Both the position numbers and the translations under genes were made by a program. A stretch of 64,000 bases of DNA from Enterococcus diestrammenae (GTDB taxonomy: Bacteria > Bacillota > Bacilli > Lactobacillales > Enterococcaceae), in the NCBI RefSeq assembly GCF_009933255.1, contig NZ_MAEI01000053.1, positions 37,871 to 101,870 of the forward strand, read 5' to 3'. Positions 1 to 64,000 of this stretch are shown piece by piece; the first letter of the stretch is position 1; every line of letters starts with the position of its first letter. The notes beneath the pieces were generated by a model that worked only from the letters and a program-made list of their open reading frames with translations, did no database searches and was not told the DNA's origin.

Positions 1-1
1 C

Positions 2-589
2 AAAGCAGACGAAACTGTCATCGAGATGGATACCACGGCGGGAAAAATTAAATTCAAACTCTTCCCTAAAATTGCTCCCAAAGCAGTGGAAAACTTTGTT
101 ACTCACGCGAAAGAAGGCTACTATAACGGGACGAAATTCCATCGAGCGGTCGAAGATTTCATGATCCAAGGGGGCGACCCGAATGGTGACGGGACTGGCG
201 GAGAAAGTATCTGGGGAGAAGGCTTTGAACTAGAAGCTAGCGACCAACTTTACAACATTCGCGGGGCCCTCGCGATGGCTCGTAGCACTGATCCTAACTC
301 GAATGGCAGCCAATTCTTCATCATTCAAAACCATGACGATAAAGCAGATGGTTTAGCTATTCAATACTACCCAGAAGCGATTATTGAAGCCTACAAAGAC
401 GGAGGAATGCCCCAATTAGACGGTCAGTATACCGTGTTTGGTCAAGTGATTGAAAACGGGATGGCAGTAGTCGATAAAATTGCCACTGCCGAAAAAGAAG
501 ACAGCACCAATAGTCTTGGCGAACAAGCTACCTTAAAAGAAGAGGTTAAAATCAATAGCATCAAAATTTTACAAGAAGCAACCGAATAA
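2..589 (+). CDS. Cyclophilin-type peptidyl-prolyl isomerase (5' end outside window)
   Basis: Catalyses cis-trans isomerisation of Xaa-Pro bonds, helping proteins fold. The frame is open from the first bases of the window, before the first internal ATG at 26, so the true start lies upstream. Visible cyclophilin signatures are AVENFVTHAKEGYYNGTKFH near the start, the MIQGGDPNGDGTGG block, and the SQFFII active-site strand. About 196 residues are present, near the usual single-domain length, so only a short N-terminus is missing. No signal peptide can be judged. It ends before a strong hairpin terminator, so it is the last gene of its transcript. Confidence 0.93.
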   Translation, partial: KADETVIEMDTTAGKIKFKLFPKIAPKAVENFVTHAKEGYYNGTKFHRAVEDFMIQGGDPNGDGTGGESIWGEGFELEASDQLYNIRGALAMARSTDPNSNGSQFFIIQNHDDKADGLAIQYYPEAIIEAYKDGGMPQLDGQYTVFGQVIENGMAVVDKIATAEKEDSTNSLGEQATLKEEVKINSIKILQEATE

Positions 590-597
590 CCTAGAAA

Positions 598-643
598 CAG
601 CCGGCAAAATCACAGGTAGGTGATTTGCCGGCTGTTCTTTACT
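598..643 (+). terminator. Intrinsic terminator after cyclophilin gene
   Basis: Arms AGCCGGCAAAATCAC and GTGATTTGCCGGCT form a hairpin with one bulged A, followed by a T-rich tract. Confidence 0.75.
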
Positions 644-763
644 TTCAATTGAATATTTTCTGCCTCCGCTTCGTAGGATCATAAGATATTTTGGAAAACA
701 AAATAATTAAATCCTGATAAATCAACCGTTAAGATCACTTACTAGGTATTTTTCAGAAAAAAT

Positions 764-780
764 AGTTTGACAATCAAACC
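764..780 (+). promoter_or_regulatory. FabT-like operator overlapping the fabI -35
   Basis: AGTTTGACAATCAAACC contains the inverted repeat GTTTGA-N3-TCAAAC. It resembles the site bound by FabT, the MarR-type repressor of fatty-acid synthesis genes in Lactobacillales. It covers the -35 hexamer, a position suited to repression. Binding is inferred. Confidence 0.55.
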
Positions 781-795
781 TTTTTACCTAATAAT
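767..795 (+). promoter_or_regulatory. Promoter of fabI
   Basis: TTGACA at 767-772 and a TAATAAT -10 at 789-795, spaced 16-17 nt. The leader to the ATG is about 55 nt. Confidence 0.6.
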
Positions 796-856
796 GAGGA
801 GGGCTAAATAAAGTCGCAATTATCGATTATTTTATTTTAAATCAAGGAGTGTCCGC

Positions 857-1612
857 ATGAGCTTATTACAAGGAAAAAAAGTTGTCGTTATGGGGGTTGC
901 CAATAAACGCAGTATCGCCTGGGGATGTGCCAAAGCCCTTTTAGATCAAGGAGCTGAAGTGATCTATACTTACCAAAACGATCGTATGAAAAAACAACTG
1001 GCCAAATTGGTACCAGAAGAATCTTTTCTCGTGGAATGTGATGCCGCGTCTGACGAAAGCATCCAACAAGCCTTTACCCAAATCGGTGAGTATGCAGGAG
1101 AAATTCATGGGGTTGTCCACGCAATTGCTTATGCAAATAAAGAAGACCTTTCAGGAGACATTTTAAATATTTCCCGAGATGGATTCGCCCTAGCACAAGA
1201 TATTAGTGCCTATTCATTAATCGCGGTAACAAAATACGCAAAACCAATCTTAGCAGCCAATAGCGGTATTGTAACTATGAGCTATCTTGGCTCAGAGCGC
1301 GCAGTTCCAAACTACAATATGATGGGAATTGCTAAAGCGGCCTTGGAAGCTGAAGTCCGCTACTTGGCAGCCGAACTCTCCCCTCAAGGGATACGAGTCA
1401 ACGGCGTTTCAGCTGGTGCCATCAAAACACTAGCGGTAACTGGCGTCCAAGATTATCAAAAATTGATTCAATTGTCAGAAGACCGCACCCCCGATCATGT
1501 TGGCGTGACGATTGAAGAAGTCGGCAACGTTACGGCTTTCTTAATCAGTCCCGCAGCCAGCGGAATCATTGGCGAAGTCATCTTCGTCGATAAAGGTGTT
1601 CACCTTTCATAG
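857..1612 (+). CDS. fabI: Enoyl-ACP reductase FabI
   Basis: NADH/NADPH-dependent enoyl-acyl-carrier-protein reductase, which does the last reduction of each fatty-acid elongation cycle; cytoplasmic and the triclosan target. The protein is 251 residues, normal for FabI. It is a classical SDR fold with an N-terminal dinucleotide region (VVVMGVANKRSIAWGCAKAL) and the FabI-type Y-x6-K catalytic pair in YNMMGIAK. The ATG at 857 has AAGGAG 8 nt upstream. It is monocistronic, with its own promoter, a FabT-like operator and a terminator, and no other fab genes lie alongside. Confidence 0.95.
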   Translation: MSLLQGKKVVVMGVANKRSIAWGCAKALLDQGAEVIYTYQNDRMKKQLAKLVPEESFLVECDAASDESIQQAFTQIGEYAGEIHGVVHAIAYANKEDLSGDILNISRDGFALAQDISAYSLIAVTKYAKPILAANSGIVTMSYLGSERAVPNYNMMGIAKAALEAEVRYLAAELSPQGIRVNGVSAGAIKTLAVTGVQDYQKLIQLSEDRTPDHVGVTIEEVGNVTAFLISPAASGIIGEVIFVDKGVHLS

Positions 1613-1624
1613 AGTAAACCCAGC

Positions 1625-1658
1625 GCAGCCAATCCTTCAGGAATTGGCTGTTTTTTTG
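1625..1658 (+). terminator. Terminator of fabI
   Basis: Hairpin CAGCCAATCC / GAATTGGCTG followed by seven T. Confidence 0.8.
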
Positions 1659-1817
1659 TCTTGTCAAACTAACATTATTTTTCGGAAAGATAACTAGCCA
1701 AATTCCTCTGACCTAAAAAATACGCTATTTTGCCTTTTGCCGCTTTTAATCAAGTAAAAAATGTCGGTTTTTCCGAAGAGCTTGGTCTTTTTTCCCCTCT
1801 GGTGGTGAAAAAATACG

Positions 1818-1846
1818 TTTACAACGACATGAATTTCCCGTATGCT
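1818..1846 (+). promoter_or_regulatory. Promoter of the Na/Pi cotransporter gene
   Basis: TTTACA, 17 nt, TATGCT, about 60 nt before the start codon. Confidence 0.55.
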
Positions 1847-1906
1847 GAAATTGCTTGTACAAATTTCTAACCATTGGATCGAAAAAATTATATCCGGAGG
1901 TCAATG

Positions 1907-3646
1907 ATGTCATATCAAGAAATGTTATTTACATTTTTGGGAGGTTTGGGAATCTTCCTCTTTGGGATTAAGTACATGGGAGATGGCTTGCAAAAAGCCG
2001 CTGGTGATCGCTTACGGGAGGTATTGAATCGTTTTACCTCAACCCCTTTGCGTTCGGTTTTAGCTGGTTTAATCGTTACCGGCTTGATTCAATCTAGCTC
2101 GGGGACGACGGTCTTGACTGTCGGTTTAGTCTCGGCTGGCTTTATGACCTTGCGTCAAGCGATTGGCGTGATTATGGGGGCCAATGTGGGCACGACAGTC
2201 ACCGCCTTTATTATCGGTTTTAACTTAAGTGCTTATGCTCTGCCAATTATCGGCGTGGGCTCCCTACTACTATTTTTCTTCAAACGAAAATCCTTACAAA
2301 ATATTGGTCAAATTTTATTTGGCTTCGGCTGTCTCTTTTTCGGGTTAAAACTGATGGGAAATGCCATGGAACCCCTAAAAGATCTCCCTCAGTTTAATCA
2401 ATTGATGATTGACGTCTCCCACCACCCAGTTTTAGGCGTTGGGATCGGGTCTTTGTTAACAATGGTGCTGCAAAGTTCCAGTGCCACCATCGGAATTTTA
2501 CAGCAGCTCTATTCTCAAGGTAGTTTGGGGCTCGCGGCTGCTTTACCGATTCTCTTTGGTGACAATATCGGAACGACGATTACTGCCGTGATTGCTGCCT
2601 TAGGCGCTAGTGTAGCAGCCAAACGAACCGCAGCTGCCCATGTCACATTCAACTTAGTGGGAGCTATCATTTTCACCTTGCTTTTAAGTCCCTTTACTAA
2701 AGTGGTCATCTTTATCGGCGCCGGTCTCGGTTTAAACCCCAGTATGCAGATTGCTTTTGCTCACGGGCTATTCAATGTTACCAACCTAGCCATTCAGTTC
2801 TGGTTTATTCCCCAAATCGAAATCTTGGTGAAGAAGATTATTCCTGGAGATGATAAATCACTGGAAATTCGCTCGGTGGAATTAAACGAAGACTTTTTCC
2901 ACACTTCGCCTTCCATCGCGCTACGACAAGCCTCGACGGAAGTCATCCAGATGGGAACCTATGTCGTTAGAGCGTTAGATGCAGCGAAGAAATACTATAT
3001 CGAGCCAAATGAAGAACTAAAAGATGATGTCTATCAATACGAGGATGCCATTGATAAATTTGATATCGAATTGACGGATTTTCTTGCAAAAAGCGCTACT
3101 TTTGAACTATCTTCTACTGAAAGCCAAGAACAAGCCATGCTTTTAGAATTTACCAAAGATTTCGAGCGGATTGGTGATCACTGTAAAAATATCGTGAATT
3201 TTGTTGCAGAGGCTTGTGAAGTGGAACAAAAACAACGTTCCCGAGAGAAACGCAAAGGCCTCGTCAGTCATCATCGGGATACCCTGCTGCTTTTCGATGA
3301 AGATTTGGTTTTACTTTTCGATAAAGTACGAAAAAATGTGCGAGATGCCTTGGAGGTTTTGGAAAACGATGATATGGAATTAGCGGAAAAAATGCTTGCT
3401 CGAGAACAAGAAGTCAATCGCCTTGTGGAATTGTTGCGGAAAAAATATATCCGCCTGATGAACCATGGCGAAGGTCGAGCAGCTGATGGTATTCTCTTCA
3501 TCGATATCAGTTCCAACTTGGAACGCTCCAGTGATCGGACCTTGCACATCGCCAAATACATCTTGGGCAATGAATACGGCTTTAAGACACCAGCAACCTA
3601 TCATCAACAAACCGATGCCGAGATTCCAAAAGCTTCTCTACCTTAA
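1907..3646 (+). CDS. Na+/phosphate cotransporter family protein with C-terminal PhoU-like domain
   Basis: Predicted membrane importer (or exporter) of phosphate of the NptA/PNaS family. The first ~310 residues are hydrophobic and carry the family's duplicated core, visible as two QSSS motifs (LIQSSSGTTVL and VLQSSSATIGIL). The last ~220 residues are a helical PhoU-like cytoplasmic domain. The start at 1907 is chosen because GGAGG ends 6 nt upstream; ATG 1904 is too close, and an in-frame TTG at 1874 has no ribosome site. Length is 579 residues. It is transcribed alone. A second phosphate system (Pit plus DUF47) lies at 22.7-24.5 kb. Confidence 0.9.
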   Translation: MSYQEMLFTFLGGLGIFLFGIKYMGDGLQKAAGDRLREVLNRFTSTPLRSVLAGLIVTGLIQSSSGTTVLTVGLVSAGFMTLRQAIGVIMGANVGTTVTAFIIGFNLSAYALPIIGVGSLLLFFFKRKSLQNIGQILFGFGCLFFGLKLMGNAMEPLKDLPQFNQLMIDVSHHPVLGVGIGSLLTMVLQSSSATIGILQQLYSQGSLGLAAALPILFGDNIGTTITAVIAALGASVAAKRTAAAHVTFNLVGAIIFTLLLSPFTKVVIFIGAGLGLNPSMQIAFAHGLFNVTNLAIQFWFIPQIEILVKKIIPGDDKSLEIRSVELNEDFFHTSPSIALRQASTEVIQMGTYVVRALDAAKKYYIEPNEELKDDVYQYEDAIDKFDIELTDFLAKSATFELSSTESQEQAMLLEFTKDFERIGDHCKNIVNFVAEACEVEQKQRSREKRKGLVSHHRDTLLLFDEDLVLLFDKVRKNVRDALEVLENDDMELAEKMLAREQEVNRLVELLRKKYIRLMNHGEGRAADGILFIDISSNLERSSDRTLHIAKYILGNEYGFKTPATYHQQTDAEIPKASLP

Positions 3647-3679
3647 CCTGCAACCCAAAACATTGATAGATAGACATTT

Positions 3680-3722
3680 ATCGCTCCAAGCAGTAACTTT
3701 GACTGTTTGGAGCGATTTTTAA
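3680..3722 (+). terminator. Terminator after Na/Pi cotransporter gene
   Basis: ATCGCTCCAA / TTGGAGCGAT perfect 10-bp stem, then T5. Confidence 0.8.
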
Positions 3723-3923
3723 TAGCTGAAGAGCTTCTAGCAATTATCTGGAAACTAGCCGACTTACGCTTTCTCCATCAAGAAAGACAGGCTTCCACTT
3801 TGCTGAGAAAGAGACGGCTTTTGGTCAGCGCACCTTGTGACAGGAGGGATGGTTTTTGATACAATAAAGTTTACTTAGCAAATGACCTTACTTGACAAAG
3901 CAGACGGAGGAAATCATTCACCT

Positions 3924-4880
3924 ATGAACAAACTTCTTTTCATACTTTCAAACAATCAACTGCTAGCAGCAACTAGTGGTACTACCACAGATTCCACCGG
4001 TTCCGAAATTATTGCACCAGCTACCAAACAGCTGAATGCGATTCAGCGATGGTGGCAAAATATCGACTGGGAAGCTATTGTGGGTTTGGTGATTCAAAAA
4101 GCCATGATGCTTTTCTTTTTAATTGTCTTGTTTACCATACTATTGAAGGTTGCCGATTTTCTGGTGGATCACAGCCATCAGTCCTATCAAAAAAGTGGTC
4201 GCGTCAATGAAAATCGGGTCCGTACCATTCATACCCTTCTTCGCAACGTCGTCCATTATACCCTAGGCTTTTTCTTTGTTTACGCGATTCTTTCGACACT
4301 AGGCGTACCGGTGGGCTCGCTACTGGCCGGGGCTGGGATTGCCGGTTTGGCTATCGGCCTTGGGGCACAAGGATTTATGAATGATATTATCACCGGCTTC
4401 TTCATTATCGTGGAACAGCAGATTGATGTCGGTGATTACGTCGTCTTGCAAAACTTAGCGATTGAAGGCCGCGTCATCAATGTTGGCATTCGAACGTTGG
4501 AATTACGCTCATTGAATGGGACTGTTCATTTTATTCCCAATCGAAATATCACCACCATCAGCAACAATTCTCGCTCCGATATGCAAGTTATTGTGGACGT
4601 GCGGATTTTACCGGCAGAAGGCCTGGAACGTATCCGCGAAGTAATCGAAGCCGTCAATCAGCAACTAACTGAAAGCAATCAAGAAAAAATCACAACCCCA
4701 CCTACCGTCTTTGGTCTCGTAGATATCGGAGGTGGCAATTATGTCATTCGTAGTACTTTTTATGCTGTTAACGGCACCCAAGCAACTTTGAAAGAAGAAT
4801 TTTTAGCTTCTTCCATCGACGCTTTGACAGCAGCTGGCTTTACGATTCCTACCACCCCGGTTACCGGATTATCTGCATAG
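3924..4880 (+). CDS. Small-conductance mechanosensitive channel, MscS family
   Basis: Pore protein that releases solutes on hypo-osmotic shock. The 318-residue protein has an N-terminal TM region, then the glycine/alanine-rich pore helix (LLAGAGIAGLAIGLGAQGFM) typical of MscS TM3, and then the beta domain with NRNITTISNNSR. The start at 3924 is favoured by CGGAGG about 13 nt upstream; an ATG at 3882 in the same frame lacks a ribosome site and would add a charged N-terminus. Single-gene transcript ending at a strong terminator shared with the convergent gene. Confidence 0.9.
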   Translation: MNKLLFILSNNQLLAATSGTTTDSTGSEIIAPATKQLNAIQRWWQNIDWEAIVGLVIQKAMMLFFLIVLFTILLKVADFLVDHSHQSYQKSGRVNENRVRTIHTLLRNVVHYTLGFFFVYAILSTLGVPVGSLLAGAGIAGLAIGLGAQGFMNDIITGFFIIVEQQIDVGDYVVLQNLAIEGRVINVGIRTLELRSLNGTVHFIPNRNITTISNNSRSDMQVIVDVRILPAEGLERIREVIEAVNQQLTESNQEKITTPPTVFGLVDIGGGNYVIRSTFYAVNGTQATLKEEFLASSIDALTAAGFTIPTTPVTGLSA

Positions 4881-4922
4881 AAAATACCCACTTCTCTAAA
4901 ATTTGAGAAGTGGGTATTTTTT
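4881..4922. terminator. Bidirectional terminator between converging genes
   Basis: AAATACCCACTTCTC / GAGAAGTGGGTATTT perfect 15-bp stem flanked by A- and T-runs. It serves mscS (+) and the nuclease-like gene (-). Confidence 0.85.
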
Positions 4923-4938
4923 GTGGAGATCGAACCAG

Positions 4939-6006
4939 TTAGCCTAACTTGAAAGTCAATACAATCGGCTGATGGTCGGAGTTAGCAAAATCCGTTTCAT
5001 GGACCGCAACTTTTTCAACTTTGACATTGTCCGAAACCAAAAAGCCATCTACTATGGAAACAAAGGATTGCCCCTTTTGATAAGCCTCATTGTTACGACG
5101 TACCGAGGGAATCTTCGCCTCAGCCAAGCCCTCATTTGCCACACGGAAATGGGCTGGTAAATCACTTGTAGGAAAAGGATGGGTCCAATTAAAGGGCTCG
5201 GTTTGCGTACCAAAAACCTCAGGACTATTTCCTAACATATCATGGTTAAAGTCGCCCCCTACGATGACGTAGCGACCATTTTCATATTCCTGTTTCATAA
5301 AGTCAAATAACTTCGCCAACTGAGCCTGTCGGACCTCTCGATTTTTGGTGAAAGCTGACATATGGGTATTGATGAGTGTCAATTTCCGACTATCTTTTAC
5401 CGGAATCAAACTTGCTGAAAAGCCCCGATCCAAATCAAAGAACTTATTAAAGTCGGTATCAATCGGTAGCTTGTAGCGGGTGCTCTCGCTGATAGTTGCT
5501 TTACTCAAGGTTACCAAGCCGGATTTTGCTTTGCCTATAGGTTGGGTCAGCGGATAAAACAAATATGCCGAATCATAGTTTTGTGCATAGACATGACTGT
5601 ATGTGGGCAGGCCAGTGGTCAAACCGGTTACTTCATCCACCTTCATCGAGCGATCGCCCTTTTGATCGACTTCTTGAAACAATGCAAAATCCGGATCCAG
5701 CTCTTTGGTTGTTTCTAAAATCCCCGTCATATTTTTTTCGACTGTTTCCTGATCATATGCCCGTGAGTATTTCCCACCATCCATAAAAAAGCTGTAATCT
5801 GCCGGATAGGCTGCGTACCCGATATTATAGCTCATCAAGCGATAATCCGTATTTTTAGTCAAGGCTGTCTCACTGTTGTTCGTCACCTTTAATGCCATGT
5901 GATCAGGCAGGCGTTGGTAACTAAAAAAAACATAACCTACATAAGCTAAAACGACGATCACCAAGACCAAGATTAAAGTCAGAAGTATTTTCAACATTTT
6001 TTTCAT
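4939..6006 (-). CDS. Membrane-anchored endonuclease/exonuclease/phosphatase family protein
   Basis: Metal-dependent phosphoesterase of the DNase I / inositol-phosphatase superfamily; the substrate cannot be told. One N-terminal membrane helix (residues ~5-25) places the catalytic domain outside the cell. Family motifs present: YNIGY, LFQEVD (metal-binding Glu), INTHMSAF, GGDFNHD and the C-terminal SDHQPIVL. Length is 355 residues. The start at 6006 (MKKMLK) sits 6 nt after GGAGGG; upstream ATGs in the same frame overlap or precede that ribosome site. Confidence 0.85.
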   Translation of the reverse strand: MKKMLKILLTLILVLVIVVLAYVGYVFFSYQRLPDHMALKVTNNSETALTKNTDYRLMSYNIGYAAYPADYSFFMDGGKYSRAYDQETVEKNMTGILETTKELDPDFALFQEVDQKGDRSMKVDEVTGLTTGLPTYSHVYAQNYDSAYLFYPLTQPIGKAKSGLVTLSKATISESTRYKLPIDTDFNKFFDLDRGFSASLIPVKDSRKLTLINTHMSAFTKNREVRQAQLAKLFDFMKQEYENGRYVIVGGDFNHDMLGNSPEVFGTQTEPFNWTHPFPTSDLPAHFRVANEGLAEAKIPSVRRNNEAYQKGQSFVSIVDGFLVSDNVKVEKVAVHETDFANSDHQPIVLTFKLG

Positions 6007-6132
6007 CCTCATCCCTCCATGTCTCTTCATGATACCATAAGCTAGCAGGATCGAAGGCCTCTGTGCTTGAAAAAAGGCTAGGAAACAACCTTGGACAGTA
6101 GCCTCCTTTTGACATCACCCAGGAGGACATTT

Positions 6133-6216
6133 ATGAAAGTCAGCGTGAACATAAAGCAAATCGGATATTTTAAACCAGAAACCACTGCTCGGCGACTGAA
6201 AACTGATGATTACTAG
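6133..6216 (+). CDS. Possible 27-residue peptide
   Basis: ATG at 6133 follows AGGAGG with ideal spacing. The predicted product is 27 residues, basic, starting MKVSVNIKQ and ending RRLKTDDY. A TTGACA at 6109 could be a -35 but its matching -10 would overlap the start. No family recognised. It could be a real micropeptide or the relic of a lost gene. Confidence 0.25.
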   Translation: MKVSVNIKQIGYFKPETTARRLKTDDY

Positions 6217-6231
6217 GGAGGGAGTCATCCT

Positions 6232-6351
6232 GTGCTCTTTCTAGGTTATTTATGTCTGATTCGCTTGCTTCCTGAGCTAGCTGAAGGGATTCGTCCCTTG
6301 TGTCCTGCGTTATACCATAAGAAAATGCAGAAAATCTGCCTCACTACATAG
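6232..6351 (+). CDS. Possible 39-residue peptide (GTG start)
   Basis: GTG at 6232 follows GGGAGGGAG, 16 nt after the stop of the 27-residue ORF. The start is hydrophobic (MLFLGYLCLIRLL), the end basic with three cysteines in all. No family recognised; may be a relic. Confidence 0.2.
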   Translation: MLFLGYLCLIRLLPELAEGIRPLCPALYHKKMQKICLTT

Positions 6352-6402
6352 TGGGAACAAGAAACTTATTTAGTGGTCTATTCACCCGAGTTTCGCGCCA
6401 GC

Positions 6403-6437
6403 CAAAGAAAGCCACCGCAACAAGGGCAGTGGCTTCA
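6403..6437 (-). terminator. Terminator of the murI-to-CBS operon
   Basis: On the minus strand GAAGCCAC / GTGGCTTTC pair across a short loop, followed by a T-rich tract. Confidence 0.6.
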
Positions 6438-6457
6438 CTAATTCGTTTTTGCGTGTA

Positions 6458-6970
6458 TTAAATCACTTGTAAGCCGGCTTTTTTATCTGTGTCCCGTGGC
6501 TTGTCTTCTTTGGGGACCAATTGATAGCGACGTTCAAGATCGTGGACGAGGTGATTGGTACATTTCAAGATTTCTTTACGAGTGATGATGCCGAGAAAGA
6601 TCCGCTCTTTATTGATCATCGGTAAGAAGGAATTATTCACCAATAAATGTAAAATATCTTCCAAGTCTGACTCATCTGTCAAATAATCCACACCAATTTC
6701 CATCACATCAGCCACTGTCAATCCCGCCAAATTATCGGTATCGATATCAGTCAGGGAAACCATCTTGCGAACGATATCATTAAGGCCTAACAAACCAACA
6801 AAATGATCCTCTTTATCTAGAACTGGAATCTTGGTATAGCCAACATTGCTTAAAACCAGCAAAGCGTGATCTAAGGAGTGGTTGTACATCACCGTAGCGA
6901 CATTGTCTGCGGGAATCAGAAAATTATCTTGGTTTTCTAAAAGTAGTGCTTGGGTATCTTTACCTATCAA
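6458..6970 (-). CDS. CBS-pair protein (CbpB-like)
   Basis: 170-residue protein made of two CBS motifs (roughly residues 20-75 and 85-145), a fold that binds adenine nucleotides. In Listeria and relatives the stand-alone CBS protein CbpB binds c-di-AMP and controls the stringent-response enzyme Rel; assignment to that group is by architecture and remains an inference. The start is TTG at 6970, backed by GGAGG 8 nt upstream. Last gene of the murI / rph-rdgB / yfcE / CBS minus-strand cluster, although a hairpin at 7012-7038 lies between it and yfcE. Confidence 0.8.
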   Translation of the reverse strand: MIGKDTQALLLENQDNFLIPADNVATVMYNHSLDHALLVLSNVGYTKIPVLDKEDHFVGLLGLNDIVRKMVSLTDIDTDNLAGLTVADVMEIGVDYLTDESDLEDILHLLVNNSFLPMINKERIFLGIITRKEILKCTNHLVHDLERRYQLVPKEDKPRDTDKKAGLQVI

Positions 6971-7011
6971 AAGGATAGCCTCCGTTTCCTAACGCTCGCT
7001 TACATTGTACC

Positions 7012-7038
7012 AAAAAAGACCGAAAAAAAACGGTCCTT
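7012..7038 (-). terminator. Hairpin-T-run between yfcE-like gene and CBS gene
   Basis: Minus strand AGGACCG-T7-CGGTCT followed by T6. Likely a partial terminator within the cluster. Confidence 0.55.
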
Positions 7039-7139
7039 TCTGGCTTCCTTTATAAAAATCTTACGTAGTTTTCAGCGGTTGTTAAGCTTTTCTGCCGACT
7101 GCTATTTCTTCCCTTGTAGGCTAGACGAATTCGTTGCTA

Positions 7140-7661
7140 TCAGCGTTTAAAAGTAAAGTGTAAATCAGCAATTGGTTCGAAATCTCGTCCATAGTACTGT
7201 ACTTGCCAGCCGGCTTTTGTAGCCTCAATCACCGCGAAGGCTTTTTTCTGAATCGGCCCGCGGGGTTGGGAGATGCTGCCAGGATTTAAATACAAACGAT
7301 GCTGCACCACTTCACAACCGATTTGATGGGTATGCCCAAAGAGGACAATCGTCGCATCTTGTTCCCTCGCCTCATAAGCGATTTCACTCAAGCCAAAACG
7401 GACATTGGATAAATGGCCATGGGTCACATAAATCCGGTCCAAGTTTGTTTGGAGGATTCGGCGCTCGTGATACCCACTATCAAAATCGCAATTTCCTCCG
7501 ACTACCTGATAAACATTAAACAACGGATCAGCTGCAGGTAGCTCAGAATCCCCACAATGGATTAACAGGGAAACACGATCTTGGAATTTTTCTAAAATAT
7601 CTACGAGAATTTGTCGATCTCCATGGCTATCTGACACCACTAAAATCTTTTCTGCATTCAT
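7140..7661 (-). CDS. YfcE/MJ0936-type metallophosphodiesterase
   Basis: Small cytoplasmic calcineurin-like phosphodiesterase of 173 residues. Metal ligands are visible in VVSDSHGD (near residue 10), HCGDSE, GGNCD, THGH and the C-terminal FGHTH. Members hydrolyse phosphodiesters; the physiological substrate is unknown. The start at 7661 follows AGGAGGT by ~7 nt; the frame continues upstream to 7718 without a ribosome site. The gene follows rph-rdgB closely, so it is probably co-transcribed with murI and rdgB, a gene order typical of enterococci. Confidence 0.88.
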   Translation of the reverse strand: MNAEKILVVSDSHGDRQILVDILEKFQDRVSLLIHCGDSELPAADPLFNVYQVVGGNCDFDSGYHERRILQTNLDRIYVTHGHLSNVRFGLSEIAYEAREQDATIVLFGHTHQIGCEVVQHRLYLNPGSISQPRGPIQKKAFAVIEATKAGWQVQYYGRDFEPIADLHFTFKR

Positions 7662-7718
7662 TTTTACACCTCCTCGTTGGTCTCTAATTTTAAGCAGCCC
7701 CTCAGCTATCCTCTTCAC

Positions 7719-9071
7719 TTAGGCTTTAGGGGCATCTTCTAACCATTGTTGCCACTGGGCTTGGAGTTTTGCTAACGCTTGGCCTCGATGACTGAGGTGA
7801 TTTTTTTCCGCTGGTAACAGTTCAGCTGAAGTTTTATCTGATCCCAGTGGTACAAACAATGGATCATAACCAAAGCCGTGTTCACCTCGGGGAATCCGGC
7901 CAATGTGTCCTGGCCAATCCGCCTCCACCACTAAACTCTCTTTGCCAGGAGCCGCAAATACCAAGGTACAATGGAAACGAGCGGTTCGTTTTTCATCCGG
8001 TACGTCGGTTAACTCGTATAAAAGTTTGGCATTATTGGCAGCATCACTTTTTTGTGGACCTGCAAAACGAGCGGAAAAAATCCCCGGTAACCCGGCCAAC
8101 GCATCCACCACCAAGCCACTATCGTCTGCCAAAACAGGTCGTTTGAGTATTTGCGCAATTGTTTCAGCTTTCAATCGCGCATTTTCTTCAAAGGTTTTCC
8201 CCGTTTCCGCGACTTCTGCTAGTTCAGGGAAATCCTTTAAGGTTTGAATTTCGTAACCACCTTTGGCAAACATGGCGGCAAATTCTTTGGCTTTTCCAAG
8301 ATTACCTGTTGCAATGACTACCGTTTTTTCTGGACTGGGGGCGTGATCGACTTCCAATAAGGCTTCTTTTTGGAAAGCAATCACTGATTCAATGGCACTT
8401 TTACCATAGAGAATCATCTCATTTAAATCCTCTCCAGAAAAGGTTGTTTCTTCGCCACTGGCTTGGATTTCAACAAAACGGCCACTTTCGGTCATCACTA
8501 AGTTCAATCCTGCCTCACTGGCGTTACTTTCCTCATCATCCAAATCCACCACACAAGCGCCCCCCGCCAAAATACCGACACGAATCGCTGCTAAATGTTC
8601 TTTAATCGGATCCTGAAGGAGAATGTTTTGAGCCAATAATTTATCTACTGCTAGACGGAGTGCCACAAAGGCCCCGGTAATACTCGCGGCTACAGCACTT
8701 CCATCCGCTTGCAAAACATCACAATCGACGATGATGTGGCGTTCCCCGAGTTTTTTCAAATCCACTACTTTTGATAGCGAGCGAGTAATTAGCTGCTGAA
8801 TGCTCCATCGATAACCACTAGCTTCCCCTTCTCCACTACTTTGGCATTGACGAGTATGCGTCGCTCTTGGTAGCATTCGGTATTCCCCAGAGACTATGCC
8901 TTGGCCTTTGCCCTTCAGTTGGGCGGGTACCTCATCTTGGACAGTCGCTCCACAGACCACTACGGTGTCGCCAAAAGAAACCACAGCTGAACCTTCTGGG
9001 TATTTATACACATTTGTTTCAATCGAAAGCGGCCGCAACGTTTGCGGATTTCTACCATCGTGTCTAATCAT
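7719..9071 (-). CDS. rdgB: Fusion of a degenerate RNase PH domain with XTP/dITP pyrophosphatase (RdgB)
   Basis: 450 residues. Residues 1-240 align with RNase PH (RHDGR start, [31 protein letters not shown]). Residues ~250-445 are a complete Ham1/RdgB house-cleaning pyrophosphatase with [30 protein letters not shown] and SHRGQAL, which removes XTP/dITP. The RNase PH half lacks residues known to be essential in B. subtilis: Arg86 is Tyr87, Thr125-Arg126 are Ala126-Val127, and Asp184 is Gly188. It is therefore probably not a working 3' exonuclease. ATG at 9071 follows GGGAG. It sits 39 nt downstream of murI in the same operon. Confidence 0.92.
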
Positions 9072-9110
9072 CGAATCTCCCTTTTTCTTAAAAATTATCT
9101 TTCCAAACAG

Positions 9111-9917
9111 TTATTTTCCTAAATCCACATGTTCCGAAGTCACTTTCACTGGCAACCAATCATTAGCAATTTCGTCAAACATTTTCGTGGAGCCCGTGGT
9201 GAAAAAGTGGCAGGATCCCACATTTGCGGGATCAGGGTTACCAATATTGAAATAATCCAATAAGACGCTGACTTCCCCCACGGTTTCCGCGCCAGAATCA
9301 ATCAAGGTGATTGCCGGTCCCATATAGTTTTGAATTAGCGGGCGCAACAATGGATAATGCGTACAGCCTAGGATTAAGGTATCAATTTTTTTCCCTCTTA
9401 ATGGTTTGAGGCTTTCAGCTACCACTTTCTTCGCAATCGAGGAATGGTATTCATTGCTTTCGACAATCGGGACAAACTTCGGACAAGCTAAGCCAAAAAT
9501 TTGTGTCTGGCTACTTTTCGCTGCAATTGCCCGATGATAAGAATGGCTCTTGATGGTTCCTTGGGTGCCAATCACGCCGATCCGTCCTGTAGTGGTGGCC
9601 TTTACAGCCGCACGAGTCCCCGGTAAAATAACCCCCACCACCGGTATCGGTAGTTCTTCGCGGATCGTCTCCAGCGCCACTGCCGTCGCTGTATTACAAG
9701 CAATCACTAACAGTTTTATTTCTTGCTTCATCAAAAAATTGGCCATCTGTCGGGTAAAAGTCACCACCTGTTCAGCCGGTCGTGGCCCGTATGGACAACG
9801 AGCGGTATCCCCTAAGTACACAAAAGCTTCATTGGGTAACTGCCGTAACGCTTCTTTGACGACCGTCAAGCCCCCTACCCCAGAATCAATAAAACCGATG
9901 GGACGTTGTTCGTTCAT
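9111..9917 (-). CDS. murI: Glutamate racemase
   Basis: Makes D-glutamate for peptidoglycan stem peptides. 268 residues, normal length. The N-terminal GFIDSGVGGLTV with its catalytic Asp-Ser, the first catalytic cysteine in IACNTATA and the second in LGCTHYPLL are intact. ATG at 9917 with a modest GAGGA ribosome site. First gene of the minus-strand cluster that continues into rph-rdgB. Confidence 0.95.
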   Translation of the reverse strand: MNEQRPIGFIDSGVGGLTVVKEALRQLPNEAFVYLGDTARCPYGPRPAEQVVTFTRQMANFLMKQEIKLLVIACNTATAVALETIREELPIPVVGVILPGTRAAVKATTTGRIGVIGTQGTIKSHSYHRAIAAKSSQTQIFGLACPKFVPIVESNEYHSSIAKKVVAESLKPLRGKKIDTLILGCTHYPLLRPLIQNYMGPAITLIDSGAETVGEVSVLLDYFNIGNPDPANVGSCHFFTTGSTKMFDEIANDWLPVKVTSEHVDLGK

Positions 9918-9956
9918 ATTTTTTCAGTCCTCTACTAAATGCCTTCATTAAAAATC

Positions 9957-9986
9957 AGAGTACCTTATTTTCGCCTTTTTCGTCAA
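9957..9986 (-). promoter_or_regulatory. Promoter of murI operon
   Basis: Minus-strand TTGACG (9981-9986), 18-nt spacer, TACTCT (9957-9962), 39 nt before the murI ATG. Confidence 0.5.
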
Positions 9987-10220
9987 AGATTTCAAGTACC
10001 GCCTTTTAGAAGTCTTAGGAACTATCGAGGCGTCTTACTAAACAGCTAATCACTGGCTTTATGAGCTAGCCTCCGCTACTTCCTACAAGCAGATGAAGCA
10101 AATGTCCGCAAGCCCCCTTAATGAAGCCAGAAACATAGCTATGGTAGGTCGCCCCTCCAGATATTCCAGCGCTAAACACATTTCCTCAGATCGTTTATTG
10201 CTAGCCATCAACAATATGCC
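9987..10220. other. Gene-free stretch
   Basis: Between the murI promoter and the ABC-transporter terminator nothing convincing was found. A minus-strand ORF of 89 codons (10083-10352) overlaps the permease end and the terminator and is not believed to be a gene. Confidence 0.5.
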
Positions 10221-10264
10221 AAAAGCGGGAAGGCTCTCAGCTACAAGCTGAAACCTTCCCGCTA
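10221..10264 (-). terminator. Terminator of the amino-acid ABC operon
   Basis: AGCGGGAAGG / CCTTCCCGCT perfect 10-bp stem with inner CAGCT pairing, followed by T4 on the minus strand. Confidence 0.75.
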
Positions 10265-10299
10265 ATTGTTCCTTGCGTTCACGTTGTTTTGTAAACTTG

Positions 10300-10959
10300 T
10301 TAATAATTATATTGCCGCCGTTCCAAGTACTTTGATAACAAGGACAAGACATAACAAATCACAAAGTACATGACTGTCATAGCGACAAACATCGGAATCA
10401 CATAATTCTCATTTTGGCCATAGATGATTTTGGCATTGTGAGTCAGTTCCGGCAAGCTGATGATTACTGCTAATGAAGTATCTTTGATTAACGAAATCAA
10501 TTGACTCACCAAAGCCGGAATCATGGATTTGAAAGCTTGTGGTATCAAGATACTCAACATGGTCTCCGTATAGGATAATCCTGTCGATAAGCCGGCTTCC
10601 ATCTGACCTTTGGGAACGGCATTTAAGCCCGCCCGAAAAATTTCCGACAACATCGCTGATTCAAAAATCGTCAACGCTGCCACTGCGGCCCAAAAGATTG
10701 ACAGCTTGATCCCAACTTGCGGGAGGGCAAAATAAGTAAAGAAGATAATCAACAACAATGGCAAGTTGCGAATGATGTCCACCACTAAGCCAACAATTTT
10801 GGATAAAAAGGGAATCTTCGCAAAACGCACCACCCCTAGTAGGCCACCAATGAAGAAACTCAAAAGGATCGCAGTCACTGAAACGAGAATCGTCACCAGG
10901 AGTCCATCCACTAGAAAGCTTAAATTTGCATAAGAATATGCCTCAATAAAGTTTTGCAT
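10300..10959 (-). CDS. Polar amino-acid ABC transporter permease (second)
   Basis: Integral membrane half of a His/Glu/Gln-type importer. 219 residues, about five membrane helices, with the ABC-docking EAA loop visible as AVPKGQMEAGLSTGLSYTET. It ends the four-gene operon and pairs with the upstream permease as a heterodimer. The start ATG at 10959 follows GGAG by 11-12 nt. Confidence 0.9.
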   Translation of the reverse strand: MQNFIEAYSYANLSFLVDGLLVTILVSVTAILLSFFIGGLLGVVRFAKIPFLSKIVGLVVDIIRNLPLLLIIFFTYFALPQVGIKLSIFWAAVAALTIFESAMLSEIFRAGLNAVPKGQMEAGLSTGLSYTETMLSILIPQAFKSMIPALVSQLISLIKDTSLAVIISLPELTHNAKIIYGQNENYVIPMFVAMTVMYFVICYVLSLLSKYLERRQYNY

Positions 10960-10979
10960 AATTGGTCACGGCTCCTTTC

Positions 10980-11627
10980 TCAGTCGGTAATCGCCCAACG
11001 TTTTTCAAGATGATTCATTAAATAAGACAATGGCAAGGTCAATACCAGGTAAAACAATCCGGCAATAATATACGTATTAAACGTATCAAAGGTGGTACTA
11101 GCAACGGAATCCGCCTGATACATCAAATCTAAACCAGCGACCATTGCTAACACTGAGGAATTTTTCACCAAGTTTATAAATTGGTTGCCCAAAGGTGGGA
11201 TGACAATTTTAAAAGCTTGAGGTAAGACAATGTGCCTCATTGTTTGCCAATAGGTGAAACCCGATGACAGCCCCGCCTCCATCTGACCTTTAGGAACCGT
11301 TTGAATCCCCGAGCGGACTGTTTCCGCGATAAAAGCGGAGGTATAAATAATCAAGGCAATGGTTCCCGCTTGAAAACCGTCTAACACTACCCAATACATC
11401 GGTACCACTACGACAAAAAACATGGCAATGATCAGTAACGGGATATTTCGGAAAAATTCCACGTAGGCTTTTGCCAATCCAGCGATCCACTTATTATGAG
11501 AAAGCTGAAAAATCGCCATCAAGGTTCCAATCAGCAAACTAAAGACCAAAGCGATTAAGCTGGAGTTGATGGTAATTTTAAAGCCTTCTAAAAAAACACT
11601 ATGGTACTCTTGAAATAATTGAATCAT
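10980..11627 (-). CDS. Polar amino-acid ABC transporter permease (first)
   Basis: 215-residue membrane protein homologous to its downstream partner, with EAA loop TVPKGQMEAGLSSGFTYWQT. Probably forms the translocation pore with the 10300-10959 product. ATG at 11627 after AGAGG. The 19-nt spacing on both sides indicates one transcript. Confidence 0.9.
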   Translation of the reverse strand: MIQLFQEYHSVFLEGFKITINSSLIALVFSLLIGTLMAIFQLSHNKWIAGLAKAYVEFFRNIPLLIIAMFFVVVVPMYWVVLDGFQAGTIALIIYTSAFIAETVRSGIQTVPKGQMEAGLSSGFTYWQTMRHIVLPQAFKIVIPPLGNQFINLVKNSSVLAMVAGLDLMYQADSVASTTFDTFNTYIIAGLFYLVLTLPLSYLMNHLEKRWAITD

Positions 11628-11646
11628 ATTAACCTCTGCTCCTTTC

Positions 11647-12456
11647 TTAGTCTTTCACCCGGCCGTCTTCCGTTTCTGGGAACCACTTATCAAAAATCCG
11701 GTCATAAGTTCCATCTTGATGCATCTCAGCTAAGGCCTCATTGACTTCTTTCAAAAAGTTATCCTGCCCTTTGTTGATTGCAATCCCATAAGGCTCCTGC
11801 GTAAAGGCCCCACCTGCCAGTTGGTATTCAGGGTTTTGAGAAGCCATACCGAGCAAAATTGCATTATCAGTGGTCATGGCATCGCCTTGTCCAGATTGTA
11901 AAGCGATAAAGCATTCCGCGTAATTTTCCCATTCTAAAACGGTGGTCTCTGGCGCAGCTTTTTTAATATTGTCCACTGATGTCGAGCCTTTGACTGCTAA
12001 AACTGTGGTGCCAGCTCCTAAATCTTCAATCCCCTTAATCCCACTATCCTTTTTCACTAAGAGGGATTGGCCAGCATCAAAATAGACATCCGAAAAATTA
12101 ACTTGTTGTTTCCGCTCTTCAGTGATGGTCATGGTAGCGATGATGGCATCGATATTCCCATTTTTCAACAACGGGATCCGGGTTTTCGAAGTCACTTCGA
12201 CGAAAATCGCACTGGCGTCAGGACCCAGTATTTTTTCGGTAATCCCACGGGCAATATCGATATCAAATCCTTTGACTTCTTTAGTTTTGACATCCATCAT
12301 CCCGAAAAGGCGGGTATCATTTTTTACCCCCCAAGTGATGGAGTTGCTTTCTTTACTGGTTTGCGATATATCTCGATCTGCGACTTTTTCGCCACAAGCT
12401 CCTAGAAACAGCAGCATTAAACAAAGAGAAGCCACTGCAAGCAATCGATTTTTCAT
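11647..12456 (-). CDS. Amino-acid-binding lipoprotein of the ABC importer
   Basis: Extracellular solute-binding protein family 3 lipoprotein, 269 residues. Lipoprotein signal peptide ends LFLGAC with the lipidated Cys at residue 21. The family signature GFDIDIARGI follows near residue 90. It captures glutamine, glutamate or a similar polar amino acid; the exact ligand is not readable. Start at 12456 follows GGAGGG; the frame extends upstream into glnQ but without a ribosome site. Thirteen nt separate it from glnQ. Confidence 0.92.
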   Translation of the reverse strand: MKNRLLAVASLCLMLLFLGACGEKVADRDISQTSKESNSITWGVKNDTRLFGMMDVKTKEVKGFDIDIARGITEKILGPDASAIFVEVTSKTRIPLLKNGNIDAIIATMTITEERKQQVNFSDVYFDAGQSLLVKKDSGIKGIEDLGAGTTVLAVKGSTSVDNIKKAAPETTVLEWENYAECFIALQSGQGDAMTTDNAILLGMASQNPEYQLAGGAFTQEPYGIAINKGQDNFLKEVNEALAEMHQDGTYDRIFDKWFPETEDGRVKD

Positions 12457-12469
12457 AGCCTTCCCTCCA

Positions 12470-13207
12470 TTAATGATTGATGACTTTGCTGATAAATTGT
12501 TGCGCCCGATCCGATTGCGGGTTTTCAAAGAACTCTTCAGGATTGCGACTTTCTTCAACAACTTCCCCGTCTGCCATAAAAATAACCCGGTCAGCAACTT
12601 CCCGAGCAAAGCCCATTTCATGGGTCACCACAATCATCGTCATGCCATCTCTAGCAATTTTTTTCATGACGTTCAAGACATCCCCGATCATCTCTGGGTC
12701 GAGAGCCGACGTCGGTTCATCAAAAAGAAGAACTTCTGGTTTCATAGCGAGACCACGAGCGATCGCCACTCGTTGTTGCTGCCCTCCGGATAAAGTAGCG
12801 GGGTACACATCTTTTTTGTCTAGCATCCCAACACGGTCTAGTAATTTTTCAGCTGTTTTCGTCGCATCTTCTTGGCTTTCTTTCAAGACTTTCATCGGTG
12901 CCAAGGTAATATTCTCAACAACGGTTTTATTAGGATATAAGTTGAAGTGCTGAAACACCATCCCTATATTTTTCCGAATTTCAGTTAGTTTGGTACTTTT
13001 GTCTCGCAAATCTTTGCCATTGATTAAAAGCTGCCCGGAAGAAATGCTTTCTAAGCCATTGATACAGCGAAGCATCGTACTTTTACCCGAACCAGAAGGC
13101 CCGATTACGACGACCACTTCCCCTTGTTCAAACTGTAAATTAATATTTTTTAATGCATGAAACTTTCCATAAAACTTATCCACATTCACAAAATCAATCA
13201 TCGCCAT
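12470..13207 (-). CDS. glnQ: Polar amino-acid ABC transporter ATPase
   Basis: Cytoplasmic ATPase, 245 residues, powering the importer encoded downstream. Walker [11 protein letters not shown]-loop, signature LSGGQQQR and Walker [12 protein letters not shown] are all intact. ATG at 13207 with AGGAGG 8 nt upstream. First gene of the operon (ATPase, binding protein, two permeases); its promoter and a CodY-like site lie directly upstream. Confidence 0.93.
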
Positions 13208-13252
13208 GCGGTTATCCTCCTTAAATCACGATTATTTTTTCATTTAATATTT

Positions 13253-13282
13253 ATTATAGACGTTTTTTTGACAAATTGTAAA
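13253..13282 (-). promoter_or_regulatory. Promoter of the amino-acid ABC operon
   Basis: Minus-strand TTTACA (13277-13282), 18 nt, TATAAT (13253-13258). Confidence 0.6.
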
Positions 13283-13305
13283 GAATAAAACGCCTATTAC
13301 GTATA

Positions 13306-13320
13306 AATATTCTGAATTTT
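13306..13320. promoter_or_regulatory. CodY-box-like motif upstream of the ABC operon
   Basis: AATATTCTGAATTTT matches 12 of 15 positions of the CodY consensus AATTTTCWGAAAATT and lies ~24 bp upstream of the -35. CodY represses amino-acid importers in Firmicutes when branched-chain amino acids and GTP are plentiful. Binding is inferred. Confidence 0.4.
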
Positions 13321-13487
13321 TCTATAGTTGTTTGGCAAATGAAACAGTTTTTCCGCTCTTTTTCATAACAAGAAAAAAACTGAGATAGTCGCTTTATCAG
13401 TGATTTTTCAGGTGTTTTTCACTTTTTCCATAAAAATCAAACCTCTGACAATTGTCTGCATTTTGCGACAAGCCTTCCTTTTTCCGG

Positions 13488-13516
13488 TTGTTTCTTAATC
13501 TAAAAAAAGGTACACT
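13488..13516 (+). promoter_or_regulatory. Promoter of trpS
   Basis: TTGTTT, 17 nt, TACACT, about 38 nt before the start. No T-box leader is present. Confidence 0.5.
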
Positions 13517-13553
13517 GACAGAGACAACTATTTTTAAGGAGCAGGTGAAATCA

Positions 13554-14564
13554 TTGAGTAATACCATATTAACCGGCGACCGTCCCACGGGAAAACTGCA
13601 CTTGGGTCATTACGTCGGATCTCTTAAAAAACGTGTGGAGATGCAAGCAGATCCAGCAAACAAGCTCTTTATCATGATCGCTGACATGCAAGCATTGACT
13701 GACAATGCTAAAAATCCCGAAAAAGTCTCCGCCAATGTCTTAGAGGTCGCCCTTGACTACTTGGCAATCGGTTTAGATCCTACGAAAACAACCATTTTTA
13801 TTCAGTCCCAAATCCCCCAATTGGCGGAATTGACGATGTACTACCTCAATTTGGTCTCAGTAGGTCGCGTTCGACGTAATCCAACAGTCAAAACCGAAAT
13901 CCAACAAAAAAACTTTGGTGAAGGCGTACCTACCGGATTCTTTATCTATCCCGTCTCGCAAGCAGCCGATATCACTGCCTTCAAAGCCAACTTGGTACCC
14001 GTCGGAGAAGATCAAAAGCCGATGTTGGAACAAACTCAAGAAATCGTACACACCTTTAATCACACCTATCAGGAAGTGTTAGTGGAACCCAAAGCCGTCT
14101 TACCACCTAAAGGCCAAGGACGCCTGCCGGGTATTGATGGGAATGGCAAGATGAGTAAGTCTCTAGGTAATGGGATCTATCTTGCTGATTCGGCTGACGT
14201 CTTAGCCAAAAAAGTGATGAGTATGTATACCGATCCAAACCATATTCATGTGGAAGATCCTGGGCAAGTCGAAGGCAACATGGTCTTCACCTATCTGGAT
14301 GTCTTTGGTACAGACAAAGAAGCGATTGCTGAAATGAAAGACCATTACCGTCGCGGTGGTCTAGGTGATGTTAAAATCAAACGTTACCTGATCGAAGTTT
14401 TGGAAGCCGAATTCGGTCCGATTCGTGCTCGGCGGGAAGAATTTGCGAAAGATTCCGCAGCCGTTATGGAAATGTTACAAAAAGGCAGCGAACAAGCCGA
14501 AATCGTTGCAGCCAACACTTTAGCAGAAGTTAAAAAAGCCATGGGCATCGCTTATTTCGACTAA
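13554..14564 (+). CDS. trpS: Tryptophanyl-tRNA synthetase
   Basis: Charges tRNA-Trp. 336 residues, class I. HIGH-type motif HLGH within [10 protein letters not shown] near residue 18 and the KMSKS loop in GKMSKSLGN. The chosen TTG at 13554 gives [13 protein letters not shown], matching the conserved N-terminus; a GTG at 13545 is an alternative. AAGGAG lies 12 nt and AGGTGA 6 nt upstream. Transcribed alone. The 3' region carries a copy of the dispersed repeat and a bidirectional terminator. Confidence 0.95.
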
Positions 14565-14604
14565 GGCTAACCCTTAGAAAGGCTAAAGGAACTCCTTCAG
14601 CCCA

Positions 14605-14743
14605 AAGATGCTAGCTGAACTTAGCGGCTTTTGCTTAGTCTAACCGTATGCGGTAGCTGGGCTCCTTCGTGAAGCCAAACATCGTTAAACTTGGTATGAT
14701 GGCATTTATGCTTATGACAATTTTCTAATATCTTAGACTATAA
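14605..14743 (+). repeat. Dispersed intergenic repeat, copy 1 (type A)
   Basis: About 140 nt downstream of trpS, same strand. Shares GCTAGCTGAACTTAGCGG, CTTTTGCTTAGTCTAAC, GTATGCGGTAGCTG, TTCGTGAAGCCAAACAT, AAACTTGGTATGAT and a 3' ATATCTTAGACTA with the other copies. Ends right at the terminator. Confidence 0.75.
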
Positions 14744-14786
14744 AAAAACTCTCTACCCTATGTTTGTGGTAGAGAGTTTTTTACTG
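14743..14786. terminator. Bidirectional terminator between trpS and the helicase gene
   Basis: AAAAAACTCTCTACC / GGTAGAGAGTTTTTT. Confidence 0.85.
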
Positions 14787-14822
14787 TGTCTCTTGTTCTA
14801 TCGCAATCGCAGTCAAAGCCAG

Positions 14823-17180
14823 TTAAACGGTGTTCTGGGTTCTCCAAAAATCTGACAACTCTGCTTGTAACTGCTGGGTATCATGGACTAAACGGGCATG
14901 ACGCCAATGCTGGGGAAAGAGTTTCTGATATCTGGGGGAGATAAACCGCTGATCTAACAGTAAGACCACCCCAAAATCCGATACATCGCGAATAACGCGA
15001 CCAGCTGCTTGTAACACTTTATTCATTCCCGGCAGTTGATAGGCGTATTCAAATCCCTTGCCCTGAGCGTCATCGAAATAGTTTTTGATTAAGTCTTGCT
15101 CATGATTCATCTGTGGCAGTCCTACACCAACAATGGCGGTCCCAATCAAGCGGTCCCCTTTTAAATCAATCCCTTCCGAAAATATGCCTCCCAAAACGCA
15201 AAAGCCCACCAAGGTTTCAATAGGATTTGCCTCAAACCGTGCTAAGAAAGCCTCCCGCTCCTCTTCAACCATCTGCGTATCTTGAATTAAACAAGTGATC
15301 TCTGGATGATTGCTGGCAAAAAGGCTGGCTACTTCATCCAAGTATTGATAAGAAGGAAAAAACACCAAATAATTGCCAGTTTTGCCCGTAACCATTTGAT
15401 AAATAGCATCAACGACTAGTGGCAAACTAGCTTGGCGCTTACGATAAGTCGTTTCAATATAATCAGCTACTAAAATCCGTTGGTGTTCTGGCGGAAAAGG
15501 ACTCGGAAGTTTGTAACGCAAGGCTTCCTTTCCACCTCCAAGAACATCTTGATAATAAGCTAACGGGGTAAAACTGGCCGAAAATAACAAGGCACTTTTA
15601 CCTTTCGCCAACATCTGATCGAGAAAAGGTGCTGGCGCGATACAAAATAGTTTGATTTTCAAATCTGTATAAGTGCGTTCGATAGTAGTCTCAAAATGAT
15701 CATCATAGATTTCTGAAATCCGCAAGAAAGCTTGGACTTCAAAATAATAGGCCAAACCAGTTTCTTCTGCAGGATTGCCAGGATTGGCCGCCAACCATTC
15801 TTTCATTTTTTCCGAAAAACCATACAAGCGGTTAATCAGACTCTCCGGCATCAGGGATTGGTGTTTAAAGCGCCAATCTTCTTCGATTGAGCGTTGTTGC
15901 AAGAGTTCAAATTCATTGTCGATTTGATTGAGACGACGATGCAATCCGCGAAAGCTTTTCGGCAGTTTTTCTTGAAAAGCGTTACCGCTATTACGGGACA
16001 GAGTCGCTGAATACATTTCCCGCGAACGACTAACCAAATTATGGGCTTCATCAATCAGAAAGTAATAGTCCTCTTTTGGTTCCTCAAAAAAACGTCGCAA
16101 ATAAACCGTCGGATCGAATAAATAATTGTAGTCACCAATAATGACATCGCAAAACAGACTGACATCTAATGATAATTCAAAGGGACAGAGCTCATGCTTT
16201 TTCCCGTAATGCTCAATAACTTCCCGTGTAATTTGATTTTCATGATGAAGTAAATCCCACAAGCCTTCATTGATCCGATTGTAGTAGCCTTTAGCATAAG
16301 GACAGTGTTCTGGCGTACAATTACGCTCTTCTAGAAAACATATTTTATCCTTCGCTGTCAACGTCACCGATTTTGTTTGACTGCCATTCTTCGCTAACGC
16401 CTTGAGGGCATCTTCAGCGACTTGTCGGGTGATGGTTTTGGCAGTCAGATAAAAGCAACGATCACCATCTGCTTCTCCCATCGCCTTTAACGCTGGAAAA
16501 AGGGTGGAAATCGTTTTACCGGTGCCGGTGGGAGCTTCGACGAAAAGACGTCGAGAAGTCTTCAAGGTTTTATAAGCTGCCGCCGCCAGTTCTCGTTGCC
16601 CTTTACGAAAAGTTTCATAGGGAAAGGTCAATTTGGTCAATGCCGTATTGCGAACTCTGCGCCAATCATCTTGGAATACCAACCATTTATGGTATTCCGT
16701 AAGTAAATGATCCATAAACAGTTGTAAGTCCGTCATCGTGAACTCGCGGCGGGTACGGGTGATGACTTCTTCTGTGGTCTGATAATAAGTCACCTGCACG
16801 GCTATCTCCGTCAACTGTTCCTGAAAAGCATAAAGATAGCCATAGACCATCCCTTGAAAGAAAAACAGCTCCAACTGATCTTCTGACAAGTCTTCGAAAT
16901 GAACTTCTGAAGTCTTAATTTCATCAATAACTGTTTTACCAGCTTCATCACAAAAAATCCCATCAGCTCGTCCTTCGATGGTCAGAGAATCCTCTTGGAC
17001 AGTCATGGTCCGTTTTAAGCTGACTTCCTTTGCATAATCCTCACCAGCAGCTTTCTGCAGTTTTCGATGGAGGCGGGCGCCTTCTTGTGCCGTGTGGTTT
17101 GAGACATGACGACTATCAATATCCCCTCGGCGTAAAGTAAATTCCACAATCTCACGAACGGAGATTTTTCCACGATCCAT
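14823..17180 (-). CDS. XPD/DinG-like helicase with N-terminal PD-(D/E)XK nuclease domain
   Basis: 785 residues. N-terminal Cas4/RecB-like nuclease region with GRAD (70-73) and DEIK (86-89), the expected acidic/Lys catalytic set. Then an SF2 helicase: Walker A APTGTGKT (~216-223), four cysteines suited to the XPD iron-sulphur cluster (281, 288, 293, 332), DEAH box at 377-380 and a C-terminal helicase lobe with the late AAGRVIRD motif. Likely acts in DNA repair or R-loop removal. ATG at 17180 follows AGGTGAGAG. It stands alone, convergent with trpS. Confidence 0.88.
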   Translation of the reverse strand: MDRGKISVREIVEFTLRRGDIDSRHVSNHTAQEGARLHRKLQKAAGEDYAKEVSLKRTMTVQEDSLTIEGRADGIFCDEAGKTVIDEIKTSEVHFEDLSEDQLELFFFQGMVYGYLYAFQEQLTEIAVQVTYYQTTEEVITRTRREFTMTDLQLFMDHLLTEYHKWLVFQDDWRRVRNTALTKLTFPYETFRKGQRELAAAAYKTLKTSRRLFVEAPTGTGKTISTLFPALKAMGEADGDRCFYLTAKTITRQVAEDALKALAKNGSQTKSVTLTAKDKICFLEERNCTPEHCPYAKGYYNRINEGLWDLLHHENQITREVIEHYGKKHELCPFELSLDVSLFCDVIIGDYNYLFDPTVYLRRFFEEPKEDYYFLIDEAHNLVSRSREMYSATLSRNSGNAFQEKLPKSFRGLHRRLNQIDNEFELLQQRSIEEDWRFKHQSLMPESLINRLYGFSEKMKEWLAANPGNPAEETGLAYYFEVQAFLRISEIYDDHFETTIERTYTDLKIKLFCIAPAPFLDQMLAKGKSALLFSASFTPLAYYQDVLGGGKEALRYKLPSPFPPEHQRILVADYIETTYRKRQASLPLVVDAIYQMVTGKTGNYLVFFPSYQYLDEVASLFASNHPEITCLIQDTQMVEEEREAFLARFEANPIETLVGFCVLGGIFSEGIDLKGDRLIGTAIVGVGLPQMNHEQDLIKNYFDDAQGKGFEYAYQLPGMNKVLQAAGRVIRDVSDFGVVLLLDQRFISPRYQKLFPQHWRHARLVHDTQQLQAELSDFWRTQNTV

Positions 17181-17587
17181 TTTCTCTCACCTGCTTTCTG
17201 CTAAACACTTTTCCGCTATATTTCCATTAGCCGAACATACGTTTATACCATACCGTTTCACCTCAAAAAATGCAACTACTGCTCATTCAAGGACACGGTC
17301 TGTAAAACTATCAATTTTTCCCGACAAGCTTTATTACACAAAAAAATCCTCGAAATCACTTTCGAGGACCAAGGAAATATTGGATATGTTTTTGGACTTA
17401 GTAAATATAACTGTCTTGAATTAGAAAACTATGAAACCTTCATCACCTAGCATTAAAAAAACAATCATAAAATTCACCGGTTGTCAGACGATTTTGAATA
17501 CATTGACAACACCCCTGGTTTGTGAAGGGATTTTCTTTGCGTTATACTTAGAATGAGTTAATCAATAAACGAACGGAAGTGACTGTG
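17181..17587. other. Gap with an orphan minus-strand terminator
   Basis: Divergent intergenic region. It contains a terminator on the minus strand (17340-17368) with no minus-strand gene upstream of it. A plus-strand TATACT at 17543-17548 may be the -10 for the MBL gene. Confidence 0.5.
17340..17368 (-). terminator. Orphan terminator
   Basis: TCCTCGAAA / TTTCGAGGA perfect 9-bp stem, 4-nt loop, then T7 on the minus strand. No gene feeds it; possibly the end of a small RNA starting near 17.5 kb. Confidence 0.6.
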
Positions 17588-18214
17588 ATGAATATTCTCC
17601 AAATCCCTACTGGTGCGATTCAAGAAAACTGCTATCTTGTTTCCGACGAGCAACATCTACTAATCATCGATCCTGGCGCTGAAGCTGAAAAAATTATTGG
17701 TGTAATTGGCAAAAATGATGCTAAGCCGGTAGCAATTTTATTGACCCACACCCACTATGATCATATTGGAGCTGTCGATCAGCTGCGATACCACTACCAA
17801 ATCCCGGTCTATGTGAGTCCTCTAGAAGATGCTTGGCTCAGTGACCCCCAGATGAATCTTTCAGGTCTAGGGCGTCACGATGATATGGATGACGTCTTTA
17901 TCCGCCCAGCAGATCACTTGTTTGAGCTAAAAGCCTACGATATCGCTGGTCTCCGCTTCGAAGTCGTGGCGACCCCCGGACATTCCATCGGCAGTGTCAG
18001 CTTTGTTTTTCCAGATTTTGTAGTTTCGGGAGATGCCTTATTTAGAGGAAGTATCGGTCGGACAGATTTACCGACTGGAAACTTAGAACAACTGTTGACC
18101 AGCATTCGGACGCAGCTCTTTACTCTCCCTAATGAGTTTCCGGTCTATCCAGGCCACGGAGCTCCTACCACCATCGAACGAGAAAAACGGTACAACCCTT
18201 TTTTCAACAACTAA
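17588..18214 (+). CDS. MBL-fold metallo-hydrolase (GloB/YcbL-like)
   Basis: 208-residue cytoplasmic metallo-beta-lactamase-fold hydrolase. Metal-binding THTHYDHIG near residue 57, ATPGHSIGS and SGDALF motifs and the final YPGHG are present. Relatives hydrolyse hydroxyacylglutathione or other thioesters; the substrate is unknown. ATG at 17588 follows GGAAGTGA; upstream in-frame GTGs lie inside the ribosome site. Followed 25 nt later by the phosphatase gene, so the two probably form an operon. Confidence 0.88.
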   Translation: MNILQIPTGAIQENCYLVSDEQHLLIIDPGAEAEKIIGVIGKNDAKPVAILLTHTHYDHIGAVDQLRYHYQIPVYVSPLEDAWLSDPQMNLSGLGRHDDMDDVFIRPADHLFELKAYDIAGLRFEVVATPGHSIGSVSFVFPDFVVSGDALFRGSIGRTDLPTGNLEQLLTSIRTQLFTLPNEFPVYPGHGAPTTIEREKRYNPFFNN

Positions 18215-18239
18215 AAATAGGAAAATGAGGAATGTGTTT

Positions 18240-18941
18240 ATGACTACTGAACTGTACATCATCCGTCATGGAAAAACCATGTTCAACGCCTTGCAACGAG
18301 CCCAAGGTTGGTGCGATACCCCTCTGACTGCCAAAGGTGCCGAAGATATCCATTACCTCGGCTTAGGTCTAAGGGATCTGACATTTGCCGAAGCGGTTTC
18401 TAGCGATTCCGGCCGAGCCATCGAAACCATGCGCCTGATCCTTGGAGAGACTCTTCAACAACCCAAACCACCTTACTCTATCGATAATCGGATTCGCGAA
18501 TGGTGCTGGGGATCATTAGAAGGTGGCTATGATTCTGAAATGTGGGGCGTCTTACCCCGCGTGCTCAACTTTAAAACTAGCGAACAAATGTGGGAAACCG
18601 ATATTTCCTTTAAAGACATCGCTCACGCTGTCTATAGCGCGGATTCTGCTCATTGGGCGGAACCTTATGATGTAATCGCCCAACGAGTTTACTCCGGTTT
18701 TGAGGACATCGCCCATCGAATCGAGAAACATGGCGGAGGAAAAGGGATCGTCGTCTCTCATGGCTTTACCATCGCTTTTTTGCTAAACCTGATCGATAGT
18801 ACCCAACCGGTCCGTGTCGATTTACTTAACGGTAGCGTCACTCGCCTTCTATACGCTGATGGTAAATTTACCATTGAAGAAATCGGCAACACCCAATATA
18901 TTGCAAAAGGTCGAGAAATTTCACGAGGGCTATTGTCCTAG
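18240..18941 (+). CDS. Histidine phosphatase family protein (phosphoglycerate-mutase-like)
   Basis: 233 residues. N-terminal phosphohistidine motif IIRHGKT at ~residue 7 and the second catalytic histidine in VVSHGFT. Lacks the length and insertions of dPGM, so it is more likely a broad phosphatase than glycolytic mutase; a better mutase candidate lies at 35.7 kb. ATG 18240 has GAGGAATG upstream. Ends at a strong terminator. Confidence 0.85.
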   Translation: MTTELYIIRHGKTMFNALQRAQGWCDTPLTAKGAEDIHYLGLGLRDLTFAEAVSSDSGRAIETMRLILGETLQQPKPPYSIDNRIREWCWGSLEGGYDSEMWGVLPRVLNFKTSEQMWETDISFKDIAHAVYSADSAHWAEPYDVIAQRVYSGFEDIAHRIEKHGGGKGIVVSHGFTIAFLLNLIDSTQPVRVDLLNGSVTRLLYADGKFTIEEIGNTQYIAKGREISRGLLS

Positions 18942-18956
18942 AATATTTCGTCAAAT

Positions 18957-19006
18957 GACACCAACGATAATTGGCTCTACGGCAATCATCGTTGGTGTTT
19001 TTCTTT
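18957..19006 (+). terminator. Terminator after MBL-phosphatase operon
   Basis: ACACCAACGATAATTG / CAATCATCGTTGGTGT, then T5. Confidence 0.8.
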
Positions 19007-19043
19007 AAATTTTTATAAGGATGAAGTCCTCTTACGAAATCGG

Positions 19044-19072
19044 TTGGTTTTACTAGCAAAAAACGCTATACT
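19044..19072 (+). promoter_or_regulatory. Promoter of uppP
   Basis: TTGGTT, 17 nt, TATACT. Confidence 0.55.
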
Positions 19073-19131
19073 TTCAGTTATGTGGCTTTTACTTATCGGA
19101 AAAGCCCTTTATTATGAAAGGAATGATTCCC

Positions 19132-19965
19132 TTGTTTTTATTAAATATTGTAAAAGCGATTCTTCTCGGTATCATCGAAGGTATCACTGAATGGCTACCA
19201 ATTTCCAGTACCGGTCACCTAATTCTAGCAGATGAGTTTATCAAACTTGATATGCCGCCAGACTTTATGACGATGTTCAATGTTGTGATCCAGCTAGGGG
19301 CGATTTTAGCCGTCATTTTTCTTTATTTCAATAAACTGAACCCCTTTGCTCCCTCAAAATCCGAAGTCGAAAAAAAGGAAACGTGGTCCTTGTGGTTCAA
19401 AGTGGTCGTCGCCGTGATCCCTTCAGTGATTATTGGCTTGCCTTTGGATGATTGGTTGGATGCGAATTTCCATCACTTTTTACCTGTTGCCATCATGTTA
19501 ATCGTCTATGGGATTGCTTTCATCGTCGTGGAAAAACGCAACAAAACAGTCAAGCCAAAATGTACCACCCTAAATGATTTTACGTATAAGGCGGCTTTGT
19601 TAGTCGGAATGTTCCAAGTCCTCTCATTAGTGCCTGGGACTTCTCGTTCCGGTGCAACTATCTTAGGAGGAATCCTAATCGGTGCCTCGCGCTTTGTTGC
19701 AACCGAGTTTTCATTCTTCATGGGAATTCCTACCATGTTAGGGGCAAGCGGCTTAAAAGTCCTAAAATTCCTTCTTAAGGGCAATAGTTTTGACTTCCAA
19801 AGCGCTATCGTCTTATTAGTCGGAACGCTGGTCAGCTTTGTAGTCTCCATTCTCGCGATTAAATTCTTAATGAACTATTTGAAGAAAAACGATTTCACCG
19901 TCTTCGGTTGGTACCGCATTGTATTAGGTGCAATCTTGATTGGTTATTGGCTGATAGCAATGTAA
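19132..19965 (+). CDS. uppP: Undecaprenyl-diphosphatase (bacitracin resistance protein)
   Basis: Membrane phosphatase recycling undecaprenyl pyrophosphate for wall synthesis. 277 residues with multiple TM segments. Active-site motifs [15 protein letters not shown] and [10 protein letters not shown] are intact. TTG at 19132 ([10 protein letters not shown]) is preferred: it matches the conserved N-terminus and lies 9 nt after AAAGGA. ATGs at 19114 and 19123 precede or abut the ribosome site. Confidence 0.92.
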
Positions 19966-20082
19966 GGATTAAGGATATCGGCCGTTTTGTAAAGATTCGT
20001 TTTAGCGTAAAACTAAGGTGACCCTTGACTGAAAGAATCAGAAAATCTCCGTTCTGGTGGTCCAGCTCTTAATTAGCCAAAT

Positions 20083-20127
20083 TAGAAGCTTATCTTCCCC
20101 TATTTTCAGGAAGATAAGCTTCTTTTT
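20083..20127 (+). terminator. Terminator of uppP
   Basis: AGAAGCTTATCTTCC / GGAAGATAAGCTTCT, then T5. Confidence 0.8.
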
Positions 20128-20180
20128 GCAAGTAACGTCTGATAAATGTCACACAGCAAAAGATAGCACAATATCTTAGT

Positions 20181-20394
20181 GAGAAAGCCGGCCGGTCTTG
20201 CTTCCAGAGAATGCCTCGAGTGGAAGTAGGACCGGTAAATACCAACTAAAGAACCGTTGTCATTTTGCTAGCTCATCTTAGCGAACTCTGCTTAGATGAA
20301 CTGTATGCGATATGTTTCTGATAGCTCCTTACCGAAGTCAAACATGTTGTAAGTCCAACAAAATCGTTGGACAACAACAAGTAATTTGCTAGCG
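20181..20394 (+). repeat. Dispersed intergenic repeat, copy 4 (type B)
   Basis: About 214 nt, roughly 80% identical by eye to 33441-33653. It starts with a hairpin (CCGGTC...GACCGG enclosing CTTCCA...TGGAAG), followed by the core stem TCATCTTAGC / GCTTAGATGA shared with all family members. Lies past the uppP terminator. Confidence 0.75.
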
Positions 20395-20493
20395 TAAAAG
20401 GCCTAATTGGTGTTTCTAGTTCACAGTTTTAAACCTCATCTTTTACTTGGCTCGATCTTTTACGTCCATCCTTGAGAAACACTATCGTTCTCA

Positions 20494-20507
20494 TGTAAGC
20501 GTTTCTA
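20494..20507. promoter_or_regulatory. cre-like site upstream of the metal ATPase
   Basis: TGTAAGCGTTTCTA matches TGNNANCGNTNNCA at all but one position. May be chance. Confidence 0.3.
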
Positions 20508-20561
20508 TTATCAATTAGGGAAAACAATATGATAGTCTTGTAGTGAAAGAAGGTGTCCGTA

Positions 20562-22505
20562 ATGGGAAAAGACGAAAAACGAGCATGGCTCTCTACGTTA
20601 CTGTGTTTAGCTTTTATGATTGCTGGTCGTATCGCACAAGCAATGGCCCTCACTTGGTTTCCCCTCCTCTTTATAATTGCTATTATTTTTGGCGGGTGGA
20701 AACAAACTAGCGAAGGCCTGCAAGAACTCATACACAAACAAACTCTCAATGTGGATTTGCTAATGGCATTAGCTGCGATTGGTGCCTGCATCATCGGAAA
20801 TTGGTTTGAAGGGGCGATGTTAACCTTTATCTTTTGTCTCAGTGGTTTTTTAGAGGAATATACCACTAACAAAAGCCGCAAAGAAATCACTGCGCTCATG
20901 AACCTGCAACCAACCTTGGCACTGAAGTACTTTCCTGATGGTTCCCTTGAAGAAGTACCAGTCGAAGAAGTCGCCGTGGGAGATTTACTAATGGTTCCCA
21001 AAGGCGGCACCATTCCCATCGATGGCATCATTACCAAAGGCAACTCCCCAATCAACGAAGCAGCCATCAACGGGGAATCCCTCCCTGCGGAAAAAACGGT
21101 TGGCGCTGAGGTTTACGGTGGTACTCTCAATCTTGGCAACGCCCTCACCGTAAAAGTTCGGACGGTAGCCAGCGATACGGTAATGGCAAAAATAGTCAAA
21201 TTGGTGGAAGAAGCTGAAAATCAGCCGACTAAAACAGCGACTTTTATCAATAAAATCGAAAATATCTATGTAAAAATGGTACTCATCGCGGTTCCTCTAA
21301 TGATTTTTCTACCCTACTTCTTTTTAGGTTGGAGTTGGCATGAAAGCTTTTATCGTGGCATGGTCCTTTTGGTGGTTGCTTCACCTTGTGCACTAGTCGC
21401 TTCTGCCACACCAGCTACTTTGGCAGCAATCTCGGCAGGAGCTAAAAATGGTATTTTGGTCAAAGGTGGCGCTGCCTTGGAACGCCTCTCCCACTTGCGA
21501 GCTATCACATTTGATAAAACCGGTACCCTGACAGAAGGACGGCCAGTGGTTACAGATGCAGTGTTTATTGAAGACTCATTGCTAGTCCGACAGATGTTAT
21601 TGGCGATGGAGTCCCAGACAACCCATCCATTATCAACGGCGATTATTGACTATTTAAGCGAAACTACCCCGCTTGAGGAAAATTGGCAGGATTTACCGGT
21701 CGAAGAAGTCACGGGCTTTGGCCTCCAATGTCAACTGGAAGGCCAGCTCTGGCGGGTGGGTAAATATCAGTTTGCTGATCAACAAGCCCAACCCCTCAGT
21801 AAAAAACAAGAAAGCCAGATTCAACAGCTCCTAGCTAGCGGCAAAACATTGATCTATCTGACCAGAGCCGGTCAACTGCTGGCCTTCTTAGCCTTACAAG
21901 ACGTCGCCAAGCCAGAAGCCTACCAAGTGATTAACTATTTCAAAGACCAAAAAATATATACTTCCATGCTGACTGGCGATAATTATGAAACAGCCAGTGT
22001 AATTAGCCGAAATCTTGGTCTGGATGCCTTCCAAGCCAACTGTTTACCAGAGGATAAAGCAAAAATTATCGCGGAACTTGGGGAGACTCACGGTGTCAAC
22101 GTAATGGTAGGGGATGGGATTAACGATGCCCCTGCCCTAGCAAACGCAGCAATCGGTGTGGCAATGGGTGAAGGAACGGATTTGGCAGTTGATGTCGCGG
22201 ACATGGTCTTGATGAAAAATGATTTACGAAAACTTCAGATGGCCCATCAGCACGCACAAAAACTGGAACGAGTCATTAAACAAAATATCATCTTTTCCAT
22301 CGGCGTCATCTTACTTTTGATTCTCTCAAATTTTGTCCAAATACTAACTTTACCGCTGGGTGTCATCGGTCATGAAGGTAGCACCATCTTAGTCATCTTA
22401 AATGGCCTACGCCTTTTGCGCATGAAATCGATCCCTGAAAGCAACCACGCTTGCGCTCCTTGTCCTTTGCAAAGCTCGACCAAGAAAGAACCAAAGATTG
22501 TTTAA
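20562..22505 (+). CDS. P1B-4-type heavy-metal ATPase (Fe/Co/Zn efflux, PfeT/FrvA-like)
   Basis: 647-residue metal-exporting P-type ATPase. SPC in TM6 (274-276), phosphorylation motif DKTGT (~318-322), GDGINDAPA hinge, and HEGST in the last membrane helices (~604). The SPC plus HEGxT pair marks subgroup P1B-4, whose members PfeT (B. subtilis) and FrvA (Listeria) export Fe(II). As usual for that group there is no N-terminal CxxC domain, but the C-terminal tail has HACAPC, a likely metal ligand. ATG 20562 follows GAAGGTG by 8-9 nt. No clear PerR or Fur box was seen upstream. Confidence 0.88.
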   Translation: MGKDEKRAWLSTLLCLAFMIAGRIAQAMALTWFPLLFIIAIIFGGWKQTSEGLQELIHKQTLNVDLLMALAAIGACIIGNWFEGAMLTFIFCLSGFLEEYTTNKSRKEITALMNLQPTLALKYFPDGSLEEVPVEEVAVGDLLMVPKGGTIPIDGIITKGNSPINEAAINGESLPAEKTVGAEVYGGTLNLGNALTVKVRTVASDTVMAKIVKLVEEAENQPTKTATFINKIENIYVKMVLIAVPLMIFLPYFFLGWSWHESFYRGMVLLVVASPCALVASATPATLAAISAGAKNGILVKGGAALERLSHLRAITFDKTGTLTEGRPVVTDAVFIEDSLLVRQMLLAMESQTTHPLSTAIIDYLSETTPLEENWQDLPVEEVTGFGLQCQLEGQLWRVGKYQFADQQAQPLSKKQESQIQQLLASGKTLIYLTRAGQLLAFLALQDVAKPEAYQVINYFKDQKIYTSMLTGDNYETASVISRNLGLDAFQANCLPEDKAKIIAELGETHGVNVMVGDGINDAPALANAAIGVAMGEGTDLAVDVADMVLMKNDLRKLQMAHQHAQKLERVIKQNIIFSIGVILLLILSNFVQILTLPLGVIGHEGSTILVILNGLRLLRMKSIPESNHACAPCPLQSSTKKEPKIV

Positions 22506-22574
22506 GTTACCGATATGAAAAGGGTAGCCAGCCGATCGTAGAAAAGGTGAAATTTCATCATACCTTAGTCTAAT

Positions 22575-22628
22575 CAAAAAAGCTTCTCTTCCAAGAGTTC
22601 ACACATCTTGAAAGAGAAGCTTTTTTAC
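22575..22628. terminator. Terminator after metal ATPase gene
   Basis: AAAAAGCTTCTCTT / AAGAGAAGCTTTTTT with inner CAAGA/TCTTG pairing. Just upstream (22541-22573) lies a fragment resembling the dispersed-repeat 3' end (ATACCTTAGTCTA). Confidence 0.85.
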
Positions 22629-22720
22629 TGCCTTACGTAGGCCATTTTTTCAGATTAGGGTACGAAACAGGAGCGTCTATCATCCCTCTGTTTCGCAAAT
22701 TCCACGCACCAGGCCAGGCA

Positions 22721-23344
22721 TCAGGTATTTTTGATAACCATCCCATCGATGATATCCACGGCATCTTCACTATTATTGATGATTGCCTCTAAGCGCTCAT
22801 AAATTTCTTTCCATTTAATCACTTCAATAGGATCTTTTTCTTCTGTGAACAAATCTTTCTTCAAGCGAGAATACAAACGATCCGCTTCCGATTCAATCGT
22901 ATTGACTTCATCAATCATGGATTTCAAAGTTTTTGAATGTTTAAATTTAGGAAATTCGCCTGTCGCGGTATGTACCCCTTTGGCTGCCGTCACGATCATA
23001 TCCACGAAAACATCTGTTTCCGGACGCATTTTTTCGATAACTAAGTTTTCAAAAAGGTAAGTCACACCATTGATACCATCTAAAATATCATCAATTCGTT
23101 CCGAAATCACCAAGATGTCTTCCCGATCGATGGGAGTGATAAAAGCATCATAAAGTTCGTTAGTCAGCTCCGTCACGATGGTATCGGCTTCTTTTTCCAA
23201 TTTATGGATTTTTTCTGCCTCAAGGGATAAGGTCGCAGGCTCATAGTTTCGCACCAAGCTTGCCAAAATTTCTGCTGCTTGATGAGCGTTATCTGCCAAA
23301 TGTTCCATTGCCTTGAAGAAATCATATTGTTTTTTTCGTGCCAT
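22721..23344 (-). CDS. DUF47/PhoU-like Pit accessory protein
   Basis: 207-residue all-helical cytoplasmic protein of the DUF47 (TIGR00153-like) family, encoded next to Pit phosphate transporters and thought to regulate them. Acidic metal-binding helices are visible (HKLEKEADTIV, DREDILVISERIDDI, ESEADRLYS). ATG at 23344 follows AAGGAGTG. Lies ~120 nt downstream of the Pit gene on the same strand. Confidence 0.88.
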   Translation of the reverse strand: MARKKQYDFFKAMEHLADNAHQAAEILASLVRNYEPATLSLEAEKIHKLEKEADTIVTELTNELYDAFITPIDREDILVISERIDDILDGINGVTYLFENLVIEKMRPETDVFVDMIVTAAKGVHTATGEFPKFKHSKTLKSMIDEVNTIESEADRLYSRLKKDLFTEEKDPIEVIKWKEIYERLEAIINNSEDAVDIIDGMVIKNT

Positions 23345-23466
23345 CTTCTGTACACTCCTTCATCATTGTGCTGCCAGTTATGTCTTTTGATTGAAATCGA
23401 CCAACAGCCTAGCTTACTATTATTCTAAAACAACGCTACTGTCTTTTGCTCTTAAACTAGGGACGT

Positions 23467-24486
23467 TTAAAAAATAGCGATAAATAATTTTGCCATCACA
23501 AAAGCGATTAACCCACACCCTGGGAAAGTCATCACCCAAGCAAAGATCATCTCTTTAACAATTCGCCAATCGACACTAGAAAGTCGTCTGGAAGCTCCGA
23601 CACCCATGATTGCAGTTGTTTTGGTATGAGTGGTGGAAACCGGAATCCCAAAAACGGAAGCTAAAAATAGACAAACCGCTGCGCTCAAATCCGCCGAAAA
23701 CCCTTGATAAGTTTCTAGCTTTACCATGTCCATACCGACAGATTTGATAATTTTCATCCCACCGACAGAAGTCCCAAAGCCCATCGTCAAGGAACATAAA
23801 GCCATCACCCATAAAGGAATCGTAAAGCCATTTCCTGTTTTTTCAGCTAAACCATTATAAAACAGTCCTAGCATGAAAACCCCCATGAATTTTTGACCAT
23901 CTTGGGCACCATGCAAGAAGGCATTAGCCGCTGCTGCACCTGCTTGGCCGATGGTAAAGAATTTGTTGGCCTTGCGTCGTTGGACATTTTTAAAGATAGC
24001 CACAATAAATTTAGTAACTAAATAACCGCCACCAAAGCCCATAATCGTCGAAACGACCAAACCAATGATAACTTTGACCCATTCGCCGCCGTTAACCGCT
24101 CCCAATCCACCTAAAGCCATAGCTGATCCCGTCAATCCGGCAATCAAGGCATGGGATTCACTAGTTGGAATACCAAAATACCAAGCCGCCACCGCCCAGA
24201 CGACGATTGAAAACAGTGAAGCCGCCAAAGCCACTTGGGAAGCGCGAATATCCCCCGCGGCATCGAAACTCACAATATTACTAATCGTCTCGGCAACTTG
24301 CGAGTTGAAAACTGTCATCACCAACGCTCCGAGAAAGTTCATGATTACCGCGATGCCAATCGCGACATTCGGTTTCAATACCCGAGTCGACACCGCCGTC
24401 GCGATAGCATTTGGTGCATCGGTCCAGCCGTTGACGAAGATGACCCCCATGACCAATACGACGGTCACAATCAATGCAATACTCAC
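23467..24486 (-). CDS. PiT-family inorganic phosphate transporter
   Basis: Low-affinity phosphate/metal symporter in the membrane, ~339 residues, about ten TM helices. The duplicated family signature is visible as NGWTDAPNAIATAVSTR near the start and HGAQDGQKFMG in the middle, plus the C-terminal GIPVSTTHTKTTAIMG. The start is uncertain: GTG at 24486 follows a GGTGGTG ribosome site, while TTG 24501 adds five residues. Paired with the DUF47 gene downstream. Confidence 0.9.
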   Translation of the reverse strand: MSIALIVTVVLVMGVIFVNGWTDAPNAIATAVSTRVLKPNVAIGIAVIMNFLGALVMTVFNSQVAETISNIVSFDAAGDIRASQVALAASLFSIVVWAVAAWYFGIPTSESHALIAGLTGSAMALGGLGAVNGGEWVKVIIGLVVSTIMGFGGGYLVTKFIVAIFKNVQRRKANKFFTIGQAGAAAANAFLHGAQDGQKFMGVFMLGLFYNGLAEKTGNGFTIPLWVMALCSLTMGFGTSVGGMKIIKSVGMDMVKLETYQGFSADLSAAVCLFLASVFGIPVSTTHTKTTAIMGVGASRRLSSVDWRIVKEMIFAWVMTFPGCGLIAFVMAKLFIAIF

Positions 24487-24501
24487 TAAGCACACCACCA
24501 A

Positions 24502-24991
24502 AATTTATTTTATTGTCTAAGTTATCGTAACACAGTTTCCTTACTTGCTACTTAAATGCTCTCCAAGCAAGGCAAACCTCTATCATTCTAACTTTTTTTT
24601 CCCCCTGTCGCAATAGCCAGCCACATATTTGCTAGCAACAATAAACCATTATTGCTCACAGAATGGCAAAAAATTTTTCTATCATGCATTTTTTGTTCTT
24701 TACCAAAAGAAAAAACGTTTTATTCTGGATTGAAATTTATGGCTTTTTTACAAGTAAAAGCCGAAGAATATCCCACATAATCTGCTTCTAATCTCGAATG
24801 CCCCCGAATAATGCCAGCGAATAAAGCCGAAACCGGACTTACAAAAACATAGCACTAGTATCCCCTTCATTCTCGCAGATTAAAAGAGTGCGTTGATCCT
24901 TTTTGATGACTCTTCAAGCTAAGAAACACCAATAACTTTCCCTTCATAGTTAAGAAATGACTGTTAAGGGAAAATTCTTTACATTCTTTTA
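24502..24991. other. ~490-nt AT-rich gap upstream of rpsT
   Basis: Divergent intergenic region between the Pit gene and rpsT. Apart from a short inverted repeat around 24636-24658 (AGCAACAATAA ... TTATTGCT) nothing recognisable was found. Confidence 0.4.
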
Positions 24992-25020
24992 TTGCAATGC
25001 GATAAAGGTTTAGGTATAAT
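24992..25020 (+). promoter_or_regulatory. Promoter of rpsT
   Basis: TTGCAA, 17 nt, perfect TATAAT. Confidence 0.7.
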
Positions 25021-25031
25021 GACTAGTGTTG

Positions 25032-25067
25032 ATTTGTACGATTTTATTCGTACAATACTTTTTTTTC
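25032..25067 (+). promoter_or_regulatory. rpsT leader hairpin resembling an attenuator
   Basis: TTGTACGA / TCGTACAA perfect 8-bp stem followed by TAC and eight T, directly before the rpsT ribosome site. The form is that of an intrinsic terminator between promoter and start codon, so leader control (for example by S20) is plausible. Confidence 0.55.
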
Positions 25068-25082
25068 GGAGGTGAATATCCC

Positions 25083-25337
25083 ATGCCAAACATTGAATCT
25101 GCAATCAAACGCGTAAAAACAAGTGAAGTGGCTACTGCTAAAAACGCTTCTCAAGTCAGCGCAATGCGTACAGCTATCAAAAAATTTGAACAAGCAGTCG
25201 AAGCAGGTGCCGATAATGTAGATGCGTTGTACAAAGACGCTATCAAAGCTATCGATATGGCTGAAACAAAAGGCCTGATCCACAAAAACAAAGCAAACCG
25301 CGACAAGTCTCGTCTGACTAGCAAACTTGCGAAATAA
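25083..25337 (+). CDS. rpsT: 30S ribosomal protein S20
   Basis: 84-residue basic helical protein binding 16S rRNA. Typical S20 features: [14 protein letters not shown] start, three helices and the [26 protein letters not shown] C-terminal region. The ATG 25083 follows CGGAGGTGAATATCC; the frame extends upstream to 25026 through the leader but without need. Single-gene unit with its own promoter, leader hairpin and terminator. In many Firmicutes rpsT neighbours holA; here recQ separates them. Confidence 0.96.
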
Positions 25338-25363
25338 ACCGAGCTGCCCTTCTAGGTTAGCTT

Positions 25364-25412
25364 TAAAAGCTCCGCCAGAGGATTTATCCTCTAGCGGAGC
25401 TTTTTTTTAAAG
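25364..25412 (+). terminator. Terminator of rpsT
   Basis: AAAGCTCCGC...GCGGAGCTTT with inner AGAGGA/TCCTCT, then T8. Confidence 0.85.
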
Positions 25413-25490
25413 AACTTATCAAAAATTAACCTCCAGAAAGCCTGATGTATCGGAAATGAAGTGGTGTATCATAGCGTCATTGAGATGCTC

Positions 25491-25751
25491 GAAAAAGGTG
25501 AAATTTAGCGATTTGGGACTTGGGTTGACGGTAGCTAGACCGGAAAATACCAAATACAAAACAATTTGTCACTTTCCTCTGAGCTTCAAACTTAGAGTAA
25601 GTATCATAAGTGCCACCAACTCTAAGTACTTTTGCTAGTCTTTTTCAGCCTTCTCTGCTTAGAAATGACTGTATGGGCAATTTTTTATAGTCATCTCAGT
25701 CTATAGAGCTGCTGTCAATCCAATTCTGCTCCGCTAAATCTCACCTTTTTC
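25491..25751 (+). repeat. Dispersed intergenic repeat, copy 6 (type B), with terminal inverted repeats
   Basis: 261 bp bounded by GAAAAAGGTGAAATTTAGC (25491-25509) and GCTAAATCTCACCTTTTTC (25733-25751), inverted copies differing at one base. Inside, ACCGGAAAATACCAAATACA, TTGTCACTTT, GCTAGTC and TCTGCTTAGAAATGACTGTATG match copies 4 and 5, with ~55 nt of extra sequence. No clear target duplication. Confidence 0.65.
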
Positions 25752-25824
25752 CCGGTATATGCTACCTTACAAGAAAATAATTTGCTGAATTTACGATGCA
25801 AAGGGAATAAATCGCTTATCGCTA

Positions 25825-25868
25825 AAATAGGGTGGACTCGCTGGAAGCGAGTTGCCCTGTTTTCTTAT
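25825..25868. terminator. Hairpin terminator between rpsT and recQ
   Basis: AGGG-N3-ACTCGCT / AGCGAGT-N2-CCCT followed by GTTTTCTT; probably ends the convergent recQ or readthrough from rpsT. Confidence 0.5.
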
Positions 25869-25904
25869 TAACCAGACTCGGTAGCTTAAATTGAATTCTT
25901 AACT

Positions 25905-27668
25905 TTATTCCTTTGTTTCCTCTTGATAATTTTGCAAAATCTCCAAAAAGATAGCCCCGTATTTATCAAGCTTATTTTCACCAATTCCTTTGATTTGCAA
26001 CATATCTAAGCGACTCTCTGGACGTTTTTCTGCTAATTCTCTTAACGTTTGATCGGAGAAAACGACATATGGTGGTAAATTCTGATCCGTAGCCAGTTCG
26101 TAGCGCTTTTGCCGTAGTAGTTCAAACAAGGTATCATCCATAGCGATTTGTTTCACTTTTTGTTGTTTGCGATAAACCGTTTCTTGCCCACGTAAAACAC
26201 TTACCCCTTCTTCGGTAATTTTCAGTGTCGGGTACTCCTCTTGACCGGCTGTTAAATACCCGCTTGCTGTCAAATAATCAACCAATGCTGTTAAGTCTTT
26301 TTGGGTCCACCCTTTCATCAGCCCATAAGTCGACAGTTCGTCAAAATGCCACTGCTTCACCTTTTGATTTTTTGATCCCGTTAGTACTTGGACCACCAAT
26401 CCTTTGCCAAAACGTTCTCCCATGCGTTTCACACAGGACAAAATCATTTGGGTCTCCTGGGTAACATCCACCAGCTCCCGCTCGTCCAAACAATTGCCGC
26501 AGTGACCACAATCTGGCCCATCTTCTCCAAAATAGCGCAAAATATAGCGCTGCAAACACAATTGTGTATGGGCATATTGATTCATTTCTCTTAGTTTCAT
26601 AAATTCATTATTCTTATAATCTTGATCTGCCTCTGATTGTTGAATAAAAAAGCGTTGCAGCTGAATATCTTGGGGCGCATAAAATAAAATAGCTTCACTA
26701 GGTAGACCATCCCGCCCCGCTCGACCTGCCTCTTGATAATAAGATTCCAAATTACCCGGCATTTGGAGGTGAATGACATACCGAACATTGCTTTTATCGA
26801 TTCCCATCCCAAAGGCGTTCGTGGCTACCATGACGGTTACCCGATCATAGATGAAGTTTTCTTGGTTAAAGGTTCGTTCGCTTTCTGTCATGCCGCCATG
26901 GTAACGACCTACTTTGATCCCAGCCTTCTGCAAACGATTGTACTGCTTTTCCACTTCTTTGCGAGTAGCACAATAAATGATTCCAGCTTGATCAGCATTG
27001 GTTCGCAAATACTCCATTAGATAACTTTCCGGCCGATCCTTCACCACTGAAAAAGCTAAATTTTTCCGTTCAAAACTGGTCTTTACCAGATGGTCATCTG
27101 CAATCTGCAGCAACTGTTGAATATCCGCTGCTACTTGTGGTGTGGCTGTAGCAGTCAAAGCGACTACCGGAACCTCGGGTAGCTCTTGCAAAAAATCTGG
27201 CAACCCTAAGTAGCTAGGGCGAAAATCATGGCCCCATTGAGAAATACAGTGGGCTTCATCCACCGCTACCAAACTGATTGAGACACTGTGTACCAACTGC
27301 AAAAAATCTGGAGCGGTCAACCGTTCTGGGGCAACATATAATAACTTGACTTTACCTTGACGAACCTCAGCCATCCGCGCTAGACTTTCTCCCCGTGAAA
27401 GTGAACTATTGATATAAGTCGCTGGCAACCCTAGTTCAACGAGGGCATCCACTTGGTCTTTCATCAAAGCAATCAAGGGCGAAACCACCAAGGTCACTCC
27501 TGGTAAAAGCAAGGCTGGCAGTTGGTAACAGACGGATTTCCCACCCCCGGTAGGCATAATTCCCAATGTATTTTCGCCAGCTAATACTTGCTGAATAATT
27601 TGCGCTTGGCCTGGTCGAAACTGATCATAACCATAAACCCGTTGCAACAATGCTAATGCTTCTTCCAA
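25905..27668 (-). CDS. recQ: ATP-dependent DNA helicase RecQ
   Basis: 3'-5' SF2 helicase for recombination and fork repair, 587 residues. Walker [26 protein letters not shown], the RecQ zinc cysteines in CGHCGNC, an RQC region and a C-terminal HRDC domain ([13 protein letters not shown]) are all present, so full length. The TTG at 27668 has GGAGGG 8 nt upstream; the frame continues upstream to 27716 with no ribosome site. Last gene downstream of comE-holA on the same strand. Confidence 0.93.
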
Positions 27669-27693
27669 AAAAGGTTCCCTCCATCTATTGGCA

Positions 27694-27731
27694 TTCCCTT
27701 GATTCTTTGCAGACAATCGGAATCAAGGGAA
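27694..27731. repeat. 12-bp perfect inverted repeat between holA and recQ
   Basis: TTCCCTTGATTC / GAATCAAGGGAA around a 14-nt loop, spanning the holA-recQ junction just upstream of the recQ ribosome site. No T-run on either side, so not a classical terminator. Confidence 0.6.
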
Positions 27732-27739
27732 ACGACGGA

Positions 27740-28768
27740 TCAAAATTGATCCGCCGCCTCCAGTATCGTCAATTCAAAAAGTAGCTCTTTATCCATTATC
27801 CCAGTCTTGACAAGGTAGTCGTTTTCAATCAATTGATCATAGACTTTCATTAAGGTAGACAATGAAAAACGGCGAGCCTGTTGCATCGCTAGTTTCACAC
27901 GATAAGGGTGAACACCAAGAATACTAGCGATATTGGACTGCTGATTGCCCTGCTTCATCAAGATCTGAGTTTGCAGTAACAAACGTAACTGGCTCAACAA
28001 GATAGCGTTTAGTTTAATCGTTTCTTCACCTTGCAACAATAAATCTTGATAGAGGCGCAGAGCTGCTTCTGTTTGACCGGTCAACAAGTAGTTCGTCAGG
28101 TCAAATAAATTATGATCCAAAGTCTTAGGAACTAAGGCCAACAAAATCTCAGGAGTGATGATTTTATCAGCGCCAGCATATAAGACGAGCTTTTCCAATT
28201 CCCGCATCCCTTTGGCTAAATCTAAATCGGTCAATTGGATAAACAAATCCAATGTTTTTCGGTCCATTACCAAACCGCTATTTTCTACGGAACGTTTTAA
28301 ATAAACCGTTGCATCTTTTTCGCTTAGAGGTTGTGCCTCAATCACGGTTGCGGCTTTTTTTATGGCTTTGGTAATTTTTTTCCGTTCATCCAACTTTTCA
28401 TAAGGAGCGATAAAAACAATTACTGCCGTATCGGCGGGGTGTTGTAAATAGGTCAGAAAATCGGCAAAATCATGTTCCGGCGCAGCAGTCTTCTTTTCTG
28501 CGGTAAGGAAAAATGGATTTTCCACTAGGATCAACCGTTTATCCTCTGACGAAAACAAAGGCAAGGTATCCGCTTCAGCAACTACCAGATTTAAATAATC
28601 CTGTTCCATATCAAAGACCACCAAGTCCAAGTCATCCTTGGTTAATTGCAGTCGCTCCATAAAAGCCTGACGAATTTTATCTTGGAGGTATTGTTCTTTA
28701 CCTAAAACAAGATAAATCGACGCTAAGGGTTGCGTCTTTATCGCTGTCAGTGCACTTTGGGCATCCAT
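27740..28768 (-). CDS. holA: DNA polymerase III delta subunit
   Basis: Clamp-loader wrench subunit, 342 residues, AAA-like. N-terminal SIYLVLGKEQYLQDKIRQAF, the middle LTDLDLAKGMRELEKLVLYA and a C-terminal collar region with VHPYRVKLAMQQARRFS match HolA. ATG at 28768 follows AAGGATGTGAAG. Downstream of comEC with ~108 nt between, the conserved order of Bacilli. Confidence 0.9.
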   Translation of the reverse strand: MDAQSALTAIKTQPLASIYLVLGKEQYLQDKIRQAFMERLQLTKDDLDLVVFDMEQDYLNLVVAEADTLPLFSSEDKRLILVENPFFLTAEKKTAAPEHDFADFLTYLQHPADTAVIVFIAPYEKLDERKKITKAIKKAATVIEAQPLSEKDATVYLKRSVENSGLVMDRKTLDLFIQLTDLDLAKGMRELEKLVLYAGADKIITPEILLALVPKTLDHNLFDLTNYLLTGQTEAALRLYQDLLLQGEETIKLNAILLSQLRLLLQTQILMKQGNQQSNIASILGVHPYRVKLAMQQARRFSLSTLMKVYDQLIENDYLVKTGIMDKELLFELTILEAADQF

Positions 28769-28876
28769 TTTCTTCACATCCTTCACAACAAGCACTCCCT
28801 GAGATTTCAGAAAAGCGACTTCTTCTCTCGTGTTATCCTATCATTTTGTCTATCAAAGTGCAACGACACCAAACAT

Positions 28877-31192
28877 TCAATCCTGACTGATCACCGATTC
28901 CGGCTGTACCGGTATCACTCCCATCACATAACGATAATAAATCATCCCCATCTGATCGGTCCGTAAACAATGCACCTGATTTTCGGCTAACGTCTCCAAG
29001 ACTTCTTGATGAGGATGCCCAAAACGATTGTCTAAGCCACAGGAAAGCACTGCTTCTTGTACTTGTAATGTGGCTATGAAAGCTGGATGACTAGCGGTTC
29101 GACTGCCATGGTGGCCGGCTTTCAGCACATCAACGGTTAACTTTGGATAGCGTTTCAAAAGAGCAAGTTCTCCTGCCTGGTCCAAATCACCAGTAAATAA
29201 AAATTGTCTTTGGCCCATCCTTGCGCTGATCACCAAAGAATCTTCGTTTTCCCCTTGACCAGCCTTTTTTGGCGCCAAGACCTCCAGCGCAAAATTTGTC
29301 GATAAACGGCTACCAGCTGTCACTGTCCGCACTTTTGTCTTTTGTGTGATTGTTGCTAATAGCCTGGCTACATTAGGATGCTTTTGCGCCCCTTCGCCAA
29401 TCACCAATTCTGTCACAGGAAAGTGAGCCAACACCGCGGAAACATCCCCCAAATGATCACTGTCTCCATGGGTCAAAATCAACCGATCAATTCGCCTTAT
29501 ACCTTCGCCTTTTAAAAAGGGAATCAAGGTGCTTTCCGCATTATCTTTCACCCTACCTGTCGCCCATGCTTCTTTGGCAAAACCAAGGCGACCACCAGTA
29601 TCAATCACGGTGACCTCTTGATTCCAGCGCTGGCGTAAAACGATGCTATCCCCTTGGCCAACATCCACAAAAGCAATCATCTGGTCCATCGGTAAACTAG
29701 CCGTTAGCCAGGGAAACACGATACAGACCAAAATCAGAGCACGGATTTTTCCTCGCTGAAGCAATAATAAACTGGCAACTAAACAAAAGCTAACCACCCA
29801 CAGCTCTGGTTTACCAGTGATTATGGAAGCAAAGTTTGCTTTTTGTAAGAGCGCTCCTAAACCAGTGAGGCCCTCCTCAATAACTACCAGTCCTCCTCCT
29901 TCAAGGGGCATCCCGACTAAGGAAAGAATCAGTAAAAGCAAAAATCCCGGTAACAAGACCCCACTAAAAAGCGGAACACAGACTAAGGTCAATAAGCCCC
30001 CAGTCCATGACCATTCACCGAAGAGATACATCAAAAATGGCGCTGGTAAAAAAGTTAATAAGCCCCCTTGAACCAGTTGCTGGCTAGGCTTGCCACTAGT
30101 TGGCAACAAGAGGATTAACCAGGCGAGATACAAAGAAAGCTGGCCGCCGGTAGTCAGTAAAACTCGTGGCCAAATCACTAACATCATCACTAAGACAACA
30201 GCAAAACGATCCATCTCTGTCAACCGTAAGCGGAGAACCTTTAGTGTACGACGAACAAAGTAAAACAAACAAGCCCGCAAGACACTGCTGCTACCACCAA
30301 AAATAATCCCACCCACCAATAAGCAACCACACAGGGGAAGATAAGATTCAACTGCAGTCAATCGTAACCGCCGCAGTCCTTTGTCTAACAAGCCAAAGAA
30401 AAACACCAGATGCATTCCTGACAAACTAAACAGATGCAAAATACCTGTCTTCTGAAAACCCTCTGATAATCCTTGAAAAGTGGCATCCTTAAACCCAAAA
30501 AGGAGTGCTTTAAGATAACTGGCTTTCACTGGTGGAAACCGATCCTCCACATGGTTAATCAACTGCCCCCGTTGCCGTCGAATCAAGTTGCTAAACTTTT
30601 CCCATAAGGTTGCCTTGGTCTCTTGCTCCCACTTCCTAAGGGTTTTCACAAACATGGTGCCACTGTATCCATTGTTTTTCAGATAATCCTGATAGGAAAA
30701 GCCATGAAGATTTCGTTGGGGACTCCCCTTTGACCACTTACCGGTTAATTGGAGGGCTAGTTGCTGGCAACGAGCCTGTCGCCAGGTTTGCTGTTGTTTT
30801 TGCGTTTTAGCAATTACGGTGACCCGCAACTTGTATTGCTCATTTATCCCGTCAAACTGAATCCGATCACCGTTGATTTCGATGGTATCTCCTAAAACGG
30901 TCACTACTTTGGTCACCCTCGTTCCCTCCGCTAGCTCTTCAGGTGGCGGTAGGCTCAAACCAGTGATTGAAAAGAAAATACCCAAGCGCAATAGACACAA
31001 AAAGCTGCAGAAAATACCAGCAGCTAAAAGCCACCACCATCTTCTACAGCAGAAAACTAACACAAAATAACTAATCAGTAACCAAAAGCAAAGCATCTGG
31101 GTCGTCAAAGCTAAAACCACGCAAGCTGTCAACAGACTCGGGAAAATCAGTCGACCTTGCCCTTTAAAAATCCCTTCAGCCTTCAGAAGCAT
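28877..31192 (-). CDS. comEC: DNA internalisation competence protein ComEC/Rec2
   Basis: Membrane channel for single-stranded DNA uptake, ~771 residues. N-terminal DUF4131 segment, central Competence domain ([18 protein letters not shown]), many TM helices, and a C-terminal MBL domain with [11 protein letters not shown] and [10 protein letters not shown]. Apparently intact. Start uncertain: ATG 31192 directly abuts GGAGG, TTG 31222 has only a weak site; both overlap the end of comEB, implying coupled translation. The partner comEA is disrupted. Confidence 0.9.
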
Positions 31193-31664
31193 CCTCCAAA
31201 GCCCGGGCGGATAATTTTTCAAAATAATTTGGATCCAATGTTACTTGATGGACTGAAGCCCCCACCCGTTTGATTAATTCCATCGCATAATTGTCATTGC
31301 GATAATCATGGAGATAGTGAATCTTTTTGACCCCAGCTTGCAACAAAGACTTGGTACAATTCAAGCAGGGAAAATGAGTGACATAAATTTCTGATTGGTC
31401 AGCGGAAATCCCCAATTTTGCACATTGCAATAAGGCATTGATTTCGGCGTGTAACGTCCGGATACAATGTCCATCTACGACATAGCAGCCTTCATCGATA
31501 CAATGGACATCCCCAGAAACTGCTCCATTGTAGCCCCCGGCGATGATGCGTTTGTCTTTGACTAATGTCGCGCCTACTTCCAAGCGGGTACAGGTGCTAC
31601 GCAAAGATAACAAAACAGCCTGTGCCATAAAATATTGGTCCCATGGAATTCGTTGGTCCGTCAT
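31176..31664 (-). CDS. comEB: ComE operon protein 2 (dCMP deaminase family)
   Basis: 162-residue zinc-dependent deoxycytidylate deaminase-like protein. Zinc motifs [10 protein letters not shown] and PCLNCTKS are intact. Makes dUMP from dCMP, or has lost that role; it is not needed for DNA uptake in B. subtilis. ATG at 31664 follows AAAGGAGA. Overlaps comEC. Confidence 0.92.
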
Positions 31665-31708
31665 AATTTTCTCCTTTAATGGTTATTCAAACCTTTGATC
31701 AGTATTAG

Positions 31709-32394
31709 TTATATTGTAATAGATGATCGCAGTTTTTCAACTGTCTTTTCACCAATTCCCGAAACTTCTTTGAGGTCCTCCAGGGCTTTGAAGGGACCAT
31801 TTTCCTCCCGATAGCTAATGATGGCTTCTGCTTTTTTCTGGCCAATCCCAGACAAGGTGGTTAATTGGGCAATATCTGCTGTATTGATGTTGACTTTTCC
31901 TTTCTCCGTGGGCGTCTCAGGGCTTCCTGAAGCAACGGCGGGTTCGGTCTCTGGCCGTGTAACAACGGGTTCTTGTGCTTGCTCCTTGGCTTCGGCTTTC
32001 GTCAAAACATAGATAAACTGCTGATCAGCCACTAACTGAGCCCCGTTAATCAGCCAGTCGCACGCCTCCTTGGTCAACCCACCCGCTTTATTGATGACAT
32101 CATATACCCGATCACCAGTCGTCATCTGGTACACACCAGGTCGTGCCACAGCGCCTTTGATATCGACATAAAGCACTGTCATGCGACGGATTGCTGGCTA
32201 CTTTCAGCAACTTGAGTCTGACTTGTCTCATCTAAAAACCCAACACCCTGATTTGCGGCTTCACTAGCCGTGAGCAGGGTATTATTATCAGACAAAAATA
32301 GTCTGCCGCATACCGCTCCAATTGCCAGTAAGAGACAAGCAAGGAACACGCATATTGGTTTTTGATAGGCTTGTAGCCATTCTTTGATTTCCAT
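31709..32394 (-). pseudogene. comEA: comEA split into two ORFs by a frameshift
   Basis: ComEA binds DNA at the membrane surface. Here the N-terminal part (32179-32394, 71 residues, one TM helix KPICVFLACLLLAIGAVCG) ends at a TGA that overlaps, as ATGA, the start of the second ORF (31709-32182, 157 residues). The second ORF holds the SLBB-like domain (VDIKGAVARPGVYQ) and the helix-hairpin-helix repeat (VNINTADIAQLTTLSGIG). Together they equal one normal ComEA of ~228 residues. No slippery heptamer is visible, so the soluble half would lack its anchor. A good AAAGGAGG precedes the first ORF. Alternative: a sequencing error or two coupled proteins. Confidence 0.75.
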
Positions 32395-32423
32395 TGCACT
32401 TTCCTCCTTTCAAAATAAAATAC

Positions 32424-32458
32424 GCAAAAAAACTCCCTGGCGACAAAACCAAGGAGCC
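32424..32458 (-). terminator. Terminator of the HAD gene, upstream of comEA
   Basis: Minus strand CTCCTTGG / CCAGGGAG (one G-T pair) followed by T7. Confidence 0.65.
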
Positions 32459-32561
32459 TTTCATATAAGATAAAGAACTGATAAAAATTTAAGCATCAAA
32501 AAGGGAACCTAGCGGGATTTCGGAAAAGGAGATCCTGCTGTTATTTTGCTGATTGGAAAAG

Positions 32562-32612
32562 TTGAAATTCACCGGTCCCACTGCGATCCAAGGAATTCCC
32601 CAGAAGAAAGCC
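32562..32612 (-). repeat. Fragment of the dispersed repeat, copy 7 (type B 5' part, minus)
   Basis: 40 nt from ACCGGTCCCACT onward match the reverse complement of 33459-33496 (copy 5) at about 32 of 40 positions by eye. Lies at the 3' end of the HAD gene. Confidence 0.5.
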
Positions 32613-32631
32613 AACTTCCTTTTTTTAGCCA

Positions 32632-33246
32632 TTATTTTTCTAAAAGTTGAGTCATTTCCTGAGGGCTATGGTAAACAAAATCAGCATTAACATCAGATAA
32701 TAAGCCTTCATTATCAAAAAAGCAGGAGCGAATCCCCGCTCGATTCCCAGCCAAAACATCCATGATTCGGTCCCCAATCATGACGCTTTCTTCCGGTACC
32801 ATTTGATATTTGTTTACTAGATAAAGGATAGCCTCAGGATCAGGTTTACGAGCAAAATTCATTTCCGGGCCAACGATTTCTTCAAAATAAACCAACAGAT
32901 CGTGTTTTTCCAACATTTTCTTTGTATCTTCTCCCCAGCGATGGGTCATGATAAACTGGCGAGCCCCACTAGCTTGAATGGCTGCAAGCATTTCTTTGAC
33001 ACCAGCAAAAGGGCAAGGTTCACGCTTGTCTGCTGCTTCAAACCCGTGTAAAGCTTGCGTAAAGCTAACAAAATCAATGCCATATGTGTCGGCCACTTTT
33101 TTAGAAGAAAATTCCTTCAACATTTTATAAACTTCACGTTCATCAGCCGTTACCTCGTTTTTTTGCAGAACCTTCATCACTGCTTGTAAAATCATTGGAT
33201 AGGTATCGTATAACGTCCCATCAAAATCCCAGATAAAATTTTTCAT
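32632..33246 (-). CDS. HAD-family phosphatase (phosphoglycolate-phosphatase-like)
   Basis: 204-residue HAD hydrolase, subclass I cap. Motif I WDFDGTLYDT near the N-terminus, motif II MTHRW (Thr), motif III Lys in ARKPDPEA, motif IV IGDRIMDVLAG. Substrate unknown. ATG at 33246 gives the standard MKNFIWDFDGTL start; the ribosome site (AGAAAG) is weak. Transcribed alone. Confidence 0.85.
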   Translation of the reverse strand: MKNFIWDFDGTLYDTYPMILQAVMKVLQKNEVTADEREVYKMLKEFSSKKVADTYGIDFVSFTQALHGFEAADKREPCPFAGVKEMLAAIQASGARQFIMTHRWGEDTKKMLEKHDLLVYFEEIVGPEMNFARKPDPEAILYLVNKYQMVPEESVMIGDRIMDVLAGNRAGIRSCFFDNEGLLSDVNADFVYHSPQEMTQLLEK

Positions 33247-33440
33247 CGTCTTTCTTGCCACTGCCTTTCTACGGTTTCATCATCACTACTTCCTAACATA
33301 AACGATAACCCTAACTGACGCAAGAATTTTAGGATTTTTCAATGGAATTTTCACGACTTTTCCAGATCCCCTTAGAGCCTGCCATTTAGAAAAAAATAGC
33401 GTAAGTTCTTAAAACCTACCAGTAGTAGCGTTGGCCTACT

Positions 33441-33653
33441 AAAAAAGCCGGGCAGCCTTGCTTCCGGAGAATCCCTCGGGTAGTAGTGGGACCGGTAAAT
33501 GCCAACAATAAACAGTTGTCATTTTGCTAGTTCATCTTAGCGAATTCTGCTTAGATGAACTGTATGCGCCATGCTTTTGATAGCTCCTTGCCAAAGTCAA
33601 ACTTGTTGTAAGTCCAATAAAAACCGTTGACCACAACGAATAATTCCGCTGAC
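33441..33653 (+). repeat. Dispersed intergenic repeat, copy 5 (type B)
   Basis: Closest relative of copy 4. Core hairpin AGTTCATCTTAGC / GCTTAGATGAACT has 12 pairs with one T-T mismatch. Unlike most copies it is antisense to its neighbours. A further family-like 3' end, CTTATAATACCTTAATTAA, sits at 33802-33820 next to the DUF711 terminator. Confidence 0.75.
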
Positions 33654-33817
33654 ATCCGTGACATTCCTAGCCGAGTAAATCACTTGCAACAAGACCAACC
33701 GTTTTTGTTTATAAACCTTTTTTATTCTGAATTCGTTTTAAGTTAATCGGTTATTTCTCAATCTGCTATCTATCGTCAAATGGCTTTCACATAGATTAAA
33801 ACTTATAATACCTTAAT

Positions 33818-33865
33818 TAAAAAAAGCCGATTCTTGAGGAGAGTGACGTCTCGCGAATCGGCAGT
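33818..33865 (-). terminator. Terminator of the ACT-DUF711 operon
   Basis: GCCGATTC / GAATCGGC closing an internal stem-loop, then T7 on the minus strand. Confidence 0.75.
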
Positions 33866-33883
33866 TTTACTTGGTAAATAACA

Positions 33884-35227
33884 TTAATTTTTAAAGCTAT
33901 GAATCGGTGCCGGAATCCGGCCTCCTCGTTGGATAAAGTCAGTGGATTTAGCTGGATTGGTCTTCATCACTGGTGCCCGACCTAACAGACCACCAAATTC
34001 CACCATATCTCCTACTGATGTCCCCTGAGCAGGGATGATACGTACCGCAGTCGTCTTGTGGTTGATGACCCCAATCGCTGCCTCATCGGCAATCATAGCT
34101 GCGATGGTGGCTGCTGGTGTCTCTCCAGGAATCGCAATCATATCCAAACCTACTGAGCAAATGGCTGTCATGGCTTCAAGTTTTTCTAAGTTTAATAAGC
34201 CTTTTTCCACCGCCGTAATCATCCCTTGGTCTTCTGAAACAGGAATAAAAGCACCCGATAAACCGCCCACATGATTGCAGGCCATGACGCCACCTTTTTT
34301 GACGGCATCATTTAAGAGTGCCAAGGCTGCTGTCGTTCCATGAGTACCCACAGAATCCAAGCCCATCTCTTCCAAAATATCCGCCACACTATCCCCGACA
34401 GCTGGCGTCGGTGCCAAAGATAAATCAACAATCCCAAACGGAACGCCTAGACGTTCAGAAGCGATTTGTCCCACCATTTGCCCCATCCGCGTGATTTTAA
34501 AAGCGGTCTTCTTGACGGTTTCCGCCACCACATCAAAGGATTCCCCTTTGACCTTTTCCAAGGCTCGCTTGACAACACCAGGACCAGAGACCCCCACATT
34601 GATTTCACAGTCGGCTTCTCCTACCCCGTGGAAGGCTCCCGCCATGAATGGATTATCTTCCACAGCATTCGCAAAAACCACGAGTTTGGCACAACCCATA
34701 TCAGAAGCTGCGGCCGTTTTTTTGATTGTTTCCCCCATCAATGCCACAGCGTCCATATTAATCCCAGCTTTTGTGGAACCTATATTGACAGAAGAACAGA
34801 CAAAGTTGGTTTCTGCCAAGGCTTGTGGAATCGATTCAATCAAAGCTAAATCCGCTCCCTGATAGCCTTTTTCCACTAAAGCAGTGTAACCTCCGATAAA
34901 ATTGACGCCTAACTCTAGAGCACAACGATCCAAAGTTTTTGCAAAAGCAACACAGTCTTGCCCACCACTGGCTGAAGCTACGATTGCAATCGGTGTGACC
35001 GAGATTCGCTTATTGATAATTGGGATTCCAAATTCCAATTCAATATCATTGCCGACTTTTACCAAATTTCGTGCTTTTGTAGTGACTTTGCGATAGATAT
35101 TGTCACAAGTAGTTTGAACATCCGATGCAATACAATCCAATAACGAAATCCCCATCGTGATGGTTCGAATATCTAAATTCTCCTCTTCCACCATCCGAAT
35201 TGTTTCTAAGATTTGATTTGTCTCCAT
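33884..35227 (-). CDS. DUF711 / UPF0210 family protein (PFL-like)
   Basis: 447-residue conserved cytoplasmic protein of unknown function, distantly related to pyruvate-formate-lyase-type folds. Glycine-rich conserved stretches ([56 protein letters not shown]) are intact. ATG at 35227 follows GGGGGTAC. Encoded ~66 nt downstream of an ACT-domain gene, a pairing conserved across Firmicutes that suggests the ACT protein senses an amino acid for it. Confidence 0.88.
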
Positions 35228-35293
35228 AAAGTACCCCCACAGTTAAAATTATCGCCTAAAAAAGTAGGCCCATGTTATTCAGCAAGCTGCTTT

Positions 35294-35560
35294 TTATAAT
35301 TTATGCATCGCGTTAAAAATCTCTTCATTCTGCACTTTAATGGAGACACCAAGGGATTCTCCTACTTGATTGAGCTCTTTACGAATTGTTTCAAAATCGC
35401 TGCTTTTATCCATGGTCAACATCATCATCATGGTAAAGTAATCATCCATAATCGTCTGGGAGACATCCAAAATATTGATTTCCAATTCCGCCAATTTTTG
35501 GCTCACTCCGGCAATAATCCCAACTTTGTCTTTCCCAATCACTGTTAAAATAACCCGCAT
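35294..35560 (-). CDS. ACT domain-containing protein (UPF0237)
   Basis: 88-residue stand-alone ACT domain (GcvR-like), a small ligand-binding regulator. MRVILTVIGKDKVGIIAGVS is the typical first strand and helix. ATG at 35560 follows AGGGGGAG; the frame runs upstream to 35599 through the ribosome site. First gene of the pair with DUF711. Confidence 0.88.
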   Translation of the reverse strand: MRVILTVIGKDKVGIIAGVSQKLAELEINILDVSQTIMDDYFTMMMMLTMDKSSDFETIRKELNQVGESLGVSIKVQNEEIFNAMHKL

Positions 35561-35726
35561 CTGTAAAACTCCCCCTTTGATTTTTTCATAGTATAGCATA
35601 TCTAGACGAACAAAACGGAATAATTGTTAACAATTGAACTTTTTCAATGTTTTTCGTTCGGATTTCCATCAAGTTATATTAAAAATCCCTCTCACTTATC
35701 AGCTGACTAGCGCTTTCACCATTCTT

Positions 35727-36389
35727 TTAGAGCACTTCCTTATGAATAATCTGTAGTTTTTCATCAAATTCATACAAAACCGGTGTTGCATTGGGAATCT
35801 CGATTTTATCCATCTGATCTTCCGGCACATTTTCCAAATATTTCACCAAAGCCCGTAAACTATTGCCATGCCCGCACACCAACACATTTTTCCCATCATG
35901 TAATAAAGGAGCAATCTGATCTTGCCATAACGGAATAACCCGTTGAACGGTCATAGCCAAGTTTTCACCATGGGGAATACTTTGGGGATCCAACTGCTGA
36001 TAACGGCGATCAAAATGATTTGCTTCTTGTAAAGGGGGCATCTCATAATACCCACGGCGCCACTTTTTCACTTGTTCAGCCCCGTATTTAGTAGCCATCT
36101 GCTCTTTGTTTTTCCCCACCAAAGCCCCATAATGCCGTTCATTTAGACGCCAAGTCTTATCCACTGGCAGCCACAGCTGATCACAGGCTTCCAATACCGT
36201 TTGGCAAGTAATCAGCGCCCGCTGTAATACTGACGTATATGCATAGTCAAAAGCAATATCAGCTTTGGCTATTTTTTCGCCCGCCAGACGAGCCTGTTCC
36301 TTACCTTTCGTGGTCAGCGGGACATCTAGCCAGCCTGTCCAATAATTTTCAAAATTCGCTTCACTTTCACCGTGACGAATAATTACCAT
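35727..36389 (-). CDS. gpmA: 2,3-bisphosphoglycerate-dependent phosphoglycerate mutase
   Basis: Interconverts 3- and 2-phosphoglycerate in glycolysis. ~220 residues. Phospho-His motif IIRHGESEAN at the N-terminus, RLNERHYGALVGKNK as in dPGMs, and the second His in VCGHGNSLRAL. Slightly short and divergent, so a paralogue role cannot be excluded. ATG 36389 has AGGTGTG; a GTG at 36395 with AAAGGAG 11 nt upstream is equally possible. The frame stays open to 36458. Confidence 0.85.
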   Translation of the reverse strand: MVIIRHGESEANFENYWTGWLDVPLTTKGKEQARLAGEKIAKADIAFDYAYTSVLQRALITCQTVLEACDQLWLPVDKTWRLNERHYGALVGKNKEQMATKYGAEQVKKWRRGYYEMPPLQEANHFDRRYQQLDPQSIPHGENLAMTVQRVIPLWQDQIAPLLHDGKNVLVCGHGNSLRALVKYLENVPEDQMDKIEIPNATPVLYEFDEKLQIIHKEVL

Positions 36390-36594
36390 TTTCACACCTA
36401 CAACAGCTCCTTTTACTGGGATCCATCTGTTACCTCTCACAAACAAGGCTGGTGACAAGCAAGAAAGGCTGGAAGGATCTTCCTAGCTTCATTATGGCAG
36501 TTTTCAGGAAACTTGTCATGACTTCTTATCAAAAAAGTGATTCGATGAAAATATACGCAGATACCCCTCATCCGCTCTATTACTTGGTGACTTA

Positions 36595-37140
36595 TCAAGA
36601 AAATCGTGCATAAGTTTTTTCTATGAAGGACGGATAGCGCAAGGAACTCGCTGTTTTCGAAGCAATTTCACGAAACCCACTTTTTTCCAATAGCTTTATA
36701 CTAGGTTGATTTTCCTCGTGTACTTCTGCTAACAATTTATCTAGCGTTAACTGCTTCATGGCAAATGTACTAATCACCATCAAGCATTCAAAGGCAATCC
36801 CTTGACGCCAATAGTTAGGATTAACAGCATAACCAATCCGCGCAACAGCTTCCTCTTCGCTAAGTGTGAGGCTGATATTCCCCACTAATTTGCCCGTGGT
36901 TTTCATGTAGATTCCGTATTTCCCCAAAGGATTCGACAACTGCCAACGCACCATCATCCAGAGACTTTCCTCCAAATTCTGATGGGCTGGGTAGTCATAC
37001 TTTAATGCCTCATCATCAGAAGTCAATCCATGGTATTCTAATAAATCTGACAAAGAAATAGGTTTCAAGTAAAAGCGTACCGTTTCAAAATAATTGTTAC
37101 TCGCCAATTGAATCAGATTATCCTGGTAAGTACTTAACAT
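36595..37140 (-). CDS. GNAT acetyltransferase (RimJ/RimL-like)
   Basis: 181-residue N-acetyltransferase. The acetyl-CoA loop is visible in VNPNYWRQGIAFECL and the C-terminal ENQPSIKLLEKSGF is characteristic. May acetylate a protein N-terminus or a small molecule. GGGAGGG precedes two consecutive ATGs; 37140 has the better spacing. Divergent from the MATE gene. Confidence 0.82.
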   Translation of the reverse strand: MLSTYQDNLIQLASNNYFETVRFYLKPISLSDLLEYHGLTSDDEALKYDYPAHQNLEESLWMMVRWQLSNPLGKYGIYMKTTGKLVGNISLTLSEEEAVARIGYAVNPNYWRQGIAFECLMVISTFAMKQLTLDKLLAEVHEENQPSIKLLEKSGFREIASKTASSLRYPSFIEKTYARFS

Positions 37141-37372
37141 CATTAGCCCTCCCTTTTCTATTACTTTCATTCTAGCATCTCTTTTAAACCCTTGACAAAA
37201 ATATCCTCCACCGCCAGCAGCACAACTTTCCTCAAAGTTTAAGACACCGGTGATTTTCGCAAAAAATGACAGTCAAAAAGGCAAGATATTCCATATTCCT
37301 TTAGGCAAGAATGTGCTAAACTTAGCCTTGTTTGAAAAGTGTATGAAATTTTGCGAAAAGGAAGGAACAACC

Positions 37373-38731
37373 ATGCGGGACTTAACAAAAGGCTTCCCAG
37401 CCAAACTCATTTTCTTATTTACAATTCCTTTGTTGGTGGGGAATATTTTCCAGCAATTTTACAATATGGTGGACATGATCATTGTTGGTCAAACTCTGGG
37501 GAAAGAAGCACTGGCTGCTGTGGGATCCACAGGTAGTATCACCTTTTTAATCATTGGTTTTGCACAAGGGTTGAGTACGGGCCTTTCCATTATCACCGCT
37601 CAGCGTTTTGGCGCCAAAGATTATCGACGTGTCCGGCGTAGTTTTGCAGTCAGCGTGGTTATTAGCCTGATCGTTACTGTTATTTTGACAGTGGCTAGCT
37701 TGCTGTTGATTGACCCCTTGTTACACGTCATGCAGACACCTTCAGATATATACGATCAAGCCAAAGAGTTTATCACGATTATTCTTGGGGGAATGTTCGC
37801 TTCCATGGCTTTCAACCTATTATCCAATATGATTCGCGCACTGGGTGATAGTCGTACACCCTTATTCTTTTTGATCTTCGCTGTAATCATCAATGTTGTT
37901 TTTGACCTCCTGTTTATCATCAATTTCCAGATGGGGGTTGCCGGAGCCGCTTGGGCAACGATTATCGCACAGCTGGCCTCCTCTGTGATGTGTTATCTCT
38001 ATATTCTCAAAAAAATACCGCTACTCCAGTTGAAAAAACGCGACTTTTACGTGCGGAAATCAGAATACAAACTCCATTTCAATGCCGGTTTACCGATGGC
38101 TTTTCAAACTTCGATTATCGCTATCGGTGCCGTAATTTTGCAAGCCGCTTTGAATAGCCTCGGAACCGATGTGGTAGCCGCCCAAGCAGCTGCTAGCCGG
38201 ATTGATCAATTTGCTACCCAACCCATGAACTCGTTTGGTTTAGCCATGGCAACGTTTACTGGTCAAAACTTTGGCGCCAAACAATACCGACGAATCCTTA
38301 CCGGCGTCAAACAATGTCTCATTATGAGTATCAGCTTTTCTTTGGTTGCCGGTTTTGTTGTGATCACATTTGGGCAAAATTTTGTCTCCCTTTTTGTCAA
38401 TCCTAGTGAAACACATGTTTTTCACTTAGCCCAGCTCTATTTTACTGTCAACGGTAGTCTCTACTGGGTTTTGGCTATTCTCTTCATTCTCCGCTACACT
38501 TTACAGGGTTTAGGACAAGCAAAAGTACCGACAATTGCTGGCATGATGGAATTAATTATGCGTTCTTTTGCAGCCATCTTTTTAACACAACTCTTCAGTT
38601 ATGCTGGGGCTGTTTGGGCATCTCCTTTGGCCTGGGCTGGCTCGGTCGCGGTATTACTTTATTCCTATTTAAAAGCTATTAAAGTCTTGCGAAAACTGGC
38701 GGAAACCCATGAAACTGAGTTAACTGAATGA
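37373..38731 (+). CDS. MATE-family efflux transporter
   Basis: 452-residue, 12-TM multidrug/Na+ antiporter. MATE signatures: GFPAKLIFLFTIPLLVGNIFQQFYN start, VDMIIVG, GLSTGLSIITAQRFGA and the second-half RIDQFATQPMNSFG. ATG 37373 follows AAAGGAAGGA; the frame continues upstream to 37250 without a ribosome site. Single gene ended by a bidirectional terminator. Confidence 0.9.
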   Translation: MRDLTKGFPAKLIFLFTIPLLVGNIFQQFYNMVDMIIVGQTLGKEALAAVGSTGSITFLIIGFAQGLSTGLSIITAQRFGAKDYRRVRRSFAVSVVISLIVTVILTVASLLLIDPLLHVMQTPSDIYDQAKEFITIILGGMFASMAFNLLSNMIRALGDSRTPLFFLIFAVIINVVFDLLFIINFQMGVAGAAWATIIAQLASSVMCYLYILKKIPLLQLKKRDFYVRKSEYKLHFNAGLPMAFQTSIIAIGAVILQAALNSLGTDVVAAQAAASRIDQFATQPMNSFGLAMATFTGQNFGAKQYRRILTGVKQCLIMSISFSLVAGFVVITFGQNFVSLFVNPSETHVFHLAQLYFTVNGSLYWVLAILFILRYTLQGLGQAKVPTIAGMMELIMRSFAAIFLTQLFSYAGAVWASPLAWAGSVAVLLYSYLKAIKVLRKLAETHETELTE

Positions 38732-38792
38732 GCCCGCTCAACAAGGGGCTGATACCAACAAAAAACGATTCCTGACCAACCTTAAAGCAATT

Positions 38793-38848
38793 AAAAAAGT
38801 TCCTCCTGTACTAGACTACATGCGCTTGCACAGGGGAACTTTTTTATT
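38793..38848. terminator. Bidirectional terminator between MATE and P-II genes
   Basis: AAAAAGTTCCTCCTGT / ACAGGGGAACTTTTT. Confidence 0.8.
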
Positions 38849-39236
38849 ATCCTTTTGGCGAATCTTCATTATCCAAGAAGGTATCCATTTCCACCACTTG
38901 GCGATAGGAATTAATCGCTGTAATCCCGACAACTTTGGAAATATCAATCGCAAAGCAAATTCCATTGCCCGGTTTGTCAATCTTAATCCCCCGGCTAATT
39001 TCATTCATGACTTCAGCCGTCAAGCTATCTGGGACCAAGGTAATCACGATATCTTTTTCAGGATCAATCTCCAAGCCAAAAAACTTAGCTTTCTCATGAG
39101 CCCCTGTCCCACGCCCATGGAGAATGGTGCCACCGTTTGCGCCAGCTTTTTTGGAATGATCGATAACCTCTTCTCCCATTCCCCGATCTACAATTGTTAC
39201 AATCATTTCTAAATTCAATGCTACTGGTTTATCCAT
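38847..39236 (-). CDS. P-II-like nitrogen-regulatory-type protein
   Basis: 129-residue protein of the GlnB/P-II superfamily: beta strand LEMIVTIVDRGMGEEV, then a T-loop-like segment GGTILHGRGT and the ISKVVGITAINS end. It lacks a conventional uridylylation loop. GGAGGAG precedes ATG 39236, which overlaps the preceding gene by 8 nt. In this operon it probably senses a nucleotide and gates the two DUF1538 membrane proteins, by analogy with GlnK-AmtB; this is inference. Confidence 0.8.
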   Translation of the reverse strand: MDKPVALNLEMIVTIVDRGMGEEVIDHSKKAGANGGTILHGRGTGAHEKAKFFGLEIDPEKDIVITLVPDSLTAEVMNEISRGIKIDKPGNGICFAIDISKVVGITAINSYRQVVEMDTFLDNEDSPKG

Positions 39237-40005
39237 TATTCTCCTCCGTTTCTTGTAACTTCCGCAGGGCCGCTTTGTCCCGTTCTTCTTTTCGTTTGTA
39301 AATGTAGCCTAAAGCTAAGGTGGATAAAATCGGTGTTAAAGCGATTAACGCCACCACTCCAAAGCCATCAATCAGGGGACTGCGCCCTTCAATCTCAGCA
39401 GCGATTGCCACTGCCATGGATAAGATAAACGTCGAACACATGGGCCCGGTGGCGACTCCGCCGTTATCAAAAGCCATGGCTAAAAACATATTGTCGACTT
39501 TACGTCCCAATAAAAAGACCAACAAATAGCCGGGAATCAAGAAATAATACAAACTAAAACCAACAAGTAACCGCCACATTGACAAGGCGACTGCTACCCC
39601 AATTCCAATTGAAACTACAGCCAGAAGGACGCGACGCTTCACTGATCCGCCACTTTCTTCCTCGACTTGTTTCACCATCACATGGATTGCTGGTTCGGCA
39701 AAGCCAACTAAAAAGCCCATGATAAAACCTAGCGGAATCAAAATATAATTATTTTCTAGTCTTGCTAGCTCGGTTCCTAAATGCTGCCCTACAGGAACAT
39801 AAGCTATGTTGACCCCATGGAGAAACAAGATTAAACCGACAGTCGTGATCAGAAAACCAATCATGATTTCGCTAAATTTTTTCGGTCGCAATTTTAAACT
39901 CGCAAAATTTAAGATGATAAACAAAAGAACGATCGGTGCAATCGCCATTAACACTTCCACAAGTTGCGTATCGATTCCTGTAAAAATTTGTTTAAGGAGA
40001 TTCAT
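39229..40005 (-). CDS. DUF1538 membrane protein (second)
   Basis: 258-residue polytopic membrane protein of unknown function. Repeated family features shared with the neighbouring gene: GFAEPAIHVMVKQVEE, GIGVAVALSMWR, and the AFDNGGVATGPMCSTFILSMA motif, a likely substrate-binding hairpin. Its ATG overlaps the previous stop as ATGA, so translation is coupled. The two DUF1538 proteins look like halves of one transporter. Confidence 0.82.
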   Translation of the reverse strand: MNLLKQIFTGIDTQLVEVLMAIAPIVLLFIILNFASLKLRPKKFSEIMIGFLITTVGLILFLHGVNIAYVPVGQHLGTELARLENNYILIPLGFIMGFLVGFAEPAIHVMVKQVEEESGGSVKRRVLLAVVSIGIGVAVALSMWRLLVGFSLYYFLIPGYLLVFLLGRKVDNMFLAMAFDNGGVATGPMCSTFILSMAVAIAAEIEGRSPLIDGFGVVALIALTPILSTLALGYIYKRKEERDKAALRKLQETEENNG

Positions 40006-40685
40006 TTAAAAATCACCCCCAAAATCATAACCGCCAATACCGGACCTAAGGAGGAAACCCCCACCATGCCGAAACTATCACTATCCCCTTTGCCTTGGTG
40101 GATCATACTGGTAATCCCACTGGCCAAGGCCAAAATAAAGGGTACTGTCACCGGTCCAGTGGTTACGCCGCCTGCATCAAAAGCGATGGGCATAAACTCA
40201 GGACTGGTGAAAAAAGACATAGCAAAGACGGCAAAATAGCCAATTAACATCATTTTATAATAAGACAGGCGAAAGAGGGTTCGCAAGAGGGCAAACGCCA
40301 GAAAAATCCCCGTTCCAACACTAACCACACCAATCAAAATCATTTTAGTGATCGCCCCGTCAGAAATATCTCGAACTTGTGAAGCTAAGACCTGTACGGA
40401 AGGTTCGGCTATCGTAATACCGATCCCTATCGCAAATCCCAAACTCAGCATAATTACGAGGCTGCGTTTTTTGATCATATATTCCCCAACCAAAGCGCCT
40501 ACTCGTAGCATGGAATAATCGGCACCAAACAAAAAGAGCGCCATACCCACCATCATAATACCAGCCCCAACGATAAAAGTAATTAAATCGTCTTGTGGTA
40601 ACGGTGCAAAGATAATTGTTAAGGCCAGTATCAAGACCGTCATAGGCAAGATAGCAACAATGACTTCTTGAAAACTTTTTTTCAA
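40002..40685 (-). CDS. DUF1538 membrane protein (first)
   Basis: 227-residue membrane protein, homologous to its partner: TIAEPSVQVLASQVRD, VGTGIFLAFALLR, AFDAGGVTTGPVTVPFILALA. First gene of a three-gene overlapping operon DUF1538-DUF1538-P-II. The TTG at 40685 is 7 nt after AGGAGG; the frame extends to 40727 through that ribosome site. Function unknown. Confidence 0.82.
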   Translation of the reverse strand: MKKSFQEVIVAILPMTVLILALTIIFAPLPQDDLITFIVGAGIMMVGMALFLFGADYSMLRVGALVGEYMIKKRSLVIMLSLGFAIGIGITIAEPSVQVLASQVRDISDGAITKMILIGVVSVGTGIFLAFALLRTLFRLSYYKMMLIGYFAVFAMSFFTSPEFMPIAFDAGGVTTGPVTVPFILALASGITSMIHQGKGDSDSFGMVGVSSLGPVLAVMILGVIFK

Positions 40686-40902
40686 TAGAATTCCTCCTTT
40701 GTGATTTTTACGAGCGCCTATTTTCAATAATGAGAAAAATCAGACAAACAAAAGAATAGTTATCACTTACAACAGCTAGCATCATATTCAAATAGGAAAC
40801 GCTCTCTATTGAGTGTAACCTAAAATTTCACAAGATGCGAATTTGTTTTTTTCATAAATCGGTGGATTTGTGCTAAGATAGCCCAGAAAGTGAGGAATTG
40901 TC

Positions 40903-42258
40903 TTGAAACCGAAAATCTTTTCAAAAACCTTTTACATCACCATAGGAATTGTCTTGGGACTTGTTGTGATAGCTTTTCTGCTGATCAATACCCCTTTTAC
41001 CCCACCGAATCAAAAACAATCATCTAATAAAAGTCAGCAAACCTTTTTTATTCTTTCTGATACCCATTTTCTAGCCCCAGAATTACATGATGATGGCAAG
41101 GCTTTTACCTTCATCAAAGGAACGGCTGCTGGTAAGGATCTGGACTATCAAAAGGCTAGCTTGGAAGCATTTGTCGCCACCGCTTTGAGGGATAAACCCG
41201 ATGGCATCATTATTACTGGCGATCTAACCTTAAACGGCGAAAAAATCAGTGCCGAAAAAATGGTGCAGCTCTTCGCCCCACTGGCTGATGCAAAGATTCC
41301 TTTGTATTGCATTCCCGGCAACCATGATATCCACGATGGTTGGGCTCGAAAATATCAAGGATCCGAGCAAAAAACTACTCCGCAAATCAGCCCCGAAGAC
41401 TTTAAAAAGATTTTCTCTCAAGGTTATCAAAATGCTCTAGCAACCGCCCCTGAGGATTTAAGTTACAGTTTATCCATCAATGCTGATTATCGTTTGATAC
41501 TCTTAGATAGTAACCTATACACTCGTGATGATAGTGGCTCGCAGCCGGTGACTCAAGGCAAGTTGCGGGATTCCACCTTGAAGTGGTTAAGAGAACAATT
41601 AGAAGCTGCTAAAGAAGCCAAGCAACACAGTTTGCTTTTTATTCATCACAATCTTCTGAAGCACAATCCCACAGTTTACAAGGGTTATGTTCTGGAAAAT
41701 GCCGAGACTGTAAAAAAACTTCTAAAGGACTATGATGTGCCAGCAGTCTTTTCTGGCCATATTCACGCACAAGATATCATGCAAGAAGATGGTTTAACGG
41801 AAATCGTAAGCAGTTCCTTTGCAATTATTGATCATGGCTATGGCGTCTTAACTCTCTCTGATTCGAAAATCGATTACCAACGCAAAACCATCAGTGTTTC
41901 CAGCTGGGCAAAATCGCAGACCAATTTAGATGAAAAACTCAAAAAAAAGTTAAGTCAACATGATGACTACCTGTACCATCTTTTTGATCAAGATGGTCAG
42001 CGTCTTGCCTATCAAACCTTGATGGAACAAGGTATTTATGATGAAAAGACCTTGGAACCTGTTGCCCAATTTGTCGGCCAAACCAATATCGATTATTTCC
42101 GTGGTACAGATTTTATTTCTGATGAAAAACTACAAACACTCAAACAGCAATCCGGATACCAATTGCTAGCTAAACACTCCGATTTTCTAAAAGACTATGT
42201 TGATTTTGCCTTACAGGATCAAAATCTCAACGATCAAAAATGGCGACACCGTTATTAG
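40903..42258 (+). CDS. Membrane-anchored metallophosphoesterase
   Basis: 451 residues: N-terminal membrane helix (~10-28), extracellular calcineurin-like phosphoesterase. Metal motifs ILSDTHF, ITGDLT, PGNHDIHDGW, FIHHNL and FSGHIHAQ are complete. A ~130-residue C-terminal helical extension follows. Substrate unknown. The start is TTG at 40903, backed by GTGAGGA 8 nt upstream. Confidence 0.87.
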   Translation: MKPKIFSKTFYITIGIVLGLVVIAFLLINTPFTPPNQKQSSNKSQQTFFILSDTHFLAPELHDDGKAFTFIKGTAAGKDLDYQKASLEAFVATALRDKPDGIIITGDLTLNGEKISAEKMVQLFAPLADAKIPLYCIPGNHDIHDGWARKYQGSEQKTTPQISPEDFKKIFSQGYQNALATAPEDLSYSLSINADYRLILLDSNLYTRDDSGSQPVTQGKLRDSTLKWLREQLEAAKEAKQHSLLFIHHNLLKHNPTVYKGYVLENAETVKKLLKDYDVPAVFSGHIHAQDIMQEDGLTEIVSSSFAIIDHGYGVLTLSDSKIDYQRKTISVSSWAKSQTNLDEKLKKKLSQHDDYLYHLFDQDGQRLAYQTLMEQGIYDEKTLEPVAQFVGQTNIDYFRGTDFISDEKLQTLKQQSGYQLLAKHSDFLKDYVDFALQDQNLNDQKWRHRY

Positions 42259-42298
42259 GATCTCCTTTGGAAAGTAAAAAGCTTTCCTTCTCTTCCAG

Positions 42299-42345
42299 CC
42301 AAGCAACCTGATACTACCTAAAGTTCATTGCTTGGCTTTGAAATT
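42299..42345 (+). terminator. Terminator after metallophosphoesterase
   Basis: AGCCAAGCAA / TTGCTTGGCT, then a T-containing tract. Confidence 0.6.
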
Positions 42346-42497
42346 TGAAATTTCCACGGTAAAAGTTTTTTCACAAGATCAAAGGGCAGGATTCTTGACC
42401 TTTAGGTTTCGCCAGATTTGCCTTTTTAACGGTAAAGGGGTTCGTTGATCTTTATTTTGAATTAAGAAAGGTTGAACGAACTCGTTCAGCTCTTGAG

Positions 42498-42554
42498 AAT
42501 TAAGGCGCAACCGACACATGATAAAGAACATCATGTGTCGGTTGCGCCTTAATT
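42498..42554. repeat. 25-bp perfect hairpin
   Basis: Left arm 42498-42522 begins AATTAAGGCGCAACCG, right arm 42530-42554 is its exact complement, 7-nt loop AAAGAAC. No T-run follows, so it is not an ordinary terminator. It lies 4 nt before repeat copy 2. Confidence 0.85.
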
Positions 42555-42558
42555 TCAA

Positions 42559-42696
42559 TGATGCCAGTTGGACTTAGCGACTTTTGCTTAGTTTAACTGT
42601 CTGCGGTAGTAGAGCTAGTTCGTGAAGCTAGACATTTTTAGACTTGGTATTATAGAATTTACACTTGTGAAACTTTATAATACCTTAGTCTACAAA
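42559..42696 (+). repeat. Dispersed intergenic repeat, copy 2 (type A)
   Basis: Best-folding copy: GTTGGACTTAGC / GCTTAGTTTAAC (with G-T pairs), AGCTAGTTCGTGAAGCT, and a terminal stem TAGACTTGGTATTAT / ATAATACCTTAGTCTA. Directly followed by a terminator. Confidence 0.78.
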
Positions 42697-42741
42697 AAAT
42701 GACTCGTCTCTCAGAAATAGAGAGCACGAGTCATTTTTTTC
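42694..42741. terminator. Bidirectional terminator
   Basis: AAAAAATGACTCGT / ACGAGTCATTTTTTT with inner CTCTC/GAGAG; serves the 3D-domain gene on the minus strand. Confidence 0.85.
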
Positions 42742-42754
42742 TTATTTGATTGTC

Positions 42755-43420
42755 TTAGTCAAGAATCGTTACTTTGACTTGACGACGTCCCCAGGCTTCA
42801 CATTGTGCGTAAGAAGAGAAATGGACATCAATAATATTACCTTGGATAGCACCACCGGTATCCACCGCATAGGCTTCCCCATATCCTTCAACATACAAAT
42901 GTGTGCCCAACGGAATCACACTTGGATCGACTGCTACCGCCATCGGATTTTCTAGCAAGTTTTGACCAGTCGCGGTATAAATCCCACCACCGAGGGAATC
43001 TGCTGGATCTGAGCTGTATGCTGTTGCTTCCATGTACATCGTCGTACCAGAGTAGTTGCTGGCAGAATCAGTATTTGCGGCTTCTGTGACAGGTGTTTCT
43101 TCCGTTTGTGTTTCCGTCACTTCAGTGGATTCGTTAGATTCGTTGGATTCGTTCGTTGCTTTCGGTGCGACTGTTGCATCTTTGTCAGTATTGATAAGTA
43201 ATACTTCACCATCATAGATCATGTCGGTGTCTTCAATCGCGTTATCCGCTGCGATTTTATCAATATAGTTTTCTGAACCGTAATATTTAACGGATAAGCC
43301 CCACAATGTATCAGAAGGCTCCACCACATGTTCGATTTCTGCTGCATCAGCTTTCCCGCCGAATGCCACGATCCCAGCCACTACGGCGGAACCAAATAAG
43401 AATGATTTTACTAGTTTCAT
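42755..43420 (-). CDS. Secreted LysM and 3D-domain cell-wall protein
   Basis: 221 residues. Signal peptide ending GGKADA|AE (~residue 26), one LysM peptidoglycan-binding domain (HVVEPSDTLWGLSVKYYG), a Ser/Thr/Glu linker with three NES repeats (tandem 9-bp units in the DNA), and a C-terminal 3D domain with TAYSSD, AVDPSVIPLGTHLYV, AVDTGG and IDVHF, as in YocH or MltA-like lytic enzymes. Probably cleaves or remodels peptidoglycan. ATG 43420 follows AAGGAGACG. Homologues are often under WalRK; a WalR-like TGTAAT-N5-TGTCAT lies at 43624-43640 (minus), rather far upstream. Confidence 0.9.
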   Translation of the reverse strand: MKLVKSFLFGSAVVAGIVAFGGKADAAEIEHVVEPSDTLWGLSVKYYGSENYIDKIAADNAIEDTDMIYDGEVLLINTDKDATVAPKATNESNESNESTEVTETQTEETPVTEAANTDSASNYSGTTMYMEATAYSSDPADSLGGGIYTATGQNLLENPMAVAVDPSVIPLGTHLYVEGYGEAYAVDTGGAIQGNIIDVHFSSYAQCEAWGRRQVKVTILD

Positions 43421-43489
43421 AGATTCGTCTCCTTCATGTTGCAATCTGTCTTGCTGACGTAGACTATCATAACAACAATCGACCCTTTC

Positions 43490-43511
43490 TTGGTAACATC
43501 ACCGTTACCAA
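43490..43511. promoter_or_regulatory. Palindromic operator-like site upstream of LysM-3D gene
   Basis: TTGGTAAC-ATCACC-GTTACCAA, perfect 8-bp arms, 70 nt upstream of the ATG. Binding protein unknown. Confidence 0.5.
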
Positions 43512-43890
43512 TTATTTCAGTCTTGTGAGATTGTTACAAAATAACAAGTTTATTGATGACACCAGTTATGAAATCTGTAAAATCAAGCCTTCATGGCTAT
43601 TGAATTTTTCTGATAATTGTAACATGACAAAAATATTACAGGTTAAAATCGTAAATTTTGATTAATTTCCTCTTTAAATCACTATATACAAGGGAGAAAG
43701 ATTACATCATTCTATCAGTTGTAATCTGAGCTTCATGGAAAAGCACCCACATGTAAACGTTGCCAAATGAATAACACCTTAATCGAGATATTTTCGTCAA
43801 AATCCCCCTTCTTTTCGCATTTTTTTGCTATTTCTTTGCAAAGTGTCTTTCTGATAACAAAAAGAGACCGTTAGCTTGGGAAACTTCCAA
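43512..43890. other. ~380-nt gene-free stretch with small palindromes
   Basis: Contains AGATTACA / TGTAATCT around 43700-43728 and an exact cre consensus match TGTAAACGTTGCCA at 43752-43765. No ORF recognised. Confidence 0.4.
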
Positions 43891-43891
43891 C

Positions 43892-43926
43892 AAAAAAAAG
43901 ACCTACGATGAGAATTCACCGTAGGC
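43892..43926 (-). terminator. Terminator of the 46-residue gene
   Basis: GCCTACGGTGA / TCATCGTAGGT, 4-nt loop, then T8 on the minus strand. Confidence 0.8.
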
Positions 43927-43944
43927 ACTGGAAATGATAGCCAA

Positions 43945-44085
43945 TTATTTATTGAAGATTTTTGGTCCTTTACGCATGTTTTTACGATCATTCTTAGGTG
44001 TTTCCATTTGTTGCGAACGACCGCCACCTTGTTTCTTTTCAATCAGTTCCTTCATTTTTGCTTTCGCATCTTTGGTTGTGCTCAT
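43945..44085 (-). CDS. Small basic protein, 46 residues
   Basis: Too short for routine calling but convincing: ATG at 44085, AAAAGGCGGTGG upstream, stop at 43945 and a strong terminator right after. Product is MSTTKDAKAKMKELIEKK..., lysine-rich, GGGRSQQ in the middle and NMRKGPKIFNK at the end. Predicted helical N-terminus and flexible basic tail. Similar small lysine-rich proteins occur in Lactobacillales but no function is recognised. Confidence 0.65.
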   Translation of the reverse strand: MSTTKDAKAKMKELIEKKQGGGRSQQMETPKNDRKNMRKGPKIFNK

Positions 44086-44392
44086 TTTGCCACCGCCTTT
44101 TCGTTTCTCTATCAGTTCTTGCTTTGCTCCACTGTTTATCCTACTAGTAAATCAACTTCCCCATCATACAGAATAAGCCGCAATCAAGCAAGTAGATTTT
44201 TTTATTCCAACTAAATAGTCCGAATTTTTATAGAATTAAATAGAAAGAACATCTTTAAATCGAGGGTTAATTGTGATATTCTTAACGTTGATTTTCCCTT
44301 ATTTTAAACTGTTAGAAAAGTTCCAATAATTGGTACTTTTTGCCAGCGATAATGGAAGTCATATTTTTTATTACCCGAAAAGGAGAAATGCA
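44086..44392. other. Divergent intergenic region
   Basis: About 300 nt between the small basic protein and the permease. AT-rich; no convincing promoter pair, riboswitch or repeat identified. Confidence 0.4.
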
Positions 44393-45865
44393 ATGAGTAC
44401 GAACCAAAAACAATTACGTTGGACCAACATTGGTATCATCGCCTTCAGTATGGTCTGGGGCTTGGGCAACGTGGTTAATAACTATGCACAACAAGGTCTC
44501 TCGGTTGTGACATCATGGATTATCATCTTACTGCTCTATTTTATTCCCTATGCCCTGATTGTCGGTCAACTAGGTTCTACCTTTAAAGACAGTAACGGCG
44601 GTGTCAGCTCGTGGGTGGAAAAAACAACTACGAAAAAGCTAGCTTTCTACGCTGCTTGGACTTACTGGGTAGTCCATATCCCTTACTTGGCTCAAAAACC
44701 CCAAGGTATCTTGATTGCCCTCGGTTGGGCCGTAAAAGGTGACGGCACACTTGTTTCTTCGCTGCCAATCACCACTGTCGCTTTGTTAAGCTTGGCAATT
44801 TTCTTAGCCTTTTTGTATCTTTCAACAAAAGGCTTGTCCACTTTGAAAGTAATCGGTGGTTTGGCGGGCTCTGCGATGTTTGTGATGTCCATTCTGTTTA
44901 TCCTGTTAGCGATTGGCGCCCCAGCGATTAATTCTGGTGTTAGTTTAGCAACACCCCATATGGATAAACTATCCAGCTATATTCCTAAGTTTGACTTTAG
45001 CTATTTTACAACAATTTCGATGTTGGTCTTTGCTGTCGGTGGAGCTGAAAAAATCTCCCCTTACGTTAACCAAACGAAAAACCCTGCCAAAGAGTTTCCA
45101 AAAGGCATGATTCTTTTAGCCGCAATGGTGGGTATTAGTGCCATTTTAGGCTCAATTGCCATGGGGATGCTTTTTGCTAGCAACAATATCCCCGAAGATT
45201 TAATGGCAAACGGCGCATACACCGCTTTCCAAAAATTAGGAAACTACTATGGTATCGGCAATGCTTTGATGATTATTTATGCCCTGACCAATACCGTCGG
45301 CCAGATTTCTGCCTTAGCCTTCTCCATCGATGCTCCTTTGCAAATCTTACTCGCCGATGCTGACCCAGAGTTTATTCCTCAGTGGTTACGCCAACGCACG
45401 GCAAAAGGAACCTTGAAAAATGGCTACCTTCTTACCGGGATTTTAGTAAGTATTTTGATCCTCCTCCCGGTCTTGGGTATCGGTAACATGAATGAACTTG
45501 TGAAATGGATGACGAACTTAAATTCTGTGGTTATGCCATTGCGTTATTTGTGGGTCTTCTTTGCCTTTATGATGCTTAACAAAGCCCACAAAGAATATCA
45601 ATCAGAGTATAAATTCTTGAAAAATCGTAAAGCTGGTTTTGCAGTAGGCCTGTGGTGCTTCCTCTTTACCGCCTTTGCTTGCTTGTTGGGAATCTTCCCT
45701 AAGATGGAATTGGACTTGTCCTCAAAAGCTTGGTGGTTCCAAATGATCTCTAACATCTTGACACCAATTGCTTTAATCTTATTAGGCGCGATTTTACCTA
45801 TTATTGCTAAACGCAACAAACGTTCCAAACCGACTGAAGATACCAAGCCTGTCTCCTCCATTTAA
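44393..45865 (+). CDS. APC-family amino acid permease (GadC/YjeM-like)
   Basis: 490-residue, ~12-TM transporter. N-terminal WTNIGIIAFSMVWGLGNVVNN and GGVSSWVEK match the glutamate:GABA antiporter / YjeM branch of the APC family; the substrate is not determinable. ATG 44393 follows AAAAGGAGAAATGCA; the frame extends to 44330 without a ribosome site. Monocistronic. Confidence 0.87.
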   Translation: MSTNQKQLRWTNIGIIAFSMVWGLGNVVNNYAQQGLSVVTSWIIILLLYFIPYALIVGQLGSTFKDSNGGVSSWVEKTTTKKLAFYAAWTYWVVHIPYLAQKPQGILIALGWAVKGDGTLVSSLPITTVALLSLAIFLAFLYLSTKGLSTLKVIGGLAGSAMFVMSILFILLAIGAPAINSGVSLATPHMDKLSSYIPKFDFSYFTTISMLVFAVGGAEKISPYVNQTKNPAKEFPKGMILLAAMVGISAILGSIAMGMLFASNNIPEDLMANGAYTAFQKLGNYYGIGNALMIIYALTNTVGQISALAFSIDAPLQILLADADPEFIPQWLRQRTAKGTLKNGYLLTGILVSILILLPVLGIGNMNELVKWMTNLNSVVMPLRYLWVFFAFMMLNKAHKEYQSEYKFLKNRKAGFAVGLWCFLFTAFACLLGIFPKMELDLSSKAWWFQMISNILTPIALILLGAILPIIAKRNKRSKPTEDTKPVSSI

Positions 45866-45868
45866 ATC

Positions 45869-45903
45869 TTTGCTGTCTGCCATTTGGCGGGCAGCTTTTT
45901 TCA
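45869..45903 (+). terminator. Terminator of the permease gene
   Basis: GCTGTCTGCC / GGCGGGCAGC then T6. Confidence 0.7.
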
Positions 45904-45986
45904 TGTTCACGATTATAAATTAGCCAATCAACCATTGCACTGACAAAATGCTACACAAGAAACGCTTCTTTAAGGAAACCCACTTT

Positions 45987-46015
45987 TTGTCAACCTTACC
46001 AATCTTTGATACTAT
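45987..46015 (+). promoter_or_regulatory. Promoter of the dehydrogenase gene
   Basis: TTGTCA, 17 nt, TACTAT, ~43 nt before the ATG. Confidence 0.55.
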
Positions 46016-46057
46016 AAATTGGTATTAGATAAAGTTATTAATAGAAAGGAACATTTG

Positions 46058-47026
46058 ATGCGCATCCAAAAATCGAAAGTCGCCATTATCGGCGCAGGCT
46101 TAGTAGGTTCTTCTACAGCCTTTAGTTTAATTACTCAAGGAGTTTGTGATGAGGTTTTACTAGTTGACTTAAACCGCGAAAAAGCTCTAGGTGAAGTCCG
46201 AGACTTGAAAAATTCCATCAAATTTTTAAACCGCAACGTCCAAGTCAAAGCTGGCGATTACCAAGACTGTGGCGATGCGGACATCGTCGTGATCACAGCG
46301 GGGGCGCCTCCCAAACCCGGTCAAACGCGTCTAGATACTTTGGACATCAGTGCCAAAATTGCTAAATCCATCGTTGAACCTGTGATGGCAGCTGGCTTTG
46401 ATGGCGTCTTTATTGTCGTTTCAAACCCAGTGGACATGTTAGCAGATTTAGTCTATCAATTATCTGGTCTACCCAAAAATCAAGTATTAGGGACGGGGAC
46501 TTCTATCGACTCAGCTCGGCTACAAAACTTTTTAGCGGATTTAGTCGATGTCGATCCTCGTAGTGTATACGGTTATGCGATGGGAGAACACGGGGATTCA
46601 TTGATGGTTCCTTGGTCGACGGTGACTATTGCCGGCAAAGCCTTTCAAGATGTGATCACGGATAATCCCGAACTTGTGGGGGATATTGATTTGGATGATC
46701 TCGTTTTGAAAACCACACAAGAAGGTTGGGAAATCTTCAATCGCAAAGGCACGACCTATTACGGCATTGCTTCAGCTTGCGTGGGCATTATTAAAGCCAT
46801 CTTATTTGATGAAAACTCGATTATTCCTGTTTCCACTCGTTTGGAAGGTGAATATGAAGAAACCGACCTCTTTGCTGGCGTTCCTGCGATTTTGAACCGC
46901 AGTGGGGTTGCAGATATTTTGGAAATCCATCTAACTGAAGCTGAAGCTGAAAAATTCCATCATTCTGCGGCGATCATTCGGGAAAATACTGAAAAGATTC
47001 GTCAATATGTAAGTAAGAAAGACTGA
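46058..47026 (+). CDS. L-lactate dehydrogenase family protein (2-hydroxyacid dehydrogenase)
   Basis: 322-residue NAD-dependent dehydrogenase of the LDH/MDH family. Rossmann GAGLVGSS, catalytic Arg91 in GQTRLD, active-site His in GEHGDS, and the KGTTYYGIA helix are intact. The residue that confers lactate specificity (Gln102 in B. stearothermophilus, within GANQKPGETR) is Pro85 here (GAPPKPGQTR), so the preferred 2-oxoacid may not be pyruvate. ATG 46058 follows AGAAAGGA. Own promoter and terminator. Confidence 0.88.
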   Translation: MRIQKSKVAIIGAGLVGSSTAFSLITQGVCDEVLLVDLNREKALGEVRDLKNSIKFLNRNVQVKAGDYQDCGDADIVVITAGAPPKPGQTRLDTLDISAKIAKSIVEPVMAAGFDGVFIVVSNPVDMLADLVYQLSGLPKNQVLGTGTSIDSARLQNFLADLVDVDPRSVYGYAMGEHGDSLMVPWSTVTIAGKAFQDVITDNPELVGDIDLDDLVLKTTQEGWEIFNRKGTTYYGIASACVGIIKAILFDENSIIPVSTRLEGEYEETDLFAGVPAILNRSGVADILEIHLTEAEAEKFHHSAAIIRENTEKIRQYVSKKD

Positions 47027-47109
47027 GCAACTCCCTTTTCTCTCCCTATTCAAGCGAAACCGATACCTAAAAACCTTTTACTCCGTACCGGTCTTATTTG
47101 CTAGTCAAA

Positions 47110-47153
47110 GATAACCGCCCCTTTAGTCAACCCTAGACTGAGGGGTTTTTAAA
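47110..47153 (+). terminator. Terminator of the dehydrogenase gene
   Basis: CCCCTTTAGTC / GACTGAGGGG then T5. Confidence 0.75.
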
Positions 47154-47219
47154 TAACAAAAAATCAGGCAACCGTTTTACCACATCCTTTTGACTTCTTT
47201 TCCCTATTCCTCTTTTCTA

Positions 47220-47228
47220 TGGTATACT
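47220..47228 (+). promoter_or_regulatory. Extended -10 of ade
   Basis: TGGTATACT (TGn-TATACT) 32 nt before the ATG; no good -35. Confidence 0.45.
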
Positions 47229-47259
47229 GACTCAAAACTTTCCTTAAAGGAGGCTCCTT

Positions 47260-48993
47260 ATGACTAGCGATTTAATTCAGGAAATTCAAGCCAGTGGGAA
47301 GCAAATTCCCGCTGATCTCGTCGTAAAAAACGGTAAAATTGTCAACGTCTTCACCCGCCAAATCATGGAAACTGATTTAGCAATAAAAAACGGTAAAGTG
47401 GTGGGTTTTGGTAGCTATGAAGGAAAAGAAATTCTTGATGCCAAAGGTCAGTTCGTCGTCCCTGGTTTGATCGATGGCCATGTCCATATCGAAAGTTCGC
47501 TGCTACCTCCTCACGAGTTTGCCAAAATCTCATTGTTGCATGGCGTAACTACCGTGATAACCGATCCTCATGAAATCGGCAACGTCGCTGGAGAAACCGG
47601 GCTTCACTACATGATCACCGATGCCAAAGCAACTCCTATGAATATCTTCACGATGTTACCTTCATGTGTGCCCGTGACACCTTTTGAAACCAATGGTGCT
47701 ACCCTAACTGCGCAAAATTTAGCACCTTTTATGACAGAAACTGAAGTCTTGGGATTAGCCGAAGTCATGAACTATCATGCGGTGGCTCAAACGGAAGCGG
47801 AGATTATTGCTAAAATTACCGCCATTCAACAAGCAGGCGGCGTAATTGACGGCCATGCTGCCGGAATCGCCGCTGAAGAGTTAGCGCTATACCCTACCGC
47901 TCAAATTCGGACAGATCATGAAGCGGTCAATGCAAAAGAAGCACAAGCCCGCTTGGAGCTAGGCATGTATTTAATGATTCGTGAAGGGACGGTCGCCAAA
48001 GATTTACACGCCATACTCCCTGTCGTAAACGAAGCCACGGCTCGACGCTGTTTATTTGTAACCGATGATAAGTTGATTGACGATTTAGTGGAGGAAGGGT
48101 CCATTGATCATATTTTACGTCTAGCCATCGCTGCGGGCTTAGAGCCACTATTAGCGATTCAAATGGCTACTTTAAATGCGGCCGAATGTTTTCATTTACG
48201 GACTTTAGGAGCCCTAGCACCGGGATATCAAGCTGATTTCTTCTTAACTGATGACCTAACTTCTTTACCGATTTACGACGTCTTCGTCAAAGGACAACAA
48301 GTGGTCTCCCAACAAAAATTGGTGACTGACCTTTTCCCAAAAGCCACAGAAAATCCGCTACTAGCCGAATTACCAGACATGTCAGCGGCTCCCTTGACTA
48401 AAACCAGCTTCCAATTACCAGTCAATGGTCTCGCCAAAATAATCGAAGTCATCCCCAACAGTTTAATTACAAAACAAGTGCTAGCAACAGTCCCTACAGA
48501 AGATCAGCTATTTATGCCTTCCATAGAAGAAGACTTTTTAAAAATTGCCGTTGTGGAACGACACCATGCCACTGGCAACATTGGTTTGGGTATCGTCAAA
48601 GGCTTCCAACTACAAACGGGGGCATTGGCTACTAGTGTTTCCCATGATTCCCATAATATCGTAGTAGTGGGAACCAATGACGAGGATATGCTATCTGCCG
48701 TCAATCGTCTTCTAGAAACCGGTGGCGGAATGATCGTCGTCAATCAACAACAAGAAATTCAGCGGCTACCTTTAGCCATCGGTGGATTGATGTCGACCTT
48801 AGGCTATCAGGAAACTTATCAGCGATTGGTGGCTTTGACAGATGCCGCCCACTACCAAGGAGCAAGTAGCGAGTTTGATCCTTTTTTGACCCTGTCCTTT
48901 TTGACTTTATCCGTCATTCCTAAGCTGAAAATTACTGATCGGGGCTTATTCTCTTTTAGTGAGTTTGCCTTGACCAAGGTTGAAGCAGAATAA
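47260..48993 (+). CDS. ade: Adenine deaminase
   Basis: Converts adenine to hypoxanthine in purine salvage. 577 residues, amidohydrolase fold. Metal-binding PGLIDGHVHIESS near residue 72, TDPHEIGNV, DGHAAG and TDHEAV in the barrel, and the C-terminal SHDSHNIVVVGTN domain typical of bacterial adenine deaminases. ATG 47260 follows AAAGGAGG. Single gene. Confidence 0.93.
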   Translation: MTSDLIQEIQASGKQIPADLVVKNGKIVNVFTRQIMETDLAIKNGKVVGFGSYEGKEILDAKGQFVVPGLIDGHVHIESSLLPPHEFAKISLLHGVTTVITDPHEIGNVAGETGLHYMITDAKATPMNIFTMLPSCVPVTPFETNGATLTAQNLAPFMTETEVLGLAEVMNYHAVAQTEAEIIAKITAIQQAGGVIDGHAAGIAAEELALYPTAQIRTDHEAVNAKEAQARLELGMYLMIREGTVAKDLHAILPVVNEATARRCLFVTDDKLIDDLVEEGSIDHILRLAIAAGLEPLLAIQMATLNAAECFHLRTLGALAPGYQADFFLTDDLTSLPIYDVFVKGQQVVSQQKLVTDLFPKATENPLLAELPDMSAAPLTKTSFQLPVNGLAKIIEVIPNSLITKQVLATVPTEDQLFMPSIEEDFLKIAVVERHHATGNIGLGIVKGFQLQTGALATSVSHDSHNIVVVGTNDEDMLSAVNRLLETGGGMIVVNQQQEIQRLPLAIGGLMSTLGYQETYQRLVALTDAAHYQGASSEFDPFLTLSFLTLSVIPKLKITDRGLFSFSEFALTKVEAE

Positions 48994-49007
48994 GATTTGC
49001 GAAATAC

Positions 49008-49056
49008 AAAAAGCTGTTTGTCCGCCTACGTTTGATAGGTGGCAAACAGCTTTTTA
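49008..49056 (+). terminator. Terminator of ade
   Basis: AAAAGCTGTTTG / CAAACAGCTTTTT with an inner CCGCCTA/TAGGTGG pairing. Confidence 0.8.
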
Positions 49057-49269
49057 AATTCAGCTACTTTCGATTAGTGATTAATGATTTTTAGAAACAG
49101 GGAAGCTTCGATTATTCAAACATATCAGACATTTAAGTGCTGAAGTAGCAAATAGACTTCATTTCTGAATACTCCCGCTGAATCCTCTCAAGTCAAAAAA
49201 TTAACCGCTCCATCTGTAACTAAACCAACTGATCATTGAAAAAGCGATTTGTGTATTCTAATCTGGAGG

Positions 49270-49412
49270 CTGTTTTATAGACTGAGGGTTTATGAATTTT
49301 CACAAATGAAAATTCTATCATACCAAGTCTAAAATATCTGACCTCACGAACTAGCTCAGCTACCGCAAAGAGTTGGACTAAGCAAAAGACTCTAAGTCCA
49401 ACTAGCATCTTC
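49270..49412 (-). repeat. Dispersed intergenic repeat, copy 3 (type A, minus strand)
   Basis: Downstream of the NUDIX gene and in its sense. Core stem GTTGGACT / AGTCCAAC is fully Watson-Crick; an inner GAATTTTC / GAAAATTC hairpin and 3' CTCAGTCTATAAAA follow. Confidence 0.75.
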
Positions 49413-49462
49413 GGAATTAAGTAGGGCGCTTGCTAATGATTCGAGGTTCGCACTCTCGTAAG

Positions 49463-49945
49463 TTACCTTCGTTCGTCAGTAATAATATGCTCAATTCCTT
49501 CGTGGACCTCACTGAGATAGTCTTTTAAAAAACTGGGGAAAGCTTTGTATTCATCCAAAGTTTCGATGGGAATCCAGTGCATCTCTTCCCTGACTCCAAG
49601 GGTATAGCTCTCACTGTTTAACTTTTGGGTGCCTCGTGGTTTCATCAAATAATAGAAACTAATTTCGTGACAATCCAACCCTTTTAATGAACCAGTATTG
49701 TCATTAAAAAAATTCTCATGAATCACAGCCAGGCGGTCAATCTCGTAACGCACACCAGTCTCTTCAAAGACTTCTCGTAAAACAGCAGCTTCCGCCTTTT
49801 CTCCCAAATGAACTCCGCCACCAATCGAATAAAGGTAATCTTCCCGTTGATTGCCTGCAAAGAGGACACACCCCTCTTCCACAATAATCGCTGCTGCTCG
49901 ATAACGAAATTTTTGTTGTTCTCTGATAAAATCGCAATCGTACAT
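49463..49945 (-). CDS. NUDIX hydrolase
   Basis: 160 residues. Complete NUDIX box in GGGVHLGEKAEAAVLREVFE...ETGV (~residues 42-66). Hydrolyses nucleoside-diphosphate-linked compounds; substrate unknown. ATG 49945 follows AAGGGGAGG. Separated by a terminator from the next gene. Confidence 0.87.
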   Translation of the reverse strand: MYDCDFIREQQKFRYRAAAIIVEEGCVLFAGNQREDYLYSIGGGVHLGEKAEAAVLREVFEETGVRYEIDRLAVIHENFFNDNTGSLKGLDCHEISFYYLMKPRGTQKLNSESYTLGVREEMHWIPIETLDEYKAFPSFLKDYLSEVHEGIEHIITDERR

Positions 49946-49975
49946 TTGTATCCTCCCCTTGATATTAATGACCGA

Positions 49976-50006
49976 AAAACCCTCCCCTGATTAGGAGGGT
50001 TTTCTG
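49976..50006 (-). terminator. Terminator of GNAT gene
   Basis: AAAACCCTCC / GGAGGGTTTT, 8-nt loop. Confidence 0.75.
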
Positions 50007-50034
50007 TTGTTTAGCAATCAGTTACTTACAGTAG

Positions 50035-50478
50035 CTAACGAATCGGATAGTGATAAATCGATTCCAACGAACCCCAAGGAGCTTGCTTTTCAGCAATTTT
50101 GCTAAAGCCGTATTTTTCATATAGATTGATGTGATCACTGATCAGATAGACGCTGGAATAACCTATTTGGTTTGCATACTCAATCGCCGAAAGACATAAT
50201 TGTTCGCTAATCCGCTTTCCTCGGTAAGCTTCTGCTACAAAGACGTAACCTATATAGGGGCCATAGTCTAGATCGGGTATCCCATCTTCTTGCGTCAAGG
50301 TACAAAACCCAGCCAATGACTGATCAACAAGAGCGACAAATACTCTTTCCCAATCATTGAACTGATTTTCTTCCATTGCCTTTGCTAAATATTTCCCTGC
50401 CTTCCATGATGAATCCGCAGCAAACCGAATAGTCGTTTCCCATAAATCAGCTTGATTTGTCAGTGCCCGTATTTCCAT
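50035..50478 (-). CDS. GNAT acetyltransferase
   Basis: 147-residue N-acetyltransferase. The acetyl-CoA-binding strand-loop is visible as YVFVAEAYRGKRISEQLCLSA, and ISDHINLYEKYGF near the C-terminus is characteristic. Target unknown. ATG 50478 follows AAGGGGACG. Same strand as the P-loop gene upstream, 36 nt apart, so possibly an operon. Confidence 0.82.
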   Translation of the reverse strand: MEIRALTNQADLWETTIRFAADSSWKAGKYLAKAMEENQFNDWERVFVALVDQSLAGFCTLTQEDGIPDLDYGPYIGYVFVAEAYRGKRISEQLCLSAIEYANQIGYSSVYLISDHINLYEKYGFSKIAEKQAPWGSLESIYHYPIR

Positions 50479-50514
50479 CTTGCGTCCCCTTGTTAATAAA
50501 TAATATGGCTATCC

Positions 50515-51009
50515 TCAGAATGAAATCAAATCTTTATAAATGGAAGTCGTTTTAATTTTCACCAATTTGTTTTCATAAGTGGACAACATTGTCTCAAAAT
50601 GATTGCGCTTGTTCTCAAAATCCTTTGTCCATTTAAACATCATTTGCAACATTTGAATATCCGAATGATACTCACAAGCTTCCAGCTGCAATTGTTGCTT
50701 GATAAAACGGGTAACAATCCTGTAGTTTCGCACCCATAAAGGTGTATCGAGAAAAATAATCTTGTCGGACAAAGCCAATAAGCAATGATACTCTCGGCGG
50801 TAAACACCTTCAATTATCCACTCACCGCAAGCATCAATCGCCATAATTTCTTGGACTTGCTCTTCTGGTGAGCGTTTGACTCGTCCATTGGTTGTCTGAT
50901 GATACGCAATGCAGTCAGCTTCAAAATAATCAATGGCAAGCTGTTTTGATAACTTTTTTGCTAGGGTCGTTTTTCCGCTGGCTACACTACCCACGATATA
51001 TATTTTCAA
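50515..51009 (-). CDS. P-loop kinase-like protein (FlaR/DNA topology modulation type)
   Basis: 164-residue AAA-like small P-loop NTPase. Walker A GSVASGKTT at residues 7-15; GEWIIEGVYRR and LDTPLWVRNYRIVTRFIKQ match the FlaR-like adenylate-kinase-related family. Function uncertain. TTG start at 51009 after AGAGG. Possibly the last resident gene before the decayed island. Confidence 0.78.
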   Translation of the reverse strand: MKIYIVGSVASGKTTLAKKLSKQLAIDYFEADCIAYHQTTNGRVKRSPEEQVQEIMAIDACGEWIIEGVYRREYHCLLALSDKIIFLDTPLWVRNYRIVTRFIKQQLQLEACEYHSDIQMLQMMFKWTKDFENKRNHFETMLSTYENKLVKIKTTSIYKDLISF

Positions 51010-51242
51010 AATGAACCTCTCGAAATTATCTTGTTAGCAGTGCCACACACTCCACATGTTTCGAGATGAGGGGATAGCTGTCAAGAAATAGTAAGCTAAA
51101 TATTTTTATTTAAAGTTCTCTTTGAGGGAACATATCAACTGATGGCTTTCGTATGTGAGAACATATCGACTTTCTCTACCTCTTTGTTAAAGAAAAGGGC
51201 AGTCTAACTAAGGAGTACCCTCAACCATGAACATTGATGTAA
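51010..51242. other. Gene-free edge of the decayed island
   Basis: AT-rich. Two similar AGGGAACATATC / TGAGAACATATC stretches at ~51124 and ~51160. A plus-strand ATG at 51227 with AAGGAG upstream opens a 109-codon ORF antisense to the AraC relic; not believed real. Confidence 0.4.
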
Positions 51243-52121
51243 TTAATAGTCTTTTTTCTTTACTGGAATCCAGATTTCGCTTCGATACTTTGGATTTCCG
51301 GTATCTGGACTCTCGTTCCATAAAATTTCAGGACCTGGGATTGCCTCATACCCTGAAGATGGAAACCACTCTGAGTATATCCTTCCCCATACATTTTGGA
51401 GTGTTTCCGGGAACAGTCCAATCGATTCAAATACAGCCCAGCTACTTGCATCAATTTTTAATACATCAAAATCTGCAGTTTCATTACTTGATGTTGCTAC
51501 CCCGATGTAATGATCTAATTCTCCTTTCTCTTCCATTCTACCTTCTGGAAAATTAGTGGAAGCACTAATAATACCTGTAGGTTCTACATTTGAAATTGCT
51601 TTTAATTGATTAATAGCATCCATGGTTAAAAGTTCAGTCATTTTTACAATCTCTGGATTGACACCTTCAAAAATAATTGGAACTCTCTTCTTAAATCCTA
51701 TTAACTTAAAAGGTCCTTTCTCAACAATACGATAGTTCATTTCGCATCCTCCTTTAATTGATAATTGAAAGGTCATTCGTGGATAAGCTTTTAATTGTGT
51801 ATTCTCACTCCTTGCCTCAGAAGGGAGAATAACATGCAGGGAATGAAAAGCACGGGAAAATGAATCAGCCGAATTATAGCCATATTTGACGGCTACATCA
51901 ATTATTCTCAAATCCTTATCTTTCAAATCAATTGCAGCCAACGACAGTCTTCTTCTCCGAATATATTCTGATAAACCTATGCCTGCTAAAAATGAAAACA
52001 TCCGCTTAAAATGATACTCTGAACAGTAAGCAATTTTAGATACTTCACTATAGTCAATTTCCTCTGTTTAGTGCTCTTCAATATATGTCAATGCATTATT
52101 CATACTTCTTAAAGAATCCAT
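51243..52121 (-). pseudogene. AraC-family regulator with GyrI-like domain, internal stop
   Basis: Full frame from ATG 52121 (AAGGAGG upstream) would give ~292 residues: AraC double HTH (~residues 10-105) then a GyrI-like effector-binding domain, as in Rob/SoxS-related drug-sensing regulators. Codon 18 is TAA (52068-52070), in [12 protein letters not shown], where CAA, AAA or similar is expected. The rest of the frame is intact. An internal restart at 52001 would lose the first HTH helices. A recent nonsense mutation is the simplest reading. Confidence 0.8.
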
Positions 52122-52213
52122 TGAACAACCTCCTTACATCATCAACATTATCAAAGGGTGCATTTTTCTATCCGACAATCTGTGCACAATATAGTCGACT
52201 AAACTTAAGAATA

Positions 52214-52639
52214 TTACTTCAATTCAGCTCCTTCCATTGATTTAAGAAATTCATCTCGAAGTATCCCCATCACTATGATATCGTGGTATTTCCCTTCAAT
52301 AAATACTGCCTTTCTTTTAATACCTTCTTCTTCAAATCCCACTCGTTTATATGCCCTATATCCTCTCTCGTTAAAGGAGAATACCTCCAGTTCAATTCTA
52401 TGCAAATTTAATTCCTCAAATCCAAATTTCAACGTCATTTTGATAGCTTCAGTCCCTATTCCTCGGACAAAATTTTTCCTATCGAATATACCTATCCTAA
52501 AGCAGGCAGACATATTATCGGTATCTACCTCATTAATAACTGATTCTCCAACAATTTTACCCTGGCAATTAATTATCAAAAAATCATATCGTGACTTATC
52601 TTTAATGATCTTATTTACATCCTTTTCTTGCAGATACAA
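52214..52639 (-). pseudogene. N-terminally truncated GNAT acetyltransferase
   Basis: 141 codons covering the C-terminal two thirds of a RimJ/RimL-type acetyltransferase (FDRKNFVRGIGTEAIKMTLKFG, HRIELEVFSFNERGYRAYKRVGF). The usual ~50 N-terminal residues are missing and the frame begins inside the 3' end of the methyltransferase gene, with no ribosome site. Probably created by a deletion or recombination joint near 52.63 kb. Confidence 0.65.
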
Positions 52640-53348
52640 TCAACATCATGGGACGGCGCATTTCATCCTCCATTCCCGGAATATCCATCATGTTTTCTGG
52701 TGGCTGTGGCTCCACAATCTGATTTATTATAAAACCATTTGAAAGCAGTGTGTTTAGATATGTGGTCAGTGTTCTATGATATTTCGTAACCTTTTCTCCC
52801 AAAAATACAGCTGTTCGTTTTCCCTCATAATAATAATTGTCCACCGGGAAATGCAGTATTTCTCCTTTTTCGTTATAATGCCAGTCTTGTGTTCCATAGG
52901 AAGTAAAAACAGGATGTTCAACCGTAAAAATAAGTATTCCATTTGGTTTTAACATTATATACAAGTTATTAATCAAATCCTCATAGCCTTCTATATAATG
53001 AAACGCAAGTGAACTTAATATTACATCAAAACTCTCCTCTGGAAAATCGATATCCTCTATGGCACAGCATTCATATTCAACTTCTGGAAAATGAGTTTTT
53101 TCTTTTGCTACTTCAAGCATTTTATGAGAAATATCAACACCTACAACAGAAGAAGCACCGTGTTCCATCGCATAAATACAGTGCCATCCATAGCCGCATC
53201 CTAAATCAAGCACACGCTTATCTTTAAAATCCGGTAGCAGCTTTTTCAATGTTTCCCATTCTCCTGCACCAGCTAGTCCCTGCTGTGAGCGACTCATTTG
53301 ACTGTATTTTTGAAAAAATATATTATCATCATATTTGTTTTCTTTCAT
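52611..53348 (-). CDS. SAM-dependent class I methyltransferase
   Basis: 245 residues. Motif I VLDLGCGYGWHC (~45-57), acidic VVGVDIS, motif IV DVILSSLAFHYIE, as in UbiE-like small-molecule methyltransferases. ATG 53348 follows GAGGAGAA and overlaps the upstream relic by 20 nt. The 3' end runs into the truncated GNAT, so the last few codons may be foreign. Substrate unknown. AT-rich like its neighbours. Confidence 0.8.
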   Translation of the reverse strand: MKENKYDDNIFFQKYSQMSRSQQGLAGAGEWETLKKLLPDFKDKRVLDLGCGYGWHCIYAMEHGASSVVGVDISHKMLEVAKEKTHFPEVEYECCAIEDIDFPEESFDVILSSLAFHYIEGYEDLINNLYIMLKPNGILIFTVEHPVFTSYGTQDWHYNEKGEILHFPVDNYYYEGKRTAVFLGEKVTKYHRTLTTYLNTLLSNGFIINQIVEPQPPENMMDIPGMEDEMRRPMMLIVSARKGCK

Positions 53349-54198
53349 TTAAATTCTCCTCGTTTAAAAAGTTATTTATCTCCGTTGCAATTTCTTTCAC
53401 TTCTTTATAAAGTTTCTCGGTCATATCGTAGCATTCAAAAAGAGAAAGACCGAGTACTTCAAAAATATGATTAACTCTTTCGGCATATTTTTCAGGTTTA
53501 TATTCAAAAGTTTCAAGCAGTTTTATAGCTTTCTTTTCGTTAATGCAATAAGCATTATTACATGCAAATAGTACTTGATTTAAGCATGAAATAATACGAA
53601 AAACATGGCCTGCAATATAATATTTATCCTCTGCCCCCGCATTTGCTTTTACAAACATTAAAGAGAATTCAGCTTCAAATATAAAAAAGTTCATCAAGCT
53701 TTTCTTTAGAGCAGTAGGGTAAATTTCTGCCTACTTTTTTAATTCGCATAAGCTTTCGTTCTTAGCATATAGTATTTTACTAATCGCTAATTCTCCACGA
53801 TACATAGCACTTATATAACCATGGGGATGCCCGGTCTGATAATTGGCAGTAACAATTCCTTGCTCCGTATCTTTGATTATTTGTTCCACCCGTTTTATAT
53901 CACGTAATATCAAGTCAACATGACACCCGTTTATAACTAACCATCCACCGCCATTAACCCAATCACCCCACGCTCCGGGAGGTACAACAAGGTTGTTTCT
54001 ATTCTCATCATCCAACTCTGTAGCAATTTGATTAATCGCTGTCAGGTCAAATGAGTCTGAATTGTAATAGATTCCGATATCTATATCAGAATTTTCTGTA
54101 TGGGTGCCTCTTGCACGTGAGCCCCCTAATACAATGCCTTCTATAAAAGGCAAAGATGATAATTTCTCTGTTACTATTTGAATAACATTACCTACCAT
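53329..54198 (-). pseudogene. Nucleotidyltransferase interrupted by an amber codon
   Basis: ATG 54198 (AAGGAGG upstream) opens a MNT-type nucleotidyltransferase domain with GGSRARGTHTENSDIDIGIY, the Gly-Ser and Asp-x-Asp signature. The frame stops at TAG 53731-53733 but continues in frame as AEIYPTALKKSLMNFFIFEA... for ~120 more residues of helical C-terminal domain down to 53329. Whole protein would be ~289 residues, resembling adenylyltransferases of the aminoglycoside/lincosamide-type superfamily. Second nonsense mutation of the island. Confidence 0.72.
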
Positions 54199-54212
54199 AT
54201 AAACATCCTCCT

Positions 54213-54437
54213 TTATTCGTTAGATATTTTTATTTCATCTCCATCTGGTAAAATAAATGCCTGCACAAACTTGACACCTAGCACATCAGCAATGGCCTTC
54301 AACTCATCCAAGGTTACTGTTTCTCGTTGTAATTTTTTATTGAAATTCTGTGGAGTCTGGCCAATACGTCTAGCAAGTTCGGAAACACTTATATTCATTT
54401 GCTCACACAGTTCTTTAATCATTTCTGCCGTAGTCAT
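54213..54437 (-). CDS. XRE-like helix-turn-helix protein
   Basis: 74-residue small DNA-binding protein. HTH in NISVSELARRIGQTPQNFNK (~14-33). Very similar short regulators are common on integrative conjugative elements of Firmicutes. ATG 54437 follows TTGGAGGTG. Sits 14 nt upstream of the nucleotidyltransferase relic, and may have regulated the element. Confidence 0.78.
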   Translation of the reverse strand: MTTAEMIKELCEQMNISVSELARRIGQTPQNFNKKLQRETVTLDELKAIADVLGVKFVQAFILPDGDEIKISNE

Positions 54438-54579
54438 ACAGCACCTCCAAGTTTACGCAAAGAATACTATAAACCATTTGGTTGATAAACACAATAGTTA
54501 TTAAAATATTATTATAATCAGCAAGCAAAAGAAAACCCACAACTCTACTGTAGAGTCATGGACTATTTACTTCTGGTTT

Positions 54580-55308
54580 TCATATTTCCATTTCGAAGCC
54601 AGATTTGAAGGCTATGACGAAGTGGTCTTCATAGATTGTAACGCTCTGGATTATCTTCCTCACAAGCTTATCATCATACTCTAAGGTACGAAATTTGTTC
54701 TTGCGAATAATCTCAATCATCTCATTGATTCGCTCGTTCTCTCCACTGAGGGAGGCATCTTCTACTAAAAGGGTCTGTCGCTTGTCTCTCAGCTCATCAA
54801 TCTCATCTGCTAGATGTTCATATTCTTGCCCCTTATTAGCCAGCTTGATGAGTTCTTTTTGTTTTTCCTCTAGTGAGTTGTTAATCTCTGAAATTTGGTA
54901 TTCTGTGGTTTCGCCAATCACAGCATGAATATTTTCCTCCAGTGCTTTATCATATTGTTGCCACCAGCAAGTAGCTTATTAATTGCGGTCATTACCGCAC
55001 CATAGAGTTCATCTTCTTTTACGGTTCGGTTCGTACAAACTTCAGGACCCTGCTCGATTCTAGTCACGCATCGCCAGACAAATTCTTTTCTGCCATGAAT
55101 ATTCCAATAGGTTCTCCTATAAATATCGCCACAATATCCACAGAAGGTGATGGCACTTAAAGCGTACTTGCTACTATAAATTCTTTTGTTCTTGCCTTCT
55201 CCTGTGTAGATATTGCTTCTCCGATAAATTTCTTCTTGAGCCTGCAAAAATAACTCTTTAGAAATAATCGCTTCATGGCTATTTTCAACATAATACTGGG
55301 GAAAATGA
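54580..55308 (-). pseudogene. Large serine recombinase, C-terminal fragment with frameshift
   Basis: Two ORFs (54918-55247 and 54580-54921) in different frames together encode the C-terminal third of a large serine recombinase: PQYYVENSHEAIISKE, a zinc-ribbon (FCGYCGD ... WRCVTR ... CTNRT), then a coiled coil (EINNSLEEKQKELIKLANKG) and tail. The catalytic N-terminal domain is absent: an in-frame stop and unrelated sequence lie upstream of ~55308. The shift lies near 54920. Clear relic of an integrative element. Confidence 0.8.
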
Positions 55309-55788
55309 GATTAACTACAGTCTCACTTACTGGCTAGTGACAGTAAGCAGACACACTCAACGTTTAGTACTCAGGCGATTTAGGGATCAAGTCAACAAAC
55401 ACTAAAAACTATTGATTGCATAGGATTTTTAAGCATCTCCTAACAACCCAACATCTAATCTATCACTTCATTTAAGTAGGGTATTTTAGTTTCGCTATTA
55501 AAATCAAGCCTATTTTTATCTGTGGATGTAAATCCTACTAATATCCGATTCTCCACTCCCTTAAGCTATGCAAAGAAATTCTAAACCATATTTGCACCAA
55601 AAAGAGATTAACCACTAGCGGATCGAAGAAAAACACCTTGTCTTAGCTACGTCAAAAGATGAAATGTGAGTGACGCTAGATTCGTGCTTCAGCAATTCTA
55701 GGTTCGAAGCGGTCTCGCAGCCCCTCACACAAAGCGGTTTTCCATAGGATAGCGCGAGATTCAATCACCACTATTTGCCAAAGAGCCC
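55309..55788. other. Gene-free stretch inside the decayed island
   Basis: AT-rich to 55.6 kb, then a more balanced segment with a CTAGATTCGTGCTTCAGCAA / TTCTAGG-like inverted pairing. No ORF or known repeat recognised. Confidence 0.4.
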
Positions 55789-55824
55789 AAAAAACCGCTA
55801 GCCAAAGATCGGCTACCGGTTCTA
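55789..55824 (-). terminator. Terminator in the island
   Basis: AACCGGTAGCC / GGCTAGCGGTT then T6 on the minus strand; downstream of the amylase relic. Confidence 0.6.
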
Positions 55825-55875
55825 AAAATGATGTTTATCCTTGTCGAGTCTAACAACTCGTCAGGACGAACAATG

Positions 55876-55944
55876 ATTATTTTCTTGTTAACAGACATAC
55901 TGCTTCCACATGCCTTGAGCGCACCAACTGATCCACCCAGTTCG
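55876..55944 (-). pseudogene. Possible C-terminal scrap of an RNA methyltransferase gene
   Basis: Minus-strand frame TNWVDQLVRSRHVEAVCLLT followed by RK and stop. HVExVxLL is the usual ending of RlmD/RlmCD-type 23S rRNA methyltransferases, and rumA/rlmD 3' ends are known integration sites of serine-recombinase elements in streptococci. The match is short, so tentative. Confidence 0.3.
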
Positions 55945-56515
55945 TTCAGGCCTTCTTCACCAAAATTGGAAGTATGGTTGAAAACTACGTCCTGAATAAT
56001 TTTCATCCCCTTGGCATGCACGGCATCAATCAGAGTTTGATAATCAACCCCGTTGGATTCGTACCGATAGTCCACCGCATTAAAATTAGAAGCATGGTAA
56101 CCATGATAGTCATAGCCAGAATTGTTTTGGACAACAGGAGTAATCCAAATAGCCGTGAATCCCAATGCTTTAATGTAGTCTAACTGTTCAATTAAGCCGG
56201 CAAAGTCACCACGCCATGATGGATCACTTTCAGGATTATTGGCCTTCTTGTCTTCAGACGTGCGGTCATTATTGCTTGAGTCACCATCATAAAAACGAGT
56301 TGTAATCAAAAAATAGATGGTTTCATCCCGAAAATCCGTCCGTGAATTGACATAGAGAATCCCCCGATCTTTCGCTGACAAAATACCTGTATTTTGAGTA
56401 TTTGCAGAGACTGTCTGTGAATACAGGGAATCATGTTTGGAACGATAGTACTCGCCCCAAGCACCATTGATACGGTTAGCCTTGTTACTTTACTTGCAAA
56501 CTGTTTCTTTTTCAT
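55945..56515 (-). pseudogene. Truncated, frameshifted secreted alpha-amylase
   Basis: ATG 56515 opens a signal peptide (MKKKQFASKVTRLTVSM...). About 15-25 codons in, the frame must change to reach NRINGAWGEYYRSKHDS..., then FYDGDSSND-type calcium site, ALGFTAIWITPVVQN and DVVFNHTSN of a GH13 amylase. The amylase stops matching after FNHTSNFGEEG (~55950), where unrelated sequence begins; the catalytic residues are lost. A cre site lies 80 nt upstream of the start, expected for a starch-degrading gene. Confidence 0.8.
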
Positions 56516-56593
56516 TCGTCACCTTTTTAAACATTCTTTTATCTCCAACAATTAGGAAGCACTTTACAGTCTTCCTAAAACCAAATGAAATCG

Positions 56594-56607
56594 TGCAACC
56601 GTTTTCA
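56594..56607. promoter_or_regulatory. cre site (CcpA) upstream of amylase relic
   Basis: TGCAACCGTTTTCA matches TGNNANCGNTNNCA exactly. Confidence 0.6.
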
Positions 56608-56616
56608 TTTAAACTC

Positions 56617-56668
56617 AAAAAATAAAGTGGACCGATTTATCATTATCGGAAAAGCCACTTTATTTTAT
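56617..56668 (-). terminator. Terminator of the pilus operon
   Basis: AAAATAAAGTGG / CCACTTTATTTT with an inner CCGAT/ATCGG stem; T-rich on both strands. Confidence 0.8.
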
Positions 56669-56785
56669 GGGATTTTCTTAGAATAAATTAAGTATACCGA
56701 GACAAGCAATCGAAAGGAATTCCTATCTCAAAGTGAAGTCATCATCCATTCTCGTCTTAAAAAAATTTGAGTCCGCCGTCTTGGG

Positions 56786-57652
56786 CTATGAACGTGTAGG
56801 AGAAGATTTACGGCTTCTTCTAAATTTTCTAAATATGACTATGAGAATAAGGAACAATACTAATCCTAGTATCACTATCGGCATAAAGGTGTAGTAGTCA
56901 ACTTTTGCTTCCTTCACTTCACTTTCCATTAATTCTGGAACATAAGGAACCCGGTGACCACGAACGAGCAGGCGATGACTGTTAATCATATAAGGTGTAC
57001 AGGTGACAAGGGTAATGTAATCCTTCCCTTTCTCAATCTGCAAACTACTAACATCTGTCGGCTCTACCACTTTGATATCATCCACTTGATAGGCATGTAT
57101 CTCAGCTTCCCCAAGCTCGATATAAAAGTGATCCCCCTTTACCAATTCTGGTAAATCTGTAAAGAGTTTTGCCTCCGTCAGACCACGGTGACCAGAAATC
57201 ACCGAGTGAGTAGACTCCCCTCCTATGGGAAATGAAGTCCCTTCCAGATAGCTAGCCCCTTTAGCCAGAAATGCTTCTGTTGGCTGGTCAAAAATAGGCA
57301 AGCGCACTGCTATCTTAGGAATAGAAATTACTCCGATGATATGATCTTCGTAGATAACCTTTGTCTGCTCAATTTCCTTGGCTTCTTCCGAAAATGGATC
57401 AAAGCCTGGAGAAATATTTTGATAGGCAAACTGCCTATTCATCTCCTCCAGTTTTTCAAGTTGTTGTTGGTACTCTTTTTTACTTTTTTGATTAGCTTCT
57501 GCCTGATAATGACTAATCAACTGTTGATTGATCAGGTCATTTAAAGAGTTCCGAACAAATGGGTAGGAGAGAACGCCTAGACCAGCAACCAAAATCAATA
57601 CCATAATTGTATCAATTATTTTTCGCTTGCCGTTTTGTCTGGTGCGAGCCAT
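56786..57652 (-). CDS. Class C pilus sortase
   Basis: 288-residue membrane transpeptidase that polymerises pilins. N-terminal TM (~14-30) and C-terminal TM (~255-275) flank the sortase barrel. Catalytic His155 (SGHRG), Cys218 (TLVTCTP) and Arg227 (HRLLVRG) are present, and DPF at 85-87 matches the class C lid. Follows the backbone pilin gene by 30 nt on the same strand, so it is the last gene of the pilus operon. ATG at 57652 has GGAGGTGAGAAC upstream. Confidence 0.93.
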   Translation of the reverse strand: MARTRQNGKRKIIDTIMVLILVAGLGVLSYPFVRNSLNDLINQQLISHYQAEANQKSKKEYQQQLEKLEEMNRQFAYQNISPGFDPFSEEAKEIEQTKVIYEDHIIGVISIPKIAVRLPIFDQPTEAFLAKGASYLEGTSFPIGGESTHSVISGHRGLTEAKLFTDLPELVKGDHFYIELGEAEIHAYQVDDIKVVEPTDVSSLQIEKGKDYITLVTCTPYMINSHRLLVRGHRVPYVPELMESEVKEAKVDYYTFMPIVILGLVLFLILIVIFRKFRRSRKSSPTRS

Positions 57653-57682
57653 GTTCTCACCTCCCTATTCATTTAATTATTA

Positions 57683-59233
57683 TTAGGCAACTTTACGACG
57701 AGATGTAAAGTAAACACCTGCAAGACCAACCATGGCAACACCAAGAGCTACAAAGAGGATGATACCTGCCCCACCAGTTGAAGGAAGGAATCCTTTAGGT
57801 GTGTTGACGATTTTGGGAGGTGTAGTAGAATTTGTTGTATAAGAATTTTCATCTACAACAAATTCAGTGTAAGCAGCAGGACCTGTTGGTAAAGCATAAC
57901 CTGTTGGGGGAGTAATTTCTTGCAATTGGTAGGTACCATATTCAAGACCTTTTACATCTACAATACCATTAGTTTTAGTTGTATATTTTGTTGCTTCAGA
58001 TTTTTTAGTTGTCCAAACACCACCATCTGCTGTTGCAACAAAGTATTCTGCATCTGCTGCTGTAGATTTACGAACAAAGAACTCTGCACCTTCAAGAGTT
58101 TTAGCTTTGTTATTCACATCAACTTTGACAAATTTGTAACCACCAGTTTTTACAGTTTCGCTATCTGGTGGTGTTTCTTTCTCCCATTTATCGATATCCG
58201 TAGTACCATCGTTACCAAAGATAGCTTTGGCTGTATTGACAATATCAGTGTCAATGTATTCCAAAGAGTTAATTTTCATTTGGTAGTCAAATGAAATTTC
58301 TTTATTAGCAAAAGCTGCTAATTTATCAATACCCGCAGCTGTCAAAGCTGTTGTTACAGTTGTTGTGCCTTTATCTGTCGCTACTGTGACCATGACCGTA
58401 TAGTCATCATCGTTAGTAAGAGTGACACCATCAGCAACAGCTACTGAGAAAGTTGCAGCATCATTGATGAAGCTCAATTGTTCAGATTGGAAAGTATCAA
58501 CAAATTGGAAAACATTGTACAATTTTTGAGCTTGATCATTATCATTAACAAGTCTTGTTGCTGCAATATCAGCAGGAATCGTTGTTTTCAATTGATAGTT
58601 GATAGTTTGACCAATTGAGAAATCAGTTTGTTTGGCACTATTCTTTTGACTGGTAATTTCTTTGTCAAACGGAATATCTTTAGTAGTATTTTTTGGATAA
58701 AGGTGGATATCTGTAAGTACTTCGTCAGTATTTTGTTTGTAGATTGGAAGGCTTACTACCAAGTTGTCTGCGATAGTTTCAACACCATCACTTGCTTGTT
58801 CTACAAAGAGGTATACTGCATCACGCGTACCAGATTTAGGATTTAATTCAAAAGTTGCACTACCATCAGCGGTGGTAGTCTTAGTATCTACCGCACTCTT
58901 ACCTACTGGAGTGACACCTGCTTCACCTCGAACTGCAACAACAGCATCACTAATAGCTTCTGAAACAGTTTTCGTTGCGACAGATTCATCATAAGCAGCA
59001 TAATATTCTGTTGTGACATCATAAGCATCAAATGTGATGCCTGGTAGGAAATCAAAATCTTCGTCTAAGATTTCACCCGTGTTTGTAATAGTACCATCTG
59101 CATCATAGTCTTTTACCTTGTGCAAGGTAATAGATACATTTTCTTCAGCCGCATACACGGTCGGCGCCAGCAAATTACTAAATACACTCACGAAAAGTGT
59201 CGCTAGTAAAGCAAAGACTTTAATCTTCTTCAT
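57683..59233 (-). CDS. Pilus backbone protein (LPXTG, CnaB-type)
   Basis: 516-residue major pilin. Signal peptide ending TVYA|AEE (~residue 29). Pilin motif LYPKN supplies Lys181 for sortase polymerisation; E-box YQLQEITPPTGY carries Glu439 for an intramolecular isopeptide bond. Sorting signal LPSTG at 483-487, hydrophobic span and RRK tail. ATG 59233 follows AAAGGAG. Lies 17 nt after the giant adhesin gene and before sortase C: the standard adhesin-backbone-sortase layout. Confidence 0.92.
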   Translation of the reverse strand: MKKIKVFALLATLFVSVFSNLLAPTVYAAEENVSITLHKVKDYDADGTITNTGEILDEDFDFLPGITFDAYDVTTEYYAAYDESVATKTVSEAISDAVVAVRGEAGVTPVGKSAVDTKTTTADGSATFELNPKSGTRDAVYLFVEQASDGVETIADNLVVSLPIYKQNTDEVLTDIHLYPKNTTKDIPFDKEITSQKNSAKQTDFSIGQTINYQLKTTIPADIAATRLVNDNDQAQKLYNVFQFVDTFQSEQLSFINDAATFSVAVADGVTLTNDDDYTVMVTVATDKGTTTVTTALTAAGIDKLAAFANKEISFDYQMKINSLEYIDTDIVNTAKAIFGNDGTTDIDKWEKETPPDSETVKTGGYKFVKVDVNNKAKTLEGAEFFVRKSTAADAEYFVATADGGVWTTKKSEATKYTTKTNGIVDVKGLEYGTYQLQEITPPTGYALPTGPAAYTEFVVDENSYTTNSTTPPKIVNTPKGFLPSTGGAGIILFVALGVAMVGLAGVYFTSRRKVA

Positions 59234-59249
59234 TTTTATTCTCCTTTAA

Positions 59250-62200
59250 TTAGTTATTTTTTCTTCTCCTAATCATCACAAGTGATGAAGCCATTACCAA
59301 CCATCCTACAAATGCGGTTGATGTTACAACGGTACCCGTTTGTGGCAATCGAATTTTCGGTTTTTTGACGTTAAATATCGATAAGACCGGTCCTTGGGAA
59401 TAAGTTGAAACCCCAACAGTAAATGCAGTTGGTTTGTCTTGTAAGACATAACCAGTAGGTGCTCGTATCTCACTGACAAGATACGAGCCATATCTCAATC
59501 CTCTTATCTCAAAATAGCCATCATCATCCGAAGTTAAACGAACAACCCCAGATGCATTTGTAGCTACCTTTTCGAATTGATACTTTCCTTCCTTGTAGGT
59601 GAGGACCGTATCGTCAGTAGGATTTTTGATAACAAAAGTTGCCTTGGCTAAGGGATTTTGTTTCCCCTCAGCTGCACGTTTGATGAATCGAAAACCTCCT
59701 GTTTGGACATTTTCTCTATCGACCAACGGGGTCAAATCTCCTGGATAAAGGGTTGCCGTATTGACCAAATCTTGGGCAATTGCAGCCTCATCCTTAATAA
59801 CCATTTGATAGGTTACTTCAAGTTTTTTCCCACTAAAGTCTGCCAATTTGGCTACATCAAACACTACTCTAAATTGATTTTCTGACAGACTTACAGCTTT
59901 GATACTATCTGACTGTTTTTCTCCGTCAATAAAAATCTCCAAACTTTCAGAAATAAATCGCAAGCCCTGATCGTAGATATCTTCTATCTTATAGGACGAT
60001 AAATTCGTCATGTCTTGCGGAATGATTGTTGATAAGCGATAGGGTATCGGCTCACCAAAGCTATAACTAGACTGTTTCTCGTCAATTGTTTTATCAAAAG
60101 TAAATATTCCATGTGACTTTGGAAACAAAGATATGAGTGACTTTTCATTACCACTTTCATCCAATATAGGTAGAACAACCACCATATTTTCCATCTTCGT
60201 CACTGCTACAGGTGTAACCAATTCCCGTATGAGATAAACCGCGGGGCGCTGTTGACTGGTTTTCGAAACCGTGAAGCGAACTAAACCAGATTGATCCGTA
60301 GTTGCTACAGCAAGCGATTGTCCATCAATCTTGTTGCTTTTACTCACTGCTTCCTGCGCCTCTTTCAGACTTAATTTCTGACGATTGACGAGTTCATAGA
60401 AGCTCTTGGTCACATCCACAACCTCAAGTTTAGCACCAGCAACTGGTACTCCAGACTTGTACTGCGTATCACTCGGCTGATAAACCAGACGATTTACTTC
60501 AAGTTGTACCTGCTCCTGTTCCTGAGCAGACACTACTTGCGTGCCCCCTGCCAAACCAGCCAGACCAGATGTCGCTACCATAAGGATGATCAACCATTTG
60601 AAGACACGTTTTCTCGCTATGAAAAATAGCAGAGCTACGATGGTCATCGTCAAGCCAATACCAACATAGTCTAAAATGCCATTTCCACCGGTTGTTGGTA
60701 GGATTATTTTCCGCTTATTGTAGATTTTCAAGGTACCAGCATAGGATGATGTGCTTGTAAACTCAAATGGACTTTCATCAGTTTCAGTATCAGCTTTAAC
60801 GTAGGTCACGTTGATTCCATCAACTTTAGAAATCGTGATGGTAAAGTAACCTTTTAATTGAATGAAACCATCTACTGTCTGACTTTCAACTAGATAATAG
60901 GTCTTATCTGCTTGAATCTGTTCCTTATTCAAAACAATTTTTCCGTCAGCATCTGTTGTTACCTTAGCTTTCGGGGTCAGAGTTGAAAAGTCAGTCCCAC
61001 CTGCACTATCATATAGTTTAAACTCCACACCTTGTAGCGGTTTTTGGAAGTTAGACGATAACTTTTCAAGCGTTAATTCAAAATCACGAGGGGCATTTGT
61101 CACAGGTGTAGGATCAAAGATATAGTTATTTGTGCTTGGGTCTATTGCTAAATTACTATCACTATCATATGCCACCACAAATCCATTTTGGTCTGGAAAA
61201 TATGGTTGTGAAATTTGATACCCGTCAGGCGCGGTAACTTCCTTCCAACGATAGGTACCAGCCGTTAAATTTGAAATGGTGATTTTACCATCTTTATCTG
61301 TGGTTTTGTTATCACCTACCACCTCCCATTTTGAATCGACTTGTTGTTCCAAGGAGAAGACTGCTCCAGGCAATGCCGCATTGGTGTCGCTCGCTTTTTT
61401 CTCAAGACTCACTTGATAGAGTCGTGAGTTGGTTTGAGTTGCTTGATACAGATACTTATTATCTACTGGTGTACTAAAGGAACCTTCCAACGTACCAGAA
61501 GAATCATATCCCGCAGGTACTGAAACCTCTTTCCATGTGAAATCTGCACCACTTTCGAAATAACCGATACGAATATATCCGTCGTCTGTCTCCCTTTCCT
61601 TGAATTCGCCATTTCTTACAAAATAGGATTTGCCTGTTTCAAATTGTTTAGCTTCGCTTTCAGTCGTTGTCCACTTAAAATCAGTAGCAGTAGTGTCAGT
61701 GTCAGTATTTAATTTCAAATAATACTGCTTATCATTTTCTGTTTTTGAAATAATAAACGGCACATCATTCAAAGGCTTCTGCGTATCACTATCTGTTTTA
61801 ATCAATTCCAGTTGATACAGTTTTTTATTAGTCGCAGTAGAGTTGAAAGCATTATCTTTTTGCGACTCAGAATAATTAACAACAAACCCAGTATCACTTG
61901 GGTAATATTCCTGATTTTTCTGATAACCTTCTGGAGGTGCAACTTCTTTCCATCTATAAGTACCTTCAGTTAATTGGGTTAATTTAATTTTTCCTAGGCT
62001 CTGGAATACCCCTACATAGACACCAATTTCCTCATCTTTTGAACCGGTCTCCAGGGTATCCACGTAACCAGAAGTTTCAGGGTTGTAAAATTGTTGTACT
62101 ATCCAATTACCGTTCTCATCTTTTTTTTCGATTTGGAAATGTGCACCAGGAACCGGCTTTCCATCTTGATCAACTTTACTCAGTTCTGCAGTATAGTAGT

Positions 62201-63500
62201 TCACAGGTAGTTGCAACATCTGAACAGCTTGGTTGTTCAAGAAACCTCCGGTAGAACCTGAAAAACCCCAATAAACACTAGTGTTTAAATCATCTACTCC
62301 AAATACATGTTGTAAGGAGTATTCAGGAGAACCAATTGCAACATCATAAGTAATAACATCCGTACCATCCTTGGTAACATCATTACTCTGGGAAATATTT
62401 CTCGAACCCTCGTGACCTTGTTTATATATTTTATAGTTTAGATTACCTGTATTAGTATCAATATTAGGTGTCCATGTCACTTCCAACCGATGCCATAAAC
62501 CATCTGCTAGATTAGTTGTTGGCCAATTAGATATTTTCCAGCTATATGGATTAGTCTTTTCTGACACTTCCCCGTTCCAACCTAAACTGAGCTTAATTTT
62601 GTGCTTATTTGTTGTTTTATCTGGCTCCCAATTTTGGTTGGCTCTGTTATTTTTGAAATCATTCAAAATGTTGATTGCAATATGACCATGCTGTGTATTT
62701 AGATGATCTTCATTGTGAATAATGGAGGTTAAGTCATTATCCGAGTGTTGTGTAGTATTATTATTGTTATAGAAAGTATCAAACTCCAAGGTGATTCCGT
62801 TTTCAACACCTCTCCAAAAATCAACCATGTTATTGGTATCACTACTTACATTGGCACTGAAGTTTGAACCATACACCCCTAGACCATTCCCTAGGGCACC
62901 ATAAGCATTCATGCCTGTATTTTCTAAACTACCCGATGCCAACTTACCATCAGCCTGTATATCAGACGGTTGTTTTAAGTCATTATGCATTGTGAAGGTG
63001 ATGCCATCTGCACCACCAAGTCCAGAAAAATTACGGTTATATTGCGTTCTTTCCCCAAGATAAACATAAGCGACCATGTGGAAGGGCTCACTGAGCTTTA
63101 TTTTATTTTGTTGATTACTCCACATTACCCCAGACTGCCATCTCGCATCCCTCGTGATAACCGCAACAGATGAATCAGTTTCTGTAACATAGGAACGATT
63201 GTTTGCTAACTTGGCGGTTTGATTATGATCGTCAGATACTGAACCAGTATAAATTAACTCTGGATAATGAAACATATCCAACATATTAACCGTATCAGCA
63301 ATCGCAGGTGGAGCTGGCAAAGTTGTTGCTACATTATTGTAATTCTGAGTAGGCCATTCTCGTTGAGTTTGGTCTGGAAACTGATTTAACGGATCGTACG
63401 CAAACACCTCCAAAGGACTACTCCCAAGAGCTACAAGAAGAATCATCAGCCCCGTCACTAATTTCCTTATTAATTTCAAAAGTCCATTTCTCCTTTTCAT
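59250..63500 (-). CDS. Giant pilus protein: lectin-like tip adhesin fused to a minor pilin (two LPXTG signals)
   Basis: 1416 residues. Signal peptide ending EVFA|YDP; an L-type lectin-like domain (~60-440, GLGGADGITFTMHN, NGITLEFDTFYN); several SpaA/CnaB repeats with E-boxes (YRWKEVAPPEGY, YRWKEVTAPDGY); then a complete sorting signal LPTTG (934-938), membrane helix and ARKR. Without a stop the frame continues into a second signal peptide ending VVSA|QE (~992), a pilin-like region with LFPKSHG and SEIRAPTGY, and a final LPQTG (1385-1389) plus RRRKNN tail. Two pilus proteins are thus joined. ATG 63500 has no ribosome site; TTG 63479, 10 nt after AAAGGAG, may be the real start. Confidence 0.9.
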   Translation of the reverse strand: MKRRNGLLKLIRKLVTGLMILLVALGSSPLEVFAYDPLNQFPDQTQREWPTQNYNNVATTLPAPPAIADTVNMLDMFHYPELIYTGSVSDDHNQTAKLANNRSYVTETDSSVAVITRDARWQSGVMWSNQQNKIKLSEPFHMVAYVYLGERTQYNRNFSGLGGADGITFTMHNDLKQPSDIQADGKLASGSLENTGMNAYGALGNGLGVYGSNFSANVSSDTNNMVDFWRGVENGITLEFDTFYNNNNTTQHSDNDLTSIIHNEDHLNTQHGHIAINILNDFKNNRANQNWEPDKTTNKHKIKLSLGWNGEVSEKTNPYSWKISNWPTTNLADGLWHRLEVTWTPNIDTNTGNLNYKIYKQGHEGSRNISQSNDVTKDGTDVITYDVAIGSPEYSLQHVFGVDDLNTSVYWGFSGSTGGFLNNQAVQMLQLPVNYYTAELSKVDQDGKPVPGAHFQIEKKDENGNWIVQQFYNPETSGYVDTLETGSKDEEIGVYVGVFQSLGKIKLTQLTEGTYRWKEVAPPEGYQKNQEYYPSDTGFVVNYSESQKDNAFNSTATNKKLYQLELIKTDSDTQKPLNDVPFIISKTENDKQYYLKLNTDTDTTATDFKWTTTESEAKQFETGKSYFVRNGEFKERETDDGYIRIGYFESGADFTWKEVSVPAGYDSSGTLEGSFSTPVDNKYLYQATQTNSRLYQVSLEKKASDTNAALPGAVFSLEQQVDSKWEVVGDNKTTDKDGKITISNLTAGTYRWKEVTAPDGYQISQPYFPDQNGFVVAYDSDSNLAIDPSTNNYIFDPTPVTNAPRDFELTLEKLSSNFQKPLQGVEFKLYDSAGGTDFSTLTPKAKVTTDADGKIVLNKEQIQADKTYYLVESQTVDGFIQLKGYFTITISKVDGINVTYVKADTETDESPFEFTSTSSYAGTLKIYNKRKIILPTTGGNGILDYVGIGLTMTIVALLFFIARKRVFKWLIILMVATSGLAGLAGGTQVVSAQEQEQVQLEVNRLVYQPSDTQYKSGVPVAGAKLEVVDVTKSFYELVNRQKLSLKEAQEAVSKSNKIDGQSLAVATTDQSGLVRFTVSKTSQQRPAVYLIRELVTPVAVTKMENMVVVLPILDESGNEKSLISLFPKSHGIFTFDKTIDEKQSSYSFGEPIPYRLSTIIPQDMTNLSSYKIEDIYDQGLRFISESLEIFIDGEKQSDSIKAVSLSENQFRVVFDVAKLADFSGKKLEVTYQMVIKDEAAIAQDLVNTATLYPGDLTPLVDRENVQTGGFRFIKRAAEGKQNPLAKATFVIKNPTDDTVLTYKEGKYQFEKVATNASGVVRLTSDDDGYFEIRGLRYGSYLVSEIRAPTGYVLQDKPTAFTVGVSTYSQGPVLSIFNVKKPKIRLPQTGTVVTSTAFVGWLVMASSLVMIRRRKNN

Positions 63501-63545
63501 GAATAAAGCAAGTTAGCATCCAATTGACATCATTCTGCACACATT

Positions 63546-63559
63546 GTGCAACCGTTTGC
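63546..63559. promoter_or_regulatory. cre site downstream of the pilus -10
   Basis: TGCAACCGTTTGCG, palindromic (GCAAACGGTTGC on the other strand), one mismatch to the CcpA consensus, beginning 3 nt past the -10; it suits repression of pili by carbon source. Confidence 0.6.
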
Positions 63560-63562
63560 GTT

Positions 63563-63591
63563 ATTGTATCATATCAAAAATAAAAAAACAA
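63563..63591 (-). promoter_or_regulatory. Promoter of the pilus operon
   Basis: Minus-strand TTGTTT (63586-63591), 17 nt, TACAAT (63563-63568). A second copy lies at 63951-63979. Confidence 0.6.
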
Positions 63592-63612
63592 GGCGGATTT
63601 TATAATGAACTT

Positions 63613-63733
63613 AGCCACCTAGTAAAATAAAAAAACGTCATCGCAAAATTTCATGTATTATTGAGGTTCCACAACCAATCAATAAAGGATGAAATCACGA
63701 TGGCGCAACTTGAGAATACCACAGTATCACGCA
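63613..63733. mobile_element. 121-bp insert between the direct repeats, possibly an insertion-sequence end
   Basis: Unique sequence between the repeats. On the plus strand AAAGGATGAAATCACG precedes ATG 63700 (MAQLENTTVSRM), like the start of a transposase gene, cut off by repeat copy 2 after 12 codons. The family is not recognised. Confidence 0.35.
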
Positions 63734-63888
63734 TGAGTAGGCCATTCTCGTTGAGTTTGGTCTGGAAACTGATTTAACGGATCGTACGCAAACACCTCCA
63801 AAGGACTACTCCCAAGAGCTACAAGAAGAATCATCAGCCCCGTCACTAATTTCCTTATTAATTTCAAAAGTCCATTTCTCCTTTTCAT
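63727..63888 (-). pseudogene. Truncated second copy of the giant pilus gene (5' end only)
   Basis: Within repeat copy 2 the same ATG and signal peptide are encoded (MKRRNGLLKLIRKL...), running 51 residues into the mature protein (QREWPT) before two foreign codons and TGA. Promoter and cre site are intact (the cre half-site is even more symmetric, CGCAACCGTTTGCG), so a short secreted fragment could be made. Confidence 0.8.
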
Positions 63889-64000
63889 GAATAAAGCAAG
63901 TTAGTATCCAATTGACATCATTCTGCACACAATGCGCAACCGTTTGCGTTATTGTATCATATCAAAAATAAAAAAACAAGGCGGATTTTATAATGAACTT
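63734..64000. repeat. 267-bp direct repeat, copy 2 (reaches window end)
   Basis: Offset by exactly 388 bp from copy 1; still matching at the last base of the window, so the true length is unknown. Confidence 0.95.

Follow-up and report, generated by a model that had tools for sequence, protein, structure and literature searches.

A family of BOX-like, probably mobile repeats of Enterococcaceae that ends directly behind intrinsic terminators

Introduction

Short repeats that recur between unrelated genes may be parasites of the genome, regulatory RNAs kept by the host, or both, and a 64-kb region of the Enterococcus diestrammenae genome raises this question in a pointed form. The initial annotation of this region described a dispersed family of structured intergenic repeats, often coupled to terminators, and read it as an RNA-level element or as a mobile repeat selected for placement at the 3' ends of genes. 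Here we asked what kind of element this is, whether its fold is conserved, and what ties it to terminators. Our analyses indicate that the family probably consists of BOX-like, non-coding, modular and non-autonomous mobile elements of Enterococcaceae that land directionally behind terminators.

Results

Repeat copies within the window

All repeat copies listed by the initial annotation were recovered as intergenic sequences in the window, i.e., the whole stretch of 64,000 nucleotides that was analyzed (Table 1), and their similarity goes far past chance, the best matches in the own genome reaching E-values of 3.2e-56 and 2.5e-48 with self-matches excluded. Some boundaries had to be redrawn. 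The copies classed as subtype B are real, but each belongs to a larger element, about 700 nt in length. The copy at 25491, listed on the forward strand, is likewise real but forms the right part of such an element, with its structured strand on the reverse strand. What had been listed at 33802 as a separate 3'-end fragment is the right terminus of the element starting at 33437.

Table 1. Copies of the repeat family and adjoining terminators in the 64-kb window.
Feature	Position	Strand	Remarks
Element copy 1	14578..14740	+	Left box, core module 14610-14652, right box, tail; P2 missing
Terminator hairpin adjoining right end of copy 1	14743..14782	.	On side of DinG-like helicase gene 14823-17180 (-)
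B-type element, left module and first core module	20178..20392	+	Right part lost
Tail-only fragment	22541..22572	+	
Terminator hairpin adjoining tail fragment 22541..22572	22576..22627	.	On side of gene 22721-23344 (-)
rpsT terminator	25364..25408	+	T-tract adjoins right end of element 25409..25845
Right part of B-type element	25409..25845	-	Structured strand on -; contains oppositely oriented core module 25634-25677 (+)
Degenerate fragment of B left module	32561..32628	-	Inverted pair I4, 72%
Shortened B-type element	33437..33819	+	Left module, core module, right end 33798-33819
Terminator of gene 33884-35227 (-)	33820..33869	-	Adjoins right end of element 33437..33819
Complete A-type element	42467..42692	+	Left box 42467-42492, P2 42498-42554, core 42563-42605, right box 42612-42635, tail 42636-42692
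Terminator hairpin adjoining right end of element 42467..42692	42694..42741	-	On side of gene 42755-43444 (-)
A-type element without left box and P2	49278..49421	-	Core, right box, tail; no clear terminator at right end

Five of the six right ends in the window adjoin a terminator (near 14740, 22572, 25409, 33819, and 42692), and no clear hairpin was found at the sixth, near 49278. The terminator contact proposed for copies 1 and 2 holds for copy 1 and for the tail fragment at 22541, but not for copy 2 (20178), which has lost its right end and whose nearby terminator precedes its left end by about 50 nt. Model R1 scored 24.3 bits on copy 1 (14578-14682) and 54.7 bits on the complete A-type element at 42467-42583, where the model's right box was placed on the core module and not on the true right box. 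Besides, the whole 622-nt gap between the HAD-type gene and the gene at 33884-35227 (33262-33883) is made up of element and terminator; the matching gap in E. dispar (locus L113) has, by eye, some tens of nucleotides only.

Modular anatomy and covarying fold

The minimal unit of the family is about 119 nt long and comprises a left box, a hairpin (P2) and a right box, the two boxes pairing as P1 around P2, and it also occurs in the own genome (e.g., L040 and L048). Extra hairpin modules sit inside the unit and give it a variable interior; the core of the initial annotation is one of these, a hairpin module that spans about 43 nt and is located between P2 and the right box, and B elements can contain two such modules. 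Beyond the right box the element continues as a tail of about 60 nt, which stops at a terminator specific to the site. Full B elements measure about 700 nt and composites of an A and a B element about 880 nt, and no sizeable reading frame was found in three full-length elements, whose longest frames have 61, 61, and 78 codons.

A relaxed search of the fetched loci returned 94 units, with 54 in the length range of 100-130 nt; after clustering the set numbered 31, of which 28 diverse units were aligned, L031, L110, and L218 being excluded because P2 was lacking or the boxes were poor. Across P1 and P2 the proportion of paired cells was 84.9% against 70.9% after shuffling, 30 pairs against 22.1 and 171 cells against 61.1 were changed on both sides, and covariation was 0.424 against 0.186, with none of 500 shuffles as high in any of these measures; the count of further pair types (68) was reached by 22 of 500. 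Slid versions of the helices were only 32-49% paired, and RNAalifold, unaided, recovered the inner P1 (13 pairs) and 13 pairs of P2. For the core module, in 26 copies selected visually among 114 pattern matches, many of which were fortuitous hits in other genomes, 93.3% of the cells were paired against 79.1% and 48 cells against 16.2 were changed on both sides, again beyond all 500 shuffles, while the number of doubly changed pairs (6 against 4.3) was reached by 30 and that of further pair types by 106 of the 500. P1, P2, and the core thus covary strongly relative to shuffles, and the compensatory change claimed earlier for the core stem is borne out, with the reservation that shuffles ignore relatedness and the figures are therefore not probabilities. 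A local hairpin of the left box, considered as a conserved switch partner, was not supported (74.0% of cells paired against 72.2% after shuffling).

In the forward orientation, with the tail at the right, G-U cells outnumber A-C cells by 22 to 5 in P1 and by 55 to 13 in P2, where the loop-closing pair supplies 15 of the G-U cells, and the ratio is 10 to 11 in the core module; the variation of the right box is limited because it lies within the search pattern. The excess in P1 and P2 hints at selection on one strand, short of proof of an RNA, so that the RNA-level element proposed at the outset gains a hint from these two helices but none from the core.

Among 16 own-genome units the P2 loop reads GTTCTTT in eight, a close variant in three and the reverse complement AAAGAAC in three, with two unread. 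Since P2 is inverted in some copies, the loop sequences suggest that this hairpin may flip at the DNA level. Model R1 also matches the reverse strand at 42491-42561, over the P2 of the complete A-type element. In four loci of relatives (L213, L264, L273, and L275), a second long inverted repeat is interleaved with P2 in the pseudoknot-like order arm, P2 arm, arm, P2 arm.

A nearly fixed end point behind terminators

Elements are oriented one way relative to an intrinsic terminator, and the position at which their tail stops, immediately past the T-tract, hardly varies. Of 68 non-tandem right flanks, 52 contained, within 90 nt, an A-run with a hairpin after it, and in 39 of these 52 it starts 63-70 nt past the right box; when left flanks were mirrored and scored in this way, 19 of 68 were positive, without clustering, as were 219 of 870 random stretches. 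The test detected no terminator in the other 16 right flanks, and in other species tandem arrays are frequently placed differently, e.g., beside ribosome-binding sites. The narrow spacing together with the one-sided association calls for targeting and not for tolerance alone.

Along the opposite strand the gene comes first, followed by the terminator, the T-tract and finally the element. With flanking genes called simply as long open frames, the right-hand gene points toward the element in 50 of the 63 loci with a called right-hand gene (binomial 3e-6, which assumes independence and even odds), and left-hand genes split 30 and 30, the upstream gene being co-oriented with the structured strand in 30 of 60 loci. 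Because the gene that owns the terminator is on the opposite strand, placement behind a sense gene is not a rule of the family: the observation that five of six copies lie downstream of a gene with matching orientation is correct within the window but does not extend across the family, and the suggested 3'-end placement is replaced by an exact association, at fixed spacing, with the terminator of the opposite-strand gene.

As the initial annotation had noted, the terminators coupled to the repeats differ from site to site, and this is true of the hairpins at element ends in general. Elements also join other elements at the same point, with A tails against B left ends in junctions I10, I17, and I25, and B tails against A left ends in I51 and I54; on the host-terminator strand, the left end of A folds into a hairpin (-12.4 kcal/mol) with T-rich sequence after it. 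No target-site duplication was detected in 34 copies (flank match 6.41 against 6.54 after shuffling, with 465 of 500 shuffles at or above the observed value) in a comparison of A-run neighborhoods made without an empty site. Clean empty sites were not encountered; behind rpsT, E. dispar and E. innesii are too diverged for the junction to be placed.

Copies in the genome and in relatives

The own genome is a draft of 3.16 Mb in 54 contigs, and BLAST returned at least 51 matches to the B core, at least 38 to the B left module, and at least 23 and at least 45 to two type A copies; these counts are neither additive nor complete, because the match lists overlap and 40 candidates were scored per list. 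Dozens of further copies are thus present, in agreement with the dispersed, mobile-looking repeat with stems preserved by compensatory change that had been described; neither of the two findings named beforehand as refuting that description, a lack of covariation and a lack of additional copies, arose. Copies adjoin unrelated genes and are 93-95% alike despite unrelated flanks.

For one conserved protein, the best match among the best 80 named loci, a list from which the own record may be missing, was to E. dispar (90% identical). The whole A element was found by BLAST in 21 of 147 relatives. The right box, with up to two mismatches, was found in 27 of 105 Enterococcaceae genomes, representing 5 of 17 genera, and was absent from 78 at that pattern, which misses diverged copies; the reversed control pattern had no match in any listed genome. 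Among 20 named genomes, four carried the box (E. sp. 665A, E. ureasiticus, E. moraviensis, and E. plantarum) and 16 did not, namely seven from other genera and nine of Enterococcus (E. dispar, E. lactis, E. durans, E. innesii, E. lemanii, E. columbae, E. quebecensis, E. pseudoavium, and E. sp. MMGLQ5-1). An order-wide draw of 395 genomes gave 16 with the box, 15 of 71 inside Enterococcaceae and 1 of 324 outside, and this single outside genome (G303, 89% complete) has a unit with both boxes. The same element layout was found in other genera.

The type A element had no match in phages; in plasmids, three E. faecium records matched one unit (30 nt) and a second unit had no match. The E. faecium plasmid pSRR24 (NZ_CP038997.1, L301) carries a family copy between genes for a hexose kinase and a GntR-type regulator, and this copy likewise ends at a terminator-like hairpin. 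Seven loci of relatives (L223, L224, L228, L230, L240, L290, and L291) hold head-to-tail tandem arrays of units at a spacing of about 120 nt; in L224, L230, and L240 the left end of the array adjoins a sequence resembling the ribosome-binding site of an opposite-strand gene.

Known families and candidate mobilizing enzymes

A search against Rfam gave no match above the gathering score in the window, two matches far below the cut-offs in 10 loci (E 0.44 and 0.72), and no intron family up to E 1 in the same 10 loci. No intact mobilizing enzyme was found in the draft genome among the Y1 transposase and reverse transcriptase candidates: the one Y1 transposase gene, the enzyme type that an IS200/IS605 or REP-type element would use with matching ends, has two in-frame stops and flanks in which no shared end motif was seen by eye, and the only reverse transcriptase, of the group II intron type (L204, 1195-1719), is truncated, matching positions 2-118 of 353 of TIGR04416 below the cut-off. 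In a literature survey with thin coverage of subscription journals, the report of Efa-1 was the only one found that may concern this family in Enterococcus.

Discussion

The reading that we consider probable is that of a BOX-like mobile element with a preferred landing site. An enzyme supplied in trans would read the folded element and join its right end to the DNA behind a terminator hairpin. The element would itself end in a hairpin and T-rich sequence on the terminator strand, so that the target would be rebuilt and further elements could land; the A-B and B-A junctions would then be accounted for. A copy inserted past a terminator leaves the host gene unharmed and would therefore be tolerated, and effects on neighboring genes would be side effects. 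Counted against this reading are that no clean empty site, no target duplication and, in the draft genome, no intact enzyme was found, that 16 of 68 right flanks gave no terminator in the test, and that tandem arrays of other species are often placed differently.

The precise end point could also have arisen if RNA of the structured strand were copied in trans by a reverse transcriptase, which we regard as improbable, with priming, doubtful to the same degree, by the T-rich 3' end of the terminator paired to the A-run beside the right end of the element; copies primed there would land exactly behind T-tracts. Where a terminator is present the right end always lies beside an A-run, the G-U excess in P1 and P2 falls on the strand that would serve as RNA template, and the truncated group II intron enzyme indicates that reverse transcriptases have visited this genome. 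However, the core has no G-U excess, that enzyme is the only one found and is truncated, and left-only fragments occur besides tail-only ones, with no obvious bias toward loss of the left end (20 loci, by eye). It is unlikely that the family is a bacterial counterpart of eukaryotic SINEs, a folded non-coding RNA reverse transcribed in trans and primed at terminator T-tracts, for which transcription stop sites would be genome-wide landing pads. Strong covariation would equally be expected of an untranslated-region RNA that benefits the host, for example by altering transcript stability or termination, and is kept by selection at each site, and the arrays directly before the ribosome-binding site of the opposite-strand gene in L224, L230, and L240 point the same way. 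We hold such a role to be improbable, since copies sit beside unrelated genes, the upstream sense gene is co-oriented in only half of the loci, the right box is missing from most family genomes, and the left-box hairpin required for a switch has no support from covariation. If insertion were untargeted and copies survived only where they harm no gene, between genes and behind terminators, this would agree with the frequent retention of such repeats near gene ends, including the reported 3'-end enrichment of SPRITE (PMC3049150), but 39 of 52 end points within 63-70 nt and the predominance of right over left flanks make this very unlikely.

By analogy, the closest kind to the mobile element favored here appears to be the BOX elements of Streptococcus pneumoniae, and the family would behave like BOX with terminator targeting added. 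BOX elements are described as 67-637 bp long and are read as parasitic (PMC3049150); as in that account, the present repeats are dispersed, modular, variable in length and non-coding, with ends predicted to pair in RNA, and the covariation of P1 confirms that end modules pair around a variable interior. This likeness rests on descriptions of BOX and not on its sequences, and the right-box pattern had no match in Streptococcus timonensis. Reported features of BOX also include terminal inverted repeats and duplicated target sites (PMC3049150), two traits that were considered for a MITE as well. No duplication was seen here. Tail-less units have paired boxes near both ends; full elements have a tail past the paired boxes, and their two ends are, by eye, not inverted repeats. 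In the descriptions consulted, repeats of the BOX kind are still without a demonstrated mobilizer.

Other known systems share single traits with the family. Bacterial-C group II introns are reported to insert immediately after rho-independent terminators (PMC8919778), and landing directly behind an intrinsic terminator is what we observed, but no Rfam intron match was obtained in the window or in the 10 loci, and the three full-length elements inspected encode no reverse transcriptase. SPRITE of S. pneumoniae is described as terminator-like, enriched near the 3' ends of convergent genes and without an established target duplication (PMC3049150); it differs in being a single terminator-like hairpin, in place of a larger covarying element beside the host's own terminator. 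RUP, of the same species, is another short dispersed repeat (PMC3049150). Efa-1 of E. faecalis is intergenic, with a table entry of 163 in length, 65 (18) members and an adjacent pair of stem-loops (PMC2267715). Judged by description, this 2008 intergenic Enterococcus repeat with stem-loops may be an earlier sighting of the same family, and the part of that source describing it mentions no terminator rule (PMC2267715).

What the present family contributes to the picture of BOX-kind repeats is a covariation-supported fold, a landing site that is almost exact and a hint that one strand is preferred; together these restrict the possible mechanism and open it to testing. In carrier species it places extra folded sequence beside the terminators of many genes, which matters for the interpretation of RNA-seq 3' ends and antisense transcripts.

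Additionally, the window holds a 267-nt direct repeat (63346-64000) that is 99% identical, has a spacing of 388, reaches the window end and overlaps the start of a 1416-aa frame at 59250-63500.
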